Below, piece after piece: positions 1 to 34,386 of a stretch of 34,386 bases of DNA (positions are counted from its first letter, which is position 1; each line of letters begins with the position of its first letter). The stretch comes from an uncultured Bacteroidales bacterium (GTDB lineage: Bacteria > Bacteroidota > Bacteroidia > Bacteroidales > Bacteroidaceae): NCBI GenBank assembly GCA_902801485.1, contig CADCIP010000042.1:507-34892 (forward strand). Reading direction: 5' to 3'. The translations under genes and the position numbers were made by a program. The notes under the pieces are model-generated. The model made no database searches and had not been told where the DNA came from. It saw nothing but the letters and a program-made list of their open reading frames with translations.

Positions 1-706
1 TGCTAAACGTGATGTGCTGACAATCTATCGTAATGACATCTTCAATTATGCAGGTGAGATAGCAGACAAGGTGGTGTCTATCTTCGACCAGATTCCTCCT
101 CAGCTATCCAAACACGAAAAGAAGTTCCGACTGTCAGCTTTGAAACCTGGTGCGAAATATCGCGACTGGGACGACGCTTTCTTCTGGCTAAAGGATGCAA
201 GAGTTGTCAATATCTGCTATAATTCGACGGAGCCTAATATCGGACTGAAAATGAACGAAGACCGCACGACATTGAAGTGTTATATGAACGATACAGGCTT
301 GTTGATCAGTCATGCTTTCGACGAAAAGGGCATAGTCTCATCTGAGATTTACCAGAAACTGCTCTTTGGAAAACTGGAGGTAAACGAGGGAATGCTCATT
401 GAGAATATCGTGGCCCAAATGCTGGCTGCCAGTGGTAACAACCTATTTTTCTACAGTAAGTCATCAGAGGAAGCTGAGGAACGAATGGAAATAGATTTCT
501 TGCTCCAAAAAGATAAAGTGACCAGTCGCCACAATATCCGTCCGATAGAAGTCAAAAGCGGGAAGAACTACACATTGTCTTCCCTAACGAAGTGCATGAA
601 GAAGTTTGGAGAGTATATGACCTCTCCTACTGTTTTGCATGCAGCCGATTATAAGGTAGAGGATGGCATAACCTATCTTCCAATTTACATGACACCCTTA
701 TTGTAA
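1..706 (+). CDS. AAA ATPase / DUF4143 family protein, C-terminal part (gene enters from the left edge)
   Basis: The reading frame is open at the left edge (codons in phase from base 2), so the GTG at 14 is not the start and the gene is partial. The visible 235 or so residues match the C-terminal half of the AAA_14/DUF4143 ATPase family. They run from a helical region to a nuclease-like core with the pattern E-x-D-F-L-L, followed about 20 residues later by I-E-V-K-S-G, like the PD-(D/E)xK fold. Members of this family are widespread, often mobile, and mostly uncharacterised; the ATPase half would lie outside the window. The stop at 704-706 is 48 bp before the primase-helicase gene on the same strand, so the two could be co-transcribed. 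The family call is good; the cellular role is unknown. Confidence 0.8.
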   Translation, partial: AKRDVLTIYRNDIFNYAGEIADKVVSIFDQIPPQLSKHEKKFRLSALKPGAKYRDWDDAFFWLKDARVVNICYNSTEPNIGLKMNEDRTTLKCYMNDTGLLISHAFDEKGIVSSEIYQKLLFGKLEVNEGMLIENIVAQMLAASGNNLFFYSKSSEEAEERMEIDFLLQKDKVTSRHNIRPIEVKSGKNYTLSSLTKCMKKFGEYMTSPTVLHAADYKVEDGITYLPIYMTPLL

Positions 707-754
707 GTACAAGGAGTGTAAGTCTCATATTTGCGCCATTAGCTTGATAATAGT

Positions 755-3595
755 ATGTCCTCACAACGGTATCAGGAATTCATAGCGGAACGCGCACGAC
801 TACTTGAACGCATCAAGGAGTTGGAAGCCGAGAACGCCGAGCTTCGGAAAAGGCTTGGCGAACCTGTTGCAACTGTGTCCTCAGCCTCCTGTGCCATGAA
901 GAATCTGTCACTACAAGAGAAGATAGATTTGTTCTGCAGTTTGTTCAAGGGACGCTATGATGTTTTTGCGAGAAGATGGTACAGTAAGACAAGTGGAAAG
1001 GCAGGTTATCAGCCAGTGTGCCAAAATGAATGGACTCCGCTATGTGATAAACGCAAGTACAAGTGTGCCGATTGTCCTAATCGTAAGTTTTCGCCATTAA
1101 CAGACAACGACTACTATAGACATCTGGAAGGAAAAGATGCGGATGGCAGAGACGTTATAGGTCTTTATGTACTTAACGAAGACAATACATGTAACCTTCT
1201 TTGTACTGATTTCGACGATAAGAATTGTGAGCATGGCTATCAGGATGATGTATTAGCTTTTGTCGAAGTGTGCAAGAGCTGGAATGTTCCATATTCCATA
1301 GAGAGGTCACGTTCCGGTAATGGTGCTCACGTTTGGATCTTCTTTGATAGTCCAGTACTTGCGGTTAAAGCCCGCAAACTTGGTAATGCAATCCTGACTG
1401 AAGCCATGAATAGAGATGGAAAAATGGGATTCAAGTCCTACGACCGTTTCTTTCCAAATCAAGATACATTACCCGAAGGAGGACTGGGCAACTTGGTAGC
1501 GCTTCCGCTGCAGGGTAATGCACGAAAGAATGGCAACTGTGTATTTGTGAATGAGTTCTTTGAACCATATCTAGACCAATGGCAGTATCTACTGAATGTG
1601 GAAAAGCTTTCTGAGCAAGCACTTGAAGAACTTTTGAAGCAGAATGCGAACACTATGCCACTCGGTGATTTGTCGAAGACCAGTGAGTGTAAACCGTGGG
1701 AAGTGCCTGTTGCGAACAAAATAGAACGGGCCGACTTTGCCTCAGAGATTATTATCACAAGGTCAAACATGCTTTACATCCCATTGAGTCAGCTTTCATC
1801 AAAGGTGCTCAACCATCTAAGACGCATTGCCTCGTTCCGAAATCCAGAGTTCTATAGCAAACAGGCATTGCGCCTGTCAACATATTCCACGCCACGAATC
1901 ATCTCATGCGCAGATCTGACAGACGAATATCTGATGTTACCTCGTGGATGCGAGGATGCTGTTGTTGCACTGCTCAAAGAGAAAAGTGTAGCATTCCGCT
2001 TTGATGACGAGACAAATCATGGTAGAAGTATCTCCGTACATTTCAATGGAGAGCTGCGCAATGACCAACAAGAGGCTGTCGAGGCTTTGACCTCCAGCAA
2101 TACTGGAGTTCTTTCAGCCACAACAGCTTTTGGAAAGACGGTTTCCGCCATTGGCTTGATAGCCAAGCATGGTGTCAACACGCTGATTCTTGTACATACT
2201 AAGGCATTACTCGACCAATGGGTGCAGAGATTGGAGCAGTTCTTGGTTATCAATGAGATTCCAGAATCTGAAGAAGGTAAGCACAGACGAAAGAAGAATC
2301 TTTCACCTATAGGCACACTTTCTTCAACGGGAAACAAACTGCATGGCATTATTGACATCGCACTGATGCAGTCGTGTATCTCGGATAATGAGGTAAAGCC
2401 ATTCGTCAAAGACTACGGAATGGTTATTGCCGATGAGTGCCATCATGTCTCAGCGGTAAACTTTGAACAAATTCTGAAAGCCGTCAATGCCCAATATGTC
2501 TATGGACTGACGGCTACACCTATTCGGAAGGATGGACATCAGCCTATTATCTTTATGCAATGTGGTCCAATAAGATTCAGTGCAGATGCCAAGGCACAAA
2601 TGCAAACTCAGACCTTCCAGCGTCTGTTGGTTCCTCGTTTTACTCCCTTCAGACTTGTCAGTAACGAAGACCTATCGTTTGCGAAGGTTACGCAACAAAT
2701 AGCAGAAGATGAATATCGCAACCTTCTCATCGTCAAGGATGTTCTTGAAGTTCTGAAAAAAGGACGCTCGCCAATCATACTAACCAGCAGAACATCACAT
2801 GTAGCCTTGCTTGCAGAACTGCTACAGCCACATTGCCACAATGTCATAACACTTGTCGGTTCTTACAGTACAAAGGAGAAGCGTGAGAAGATGGAGCAAC
2901 TGCAGTCAATACCACCATCTGAGCCATTGGTGATTGTAGCTACGGGTAAATACGTTGGTGAAGGATTTGACTATGCGCGTCTTGACACACTTTTTCTTGT
3001 GTCTCCAGTATCGTGGAAAGGCATCGTCGCACAATATGTTGGGCGACTTCACCGTGAATACAAAGGGAAGCAGAATGTGCAGGTTTACGATTACATAGAC
3101 ATCCGTGTGCCAGTTTGCGAATCATCATATCGAAAACGCCTGAAGGGATATGCCTCCATCGGTTATAGAATCAGGAATAATGAGGTATTTGACAGACTAT
3201 TCCCAACAACTGATGTTATTTATAATGGTCTGAATTTCGAACAACCATTTATATCAGATTTGGCAAATTGCAAGCAATCTATTGTCATTTCCTGTCCTAA
3301 AGTGAAGTCGGGTCGATATTCACATGTGACAGAAAGGCTACTTGAAATAGCCGCTAATGGTAGAGAGGTGGTGTTATATACAAAAGAAGAAACCGATGAT
3401 ACGTTGCGAATGCAACAGCAAGGTATATCCGTTATCTGCCGTGACTATCTCACTCTTCATTCTGCTATTATTGATAAAAGTACGATTTGGTATGGTAGTG
3501 TCAATATCCTTGGCTTCCATTCCATAGAAGACAACCTTATTAGGTTCAAAAACATAGAAATTGCGTCAAGCCTGTTAGAGTCCTTACAAAAGTGA
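755..3595 (+). CDS. TOTE-type archaeo-eukaryotic primase fused to SF2 helicase with PLD-like tail
   Basis: A 946-residue multidomain protein. Residues 1-36 form a charged coiled coil. Residues about 50-285 look like the archaeo-eukaryotic primase domain of TOTE conflict systems, with a DFDD metal motif at 152-155, SGNGAH at 187-192 and a GLGNLVALPLQ stretch at 243-253. Cysteines 89, 97, 104 and 107 could bind zinc. A superfamily-2 helicase follows: Walker A TTAFGKT at 456-462, DECHH at 560-564, TATP at 586-589 and QYVGRLHR at 760-767. The last 110 residues end in a phospholipase-D-like segment (IIDKSTIWYGSVN), but the HxK of the catalytic HKD motif is not intact, so this domain may bind rather than cut. 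TOTE systems are thought to act against foreign nucleic acid; here that is inference. The start at ATG 755 is supported by the coiled coil beginning directly after it. Confidence 0.85.
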   Translation: MSSQRYQEFIAERARLLERIKELEAENAELRKRLGEPVATVSSASCAMKNLSLQEKIDLFCSLFKGRYDVFARRWYSKTSGKAGYQPVCQNEWTPLCDKRKYKCADCPNRKFSPLTDNDYYRHLEGKDADGRDVIGLYVLNEDNTCNLLCTDFDDKNCEHGYQDDVLAFVEVCKSWNVPYSIERSRSGNGAHVWIFFDSPVLAVKARKLGNAILTEAMNRDGKMGFKSYDRFFPNQDTLPEGGLGNLVALPLQGNARKNGNCVFVNEFFEPYLDQWQYLLNVEKLSEQALEELLKQNANTMPLGDLSKTSECKPWEVPVANKIERADFASEIIITRSNMLYIPLSQLSSKVLNHLRRIASFRNPEFYSKQALRLSTYSTPRIISCADLTDEYLMLPRGCEDAVVALLKEKSVAFRFDDETNHGRSISVHFNGELRNDQQEAVEALTSSNTGVLSATTAFGKTVSAIGLIAKHGVNTLILVHTKALLDQWVQRLEQFLVINEIPESEEGKHRRKKNLSPIGTLSSTGNKLHGIIDIALMQSCISDNEVKPFVKDYGMVIADECHHVSAVNFEQILKAVNAQYVYGLTATPIRKDGHQPIIFMQCGPIRFSADAKAQMQTQTFQRLLVPRFTPFRLVSNEDLSFAKVTQQIAEDEYRNLLIVKDVLEVLKKGRSPIILTSRTSHVALLAELLQPHCHNVITLVGSYSTKEKREKMEQLQSIPPSEPLVIVATGKYVGEGFDYARLDTLFLVSPVSWKGIVAQYVGRLHREYKGKQNVQVYDYIDIRVPVCESSYRKRLKGYASIGYRIRNNEVFDRLFPTTDVIYNGLNFEQPFISDLANCKQSIVISCPKVKSGRYSHVTERLLEIAANGREVVLYTKEETDDTLRMQQQGISVICRDYLTLHSAIIDKSTIWYGSVNILGFHSIEDNLIRFKNIEIASSLLESLQK

Positions 3596-3823
3596 TATGG
3601 TTGGGGAGATAACATCATGATTCAAGAGATTCTCATACTCTATCCAAGTATGATAGTTAAAGATTCTCAAAGATACTCTATTTTCTGCTAGACCATGGCG
3701 ATGTGAATCGTTATGGCATTTTATTTTCCTTTTATTCATTGGTTAGTTCCACAGAGACTCCGTGACTATCTATGACACAAAAGCGGGGACTGAAACAGTT
3801 TGTTTACGCATTGTTTACGCAGA
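3596..3823. other. Intergenic region between primase-helicase gene and tRNA-CAU
   Basis: There is no convincing open frame here. The stretch is AT-rich, with a repeated AGATTCTCA word near 3627 and 3661. It ends in an exact tandem 11-bp duplication just before the tRNA terminator. It could hold the degraded end of a mobile element, but no integrase motif is visible. Confidence 0.4.
3800..3821. repeat. Tandem 11-bp duplication (TTGTTTACGCA x2)
   Basis: Two perfect, directly abutting copies of TTGTTTACGCA lie at 3800-3810 and 3811-3821. They sit about 50 bp from the 3' end of the tRNA-CAU gene, on the side facing the primase-helicase. They may be recombinase or regulator half-sites, but this is not shown. 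Confidence 0.6.
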
Positions 3824-3825
3824 CA

Positions 3826-3859
3826 TGAAAAAAGCACTTGCGAGAAACTCGCAAGTGCT
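3826..3859 (-). terminator. Rho-independent terminator after tRNA-CAU
   Basis: A perfect 12-bp stem (AGCACTTGCGAG at 3833-3844 and CTCGCAAGTGCT at 3848-3859) closes a 3-nt loop. On the minus strand it is followed by a run of T (the A run at 3828-3833). It lies 12 bp past the tRNA 3' end and fits termination of the tRNA transcript. Confidence 0.85.
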
Positions 3860-3871
3860 TGATTTTCAATG

Positions 3872-3945
3872 TGGACCAGCCAGGGCTTGAACCTGGGACC
3901 TCCAGATTATGAGTCTGTTGCTCTAACCAACTGAGCTACAAGTCC
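3872..3945 (-). tRNA. tRNA with CAU anticodon (probably elongator Met; Ile2 not excluded)
   Basis: A 74-nt cloverleaf reads on the minus strand. It has a D stem GCTC/GAGC, anticodon loop CTCATAA, T arm CCAGG-TTCAAGC-CCTGG, and an acceptor stem G1-C72 to G7-C66 with one T-T mismatch at position 6. The discriminator base is A and CCA is not encoded. CAU can be elongator Met or lysidine-modified Ile2, and the sequence alone does not settle which. It has its own promoter (3975-4006) and terminator (3826-3859). Confidence 0.92.
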
Positions 3946-3974
3946 AGTGCATCCATATATTTGGTTTGCGGGTG

Positions 3975-4006
3975 CAAAAGTAGATATTTCTGATGAATTA
4001 TCCAAA
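3975..4006 (-). promoter_or_regulatory. Bacteroidetes-type promoter of tRNA-CAU
   Basis: On the minus strand TTTG (4006-4003) is followed after exactly 20 nt by TACTTTTG (3982-3975), matching the Bacteroidetes -33/-7 consensus. It lies about 30 bp upstream of the tRNA and back to back with the ribF promoter. Confidence 0.8.
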
Positions 4007-4021
4007 TGTGAAGCGGAAAAA

Positions 4022-4053
4022 TTTGGTCAGCAAAGTATATTTACCTATTTTTG
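4022..4053 (+). promoter_or_regulatory. Bacteroidetes-type promoter of ribF
   Basis: TTTG at 4022-4025, a 20-nt spacer and TATTTTTG at 4046-4053 match the -33/-7 consensus. Transcription would start around 4060, giving a leader of only about 10 nt. This rules out the in-frame TTG at 4051 as the ribF start because it lies inside the -7 box. Confidence 0.75.
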
Positions 4054-4068
4054 CAGCTTGGAAGGAAA

Positions 4069-4953
4069 ATGAGGTACGTAGCAACGATAGGTTTTTTCGA
4101 TGGTGTTCACCGCGGGCACCAATGTTTGGTAAGTCAGGTCTGTGAACTTGCCCGCAAATTGCAGTGTGCCTCTATGATTGTCACGTTCGACCGTCATCCG
4201 CGTCAGGTGCTTCATGCTGACTACGTTCCCCAGTTACTCTCTACTTATGAAGAAAAAAAAGCTCTCTTGACAACCACTGGTGTTGACAGATTGGAGATGT
4301 TGCCTTTTACTGAGGAACTGAGTCGTCTTACTGCATTGGAGTTTATGCAGCAGGTGCTGACTGTTAAGTTTCATGTTCAGACTTTGGTAATGGGTTACGA
4401 CCATCGTTTTGGTTGTGGAGGCGGTACCTTCACTGAATATGTAGAGTGGGGGAAACTGGTTGGTATTGATGTCGTTTTGGCCCACGAGTTGGAAGAGGAA
4501 AAGGTCAGCAGCAGTGTTATCCGACGCCTGTTGGGTGAGGGGAAAATAAGACAAGCCAACCATTTCCTGGGTTACGAATACAACCTGCATGGTAAAGTTG
4601 TTACAGGGCATCAGGTGGGGAGGAATATTGGTTTCCCTACGGCCAACATAATGGCCCCGAAAGACAAACTTCTTCCCGCTTGTGGGGTGTACGCTGTTAG
4701 AGCCATGGTTAATGATTCTTCTTATAATGGCATGCTGTGCATTGGGCACAGACCAACGTTGAACAATGGAGATGAGCTGTCTGTCGAAGTCAATCTTTTT
4801 GGATTCAACGGAGATTTATATGGCAGGGAGATTTCGGTAAGCTTTGTAGATCGTCTGCGCGATGAACAATCTTTTCCCTCAGTCGAGGCGCTTCAGCGAC
4901 AATTGGAACAGGACGCCTTTCATGCACAGGATATTCTCTCCAAAGTGGTATGA
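4069..4953 (+). CDS. ribF: Bifunctional riboflavin kinase / FAD synthetase
   Basis: Converts riboflavin to FMN (kinase) and FMN to FAD (adenylyltransferase) in the cytoplasm. The 294-residue product has the nucleotidyltransferase domain first, with GFFDGVHRGHQ near residue 8 (HxGH nucleotide-binding motif) and SSVIRRLLGEG at about 150. The C-terminal riboflavin kinase domain contains GxNxGFPTAN at about 185. The ATG at 4069 is chosen because it leads straight into the conserved first strand (RYVATIGFFDG). It has a GGAAGGA just upstream and lies downstream of the promoter. Its last bases overlap the next gene by 4 bp (ATGA), so the two are translationally coupled. Confidence 0.95.
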   Translation: MRYVATIGFFDGVHRGHQCLVSQVCELARKLQCASMIVTFDRHPRQVLHADYVPQLLSTYEEKKALLTTTGVDRLEMLPFTEELSRLTALEFMQQVLTVKFHVQTLVMGYDHRFGCGGGTFTEYVEWGKLVGIDVVLAHELEEEKVSSSVIRRLLGEGKIRQANHFLGYEYNLHGKVVTGHQVGRNIGFPTANIMAPKDKLLPACGVYAVRAMVNDSSYNGMLCIGHRPTLNNGDELSVEVNLFGFNGDLYGREISVSFVDRLRDEQSFPSVEALQRQLEQDAFHAQDILSKVV

Positions 4954-6125
4954 CCAATGCCGAATTCATAGTTCAACACAAATCAGACGACGTTCGTAAA
5001 CTGGCGCTCGGAAAGGTGCCGGAAGGAATAGATCTGCCTTTCTGCCTGCAGCAGATAGAAGGTTGGCAGTTAGCCTGTAAAAAGATACCCCAGTGGGCTG
5101 GAACGGACGGATTGTTATATCCGCCGCATCTCTCTATGGAGCAGTGCAGCAGCGAAAAAACGGCACTTTATAAAAAACAACTTGTACAGCGTGTTTTATG
5201 CGATGAATTGGAACAAATGGTCGATCTGACCGGAGGCTTCGGAATCGATTTCAGCTATATGGCCCCTTTGTTCCGCAAGGCTGTTTACATAGAGCGGCAA
5301 GAGACCCTTTGCCAGATAGCTCTACATAACTTTAATCTATTAGGTTTGCATCATGTCGGGGTGAGACAATCGCAGGCAGAAGACGAACTTGCTCAAATAA
5401 ATAATGTATCCCTAATATATGTTGATCCCGCCCGAAGGGACAGTAAAGGCAGAAAGGTAGTGCTGTTAGAAGATTGTCAGCCTAACGTCATCGGTTTGCA
5501 AGACGAATTACTTAAGCAGGCAAAAGTTGTATTGCTGAAACTCTCACCCATGCTTGAGATACGCCAGGCCTTACGCCAGTTACAAAATGTTCGCGAGGTG
5601 CATGTGGTAAGCGTAGATGGAGAGTGTAAGGAACTGTTGTTGGTGTTGCATCAACAAGATATCCCATTTCATTATCATTGTGTGAACCTTTCCGGCACAC
5701 GACAAGAAACTGTTGTGCCTGCCGCATGGCCCAATCCTGTTATTTGCGAGAAAGAGAAAGCCTTCTTGTACGAACCTAACGCTTCGATTCTTAAAGCCGG
5801 TGTACAAGATGCACTTTGCGAACAGCTCGGGGTAGAGAAACTGCATCCGTTCAGTCATTTGTTCACATCTGAGGAGCTTATCGCAAGCTTCCCGGGCCGG
5901 TCCTTCCGCATTTTAGGCAGGAGCGATTTCAGTAAGCAGGGGCTCAGAACTTTGCTCTCTGGAGTCAAGCAAGCCAACCTGACAGTAAGGAACTTTCCTG
6001 CCAGTGTTCAGGAACTTCGTAAGAAGTTGAAACTGAGCGATGGAGGCAACTTTTATTTGTTTGCTACCACGTTGAAAGACGAATCTCATGTCCTTTTGCT
6101 ATGCGAGAAAGCAAAAATTGACTAA
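4950..6125 (+). CDS. Class I SAM-dependent methyltransferase with THUMP-like C-terminal domain
   Basis: A 391-residue protein of the PG_1098-type family common in Bacteroidales. An N-terminal helical/ferredoxin-like region is followed by a Rossmann methyltransferase core, with the SAM loop DLTGGFG at residues 92-98, an acidic residue after the next strand (YIERQ), and DPARR at 159-163 in the position of the DPPY/DPPR catalytic motif. The last part (about 310-391) fits the THUMP-like domain, which suggests RNA as substrate. The target base is not known to me. The gene starts inside the end of ribF (ATGA overlap). The first bases past its stop form the promoter region of the oxidoreductase operon. 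Confidence 0.85.
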   Translation: MTNAEFIVQHKSDDVRKLALGKVPEGIDLPFCLQQIEGWQLACKKIPQWAGTDGLLYPPHLSMEQCSSEKTALYKKQLVQRVLCDELEQMVDLTGGFGIDFSYMAPLFRKAVYIERQETLCQIALHNFNLLGLHHVGVRQSQAEDELAQINNVSLIYVDPARRDSKGRKVVLLEDCQPNVIGLQDELLKQAKVVLLKLSPMLEIRQALRQLQNVREVHVVSVDGECKELLLVLHQQDIPFHYHCVNLSGTRQETVVPAAWPNPVICEKEKAFLYEPNASILKAGVQDALCEQLGVEKLHPFSHLFTSEELIASFPGRSFRILGRSDFSKQGLRTLLSGVKQANLTVRNFPASVQELRKKLKLSDGGNFYLFATTLKDESHVLLLCEKAKID

Positions 6126-6131
6126 ATTTGC

Positions 6132-6181
6132 TATTTTTGCTTTTTCTTGTTACATTTGTTTGATTATTTTTGCTACTTTTG
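6132..6181 (+). promoter_or_regulatory. Cluster of three TAnnTTTG boxes before the glycan operon
   Basis: TATTTTTG occurs at 6132-6139 and 6165-6172, and TACTTTTG at 6174-6181, all upstream of the ATG at 6220. None has a TTTG exactly 20 nt upstream, so which one is used cannot be told from sequence. The last is the best placed. Confidence 0.5.
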
Positions 6182-6219
6182 CACCAAGAAACAAATCAAA
6201 ACCACTAAATAACCTAATT

Positions 6220-7647
6220 ATGTCTACAAGAAGAGATTTTTTAAAAGGTATGGGTATTGCAACCGCTGGTTTGACCTTGGCTCCAAGTGATTTATTTGCA
6301 GCCAAGAAGAAAACACAACCCGCTCCTGCACCTAAGAGTGACAAAGTGAAGATTGCCTACATTGGTATCGGTAATCGTGGTCAGCAGAACATTGATGAGT
6401 TTGCCAAAACCAATATGGTGGATGTTGTAGCTCTTTGCGATGTTGACCTGCAGGGTAAACAGTGCCAGAAGGTGCTGAATATGTATCCCAATGCAAAGCG
6501 CTTCACAGATTTCCGTAAACTTTTCGACGAGTATTCCGACCATTTTGATGCCGTTGCAGTAAGTGTGCCCGACCATACGCATTTCTTCGTCTGCATGGCC
6601 GCCATGAAGCATGGCAAGCATGTTTATTGCGAGAAGCCCCTCATTCGTACTTTCCAGGAAGGCGAAATTCTCATAGAGATGGCCAACCGTCATCCCGAAC
6701 TTGCTACTCAGGTTGGTAACCAGGGCCATTCAGAAGGTAACTATTTCCAGTTCAAGGCTTGGATGGAAGCAGGTATCATCAAGGATGTTACCAAGGTTGT
6801 CGCCCACATGAATAACGACCGTCGTTGGCATAAGTACGATTGGAATATGACCAAGATGCCCGAGGGTGATCCTATCCCCGAAGGTATGGACTACGATACA
6901 TGGCACGGAGGAATCCGTTACCATAACTACAGCAAGCTTTATCATCAGGGCGACTGGCGCAGCTGGTACGACTTTGGTATGGGGGCTTTGGGAGACTGGG
7001 GCGCTCACCTCTTGGATACCGCCCATGAGTTCCTACAGTTAGGCTTGCCTTACGAAATCAACATGAAGTATGCCAAGAACCACAACGAGTTCTTCTACCC
7101 GTTCTCAAGTACTATCGAGTTCCGTTTCGGTGCCCGTGGCAATATGCCTCCCTGTGATGTAATATGGTACGATGGTGTAGATAACCAGCCTCCATTGCCA
7201 GCAGGTTATGGTGAGAGCAAGTTGGCCGACGGTATCCCTGCCAGCGGTCAGGGCGAGTACACCAACCAGAAACTGAACCCCGGTAAGATTATCTACGGAC
7301 GCGACCTTACCTTCAAGGGTGCCAGTCATGGTAGCACGCTGGAGATTATCCCCAAGGAGAAGGCCGAGGCAATGAAGGACAAACTTCCCGTTGTTCCCAA
7401 GAGTCCCAGTAACCATTATGTAAACTTCCTGCGTGCTTGTCAGGGAACAGAGAAGACCCGTTCGCCCTTCCAGATTGCAGGTGTGCTTTGTCAGGTATTC
7501 TGCCTGGGTGTTATCGCTCAGCGCCTGAACACTCAGTTGTTCTTCGACCCACGTACCAAGAAGTTCACCAACAACGAGTTTGCTAACGCTATGCTCTCTG
7601 GCATGCCTCCTCGCAGAGGTTGGGAAGAGTTCTATAAGATAGATTAA
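6220..7647 (+). CDS. Tat-exported Gfo/Idh/MocA family oxidoreductase
   Basis: A 475-residue NAD(P)-dependent sugar oxidoreductase. It starts with a twin-arginine signal (STRRDFLKGMGIATAGLTL), so it is probably exported folded with its cofactor. The Rossmann domain follows with YIGIGNRGQ near residue 45 and ALCDVD ending the second strand. HVYCEKPL is the lysine-containing active-site motif of the family. The C-terminal domain carries GMGALGDWGAHLLDTAHEF. The ATG at 6220 is preferred because the reading frame upstream of it runs through promoter-like DNA. It heads a same-strand cluster with a DUF1080 protein, GH92 and GH76. Family members paired with DUF1080 proteins are known to oxidise the C3 hydroxyl of glycosides as the first step of glycosidic cleavage; that role here is inferred. 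It lacks GH109-type features. Confidence 0.85.
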   Translation: MSTRRDFLKGMGIATAGLTLAPSDLFAAKKKTQPAPAPKSDKVKIAYIGIGNRGQQNIDEFAKTNMVDVVALCDVDLQGKQCQKVLNMYPNAKRFTDFRKLFDEYSDHFDAVAVSVPDHTHFFVCMAAMKHGKHVYCEKPLIRTFQEGEILIEMANRHPELATQVGNQGHSEGNYFQFKAWMEAGIIKDVTKVVAHMNNDRRWHKYDWNMTKMPEGDPIPEGMDYDTWHGGIRYHNYSKLYHQGDWRSWYDFGMGALGDWGAHLLDTAHEFLQLGLPYEINMKYAKNHNEFFYPFSSTIEFRFGARGNMPPCDVIWYDGVDNQPPLPAGYGESKLADGIPASGQGEYTNQKLNPGKIIYGRDLTFKGASHGSTLEIIPKEKAEAMKDKLPVVPKSPSNHYVNFLRACQGTEKTRSPFQIAGVLCQVFCLGVIAQRLNTQLFFDPRTKKFTNNEFANAMLSGMPPRRGWEEFYKID

Positions 7648-7648
7648 C

Positions 7649-7863
7649 GCCCCTCTCCAACCCCTAGCCCCTCATCCTCCGTCGCGAGTGGGGACTCGCT
7701 CCCCTTTGTGGGATCGCAGTGACATCCAGTCACTACTCTAAAGACCCCAGTCGCCCCCCAAATGGGAGGTGGGGAAGTCCAAAGTAAGTAAGAGATATTA
7801 ATAAACTGCCAAGCCCCTGTTAGCAGTTCCCTCCCATTTGGGGGAGGGTTAGGGAGAGGGGCC
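7649..7863. repeat. Structured dispersed repeat, copy A (complete)
   Basis: A 215-bp element starting 1 bp after the oxidoreductase stop codon and ending 5 bp before the next ATG. Its ends are imperfect inverted repeats beginning GCCCCTCTCC and ending GGAGAGGGGCC. Inside are hairpins GCGAGT/ACTCGC (7684-7699), AGTGAC/GTCACT (7718-7734), and AACTGC/GCAGTT (7804-7828). The third is enclosed by a perfect 15-bp inverted repeat at 7755-7769 and 7830-7844. A second copy lies at 34182 to the window end, and a degenerate right end at 13891-13928. It has no coding capacity, so it could be a MITE-like element or a mobile structured RNA. Its place inside an operon means it is probably transcribed. Confidence 0.85.
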
Positions 7864-7868
7864 GAGTT

Positions 7869-8627
7869 ATGAAGAAATATATTATAGCAACGGCTATGCT
7901 GGCTGTTCTGCCCGTAGCCGCACAGAAGAAAGTTGTAAAAGAAGTTGCTGCTCCAACTCCAACTACAGATAATGTACTCACCGAGCAGGAAGAACGCGAA
8001 GGCTGGAAACTCCTTTGGGATGGTAAGACCACGGAAGGGTGGCGCGGCGCTAAGTTGGCAGGTTTCCCTGCAAAGGGCTGGCGTATCGAAAATGGTGTGC
8101 TGAAGGTAGAGGCTGCCAATGGTGCAGAAAGTGGGAATGGTGGCGACATCGTAACCAACAAAAGTTATCATAACTTCATCCTGAAGGTTGATTTTAAGAT
8201 TACCGAAGGTGCCAACAGCGGTATCAAGTATTTCGTGGATCCTGATATGAACCAGGGTGAGGGTAGCGCTATCGGTTGCGAATTCCAGATTCTGGACGAC
8301 CTGCGTCATCCCGATGCCAAGTTGGGCGTTAAGGGTAACCGCAAGTTGGGTTCTCTTTATGACCTGATTCCCGCTCCCGAGAACAAGCCCTTCGACATTA
8401 CCACCTGGAACACAGCAATGGTTATTGTAAAGGATAAGCACGTAGAGCATTGGCTGAATGGTGTAAAGTTGTTGGAATACGAGCGCAATACACAGGAGTG
8501 GGACGCACTTGTAGCCTACAGCAAATACAAGAACTGGCCTAATTTCGGTAACCGCGACGGACGCATTCTCTTGCAGGACCATGGCAACGAGGTGTGGTTT
8601 AAGAATGTTAAGATTAAGGAATTTTAA
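7869..8627 (+). CDS. DUF1080 (3-keto-disaccharide hydrolase-type) secreted protein
   Basis: A 252-residue protein with a short signal peptide ([18 protein letters not shown]) and a single concanavalin-like DUF1080 domain. Recognisable parts are [38 protein letters not shown], and [24 protein letters not shown] and [19 protein letters not shown] are also present. The Pfam family is now named for 3-keto-disaccharide hydrolases. These act on sugars already oxidised at C3 by Gfo/Idh/MocA enzymes, which fits the gene just upstream. It is separated from that gene only by the dispersed repeat and abuts the GH92 gene (stop TAA then ATG with no gap), so an operon is likely. The substrate is not known. 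Confidence 0.85.
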
Positions 8628-10949
8628 ATGTTTGCACACATGAGGAAAATCATTCTGTCAACTATTGCCACACTGTTTTGTGTCGGTTCTTTTGCAATAA
8701 CAGACCCCGTTCAGTACGTGAATCCCTTGGTGGGCTCTCACTCTACGGGAGGCTTATCTACAGGTAATACCTATCCCGCGATTGCCCTTCCTTGGGGTAT
8801 GAACTTCTGGACTCCCCAGACCGGTAAGATGGGCGACGGATGGTGTTATACTTATGACGCTGAGAAAATTCGCGGCTTCAAGCAGACCCATCAGCCCAGT
8901 CCCTGGATGAACGACTATGGTATGTTCAACATTATGCCCGAGTGCGGCGAAGATTATATCTTTGATGAGGCTAAGCGCGCGAGTTGGTTCTCTCATAAGG
9001 CAGAGGTGAGCAAACCACATTATTATAAGGTATATCTGGCCGATTACGATATTGTAACAGAGGTTGCTCCTACCAGTCGTGCTGCCATCTTCCGCTTTAC
9101 CTATCCTGCTGGCAAGAGTTACCTGGTAGTAGATGCTTTCGACCGCGGTTCCTACGTAAAGATTATCCCCGAGCAGAATAAGATTGTGGGTTATACCACA
9201 CGTAACAGTGGAGGTGTGCCCCGTAACTTCAAGAACTACTTTGTTCTGCAGTTCGACCGTCCCTTCACCATTACCGCTATTAGCGATGCCGGTCAGGAGA
9301 ACAAGTCTGCACTCGAGACTACCAGCAAGCATGCCCAGGGTGTTGTCGGTTTCAATACCAAGCGCGGCGAACAGGTAAACGTCCGTGTTGCCAGTTCTTT
9401 TATCAGTATTGAGCAGGCCGAGCAGAACCTGAAGGAGTTGAGTAACAAGACCTTGGAGCAGGTTAGCGAGGAAGGCCGTCAGGAATGGAACAAGGTCCTC
9501 TCTACTATCGATGTACAGGACGAGAGCGATGTGGATCGCCTGCGTACTTTCTATAGCTGTCTTTATCGTAGCGTCCTCTTCCCCCGCAGCTTTTTCGAGA
9601 TTAATGCTCAGGGACAAGTGGTTCACTACAGCCCCTATAACGGCGAGACCCTTCCCGGCTATCTCTTTGCCGATACCGGTTTCTGGGATACCTTCCGTGC
9701 TTTGTTCCCCTTGGTGAACCTGATGTGGCCCTCTATGAGTCAGAAGATGCAGGAAGGTTGGGCCAATGCCTATAAGGAGAGCGGTTTCCTGCCCGAGTGG
9801 AGTGCTCCCGGTCATCGTGCCTGCATGGTAGGTAACAACTCAGCATCCGTAGTTGCCGATGCATATCTGAAGGGTGTTCGCGGTTATGATATCGATGCCC
9901 TGTGGGAGGCTGTTAAGCATGGTGCTAATGCCGACCTGCCCAGAACTACCAGTGGACGTAAGCAGTGGCAGACCTATAACAAGTTGGGCTATGTACCTTA
10001 CGATAGCATCAACGAGAGTGCTGCCCGTACCCTCGAATATGCCTTCGACGACTGGAGCATTTATAAGTTAGGACAGGCTTTGGGTAAGCCCGAGAAAGAA
10101 ATCCAGGTTTATGCCGAGCATGCCATGAACTACAAGAACCTCTTTGATAAGAGCCATAACCTGATGCGAGGCAAGTTGGCCAATGGCGAGTGGGCTCCCA
10201 ACTTCAATCCTTTCAAGTGGGGCGATGCCTTTACCGAAGGTAACAGCTGGCATTACTCTTGGAGTGTGTTCCATGACCCTCAGGGACTTATCGACCTGAT
10301 GGGCGGCACAGCCACCTTTAATCAGATGCTCGACAGCGTCTTTATCCTGCCTCCTATCTTCGACGACAGCTACTACGGCGGTGTTATCCACGAGATTCGT
10401 GAGATGCAGATTATGAATATGGGAAACTATGCTCACGGCAACCAGCCTATACAGCACATGATTTACATGTACAACTATAGCGGTCAGCCTTGGAAGACCC
10501 AGTATTGGTTGCGCGAGACTATGAACCGTATGTATAACGCCCATGCCGACGGTTATTGCGGCGACGAGGACAACGGTCAGACTTCTGCATGGTATATCTT
10601 CACTGCTATGGGCTTCTATCCCGTCTGCCCTGGTTCTAACCAGTATGTGCTGGGTGCTCCCTACTTCAAGAAGATGACGATGCATCTTGAGAATGGTAAG
10701 GATGTGGTGATTACAGCTCCCGAGAATAGCGATGAGAACCGTTACGTTCAGAAACTCACCGTTAACGGAGCAGAGCATAAGGTGAACTACGTGAACCATG
10801 CCGACCTGCTGCAGGGTGCCAGAATGGACTATGTGATGGGCCCCAAGGCAAACGAGTATCGCGGCAATACAGCAGAGGCTGCTCCCTATTCCTTCAGCAA
10901 GGAGTACAAGGCAGCACCCCAGAAGGGTAAAAAGAAGTCTAAGAAGTAA
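8628..10949 (+). CDS. GH92 family exo-alpha-mannosidase
   Basis: A 773-residue secreted glycosidase. After the signal peptide comes the typical YVNPLVGS start of the N-terminal beta-sandwich domain. The (alpha/alpha)6 catalytic domain contains GHRACMVGNNSASVVADAY and the TEGNSW motif; Glu537 would be the general acid by family analogy. GDEDNGQTSAWY at about 645-656 has acidic residues that would serve as base. GH92 enzymes are calcium-dependent, inverting alpha-mannosidases that trim N-glycans or yeast mannan; linkage preference cannot be read here. ATG 8628 directly follows the previous stop and has AAGGA 7 nt upstream, while ATG 8640 is an alternative that also gives a signal peptide. The lysine-rich end (KKGKKKSKK) is not a sorting tail. 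Confidence 0.92.
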   Translation: MFAHMRKIILSTIATLFCVGSFAITDPVQYVNPLVGSHSTGGLSTGNTYPAIALPWGMNFWTPQTGKMGDGWCYTYDAEKIRGFKQTHQPSPWMNDYGMFNIMPECGEDYIFDEAKRASWFSHKAEVSKPHYYKVYLADYDIVTEVAPTSRAAIFRFTYPAGKSYLVVDAFDRGSYVKIIPEQNKIVGYTTRNSGGVPRNFKNYFVLQFDRPFTITAISDAGQENKSALETTSKHAQGVVGFNTKRGEQVNVRVASSFISIEQAEQNLKELSNKTLEQVSEEGRQEWNKVLSTIDVQDESDVDRLRTFYSCLYRSVLFPRSFFEINAQGQVVHYSPYNGETLPGYLFADTGFWDTFRALFPLVNLMWPSMSQKMQEGWANAYKESGFLPEWSAPGHRACMVGNNSASVVADAYLKGVRGYDIDALWEAVKHGANADLPRTTSGRKQWQTYNKLGYVPYDSINESAARTLEYAFDDWSIYKLGQALGKPEKEIQVYAEHAMNYKNLFDKSHNLMRGKLANGEWAPNFNPFKWGDAFTEGNSWHYSWSVFHDPQGLIDLMGGTATFNQMLDSVFILPPIFDDSYYGGVIHEIREMQIMNMGNYAHGNQPIQHMIYMYNYSGQPWKTQYWLRETMNRMYNAHADGYCGDEDNGQTSAWYIFTAMGFYPVCPGSNQYVLGAPYFKKMTMHLENGKDVVITAPENSDENRYVQKLTVNGAEHKVNYVNHADLLQGARMDYVMGPKANEYRGNTAEAAPYSFSKEYKAAPQKGKKKSKK

Positions 10950-10961
10950 ACATTCTTTCTT

Positions 10962-12410
10962 ATGAAAAAAATAGTAACCATATTGTATGCAACGGTTTGT
11001 GTCGGCAGTCTGTCAGCACAGACTTTCACCATCACCGATTCCATGCAGTGGAAGGCATACGACGACTTCAACAGCGCCCTGTTGGATAAAACACGCAATA
11101 TCTATAAGGCCGACACAGAACAGAAGGCTGCCGACCACCGAGGCAACGGAGCACGCGACAACGACCGTTCCGGTTGTGCTGCCGCCATCTGGTGTCAGGC
11201 TATCTATTACGATATGGTCATCAATGCCTACAATCGTGCTAAGAACGAAGGTAATGAAGACCTGATGAAGAAGTACAAGACCCTGCACGATAGGATATAT
11301 GGTGGTGAGAAATCCCATTATGTCAACTTTAACTTCGATGACCCCAATACTAATAACGGATGGTTTGTTTATGACGATATCATGTGGTGGACCTGTGCCT
11401 TGGCTCGTGCATACCAGACTTTTGGAAAAGCAGAATATCTTACCAATTCCGAGAAGAGTTTCTGCCGTGTTTGGTACGGAAGTGCTAAGGTGGGCGATGA
11501 CGGTTCTTATGCCGATCCTGCCCGTTTCAGCGGAAAGTACGGCGGTGGAATGTTCTGGGAGTGGCAGCCTATTGCTAAGGCCAATCCACACAAAGAGGGC
11601 GATTTCCGCTCTGCCTGTATTAACTTTCCTACTGTTATAGCAGCCTGTCTGTTACATCAGTTGGTTCCTGAAGGCAGAGCTGTACCTACAGCGGCCCGCC
11701 CTACCCGTCAGACCAAGGAATGGTACTTGGAGAAGGCTATCGAGATTTACGACTGGGCCAGTAAGACTTTGGCTCCCACCAATGGTCGCGTAGCAGACGG
11801 AATTCACGGCGGCGGCCCCGAATATTCAGACCATCTGTATAATCAGGCTACATATATTGGTGCCAGTTGCCTGCTCTATAAACTTACGGGCGAGAATAAG
11901 TATCGTACCAATGCCATAAACGGCACACGCTATGTTTTTAACAGCATGGTAACCGGTACGGCAAAGATTCTTAATTTCGAGAACGGTTACGAGCAAGGCG
12001 TCTATGCGGCTATCTTTGCCCAGTATCTCCCGATGGTAGTATATGATCTGGGGCAGAAGTCATACCTTACTTATATTCAGCGTAACATGCAAAAAGCGTG
12101 GGACAATCGCGACCAGACACGTGGTCTTCAGGCAGGCAATTTTAATAAGAAGACCGCCGAGACGGATGTAGTGGAGAGTTACGGTGGTAGTGGAATGCCT
12201 GCCCTGATGCTAATGTTCCCTGCCCATATTTCAGCCGATGACATACAGGATGGCTTAGAGGATATTCCCTCAGGAGCAGTTGGCTTTAATTCCGACGTTT
12301 ACACCATCGATGGTAAACTGGTTATGAAGGATGCAACCCTTGGCCAGGTCGGAAATTTAGATAAAGGACTCTACATCTACCAGCAGAAGAAAATGCTGGT
12401 TAGAAAATAA
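10962..12410 (+). CDS. GH76 family endo-alpha-1,6-mannanase-like protein with T9SS-type tail
   Basis: A 482-residue protein with a signal peptide ending near SLSAQ and a GH76 (alpha/alpha)6 domain. The family's catalytic Asp-Asp pair is visible at residues 138-139 (WFVYDDIMWWT). Other conserved parts are GMFWEWQ, HGGGPEYSDHLYNQATYIGA and YGGSGMPALM. GH76 enzymes cut alpha-1,6-mannan backbones, which suits the GH92 gene 12 bp upstream. The last 45 residues (VYTIDGKLV through GLYIYQQKKMLVRK) look like a short T9SS C-terminal sorting domain, so it may be delivered to the cell surface. It is the last gene of the operon and is followed by a hairpin terminator at 12439-12473. Confidence 0.85.
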   Translation: MKKIVTILYATVCVGSLSAQTFTITDSMQWKAYDDFNSALLDKTRNIYKADTEQKAADHRGNGARDNDRSGCAAAIWCQAIYYDMVINAYNRAKNEGNEDLMKKYKTLHDRIYGGEKSHYVNFNFDDPNTNNGWFVYDDIMWWTCALARAYQTFGKAEYLTNSEKSFCRVWYGSAKVGDDGSYADPARFSGKYGGGMFWEWQPIAKANPHKEGDFRSACINFPTVIAACLLHQLVPEGRAVPTAARPTRQTKEWYLEKAIEIYDWASKTLAPTNGRVADGIHGGGPEYSDHLYNQATYIGASCLLYKLTGENKYRTNAINGTRYVFNSMVTGTAKILNFENGYEQGVYAAIFAQYLPMVVYDLGQKSYLTYIQRNMQKAWDNRDQTRGLQAGNFNKKTAETDVVESYGGSGMPALMLMFPAHISADDIQDGLEDIPSGAVGFNSDVYTIDGKLVMKDATLGQVGNLDKGLYIYQQKKMLVRK

Positions 12411-12438
12411 GTCGTAGTCTGTGTTTATAATTAGTTTC

Positions 12439-12476
12439 TCGCTCCTCAGTAAAGTTCTTTTATTGAGGAGCGAATA
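12439..12476 (+). terminator. Terminator of the glycan operon, overlapping the 3' end of the PfkB gene
   Basis: A perfect 10-bp inverted repeat, TCGCTCCTCA at 12439-12448 and TGAGGAGCGA at 12464-12473, is followed by ATATTTT on the plus strand. The left arm contains the stop codon of the convergent kinase gene (TGA at 12448-12446), so both transcripts would run through the hairpin. Confidence 0.7.
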
Positions 12477-13444
12477 TTTTCCCATGTCTTGTCAGAGAGT
12501 CGTGTCCCAATCACCTGAATAACATTTGTTGCAACTAAATCTCCCATCTTTAGGCATTGCTCTAACGATGCTCCTTTGCAGAAACCGTACAGAAATCCTC
12601 CTGAAAAGAAATCTCCTGCACCCGTAGTGTCCACAACCTTAACTTTCGATGTAGGAGTGTAAGCCTCTGTGCCGTATTTGTCCGACGAAGCTCCCCACAT
12701 AGCCATAGCACCTTTGCTACCCAGTTTCACTATGGTCAGGTTGCACAGTTGGGCTATACGTCTCATTCCTTCTTTGGCATCCGCCTCTTCCGTGAGGGCA
12801 GCACATTCCTCCTCGTTGGCAAAGACAATGTCTATATACTCTTCTAACAGGTGAAGAAACAGGGGACGAAGGGTTTGTGCCAGGTTGTAACTGCCCAGAT
12901 CGATGCACAGCGTCAGTCCTTCTTCTTTGGCTGTCCTGCATATTTTCTCTATCAGTTCACGGTTTAAAATCAGGTAACCCTCAATATACAGAAGGTTGTA
13001 ACCGTGGAACATATCAGGTGTTATCTCCTCGGGTCGCATCTGAGCCGCTGCACCCAAGTACGTTCCGAATGTCCGTTCTCCGTCGGCAGATATAAAGGTG
13101 TTGGCCACTCCCGAAGGTGTATCGCATAAGCTAAGTTGTGTCTGTATGCCCAGTTGCTTGAACGTCTCGGCAAAGAAACTGCCCGTTTCGTCTCTTCCTA
13201 TCTTTCCTATAAATCCAGGTGTGACACCTAAATTCGCTAGTGCCAGCATGGTGTTGCTTGCACATCCGCCTGTAGCTCTGTGTGGGTGTAGCGCTTTCAT
13301 GTGCAGGTGCAATTCGCGCATTCGTTCATCGTTAATAGGTGTCATGCCGCCTTTCGGGAGCTGTAGTGCGGTAAGCATTGAATCATCATTTATCTGCACC
13401 AATACATCTACTAATGCGTTGCCAATTCCAATTATTTTCTTCAT
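12446..13444 (-). CDS. PfkB-family carbohydrate / nucleoside kinase
   Basis: A 332-residue cytoplasmic ATP-dependent kinase of the ribokinase fold. The first PfkB signature region is GGCASNTMLALANLG from residue 59. The second is DTTGAGDFFSGG at 272-283, with Asp278 as catalytic base and GAGD as anion hole. Bacteroidales homologues are often labelled adenosine kinase, but fructose, ribose and other sugars are equally possible. The start is placed at ATG 13444 (KKIIGIGNALVDVL). Upstream codons run into the promoter, which has a TATCTTTG on the minus strand at 13469-13462. It converges on the mannan operon and is divergent from the tRNA-Asn pair. Confidence 0.9.
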   Translation of the reverse strand: MKKIIGIGNALVDVLVQINDDSMLTALQLPKGGMTPINDERMRELHLHMKALHPHRATGGCASNTMLALANLGVTPGFIGKIGRDETGSFFAETFKQLGIQTQLSLCDTPSGVANTFISADGERTFGTYLGAAAQMRPEEITPDMFHGYNLLYIEGYLILNRELIEKICRTAKEEGLTLCIDLGSYNLAQTLRPLFLHLLEEYIDIVFANEEECAALTEEADAKEGMRRIAQLCNLTIVKLGSKGAMAMWGASSDKYGTEAYTPTSKVKVVDTTGAGDFFSGGFLYGFCKGASLEQCLKMGDLVATNVIQVIGTRLSDKTWENIRSSIKELY

Positions 13445-13461
13445 TTGAATCATTTTTTTTG

Positions 13462-13469
13462 CAAAGATA
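13462..13469 (-). promoter_or_regulatory. -7 box of the PfkB kinase gene
   Basis: TATCTTTG on the minus strand, 17 bp before the start codon, would give a very short leader. No clear -33 box sits at the 20-nt spacing. It overlaps the region of the tRNA-Asn promoter pointing the other way. Confidence 0.5.
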
Positions 13470-13500
13470 TTGCATATTTCCAAAAAATGCTATACTTTTG
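13470..13500 (+). promoter_or_regulatory. Promoter of the tRNA-Asn pair
   Basis: TTG at 13470-13472, a 20-nt spacer and TACTTTTG at 13493-13500 lie 29 bp before the first tRNA-Asn, matching the spacing seen at tRNA-CAU and ribF. Confidence 0.75.
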
Positions 13501-13529
13501 CACCGCATTTGCAACAAAACTTTAATTTT

Positions 13530-13603
13530 GCTTCAGTAGCTCAGTTGGTTAGAGCACATGACTGTTAATCATGGGGTCGTTGGTTCAAGCCCATCCTGAA
13601 GCG
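13530..13603 (+). tRNA. tRNA-Asn (GTT), copy 1
   Basis: A 74-nt cloverleaf with a perfect 7-bp acceptor stem GCTTCAG/CTGAAGC, D stem GCTC/GAGC, anticodon stem CATGA/TCATG, and loop CTGTTAA (anticodon GTT). The T arm is GTTGG-TTCAAGC-CCATC with one T-T mismatch. The discriminator is G and CCA is not encoded. Confidence 0.95.
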
Positions 13604-13632
13604 CAAACAAGAGAAGTTAGCGAATGCACCCT

Positions 13633-13706
13633 GCTTCAGTAGCTCAGTTGGTTAGAGCACATGACTGTTAATCATGGGGTCGTTGGTTCAAGCCCATCCT
13701 GAAGCG
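13633..13706 (+). tRNA. tRNA-Asn (GTT), copy 2
   Basis: Identical over all 74 nt to the copy 29 bp upstream, including the T-stem mismatch. It is probably co-transcribed with copy 1 from the promoter at 13470-13500 and ended by the hairpin at 13709-13740. Confidence 0.95.
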
Positions 13707-13708
13707 CG

Positions 13709-13740
13709 AAAGCCGAGACAAATCTCGGCTTTTTCTTTTT
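13709..13740 (+). terminator. Rho-independent terminator of the tRNA-Asn transcript
   Basis: An 8-bp stem AGCCGAGA/TCTCGGCT (13711-13718 and 13723-13730) with a 4-nt loop is followed by TTTTCTTTTT. Confidence 0.9.
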
Positions 13741-13782
13741 CAGGTACTTTCACCAACACCTCATTGGTCGTAGGTCTTACGT

Positions 13783-13835
13783 CTATTAATACTTACAATA
13801 ATTTCTATTAATAGCAGCACTTTTTCCTATTAATA
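13783..13835. repeat. Three CTATTAATA iterons at exact 22-bp spacing
   Basis: CTATTAATA starts at 13783, 13805 and 13827, so each is 22 bp (about two helical turns) from the next. Sequence between the boxes is not conserved, as expected for binding sites on one DNA face rather than for a duplicated longer unit. Confidence 0.7.
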
Positions 13836-13890
13836 CCTGCAAATAAGGGCGTTTTGCAATCTTTTGAAAATGTAAAGATTATTCTTTCTT

Positions 13891-13928
13891 GTTAATACTC
13901 TCCCCTTTGGGGGAGTCGGAGAGGGGCC
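13891..13928. repeat. Degenerate right end of the dispersed repeat
   Basis: This stretch runs GTTAATACTCTCCCC, TTTGGGGGAG, then GGAGAGGGGCC. It follows the right end of the elements at 7649 and 34182 with substitutions and a lost hairpin. The rest of the element is absent. Confidence 0.55.
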
Positions 13929-14137
13929 TTTTTCCTCCCACACTAAGCAGTGAAAAATTCCTAACGTGGGAGTAAGTTTTTCATGGTTAAGCAGTAAAAA
14001 ACGGCTTGTTAAGTGGTTTTCTGATTTTGTAATGATAATTCCTTTTTCTCTTCTTTTCCGAAGATGGTTTTATGAAAAATAACCTAACATATACCCTAAA
14101 TGGCTACAAGCTCCGATGGTTATCGTTCTCATGCGAT

Positions 14138-14323
14138 GTTACCTGTTGTCGCAACAGGTAACTAACACCTCACTAACAGGTAACTCATCATAATCTTGAA
14201 ATCATAATTTTCTGATGTTACCTGTGTGTTACCTGTTAGTTACCTGTTAGGCAAACAGGTAACACGCTGTCATCACCGATGGTTGTCGGTACAATCACTA
14301 TCTTAAGTTAGGTGTTACCTGTT
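14138..14323. repeat. Array of eight GTTACCTGT boxes
   Basis: Plus-orientation boxes start at 14138, 14217, 14228, 14239 and 14314. Minus-orientation boxes (AACAGGTAAC) are at 14153-14162, 14175-14184 and 14254-14263. The plus boxes at 14217, 14228 and 14239 are exactly 11 bp apart and the two adjacent minus boxes are 22 bp apart. Two pairs form 25-bp palindromes of equal geometry, 14138-14162 and 14239-14263. This looks like a multi-site binding region for a DNA-binding protein. It starts about 390 bp upstream of vsr. Confidence 0.85.
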
Positions 14324-14489
14324 TTGCGAATATTCAATAATTTCCAGCCCCGTGAGTCTGCACTTGCTGATCCCCATTTATCTGATATCCTATCAGTTTT
14401 CCATATCATACAGAATGGAATCAAGAACATTTGTTGAGGTGTGAATCACTTTTTCTTCGACAGACAAAAGTCTATGTTAGAATAATCCT

Positions 14490-14497
14490 TATCTTTG
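14490..14497 (+). promoter_or_regulatory. -7 box (TATCTTTG) before vsr
   Basis: TATCTTTG lies 29 bp before the vsr start codon at 14527. No TTTG sits 20 nt further upstream, so the -33 part is weak. Confidence 0.45.
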
Positions 14498-14526
14498 CAG
14501 TAGAAATTCGAGTAAGATATATCCCT

Positions 14527-15084
14527 ATGGACCGCCTGACTCCACAACAACGACATTCAAACATGGATGCTATCCGCAGTAAGGATACGAAGCCTGAGAT
14601 GATTGTGCGGCGTGGGTTGTGGAGTAGAGGATTCCGATATCGTTTGAACTATAAGCGGCTGCCTGGGCATCCGGACCTGGTGCTGAGGAAATACCGTACG
14701 TGTATCTTTGTGAACGGGTGCTTCTGGCACGGACACCACATCCATTTGCCATTTGACCATTTACAATTTACGATTGAGGATTCGGAGTGCTGTAAGATTC
14801 CGAAGACGAACAGGGAATTCTGGGTAGCGAAGATTCGGAGGAACATGGAGCGGGACAAGGAAGAGCAGCGGAAACTGGCGGCAATGGGTTGGCATTGCAT
14901 CACCATCTGGGAATGTGAGTTGAAACCTAAAGTCAGAGAGCAGACGTTGGAATCACTTGCTTTCACGCTTAATCACATCTGGCTGCAAGACAGAGGATGT
15001 AAGATGGCTGATGTAAGAAGTAAGATGTACTCTCAGTTGGAAGAAGAAGGTGAGAATTACCTGAAAGTAGCGGAGGATGTATGA
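14527..15084 (+). CDS. vsr: Very short patch repair (Vsr) endonuclease with in-frame insertion
   Basis: Vsr nicks DNA 5' of the T in G-T mismatches that arise from deaminated 5-methylcytosine. The 185-residue product starts MDRLTPQQRHSNMDAI, has the catalytic aspartate at residue 50 (PGHPDL), and NGCFWHGH at 63-70. NREFWVAKIRRNMERD sits at 95-110 and WEC at 128-130. Compared with the E. coli enzyme, the segment between GCFWHGH and PKT is 14 residues longer. The extra 42 bases are a degenerate heptanucleotide array (14736-14777). The C-terminal tail is also partly encoded by heptamer repeats, and the stop codon itself lies in one. No cytosine methyltransferase gene is next to it, which is unusual for vsr. 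Whether the insertion next to the zinc-binding region is tolerated is unclear. Confidence 0.88.
   Translation: MDRLTPQQRHSNMDAIRSKDTKPEMIVRRGLWSRGFRYRLNYKRLPGHPDLVLRKYRTCIFVNGCFWHGHHIHLPFDHLQFTIEDSECCKIPKTNREFWVAKIRRNMERDKEEQRKLAAMGWHCITIWECELKPKVREQTLESLAFTLNHIWLQDRGCKMADVRSKMYSQLEEEGENYLKVAEDV
14736..14777. repeat. Degenerate heptanucleotide array inside vsr
   Basis: Six consecutive 7-mers can be read: CCACATC, CATTTGC, CATTTGA, CCATTTA, CAATTTA, CGATTGA (the first is the least certain). The total of 42 bases matches the 14 extra residues of this Vsr relative to E. coli, so the array appears to be an in-frame insertion. Confidence 0.6.
14996..15030. repeat. Heptanucleotide array in the 3' end of vsr
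   Basis: Five 7-mers in a row: GATGTAA, GATGGCT, GATGTAA, GAAGTAA, GATGTAC. They encode part of the non-conserved Vsr tail. Confidence 0.75.
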
Positions 15085-15103
15085 TGGAAGATGTAAGATG
15101 GAA
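15076..15103. repeat. Heptanucleotide array across the vsr stop codon
   Basis: Four 7-mers: GATGTAT, GATGGAA, GATGTAA, GATGGAA. They are the same family as the array at 14996. The vsr stop TGA (15082-15084) is formed at the junction of the first two units. Confidence 0.75.
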
Positions 15104-15142
15104 GTAGGTGAGATAATATCACAAAAACAAAACGAAGAGACG

Positions 15143-16081
15143 ATGAAACAGATTATGACAATCATTTTGGCAGCGATGTTGTTGGCTGCCTGTGGAAACA
15201 AGGAAAAGCAGTTGCAGGAACGGGCTGCAGAGTTGTGTCAGTTTATTCCTGACCATGAACTGCAGGAGGAGTCGAAGGCTTTTATGACGTCAGACTTCTA
15301 TGCCGTGTTGGACACGATGTTCAATCGTCTGCCAGAACATGAGGCGATGGATCATGAGTGGCTGTACTACTTTGTGACGGGTAATGGCGGCTCGATAGCC
15401 GACTACGAGGTAGTGGGGGTGCAGCTGACGGATGATGCTCATGCTGTAGCGACCGTCAAGGTTCGGCAGAAGTGGGAGGACGGTTCGTTCGACGAGAGCA
15501 GCGACATCGAAGAACACAAGCTATATATGGAAAAGGTGGACGGACGGTGGCTGATATCCGATTTTGACGACCATAAGAAGGACTGCATCCGCCATATCGC
15601 CATCAGTCGCAAAGAACAGGCTCTGCGCCTTGCGATGAGTGACTATTTGGTGAAAGAGATTGGCACACGCTATCTGCAGGGACAGGTGTGCATCCCCACG
15701 CTGCTGATTGTGGCAGAGGAGGAGAAAGGTGACAACACGCTTGTCTGGTGCGACAGCTGGGTGTACTGGTACAACGTAGCCGGCGATACGCTGAAGACGG
15801 TGTCGGGAGGCAATCATTCCGGCTGCATGACCATTCAGCAGAAGGATAGCAAACCCGTGGTGACGGTGTTTGAACAGACGGTTGATGGGACAGGAAATGA
15901 GACCAGTGCCAAGCGCATCTTTGGTAAGCACTTCGATGTCTTTCAGAACATGAACGGCAACCAGGAAGTGCGTGAGGCTGCTCGCAAGGAACAACTACAA
16001 TGGTATGTCCGCCAGCACGACATGAAGATTCGTTTCTATCAGGACTACAGCTGGCCCGCAGTGGCTTTAGAAGAAGGCTGA
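15143..16081 (+). CDS. Bacteroidales lipoprotein of unknown function
   Basis: A 312-residue predicted lipoprotein with signal peptide KQIMTIILAAMLLAAC and lipobox L-A-A-C. The first half (to about residue 150) alternates strands and helices and includes HAVATVKVRQKWEDGS and DGRWLISDFDDHK. This resembles the NTF2-like DUF3828/DUF4878 group, though only weakly. The second half contains VWCDSWVYWYNVAGDTLKT and GGNHSGCMT, and ends MYQDY-like (RFYQDYSWPAVAL); I recognise this as a recurrent Bacteroidales arrangement without a known function. The ATG at 15143 is chosen because the signal peptide starts there; codons further upstream lie in the heptamer array. It is probably anchored in the periplasm or on the surface. 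Confidence 0.75.
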   Translation: MKQIMTIILAAMLLAACGNKEKQLQERAAELCQFIPDHELQEESKAFMTSDFYAVLDTMFNRLPEHEAMDHEWLYYFVTGNGGSIADYEVVGVQLTDDAHAVATVKVRQKWEDGSFDESSDIEEHKLYMEKVDGRWLISDFDDHKKDCIRHIAISRKEQALRLAMSDYLVKEIGTRYLQGQVCIPTLLIVAEEEKGDNTLVWCDSWVYWYNVAGDTLKTVSGGNHSGCMTIQQKDSKPVVTVFEQTVDGTGNETSAKRIFGKHFDVFQNMNGNQEVREAARKEQLQWYVRQHDMKIRFYQDYSWPAVALEEG

Positions 16082-16121
16082 TGGCTACGAACTCTACTAC
16101 TTTTTCTAATAAAAACAGATT

Positions 16122-16467
16122 ATGAAAAGGAATTCTTTATTTTACGTTTTAGTATTGCTGTGTGCAGTGGTACAATGAGCATGGGCACAAGCGCCGACGC
16201 CTTCCACCGAGTTGGAACCGTATATTACGACACTGAGCAACCGAATGGTCTGTAAGCTCAACTACCCATCGACCAGCGTGACAGACGACCCCGTTGTGCT
16301 ATATGCGTTACTACTTGGACGACAACGGCATCAGCTATGGTGTTACCACCGACCACCGCGAGGACCTGGTTACCTTACCCGTTGTACTTCCCATGATTAT
16401 TAACGGCATGATTGTCAGCAATCCTTACATGCCTTGTTTTTTCAATTTGTTTAGCGTCAGAAAGTAA
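16122..16467 (+). pseudogene. Remnant of a secreted protein (in-frame stop plus frameshift)
   Basis: From ATG 16122 a good signal peptide reads KRNSLFYVLVLLCAVVQ, then TGA at 16176-16178, then AWAQAPTPSTELEPYI, continuing in frame to DPVVL near 16298. After that the plausible sequence continues in the next frame (MRYYLDDNGISYGV from 16303) to a stop at 16465-16467. One nonsense change plus one frameshift, and a product of only about 110 residues, indicate a decayed and probably truncated gene. The mature start (ELEPYITTLSNRMVCKLNYPS) resembles secreted alpha/beta-hydrolase-like proteins of Bacteroidales, but the family cannot be fixed. Confidence 0.65.
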
Positions 16468-16516
16468 GTTAAATAATAAATTATCCAAGTTGATTCTTAT
16501 AATAAAGAAAAACGTG

Positions 16517-16524
16517 TATCTTTG
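16517..16524 (+). promoter_or_regulatory. -7 box (TATCTTTG) before the carboxypeptidase-regulatory-like gene
   Basis: TATCTTTG sits 27 bp before the ATG at 16552. A TTG at 16490-16492 lies 24 nt upstream, longer than the 20 nt seen at the clear promoters here. Confidence 0.45.
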
Positions 16525-16551
16525 CAGTGGACATTAAACATTCGACTTGAT

Positions 16552-17610
16552 ATGAGAAATATATTATTGATAGCGGTTGCTTTTTTGACGGCAGCAATAG
16601 GTATTAAGGCGCAGAAGGTTCAGGTTGTTGACGACGAAGGTTTGGGTATTCCCTTGGCCACTGTTCTAACCGAAGAGGGCGTAATGATAGGTAGCACCAA
16701 TCTGGAGGGGTACTTTGACATGAACGGTGCACAGAAGGTGGTTGTTACCCATGTGGCCTACAAGCCACTGACTATTAGTGCTGCAACGATACAGAACGGA
16801 CGCGTCGTGATGGAGAATCAGGATTATTCCATAGGAGAGATCACCATTACGCCCAAACAGTATATCTATGTTGAGACCTACTATCGTGTCTATGTATATC
16901 GCAACGACTCGCTCTGTTACTTCCTGACGGGTATTATGCCTAATGCCTACGATCCACAGAAAAAGAAACTGGAGCACGGCAGCTACTATCATGCTTATGC
17001 AGAATATGCTCCGAAGTTAGGTGTGGCTGTCAACTGGGGTGTCAGAGCGCAACGCCTTCATGCAGGATTAGTCCAAACAGGTGGCTCGTCGGATAAATTC
17101 CTGAAAGATAAATACTACATTACAGCTACCGAGAAAAGTCCTAACCATAAGGTTTTCTCTAACCCGAAAGGTATAGTGGGGAACCGCATAATCTCGAACG
17201 GCCAGTCGCACTTAACCCTCGATGGAGGTAAGATGCAGATGTATGTCAACGAGGCGAAAGGACAGACTAAGTTGCTGCAGGCTCGCCAAGAGAAGGGCTA
17301 CCAGTATCAGTACTCCCTGATCTATATCGGCGATGACGGTAAAGACTATGATGTGAGCAACTTTGTCATGAGAACCGACCACTGGGAGTATAACGACAAG
17401 AAGAGCCATGTAAAATTCATCATTGAGACCTATGCCGTTGACCATGCCTATATAAATAAGGTAGAGTGGAAAGACAAAAAGAATGAACTGAAGCAGAAAT
17501 ACAAGAACGCACAAAAGCTGAGCAAGCTGGAGGAATACGAGAAACAGCATAATATTCCCGCCCTTGCTCCTACCGTTCGTCAGGCTATACTGAAACTGAA
17601 GCAGCAGTAG
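16552..17610 (+). CDS. Exported protein with carboxypeptidase-regulatory-like domain
   Basis: A 352-residue protein with a signal peptide (MRNILLIAVAFLTAAIGIKAQ). An N-terminal beta-sandwich of the CarboxypepD_reg-like type follows, with VVDDEGLGIPLATVLTEEG, GSTNLEGYFDM and VVVTHVAYKPLTI. This domain is common at the front of TonB-dependent receptors, but here no plug or barrel follows. The remaining 240 residues (from about 110) are not recognised; they are tyrosine- and lysine-rich and end in a charged helix (DKKNELKQKYKNAQKLSKLEEYEKQ). It is probably periplasmic or outer-membrane associated. It stands alone, after the pseudogene and before a gene-free stretch. Confidence 0.7.
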   Translation: MRNILLIAVAFLTAAIGIKAQKVQVVDDEGLGIPLATVLTEEGVMIGSTNLEGYFDMNGAQKVVVTHVAYKPLTISAATIQNGRVVMENQDYSIGEITITPKQYIYVETYYRVYVYRNDSLCYFLTGIMPNAYDPQKKKLEHGSYYHAYAEYAPKLGVAVNWGVRAQRLHAGLVQTGGSSDKFLKDKYYITATEKSPNHKVFSNPKGIVGNRIISNGQSHLTLDGGKMQMYVNEAKGQTKLLQARQEKGYQYQYSLIYIGDDGKDYDVSNFVMRTDHWEYNDKKSHVKFIIETYAVDHAYINKVEWKDKKNELKQKYKNAQKLSKLEEYEKQHNIPALAPTVRQAILKLKQQ

Positions 17611-17693
17611 AAAACAATCAACAATGCCATATACCTTATTAATATTAATGATATAAGGATGCAAGTGCACTGGTCATTCTTACGTCATTATTG

Positions 17694-17836
17694 ATGCTAA
17701 TAATGATTCCTCTGTTAATCGGTGCTATTGTGGAATATCATTCTTTTTCTTGGACTGTTTCTCTGCCATACTTGTGTCTGGCTACATGATAGGTCGCCGT
17801 ACCGAACGTCGCAGGAAAGCCGCTTCGAAGAACTGA
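17694..17836 (+). pseudogene. Possible frameshifted small membrane protein
   Basis: The first frame reads MLIMIPLLIGAIVEY. After a frameshift near 17735-17750 a second frame reads FSAILVSGYMIGRRTERRRK and ends KAASKN. Joined, these give a short hydrophobic segment followed by a basic tail, like small single-pass membrane proteins. The evidence is only the look of the two pieces. Confidence 0.3.
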
Positions 17837-17962
17837 CAGAGGCACGAAAGAAGTCTTTTTGCCGCCTTTTATGACACATTGGCCCAATCTGTCAGGGTAA
17901 CACCAGCTGGCACAATAGTTGTATTACTTTTAGTGAACGAAGGACAAAAAGTAACGAACAAC

Positions 17963-17990
17963 GTTCAATGCTTAATGTTCAATGTTCAAC
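17963..17990. repeat. Heptanucleotide array before the hsp20 gene
   Basis: Four 7-mers: GTTCAAT, GCTTAAT, GTTCAAT, GTTCAAC. It lies 42 bp upstream of the heat-shock gene start. Confidence 0.75.
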
Positions 17991-18018
17991 GAAATAAATG
18001 TTTAACTAAAATATAACT

Positions 18019-18025
18019 AGGAGGT
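18019..18025 (+). promoter_or_regulatory. Strong Shine-Dalgarno site before hsp20
   Basis: AGGAGGT ends 7 nt before ATG 18033. Most other starts in this window have no such site, in keeping with the weak use of Shine-Dalgarno pairing in Bacteroidota, so this one stands out. Confidence 0.75.
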
Positions 18026-18032
18026 ATTAATT

Positions 18033-18458
18033 ATGTTACCAGTAATGTTTCAAAACAGTTGGATGCCAACAATGTTTGATGATTTCTTTAACACTGATTT
18101 TATGCCTCGTGCCAACAGTACAGCACCCGCAGTCAATGTTAAGGAGAGTGAGAAAGCCTACACAATGGAACTTGCAGCTCCAGGCATCAAGAAAGAATAT
18201 TGCCGTGTAGGTATCAACGAAGAGGGTAACCTTACCGTTGCCATCGAGAATAAGGTTGAACACAAACAGGAAGATAAGCATCATCACTATCTGCGCCGTG
18301 AGTTCAGCTACTCAAACTACGAGCAGGCATACACATTGCCCGATGATGTGGAACGCGACAAAATCTCTGCCAAGGTAGAGGACGGTATCCTGACGGTTAC
18401 CATGCCAAGGCTGGCCAAGGAGGAGAAGAAATGCACTAAGGCTATCGAAGTTTGTTGA
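18033..18458 (+). CDS. Small heat-shock protein, Hsp20 / alpha-crystallin family
   Basis: A 141-residue ATP-independent holdase that binds unfolding proteins in the cytoplasm. After a short hydrophobic N-terminal arm (residues 1-28) comes the alpha-crystallin domain: PAVNVKESEKAYTMELAAPG to EDGILTVTMPR at about 115-125, which carries the conserved G-x-L-T-V/I-x-x-P pattern. The C-terminal IEV resembles the IxI/V anchor used for oligomer assembly. A run of histidines (KHHHYLRREFSY) falls in the middle of the domain. It is a single-gene unit with a strong Shine-Dalgarno site and a terminator at 18517-18547. Confidence 0.93.
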   Translation: MLPVMFQNSWMPTMFDDFFNTDFMPRANSTAPAVNVKESEKAYTMELAAPGIKKEYCRVGINEEGNLTVAIENKVEHKQEDKHHHYLRREFSYSNYEQAYTLPDDVERDKISAKVEDGILTVTMPRLAKEEKKCTKAIEVC

Positions 18459-18516
18459 TAATCGGCAAGTAGATTGTCTTTATGGTTGGATAATCATAAA
18501 ACTATAAGTAAAAGAA

Positions 18517-18547
18517 GGGCCGCACTTGGATGTGCAGCCTTTTTTTG
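18517..18547 (+). terminator. Terminator after hsp20
   Basis: GGCCGCAC (18518-18525) pairs with GTGCAGCC (18532-18539) with one mismatch around a 6-nt loop, then eight T residues. Confidence 0.8.
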
Positions 18548-18658
18548 TTATCTGAATCTTTAACCAGAAGAGAAACTATACTCCCCCCCCCTATCCGGCA
18601 AGCGTTTCTCCTGGAATATGCCCCTTATATCAAATTATTATATCAGATAATCAAATCA

Positions 18659-18692
18659 TTTGCAGCAACAATTGTTTTTCCCTGTACTTTTG
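18659..18692 (+). promoter_or_regulatory. Probable promoter of the fasciclin-domain gene
   Basis: TTTG at 18659-18662 and TACTTTTG at 18685-18692 match the Bacteroidetes boxes with a spacer of 22 rather than 20 nt. The start codon is almost 200 bp downstream. Confidence 0.55.
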
Positions 18693-18815
18693 CAACAAGT
18701 TAATTGGTTATAGTTGGTTTTTACAGGCACACGCACATGCCAGAGAGTTACGATGTATGGTTATTGAATTTAAGAAGTAGATCTTCATTGATGTTGGTTT
18801 TTTTTTAGTAGGTTT

Positions 18816-18851
18816 GGGGGCGGGGCTTGTGCGATATAGAATCCCGCCCCC
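18816..18851 (+). promoter_or_regulatory. GC-rich hairpin in the leader of the fasciclin gene
   Basis: A perfect 9-bp stem, GGGGGCGGG (18816-18824) and CCCGCCCCC (18843-18851), with an 18-nt loop, lies 36 nt before the ATG. There is no T run after it, so it is not a standard terminator. It could pause transcription, protect the mRNA or control access to the start. Confidence 0.5.
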
Positions 18852-18887
18852 TAAAATTTACAGGAGATTACAACTATTATTATTAAT

Positions 18888-21029
18888 ATGTACAAGTCAG
18901 CGGATATTATGAGTCATGGTTTTACATTCCGAATAATTATCTTTCTGGTTTCTGCAAGCCTGATAATGATGGGATGCCAGGAAACAGTCGATGTTACTAA
19001 CAGGTACGTCTTCAAGGAATATACGGTATTGGACTATCTGGAGAAACACCCCGATACATACAGCCAATATGTGCAACTGCTGCATAAGGTGCCAATGAGC
19101 AAAATCAGTAAGACTACCGTTGCACAGATACTTTCCGCGCGAGGCAACTACACAGTTTTCGCACCGACGAACGAAGCCGTTCAGGCCTATTTGGACACAT
19201 TGGCAGCAAAGAACGTCATAGACGAGGGCAGCTGGGATGGTTTTCGCGACAGTACAACCCTCGACTCCATCCGTAAGGTAATAGTCTATAACAGCATCAT
19301 CGACGGGGGTGACAACATAAAAGCATACGGAACCCAAGAATTTCCTACTGACAATATGGCCGAGTTCCCGCTTGCCAATATGTACGACCGCAAACTAATT
19401 GTGGAATATCCCTCAGCTGGAAAAATCAAGGTAAACGGCGCACCTGTCCATGAGAAGAACTGCGATATCCTAGCCATAAATGGTGTGATACATTGCACAA
19501 CGGCAGTTGTGGCTCCCAGTAACAACACCCTGGGTTATTTGCTCAACGCTATAATCGCAGGCAAGCAGCGTGGATATTATGTGGCGGCCATGCTCACAAA
19601 GGCCGTCGGAATGTTCGACACCCTCAGCAAATACCGCGATGATGTCTATGAAGACTTGTACGAACGCGGTCTTGTAAAAGACTTCTCGCACACTTCTGGC
19701 ATCGGCTATACATACGGTGCCGTACCCGAGCACCGCAACTATGGCTATACCTTCTTTGCCGAGACTGATGACTTCTGGCAGGCAGAAATCGGAAAGGAAC
19801 CAACAGATATAACGGTAGAGGACGTGTTGGACTACCTTAGGAAAAAAAGAATTTATCCGGAAGCCACCGATGACAATAATTTCCGCAGCGAGGACAACCT
19901 CTTGAACCAGTTCGTCACCTACCATTTCCTACCTATGCGCTTGGCAGCCAACAGGTTAGTCCTCCACTGGAACGAAAAAGGCTACACAAGCAGGAACCAT
20001 GTTCCCACGGTTGTTCAGTACGAATACTACACAACGATGGGAAAAAGGCGATTGATGAAGTTCCTGGAAAGTGCTGAGAGCGACGGAGTGAAGATAAACC
20101 GTTTTCCCCGCATTGACAATAGTCGCCGGGGTACCTATCATGAGATAGGATGCAACCCCGACTGTGTGGGCATTCCCGTTAACGAACCCGAGGTGTTGGG
20201 ACAGTTCAACGTGCGTAATGGCATCATTTATCCCCTCGACCAACTACTGGCCTATACCCAAGACGTACGCGACAATCTGCACAAGGAGCGCATCCGATGG
20301 GACATCACGGCACAGTTTCCTGAATTTATGAACAACGACCTGCGTCTGCAATACTACCATCGCCCCACACGCACCGGTATTCCCACCTCCATTGTTTATC
20401 CTTATTTAGACGACTGCTGGATAGCTGACGATAACTACTTCTTTTACTATAACGGATACAACGAGACGATGAAGAACTATCAGGGCGACGAACTGAACAT
20501 TCGTGGCAACGTGGACGTAACCTTCCGTCTGCCGCCTGTGCCTGCAAAGGGAGTGTATGAACTGCGCTTTAATATACAAAGTGACGGGTACAACCGAGGG
20601 ATGGTTCAGTTCTATTGGGGGCACGACCGAGACCGTCTGGCAGCAATGGGAATCCCCATGGACGTTCGCATGAGCGGACTGGAGCGCCGCACAACAGCAG
20701 GTACCTTTCCCAGTGGAGTGGGTTGGGAACCCGATGCCGAAGATGATGATACAAATGCCGAGGTGGACAAGAAGATGCGTAATAAGGGATTTATGAAAGG
20801 GGCCGAGTTATACTGCGACGGCGGACAGGGTTTGTCTATAATGGCTCGTGCCGATCCGCTCATCATCCGACGAGTCATCCTGCGTGAGCAGATGGAGCCC
20901 GATAAGACATATTATCTGCGCTTCAAGACCGTGCTGGACGATCGCACACGCGAATTCTATGTAGATTATCTGGAGTACTGTCCCAAAGAGGTTTACGACA
21001 ACCCCGAAACACCAGAAGACATTTGGTAG
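18888..21029 (+). CDS. Fasciclin-domain outer-membrane lipoprotein
   Basis: A 713-residue predicted lipoprotein with lipobox M-M-G-C. Residues about 40-215 form a fasciclin domain: SARGNYTVFAPTNEAVQAYL, then the second signature NGAPVHEKNCDILAINGVIH. A second, diverged fasciclin-like domain follows (VEDVLDYLRKKRIYPEA through NLLNQFVTYHFLP, then NEPEVLGQFNVRNGIIYPLDQLL). The last 220 residues look like a beta-sandwich binding module. In Bacteroidetes such lipoproteins usually accompany SusC/SusD transporters, but none is present here. ATG 18888 is taken; the ATG at 18909 is an alternative start, also in front of the signal peptide. The stop is one base from the end of the convergent AraC gene. 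Confidence 0.82.
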   Translation: MYKSADIMSHGFTFRIIIFLVSASLIMMGCQETVDVTNRYVFKEYTVLDYLEKHPDTYSQYVQLLHKVPMSKISKTTVAQILSARGNYTVFAPTNEAVQAYLDTLAAKNVIDEGSWDGFRDSTTLDSIRKVIVYNSIIDGGDNIKAYGTQEFPTDNMAEFPLANMYDRKLIVEYPSAGKIKVNGAPVHEKNCDILAINGVIHCTTAVVAPSNNTLGYLLNAIIAGKQRGYYVAAMLTKAVGMFDTLSKYRDDVYEDLYERGLVKDFSHTSGIGYTYGAVPEHRNYGYTFFAETDDFWQAEIGKEPTDITVEDVLDYLRKKRIYPEATDDNNFRSEDNLLNQFVTYHFLPMRLAANRLVLHWNEKGYTSRNHVPTVVQYEYYTTMGKRRLMKFLESAESDGVKINRFPRIDNSRRGTYHEIGCNPDCVGIPVNEPEVLGQFNVRNGIIYPLDQLLAYTQDVRDNLHKERIRWDITAQFPEFMNNDLRLQYYHRPTRTGIPTSIVYPYLDDCWIADDNYFFYYNGYNETMKNYQGDELNIRGNVDVTFRLPPVPAKGVYELRFNIQSDGYNRGMVQFYWGHDRDRLAAMGIPMDVRMSGLERRTTAGTFPSGVGWEPDAEDDDTNAEVDKKMRNKGFMKGAELYCDGGQGLSIMARADPLIIRRVILREQMEPDKTYYLRFKTVLDDRTREFYVDYLEYCPKEVYDNPETPEDIW

Positions 21030-21030
21030 C

Positions 21031-21912
21031 CTATTTCCCTGTAGTAAGTTGTCCCCGATACTCCTGAGGTGTGATTTCGTGCCGCTGACGGAACATTTTG
21101 TTGAAGTATGCAGCAGAATCAAAACCTAGACGAAAGGCAATCTCCTTGCAGGAGAGGTGAGTGTTGGAAAGGTAGTCCTTAGCCTTTTCCAGTTTCAGGT
21201 TAAGGAAATACTGGGTAGGTGAGAATCCCGTGTAGTTGCGGAAAACCTTCCGGAATTTAGAGTAGCCCATACCCACTTCCTTCGCCACGTCCTCCATACA
21301 AAGGGCACGCGATAAGTTCTCCCGCATATATTTTCGGGCCAGGTTGATGTAGTCTATTTCTGGATTGTCTTTATAGGGTTGTTGTATAGCCTTCGCATAT
21401 ATGGAACATACAATCAGTGTTGCGAATCCCGCAAGTTGCTGCTGGTGAGCAGGTTTCTCTGTACTGGCCGCTTCGAGGGCCTTGTTGAAGGCACTACAGA
21501 CAGTGTCGCTGATGCCCACCCGCAAGACCGGTTTTTTTATGTCGAAAAATTTCTCCTGTATAATTCGCTGGGCGAAATCCCCCGAAAAATCGATCCATGC
21601 TTCTGTCCATCCTGTCTCCTCATCTGGTGCGTAGCTATGCCACTCATCGGGGAAGATGATAACGGCATCCCCTGCTCGGAGTTCAGTTTTAGAGCAATGT
21701 GCTGTGGTAACCCATCCCCGTCCCTTGATGATGTACAGAATATGAAAGTCGTGAAGGACACGTCCCTTTTCCACTTTAAAGAGGTATCCTTTAGGGTGCT
21801 CACCATAAGGATAGGGTTCTCCTGCCGGTGTTTCCTGAATCCCGATGGTACTGATGACCGCACCCCAGCGGTAATCGGATTCTTTCGCAATCAAATATTT
21901 TGCACTTCCCAT
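21031..21912 (-). CDS. AraC-family transcriptional regulator
   Basis: A 293-residue cytoplasmic regulator. The N-terminal half is a cupin-type ligand-binding domain (LHDFHILYIIKGRGW and AGDAVIIFPDEWHSY), typical for sensing sugars. The C-terminal 100 residues are a double helix-turn-helix: LSRALCMEDVAKEVGMGYSK, then HLSCKEIAFRLGFDSAAYFN, and FRQRHEITPQEYR. The start is set at ATG 21912, from which homology-like sequence begins. A minus-strand TATATTTG lies at 21947-21940, 28 bp upstream. It is divergent from the GLUG surface genes and convergent with the fasciclin gene, so either could be its target. Confidence 0.9.
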   Translation of the reverse strand: MGSAKYLIAKESDYRWGAVISTIGIQETPAGEPYPYGEHPKGYLFKVEKGRVLHDFHILYIIKGRGWVTTAHCSKTELRAGDAVIIFPDEWHSYAPDEETGWTEAWIDFSGDFAQRIIQEKFFDIKKPVLRVGISDTVCSAFNKALEAASTEKPAHQQQLAGFATLIVCSIYAKAIQQPYKDNPEIDYINLARKYMRENLSRALCMEDVAKEVGMGYSKFRKVFRNYTGFSPTQYFLNLKLEKAKDYLSNTHLSCKEIAFRLGFDSAAYFNKMFRQRHEITPQEYRGQLTTGK

Positions 21913-22249
21913 ACCTTGGTTTTTGTCGTTTTTACTATGCAAATATAAACAAAAAAAGAAATAGGTGTACAGCAAATGTCAAAAAGTAAAACTGCATTGT
22001 CAATTATTAAAGTATTTTCCCGCCTTCTCTGTGATATAAGTTCGATTCCTTCGCGTGTGATATTATATTAATGTAGGGAAACGTAAGTGCATGTCAAATT
22101 GTTTAATCATAAAATCATTTTTTTTGGATAATAGTTGTTTGTAATTCCGAATTTTGCAACGCATGAAGTTCGTTTTCGTGACAAATAGCCCGATGAAATG
22201 AAGTAAAACAACAATATTAACTAACAACAAACAATAACAGATTAGACCC
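21913..22249. other. Divergent regulatory region between AraC and the GLUG gene
   Basis: 337 bp, AT-rich. On the minus strand TATATTTG (21947-21940) fits the AraC gene. On the plus strand GAATTTTG at 22149-22156 is a near match to a -7 box for the GLUG gene, leaving a leader of about 85 nt. No clear operator repeat is seen. Confidence 0.5.
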
Positions 22250-25200
22250 ATGAAAGTAAAAGGTTTTCTTTTATCGTTAGTAATGCTGATAACAGCCAGC
22301 CTTGCCAAAGCCGACTTGCAGCCGGTGAACGGATGGTACGAAATCGGTAATTACGATGAATTGCAGGAGTTCATCATGCTCCTGAGAAACGGTCAGACGG
22401 GAATTTACGGCAAACTGACTGCCGATATCGACATGACCGGAGTGAAGAATTTCATGCCGTTGGCATTTAAGCATGAGGATGCGGGTGTGGATTGTGCGTT
22501 CAGCGGTCAGTTCGACGGGCAGTGCCATGTAATCCGTAACATGAACTTTGAACTGGCCGAGGACCTGACGTACCATCTGGGTTTCTTCGGACACATCAAT
22601 GGCGGTACTGTAATGAACTTGGGCTTCGAGAATGCTCGATTGGTCAGCACAAGTGGTGCTCCTGTGGGTGTACTTGCAGCGTGGGCCGAGAATGCCAACA
22701 TTGTAAACTGCTACACCATGGGCGAGATTGACGTAGAAACGTCTAACGAGTACTGTGGTGGTTTTGTAGGTTATGCAGGCCCGGGTGCCACATTTACCAA
22801 CTGCTTCACTACTGCTCCTTCGTGGGGTGTTGCTACAGGTGATGGCGAACCCAAATTTGTGAACTTTTATGTAGGCGACCAGTTGGATGGTATTGCCGCT
22901 TCTGGTGAGTTATGCTTTGCCTTCAATGGCGACCAAAGCGTAATACGCTTCCGTCAGACCTTGGGCACCGATGCCTATCCTATGTTTGGCGAATCACACA
23001 AGCAGGTTTATGCCGCAGGTGAACTGAATTGTGATGGTACACCCAAGGGGGCTGTAACCTATAGCAATACGCCTAGCGAACTGGTGTTGCCACCTCATAA
23101 TTATGACGAGGACGGCTACTGCGTGAATTGCGGTGTCTCTAACGGTATTATTGCACCAGACGAAGATGGATGGTACAATATCACTCAGCCCGAGGAATTG
23201 CGTTATGTAAGTCGCGAGGTGGTGAACAAGGGTAGTAACAAGGCAAAGATTCGTTTGATGAACGATCTGGATATGAGTGTAATTCCAAACTTCCCACCTA
23301 TTGGTACCTATAATGATAACGGAACCCAGATAGGTTTCCAAGGTCAGTTCGACGGACAGAACCACACCATCAGCAATCTGTCGGTGACTGTGTACGATGG
23401 TGTAGAGGCTGGTCTGTTCAGTCGTGTCAACGGTGGAGGTTACATCAAGAACTTCGGTGTTGTGAATGCCAGCATCAGCAATATGGGCGGTGTACGTGCT
23501 GGTGTGATTGCCGGTGAGATTCATGCATGTACCGTAGATAATGTGTTCAGTGCAGGTGAACTCGTCATCAGTACCGAACATCCTCAGCAGGGTGGTATCT
23601 CTGGCGAGGCAGCCGAGGCTACACTTAATAACTGCTATACACTCTTTGATGTCTTGTCTGTTGGTACCGCACCAAAAGCACAGAATAATTGCTGGTTTGG
23701 TGAGGAAGCCCGTCAGATGGCCTCAAGTGGTGAGCTCTGCTACAAGATGAATCACGAAGGCTTCCAGAATCCTACATGGTACCAGACGCTGGGCGAGGAT
23801 GACTTCCCCGTTCTGGACAATACACATGGCGTGGTTTACAGCACAGGCGAGGATGAGTATGCAAGTGCCGTTACACCCGATGATTTCAGGGCTATGGTGA
23901 ATAGTATCATAGATGCCGAGATAGCAAAGTATCAGGGACTAGTGGCTACAAAGACACTCGTTAACAATTATATAAAGAAACTGAATGCTCTGCGCGGTTC
24001 TTTGCTGGACGACTTTATTGTGGCATATAACGGTATGTCAGGCTTGCGCCTTGCTATCAGCGACTCGGAAAAAGCCTATGCAGCCTATGTCTCAAAGGCT
24101 GAGAGCGTAAAGGAATTCCTTGACCAGAACCAAGGTCTGGAGGGAGACGATGTGGATCTGCTGGTGGAATACTTGGAAGAGGAAACCGAACCTAACAATC
24201 AGTTCCCCAATGGAACCTATGTCTATATCATGAATAACATGACTCTGCTGGCCGACGAGCTCTCCGACGAGACAGCCAATCTGCAGGCAATGTATGAGCG
24301 TGCCATCGCCAGAGGCTATGGTGCAGGAGATGATATTTCTACCCTACTTGTTAATGCCGACTTCTCCGACCAGACCCATGGATGGACTTTCAATATGGGT
24401 AGTCAGACCGGTTGGTGGAACAATCTTCAGGGAACAGTTAATAATATCGCCAACTCAGCTACTATGGACCTGAGTCAGACAGTAACAGGCCTGAAGAATG
24501 GTCTCTATGAGGTACGTATCAACTGTTATACAGAGTTCTCCGGAGGTACTGCCAGCAGTGAAGCAACCTATAACTATATGGGCTTTATCTATGCCAATGA
24601 CTACAGGAACTACGTGAAGACACAGCTCTCTAATCTGCAGTCAGAAGAGGTAAAGGAGCAATATCCCTCAGACTTTGCTGAGAGACTTGATATCTATGGC
24701 GAACTAATGGGTTACGCCCCCAGTTCTATTCAGGGTGTGGCCTACGCATTCCAGGAAGGGTATTATGATAATCGTATCCTGGCCAACGTGACAGACGGAA
24801 CCCTAACAGTGGGTATTTCCAACTTGGGCGTAGAGGGAAAAGGATGTGCTTCCTACTATGCCAATGCCAAACTCATCTACCTTGGTTCTATGGAAAATGC
24901 CGAAAGCGGTGTGGACGAAGTGCTCAGTGCCGTGCTGGAAAATGCCAAGCATGTGACAGAAGACTACCAGCCCTCTTTCGATGCTTATGCCGAGGCTCCA
25001 AATTACCAGGCCAAATTGAACGAACAGCTTAAGGGACTGGTAGCACAGGCAGAAGCTGCTACCACTGTACAGGAGAAGTGCGACCTGATTAAGGCTATTG
25101 GTAATGTGTTCAAGGCTATCTATGAGAGTAAGAGCAAATATCTGGAGTTGACCGAAGTTTTCAGTGATATTTCCGATGCATATTATGAGCAGAACTGTAC

Positions 25201-27840
25201 ACGTGAACAGGAAGCTTATATGCAGGATATGGTAGATCAGATGGTTGACATATACCAGAGCGGCAGTGCTACGGACGAAGAGGTTCAGCAGTGGATTGAC
25301 AAAGTGAAGCAAGACCCCTTCTACCTGCTTACCTATGGCGAGGAGCCTGTACAAACAGACGGCGTATTCCAGCTTTCTACACCGGCTAACCTGGTATGGT
25401 TCTCTTATTATATAAATAATGTGGCAAAGAAGGCCCGCGTGAAGGCCGTTCTTACAAACGACATCGATATGTCTTCACTCTCTAACTTCGTACCTATCGG
25501 AACCTATATCCAGGGCGTAAACGAGAATGAATTTGTCGGTGAGTTCGACGGTCAGGGGCACGTTATCCGTAACCTCAGTGTGGATGTTTACGACGGACGT
25601 GAGGCTGGTTTCTTCGGACGTGCCTTGGATGCAACAATCAGGAACGTAGGTATTGTAAATGCCAAGATTGTAAATTCTGCTAGTTTCCGTGCCGGCGTAT
25701 TGGGCGGTGAGATTCACAGGGCAAACGTGATTAACTGCTATGTTACAGGTGATCTTCTGATAGAAACCGATCATGACCAGCATGCGGGTATTGCCGGAGA
25801 ATGTGCCTCAACTGCCGTACGCAACTGTTGGACTTCCTATCCCGAACTGACCAATGCTGCCAGCATAGAAGAGAACTGTTTCTATGGCGAAGAGGCCGAG
25901 GCCATCATGGCAACCGGTGAAATGGCATTCCGCCTGAACGGTGACCAGAGTCAGATCTCATGGTACCAGACCATCGGAGAGGATGCCTATCCCGTATTGG
26001 ATCAGACACATGGTGTAGTCTATCTGAAGGGCGAAGTGGACTGCGGTGGCAATAGTGTAGGTGATGTGACTTATACCAACGAGAAGCAGGATGTAGTATT
26101 GCCCGAACATCAGTACAACGAGGATGGTATCTGCATCGTCTGCGGTGCTGATGGCGGTAAGTGTGCTCCTGCCGAGGACGGTTACTTCCATCTGACCAAT
26201 GCATACCAGTTACGTTATTTCGCGAACTATGTCAATGGTGTGGACGAGAATGCCAAGGCACGTCTTGAAAACGATATAGACATGAGTGTAATAGAGAACT
26301 TCCCCATGTTGGGACGTTATTCAGACTACCTGCCCAATTCACGTGTATTCCGTGGCGAGTTCGACGGACAGGGTCACGTTATCCGCAACCTGAAGGTAAC
26401 GGTGGACGACCGCTGGGAGGCCGGATTCTGCAGCCGTAGCTCTGGTGCTACAATCTGTAACCTACCATCACTAATACACATTCCGATGGCGTGCGTGCTG
26501 GTATTCTGGGCGGTGAGTTGCATTTGACCAATGTCTATAACTGCTGGACATGCGGTGACCTGGAGATTAATACCACCCATAGTCAGAAGGGCGGTTTCGG
26601 TGGCGAGGCAGCAGGTGCCAACTTCTACGGGTGCTGGACCACTTACAAGAATATCGGTGCTATGGCTACTCCCTACAATTCCTATGCCGGTGACGAGGTT
26701 GCTGCAACCATCGGTACTGGAGAACTCTGCTACAACCTGAATGCCGGAAAAGTAGTTTCTCCCGCATGGCGCCAGACACTGGGAGAGGATGCGCATCCTG
26801 TTCTTGATTCTTCGCACAAGGTGGTATTCCTTGACGAGGACGGTATCTATACCAACGGTAACAGCAAGCTCCCCGAGCAGAAGGGTACCCAGGACGATCC
26901 GTTCGTCATCATGAGTGTCAACGACCTGCTTTCTCTTAACGACTATCTCTCTGCAGACCAAATCAACTTTGTACAACTGGGTGTAGATTTGGATATGGCT
27001 AAGGTTTCGGGATGGGAACCCATCTGCAATAATACTGTGTTTGCCATCGACTTCGACGGACAGGGGCACACCATCAGTAATCTCACTTGCAATGCAGCTT
27101 CTTCTTATAACAGCTTCTTTGGTGTGCTGAACGGTAACCTTCGCAACATCGGCTTCGAGAATATGACGGTAGCCGACGGTGACCGCACGGGTATGATTGC
27201 AGCAAAGGTAGGCTTCGAGGACAACCGTATGGAGTCTGTAATAGAACATGTATATGTAAACGGAACCCTTACCTGTGCCGGTGCATACGGCGGTGGTATG
27301 TTCGGTAAGATTGACGGACACACTATCATCAAGAACTGCTATGCTAATGTGGCTATCAACTCTACTGCCACTTATACAGGCGGTATTGTGGGTCAGGTTG
27401 GCGGTCTGCTATTGATGGAGAATGTCTATGCAGCCGGTTCCTCTACCCGTGGCGGCGGTATTGTAGGCGGTGGTCAGACCAGCGAAACACCTGCTTCTAC
27501 ATACAAGAATGTGGCTGTATGGAACAATGATTACGAAATCTTTGGTCGCACCGTTCGCGGAGATGTAAAGCAGGGTGTTATTTTCTACGACAGCACCAAC
27601 TTCTCAGATATGCAGAAAGCCGTTGTGGCATGGGATGCGTCTGTATGGTCGTGCGACATGGAGGAAGGCAGCTATCCCGTACTCGTAGGCTCTGCCAATA
27701 CACCGGATGCCATCGAGGACGTTAACGTCAGCGAGAACGGGAACGTACGAGATATCTATGACCTCACTGGCCGCAAGGTCAATTCTCAGTTGAAGAAGGG
27801 AATCTATATTGTAGGAGGAAAGAAAATTCTTTTCAGATAA
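22250..27840 (+). pseudogene. Giant GLUG-repeat surface protein with T9SS tail, split by a frameshift near 26465
   Basis: The first frame (22250-26527, 1425 residues) has a signal peptide. Two GLUG blocks follow, each with the order FDGQ-H-I-N, RAGVLGGE, GEA, NCYT, GELCYKLN and WYQTLGEDAYPVLD. A helical region comes next, then a galactose-binding-like module at about 700-880, more helices, a third GLUG block, and the start of a fourth. After NATIC-N-L near 26462 the frame breaks. The missing sequence resumes in another frame (TITNTHSDGVRAGILGGE, continuing to 27840) with further GLUG repeats. It ends in a T9SS tail (IYDLTGRKVNSQLKKG through KKILFR). Alignment with sister repeats suggests that a 16-22 bp deletion removed the GLUG core. 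As it stands, the first half lacks the sorting tail and the second lacks a signal peptide. Confidence 0.8.
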
Positions 27841-27868
27841 CAAAGGCTGGCCCTGTTTTTTTCAGGGA

Positions 27869-27903
27869 ATATCCCGAGTGGCGTATGCTGCTCGGGATAT
27901 TTT
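27869..27903 (+). terminator. Terminator after the split GLUG gene
   Basis: A perfect 10-bp stem, ATATCCCGAG (27869-27878) and CTCGGGATAT (27891-27900), with a 12-nt loop, is followed by TTT. It is probably partial, as the next gene starts only 26 bp later on the same strand. Confidence 0.65.
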
Positions 27904-27928
27904 AAAGACAAAATAAGAAAAAACTGCT

Positions 27929-30826
<2,898 letters not shown>

Positions 30827-30971
30827 CATCAACGAGGGCAGTTAAAGTATATGGGGGCGGTGTCATAATCTTATATAATTAAGTCATTTTCTAACCATAA
30901 TAAACATATATACAAGCTATTTTTGCTTTGGAATTTAATAAACAAGTTATACGAACTTAACTATTTACTTT
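30827..30971 (+). promoter_or_regulatory. Intergenic region with -7 box before the second GLUG gene
   Basis: TATTTTTG at 30918-30925 fits the -7 box and leaves a leader of about 40 nt to ATG 30972. No TTTG is found at the 20-nt position. Confidence 0.5.
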
Positions 30972-33900
30972 ATGAAAAAACTTTGTACTTTCCTGCTCGC
31001 AGCTTCCTTTTGCTTAGGCAGTGCAGCTATTGATCAGGACGGAGAGTGGTATCTGATTCGTACCTCTCAGGACCTGGTGGATTATTCAAACATTGTGAAC
31101 AATGAAAACAATCACGCTAAGGCTCGTCTGATGAACGACATAGACATGTCCGGTGTCGAGAACTTTACGCCCATCGGCCTCTTTGCCGATAACGACGGTG
31201 CACAGACAACTTTCCAGGGCGAGTTCAACGGAAACGGCTTCGTGGTAAAGAACATGACCGTTAAAATCGAGAATTACGAGGTGGGAATGTTCTCACGTAT
31301 TCAGGGTGGCAGTGTGTACAACCTTGGTGTTGTGAACTCTCATTTTGAAAGTACCGACGGTAAGCGTGCCGGTGCCCTTGGCGGAGAGATCCTGTTTATT
31401 ACAGTTTCCGGTTGCTTTGGCGTGAACAACGAGATTGTTACAACAAGTGACCAGAAAGGCGGATTGGCCGGTGAGGCTGCCGGAGATACACGCTTCAGCC
31501 GTTGCTATACCGACTATTCTGTTCTGTCCGGCAACTTGGGCCTGTTGATTGACAACTCGAAACAGGATGTCCCGGTCGAAGACATTATGAGCGGTAAACT
31601 ATGCTTCGAGATGAATAACTTCCATACCTATACTCCTCTTTGGCGTCAGGACCTGAAGAATAACGGCTATCCTGTAGTCAGCTCAAATGCGCCTCAGGTT
31701 ACAAAGCTGCTGGAAAGCGACACCTATACCAACGAGCATAACTTTGTGGACGGTGTTTGCCGCGAGTGTGTGGATTTCTTCTATCAGGAAGACTATATGA
31801 CTCCTGCTGCTGACGGCTACTTCCATATTTCCACTCCCGAGCAACTGATGTGGTTCAGTGTCTATGCCTGTCACTTCCACCAGGGCGCTAAGGCCAAACT
31901 GACAGCCGACATAGATATGAGTGGCATTAAGGACTTTTATGGCATAGGTCTGTACGAAGACGGCGGCGAGAATTATGTCTATGCCGGTACATTCGACGGT
32001 CAGGGACACGTTGTCAGCAACCTTACAGTTTACCGGGACAACAAGATAGAGACCGGTTTCTTTGGCAGGGCCTCAGGAGCAAATATCTCAAATATTGGTT
32101 TTATGGGTGATATCACCATCACCAATACGCAGGGCATCCGTGCCGGTGTACTTGGCGGCGAATTGGAAAGATGCACCATCAACAATGTCTTTGTCCGTGC
32201 CAATTCTATTACCTATAACACTACCAACGCACAGAAAGGTCCTTTTGGAGGAGAGGCTTCAAACAGTACTTTCACCGGTTGCTATACTACGGAGTCCACT
32301 TTTGTCGGAGGACTGGGTGCTTTCAATAAGTGCTTTAATAATGCTGAAGGCTATGTTGATGCAAATGCTGCTACTGGTAAGCTATGTGCCGAGTTGGGGA
32401 CAGGCTGGTATCAGAATATCGACAATGGTCAGCCCGTTGATGAATGGCCTACACTCAATGCCACTCACGCTCCCGTATTCCCCTCCTGCGATGGTTTGAG
32501 CTTCTCTAATACCAGTGGTCATAACTACCTGAATGGTATCTGTCAGAACGAGGGCTGCCTGAATATCTACGAAGAGCCCGGACGTGATGATGAACTCGAT
32601 GCCTTTACCATTGGCAACCTAGGCCAGTTGATTCGCTTCTCTCAGATTGTCAATACACAGAATCAGAATGCTAACGGTTCTCTGGTTGGTGACATCGATA
32701 TGGAGTTTAGCGACAAGTTTTCTCCTATTGGCCTGAACAATGATGCAGATAAATCAACTCCTTTCAGGGGCAGATTCTATGGTAACAACCATGTGATTCG
32801 CAATATTTATGTGAAGACCGACTGCGAGGGAGGACTCTTCTCTCGCCTGATTGGAGGGTACATCGAAAACTTGGGCATTGAGAACGGACACATAGAGAGT
32901 ACCGCCAATCTGCGCTGCGGTGCTATTGTAGGTGAACATCACGCCAATGCCTGGCTCAAAAATTGCTTCGCCCGCGGTAACTTCGAATTTGTAACTGCTC
33001 ACGAACAGAAGGGCGGACTCTGCGGTGAGGCAGCAACAGGCTTCTTCGAGAACTGCTACACCACTTTGCCTGTCATTTCCTGTGCCTATCCCGGTGACGG
33101 TAGGGCAGACAACTGCTACGAGGGTGTGACAGCAGAGCTGGCAGCCAGCGGAGAACTTTGCTATAAGTTGGGTGCAGCTTTCCGTCAGAATATAGGCGAG
33201 GATGCTTACCCCGAACTCGACCAGACTCATGGTATCGTGAAGGTGATTTCCGAAGCAGGCTATGCTACGATGTACATTCCCGAGGCTGTAGATGCTCCCG
33301 AAGGTGTCGAGGTTTATACAGGTAGTATCTATAACGACAAACTGGCACTGAATGCCGTAGAAGGTTCTGTTCCCGCTTGGGAGCCAGTTGTGCTGAAGGG
33401 TGCTGCCGGTTTCTATAGCTTCAAGCCCGCTGCAGGTGCAGAGAAGAGCGTGACTGTGGACTTCTCCGCTATGGGCTTTGAAAATACACAGGAACTTTCC
33501 GGTACTATTACAGTGGATGATTTGGACATCAACTTCGACCTCGGCGAGGGAGTTACCACTCCTAAGTACTACAATTCGGGTACAGCAGCACGCATCTATG
33601 GCGGCAACGTTCTTTCAGTCTATGCTTTAGATCAACCTATCACCAAGATTGAATTTAACTTTGGCAAGAGCAATGCTCCAACCAGCAGCGATGCAGTATT
33701 CAACAGCGGTGAGTTCGACTTTGAGACCTACACATGGACTGGCAATGCCGAGACAGTGACTCTGACCCGCAATGCAGCCGGTGGTCACTATCGCTTGGTA
33801 AGCATGATTGTTACCTATGTAAGTACACCTGCCAATATCGAGGGCAACGACCTCTTGGGTGCTGCAGAAGACATCGAGGCTGCCGGTAAGTATGTTCTGG

Positions 33901-34178
33901 CTCAGCCCGAAGGCAAGCCCGTAGGCTTCTATCTGGCAGACAAGGGTACCATCAAGGAAGGCAAGGCTTACTTGGAAGGTGCTGCTGGTGTGAAGGCCTT
34001 CTATCCCTTCGAAGAAGAAGGTGAGACCGGCATTGAAAGCCTCACCCCAACCCTCTCCGAAGGCGAAGGAGTTGTTTACGACCTCGCTGGCCGCAAGGTT
34101 AATTCTCAATTCTCAATTTTCAATTCTCAATTAAAGAACGGTATCTTCATTATTGATGGTAAGAAAGTGCTGAGATAA
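30972..34178 (+). CDS. GLUG-repeat surface protein with T9SS tail
   Basis: A 1068-residue protein with signal peptide KKLCTFLLAASFCLGSAA. Three GLUG blocks follow (about 20-250, 275-515, 535-755). Each contains DIDMSG/DIDMEF, FDGQGH-V or its variants, a RAG-x-LGGE or RCGAIVGE element, GEA and NCYT/GCYT. Two H-N-(F/Y)-x-x-G-x-C linkers join the blocks. From about 755 comes a beta-rich module (SEAGYATMYIPEAVDAPEGVE onwards), then another to about 1000. It ends with a T9SS tail, VYDLAGRKVNSQ through IDGKKVLR. GLUG repeats are beta-solenoid-like units found in surface adhesins and proteases; no protease motif is present. The tail is lengthened by heptamers at 34101-34128. It is the intact counterpart of the split gene at 22250. 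Confidence 0.85.
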   Translation: MKKLCTFLLAASFCLGSAAIDQDGEWYLIRTSQDLVDYSNIVNNENNHAKARLMNDIDMSGVENFTPIGLFADNDGAQTTFQGEFNGNGFVVKNMTVKIENYEVGMFSRIQGGSVYNLGVVNSHFESTDGKRAGALGGEILFITVSGCFGVNNEIVTTSDQKGGLAGEAAGDTRFSRCYTDYSVLSGNLGLLIDNSKQDVPVEDIMSGKLCFEMNNFHTYTPLWRQDLKNNGYPVVSSNAPQVTKLLESDTYTNEHNFVDGVCRECVDFFYQEDYMTPAADGYFHISTPEQLMWFSVYACHFHQGAKAKLTADIDMSGIKDFYGIGLYEDGGENYVYAGTFDGQGHVVSNLTVYRDNKIETGFFGRASGANISNIGFMGDITITNTQGIRAGVLGGELERCTINNVFVRANSITYNTTNAQKGPFGGEASNSTFTGCYTTESTFVGGLGAFNKCFNNAEGYVDANAATGKLCAELGTGWYQNIDNGQPVDEWPTLNATHAPVFPSCDGLSFSNTSGHNYLNGICQNEGCLNIYEEPGRDDELDAFTIGNLGQLIRFSQIVNTQNQNANGSLVGDIDMEFSDKFSPIGLNNDADKSTPFRGRFYGNNHVIRNIYVKTDCEGGLFSRLIGGYIENLGIENGHIESTANLRCGAIVGEHHANAWLKNCFARGNFEFVTAHEQKGGLCGEAATGFFENCYTTLPVISCAYPGDGRADNCYEGVTAELAASGELCYKLGAAFRQNIGEDAYPELDQTHGIVKVISEAGYATMYIPEAVDAPEGVEVYTGSIYNDKLALNAVEGSVPAWEPVVLKGAAGFYSFKPAAGAEKSVTVDFSAMGFENTQELSGTITVDDLDINFDLGEGVTTPKYYNSGTAARIYGGNVLSVYALDQPITKIEFNFGKSNAPTSSDAVFNSGEFDFETYTWTGNAETVTLTRNAAGGHYRLVSMIVTYVSTPANIEGNDLLGAAEDIEAAGKYVLAQPEGKPVGFYLADKGTIKEGKAYLEGAAGVKAFYPFEEEGETGIESLTPTLSEGEGVVYDLAGRKVNSQFSIFNSQLKNGIFIIDGKKVLR
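34101..34128. repeat. Heptanucleotide array in the T9SS tail of the second GLUG protein
   Basis: Four 7-mers: AATTCTC, AATTCTC, AATTTTC, AATTCTC. It has the same position and the same unit number as the array in the CotH gene, with the seed AATTCTC coding for the conserved N-S-Q of the tail. Confidence 0.85.
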
Positions 34179-34181
34179 AGA

Positions 34182-34386
34182 GCCCCTCTCCAACCCCTAA
34201 CCCCTAATCCCTCCGTCGCGAGTGAGGACTCGCTCCCCTTTGTGGGGCCGGAACCACATTCAGTGGTTCCTCTAAAGGCCCCAGTCGCCCCAAATGGGAG
34301 GCGGGGAAAGTTGGAGAATAATTGTACAATAATACTAACATAAACTGTCATACCCCTGTTTACAGTTCCCTCCCATTTGGGGGAGG
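34182..34386. repeat. Structured dispersed repeat, copy B (cut by window end)
   Basis: Starts 3 bp after the stop codon of the GLUG gene and follows copy A from GCCCCTCTCC onward. Hairpins: GCGAGT/ACTCGC (34218-34233), GGAACCAC/GTGGTTCC (34250-34270), and AACTGT/ACAGTT (34343-34367). The last lies inside a 14-bp inverted repeat (34288-34301 with 34369-34382). The second and third stems differ in sequence from copy A but remain fully paired. Confidence 0.85.

What the first reader, a model, noticed from the sequence alone, without database searches (positions are those of the whole stretch)
7649..34386. Dispersed repeat whose hairpin stems covary between two copies
Copies at 7649-7863 and 34182-34386 share their ends and layout. 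Yet stem 2 is AGTGAC/GTCACT with loop ATCCA in one, and GGAACCAC/GTGGTTCC with loop ATTCA in the other. Stem 3 is AACTGC/GCAGTT versus AACTGT/ACAGTT. Several positions changed on both sides with pairing kept, while loops and the 14-15 bp outer stem are conserved. That points to selection on a folded RNA or single-stranded DNA rather than simple decay of a palindrome. Both copies start 1-3 bp after a stop codon, and one sits inside an operon. It could be a MITE mobilised by a hairpin-recognising transposase, or a mobile 3'-UTR RNA.
Basis: seen in the sequence. Interest (0 to 1): 0.72.

Follow-up and report, generated by a model that had tools for sequence, protein, structure and literature searches.

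The report
Tiny folded element invading bacterial palindromes
Rumen bacteria carry an 80-letter piece of DNA that folds into hairpins, keeps its folds while its letters change, and appears to have inserted itself repeatedly into other short palindromes and even into its own copies; what moves it is unknown.

Summary
Its shell is a pair of inverted REP-like palindromes (REPIN-like). Inside the left arm sits a separate ~80-nt core: a CGTC-tagged hairpin (hp1) and a longer hairpin with ATTCA loop and CTCTAAAG bulge (P2/hp2). At the orthologous site of window copy 7649, relatives G084 and G113 have the intact palindrome without the core; 7 of 14 own-genome copies queried gave such core-less REP sites. 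Over 59 divergent copies 95.7% of stem cells pair, with 215 two-sided changes against 59 by shuffling (0/500). G·U pairs are rare and matched by A·C (12 v 18), unlike tRNAs here (12 v 2), which favours DNA hairpins over RNA. The 3' junction is constant, the 5' junction ragged. Cores also nest in one another at the same site, in two bacterial families. The RAYT/IS200 idea is not supported: Y1 transposase is about as common with the core (37/78) as without (25/61), and 12 of 16 copy-rich genomes show none. Best reading: a non-autonomous mobile element recognised as a folded strand, enzyme unidentified. Enzyme-free template switching remains a serious rival.

The parts
7649..7673 (+). Left REP-like arm of the shell (C-rich), starts 1 bp after the TAA of the upstream gene
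   Evidence: same sequence present without the core in G084 and G113 (one substitution in each)
7674..7754 (+). Core 1, the inserted piece (81 nt; stands in place of 2 nt of the empty site)
   Evidence: site S1: absent in G084 (L266) and G113 (L267)
7684..7699 (+). hp1: GCGAGT-GGGG-ACTCGC behind the CGTC tag
   Evidence: 100% and 98.3% of helix-1 cells pair
7709..7749 (+). P2 outer stem TGGG/CCCA enclosing hp2 and the CTCTAAAG bulge
   Evidence: longest outer helix 4.80 bp on average v 3.66 with right halves shuffled
7755..7774 (+). Top and 3' arm of the interrupted REP hairpin
7804..7828 (+).
7829..7863 (+). Right REP-like arm, inverted relative to the left one (seen by eye)
   Evidence: dispersed on its own in the genome
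34182..34386 (+). Copy 2 of the composite, cut by the contig end; continues on contig C23 (L009)
34210..34287 (+). Core 2 (from the CCTCC box to the final TCG; its left edge is not fixed by an empty site)
   Evidence: the RGIG6899 copy L038 with the same 3' flank holds a second core nested in it
34250..34270 (+). hp2 of copy 2: GGAACCAC-ATTCA-GTGGTTCC

Best explanation
The core is a ~80-nt non-autonomous mobile element of Bacteroidales. Its single strand folds into hp1 and a P2/hp2 hairpin (a three-way junction in another family). Something in the cell recognises the fold and the conserved unpaired letters (CGTC-G, CCCC, ATTCA, CTCTAAAG), not the stem letters, and inserts the element immediately 5' of a C-rich stretch: in the C-rich 5' arm of REP hairpins, or at the CCCC between the two hairpins of another core copy. 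Shown: dispersal, core-less REP sites, one orientation relative to the C-rich arm, constant 3' end and ragged 5' end, nesting, covariation. Inferred: that insertion rather than loss explains the sites (the empty palindromes are intact and at several sites shared by two relatives), that single-stranded DNA is the form recognised, and that a trans-acting enzyme exists.
For: Core-less REP sites for 7 of 14 own-genome copies queried, plus one between two relatives. Constant right junction, variable left junction, read by eye. Cores nested in cores in 11 loci, with at least four different left junctions; reciprocal nesting in genus g58. Covariation with no ATTCA-type loop inverted in the 59 rows. 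Species-specific amplification: 18 matches at E <= 0.001 in the own genome, 36 in G095 and 31 in G094 at E <= 1e-5; core in 78 of 139 congeneric genomes. Hairpin of 4 bp or more at the 3' edge in 36 of 62 copies v 18-20% of control positions. WC/GU/AC = 720/12/18 on 59 copies (789/15/18 on all 65) against 110/12/2 in 11 tRNAs.
Against: No candidate enzyme was found: Y1 shows no association; among recurrent neighbours (HU-HIG, DUF3987, DUF559) only HU-HIG was tested, and 4 of 56 HU-HIG places lie within 1 kb of a listed core against about 1.1 expected, too few to name a partner. No target duplication, and 0-3 target letters are usually lost, unlike clean Y1 transposition. Within a copy, left and right flanking arms do not match each other better than those of other copies (z = -0.7). 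26 of 62 copies lack a 4-bp hairpin at the 3' edge. No intermediate, excision or expression data. The C-rich edges would also serve as microhomology for template switching. Direction (gain v loss) was not polarised on a tree.
Confidence: 0.55

Rival explanations
1. Enzyme-free spread: replication stalls at a REP hairpin, the nascent strand switches at a C-run to a REP that carries a core, copies it and switches back. Template switching within each hairpin also keeps the stems Watson-Crick, so covariation partly reflects mutation, not only selection.
For: C-rich edges, ragged left junctions and small target losses; chimeric and nested copies; almost only Watson-Crick pairs; no enzyme found. PMC8794818 (abstract, opening and one section read) reports that template switching can create and maintain hairpins with compensatory changes.
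Against: Loops and linkers stay fixed while stems diverge across subfamilies, and no ATTCA-type loop is inverted in 59 rows, which points to selection on the element; PMC8794818 also finds loop inversions rare in rRNA, so this is weak. The right junction falls at the same place in each site that I could read.
Confidence: 0.22
2. A functional RNA: the core is a structured 3'-end element of mRNAs (stability, termination or protein binding), spread with REPs and kept by selection.
For: Upstream gene co-oriented in 74 v 29 cases, 21 of 74 within 35 nt of its end v 2 of 29; strong fold of window copy 1 (z = -5.9).
Against: G.U pairs rare and about as frequent as A.C; 34 of 141 copies lie in mechanical ORFs of 100 aa or more; patchy presence among congeners; no Rfam family near its gathering score on the element. 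Orientation may be inherited from the REPs.
Confidence: 0.13
3. A REP/REPIN-type element moved by RAYT (Y1 HUH) transposases.
For: REPIN-like shell; two Y1 genes in the own genome.
Against: No co-occurrence (37/78 v 25/61, p = 0.49), 12 of 16 copy-rich genomes without detected Y1, no core within 15 Y1 loci scanned. MAG incompleteness weakens but does not remove this.
Confidence: 0.05

Closest known systems
REP / REPIN elements (PMC3116915 abstract; PMC3733652 abstract, passages and two sections)
   Same: Dispersed palindromes, often downstream of genes, paired in inverted orientation; the shell here fits this layout
   Different: The core is not a simple palindrome, has two hairpins with conserved unpaired motifs, lies inside REPs, and shows no RAYT link
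CGTC-tagged REPs (PMC3733652)
   Same: CGTC before a hairpin (hp1); no dedicated transposase reported; that paper also reports REP dimers lying within other palindromes
   Different: Stem mostly starts with G-C, not AT pairs, and has no CCA tail; a second larger hairpin is part of the unit
Insertion sequences that target REPs (PMC1525189 abstract)
   Same: REPs as insertion targets
   Different: Those are transposase-coding IS; the core is ~80 nt, too short for one
Integron attC sites (PMC3053210 passages)
   Same: Works like: fold and unpaired bases are recognised on one strand
   Different: No R/L boxes seen by eye, no cassettes; an integron integrase was not searched for

Membership tests
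REPIN (shell only) | two inverted REPs separated by a spacer | tested here: met
   by eye: 7649-7673/7755-7774 and 7829-7863 are inverted copies; core-less orthologues G084 and G113 show the same pair
REPIN/RAYT | associated Y1 RAYT gene | tested here: not met
CGTC-REP | unpaired CGTC tag at one end of a stem-loop | tested here: met
   hp1 (CGTC in most rows, some CGTT, CCTC, CTTC)
CGTC-REP | stem of 8-9 bp starting with AT pairs, CCA tail | tested here: not met
   hp1 stem about 5-6 bp, first pair G-C in 55 of 59 rows, followed by TCCCC in most rows; definition
Classical MITE | terminal inverted repeats and target-site duplication | tested here: not met
   by eye: core ends are not inverted repeats, no duplication, 0-3 nt lost
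Integron attC | R/L boxes (RYYYAAC/GTTRRRY) around folded arms (recalled definition) | tested here: inconclusive
   looked for by eye only; no such boxes seen
Known structured RNA families | match to an Rfam 15 model | tested here: not met
   window at gathering score; window 7600-7920 and 12 loci at permissive E: nothing near gathering score on the element
Mobile element with dedicated transposase | transposase in cis or correlated in trans | tested here: inconclusive
   only Y1 and one recurrent neighbour family tested over genomes

The most novel reading that the evidence does not exclude
A previously undescribed class of self-nesting mobile element, defined by a covarying two-hairpin or three-way-junction fold rather than by terminal repeats, that carries its own target (CCCC between its hairpins) and inserts with a fixed 3' end and a ragged 5' end, as if copied into a primed target, by an enzyme not yet known.
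Probability: 0.3. Interest if true: 0.82.

Novelty: new variant of a known kind. Interest (0 to 1): 0.62.

Why it matters
It offers a natural series of filled, empty and nested sites in related genomes for a structure-recognised mobile DNA, so the open question of how transposase-less REP-like repeats spread can be tested. It also warns that compensatory changes in dispersed repeats need not mean RNA: here the pairing statistics look like DNA.

Tried and rejected
RAYT/Y1 as mobiliser: rejected on co-occurrence and adjacency. HU-HIG, DUF3987 and DUF559 genes recur beside cores; HU-HIG was followed up in five genomes: 4 of 56 places lie within 1 kb of a listed core against a rough expectation of 1.1 (for G095 and G075 only cores on some contigs were entered). 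This slight excess is left open; no partner is claimed. DUF3987 and DUF559 were not tested over genomes. Copy-specific pairing of the flanking arms: tested and not found. Rfam: nothing. Viral contigs: three exact patterns, no hit. Papers: in eight searches the listed titles and abstracts, at most 12 each, describe nothing like this element; subscription journals and preprints are not covered.

Failed or repaired analyses: one search used malformed flanks (some were whole loci) and is superseded, which keeps 62 of 74 items; the tRNA control was out of register and is replaced, where the register with fewest mismatches of three was taken (11 tRNAs, 132 pairs). Rows dropped: one search lists 100 copies; 81 full-length ones gave 47 after removing near-duplicates, of which A1 holds 40, the seven others (truncated or composite) being left out by hand. 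A2 holds 59 of 65 deduplicated of 93 chosen copies; the six left out by hand hold 3 of the G.U pairs, so I recounted with them: 789 WC, 15 G.U, 18 A.C, 16 other, p = 5e-5 and 0.022 against the tRNAs instead of 2.6e-5 and 0.008. The reading does not change.

Full report
What is in the window. Copies at 7649-7863 and 34182-34386 are real and lie 1 and 3 bp behind stop codons. Folded alone, copy 1 is far more stable than shuffles (z = -5.9; copy 2 -4.0). A BLAST of copy 1 against its own genome gives 61 matches at E <= 10; the two window copies are the only ones matched (nearly) end to end, the others match mainly the middle (about query 28-109) or an end. So the repeat is modular.

The core. An exact-pattern scan of the species-genome collection returned 70 stretches, all but one titled as Bacteroidaceae, Prevotellaceae or Bacteroidales MAGs, many from ruminant forestomachs; one is titled Coriobacteriaceae and may be misbinned. 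They share a C-rich box, GTCG, hp1, CTCCCC in most, then P2/hp2 with ATTCA loop and CTCTAAAG bulge, ending TCG before a C-rich stretch; some are truncated or chimeric. A covariance model finds 20 matches in the own genome at E <= 1, matches in 78 of 139 congeneric genomes at E <= 1e-6, in 22 of 201 family genomes from 7 of 30 genera at E <= 1e-4, and in one of 24 genomes of other families, weakly (8.8e-4). Some species have their own amplified subfamily: 36, 31 and 24 copies in G095, G094, G075. A wider model over 393 genomes of the order hits the own genome and three genomes of one genus of another family (g58), 11 matches each, all 11 scored candidates being hits, so the true number may be higher. 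There the CTCTAAAG bulge is replaced by a further hairpin and P2 is longer, a three-way junction by eye.

Covariation. With hp1, hp2 and the outer stem on 40 copies: 97.6% of 720 cells pair, 73 two-sided changes v 16.2 +/- 3.2 in shuffles (0/500) and 1-5 when slid. With hp1 and hp2 on 59 copies of all subfamilies: 95.7% of 765 cells, 215 two-sided changes v 59.2 +/- 8.8 (0/500), slides 18-38. Other measures are less extreme: the number of pair types is reached by 168/500 and 32/500 shuffles, and pairs with a two-sided change by 13/500. The outer stem varies too: longest helix 4.80 bp on average v 3.66, maximum 4.05, with right halves shuffled. Sampling is not neutral: the pattern fixed part of stem 2, and the genome searches used a model with this structure.

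DNA or RNA. Over hp1 and hp2 the cells are 720 Watson-Crick, 12 G.U, 18 A.C, 15 other on 59 copies, and 789, 15, 18, 16 on all 65. An RNA of either strand should tolerate its own wobble. Eleven tRNAs from the same loci give 110, 12, 2 and 8; the differences have p = 2.6e-5 and 0.008 for 59 copies, 5e-5 and 0.022 for 65. The control is small. I read this as favouring a DNA hairpin.

Empty sites. Flanks of 14 own-genome copies were searched in four relatives (G139 gave no match) and the sites read. For seven copies (loci L001 = the window copy, L007, L010, L012, L016, L017, L018) at least one relative has a REP hairpin without the core. For the window copy both G084 and G113 lack it, the palindrome CCTCCCCCAAATGGGAGG being intact, while G074 lacks the palindrome as well. 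L013 and L006 face a core-less REP-like stretch of different sequence in G113 and G074 and are not counted; L004 and both L011 copies are filled in a relative, the first L011 copy by a different subtype; at L014 the relatives show neither REP nor core; L003 stayed unresolved. A further pair (L083 filled, L042 empty) is among relatives. The insert ends ..TCG before CCCC, CTCC or CCTT in each; the left junction varies by a few letters, and 0-3 target letters are usually missing (read by eye).

Nesting. In 11 loci a second core sits inside a type I core just before its CCC(C)-TTTGT-GGGG hairpin (TCTGC loop in one); ten show the left junction, of at least four kinds. L012 lacks the nested core that its orthologue L068 has. 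In g58, L301 has an ATAC-type core inside an ATTTT-type core and L302 the reverse, again just before CCCC with loss of about four letters of hp1. The same rule in two families makes one ancestral accident unlikely.

Targets and context. A hairpin of at least 4 bp starts at the 3' edge in 36 of 62 copies v 18-20% of control positions; most of the other 26 show only 3 bp there. Of 141 non-redundant copies, 34 lie in mechanical ORFs of 100 aa or more; elsewhere the upstream gene is co-oriented in 74 and opposite in 29 (p = 1e-5), 21 of 74 within 35 nt of its end v 2 of 29 (p = 0.019). Since REPs themselves favour gene 3' ends (PMC3733652, abstract), orientation may be inherited.

Enzyme. Y1_Tnp is found in 62 of 139 congeners: 37 of 78 with the core, 25 of 61 without (p = 0.49); of 16 genomes with nine or more copies, 12 have none. 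No core was found in the 15 Y1 loci scanned. Recurrent neighbours gave no convincing partner; HU-HIG shows a slight excess, 4 of 56 places within 1 kb of a core v about 1.1 expected. MAGs are incomplete (61-100% in the lists seen), so a single absence means little; the pattern is what counts.

Reading. I conclude a mobile, fold-recognised, REP-invading element, with template switching as the main rival. I file the shell as REPIN-like and the core as a new variant of short palindromic mobile DNA, not as a CGTC-REP, MITE or Rfam RNA, each of which fails a tested feature; attC was judged by eye only.

Noticed in passing
L005, L170, L182, L184 (own genome C74, C56; G030; G034): Several cores sit next to 5S rRNA gene ends, and three of them (L170, L182, L184) are flanked by inverted fragments of the 5S 3' end (5S recognised from memory, not by a search).
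   Followed up: partly
L037, L043, L051, L054, L057, L061, L063, L064, L079, L084, L086 (RUG606 and kin): Cores stand beside repeats of a short CCCCTATAGGGCGTT unit and, where complete, have an extra hairpin in place of CTCTAAAG.
   Followed up: no
window 13529-13710: Two nearly identical tandem tRNA genes 103 bp apart (99% over 79 nt).
   Followed up: no
window 14137-14264: Dense direct and inverted repeats of the word AACAGGTAAC/GTTACCTGTT.
   Followed up: no
window 27744, 30709, 34064: Three large proteins share a repeated coding motif near their C-termini (D4), and a 49-nt coding repeat recurs six times between 22494 and 32023.
   Followed up: no
L013/L092 and L011/L044: At orthologous gene ends, relatives carry a different REP plus core subtype at almost the same position behind the stop codon.
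   Followed up: partly
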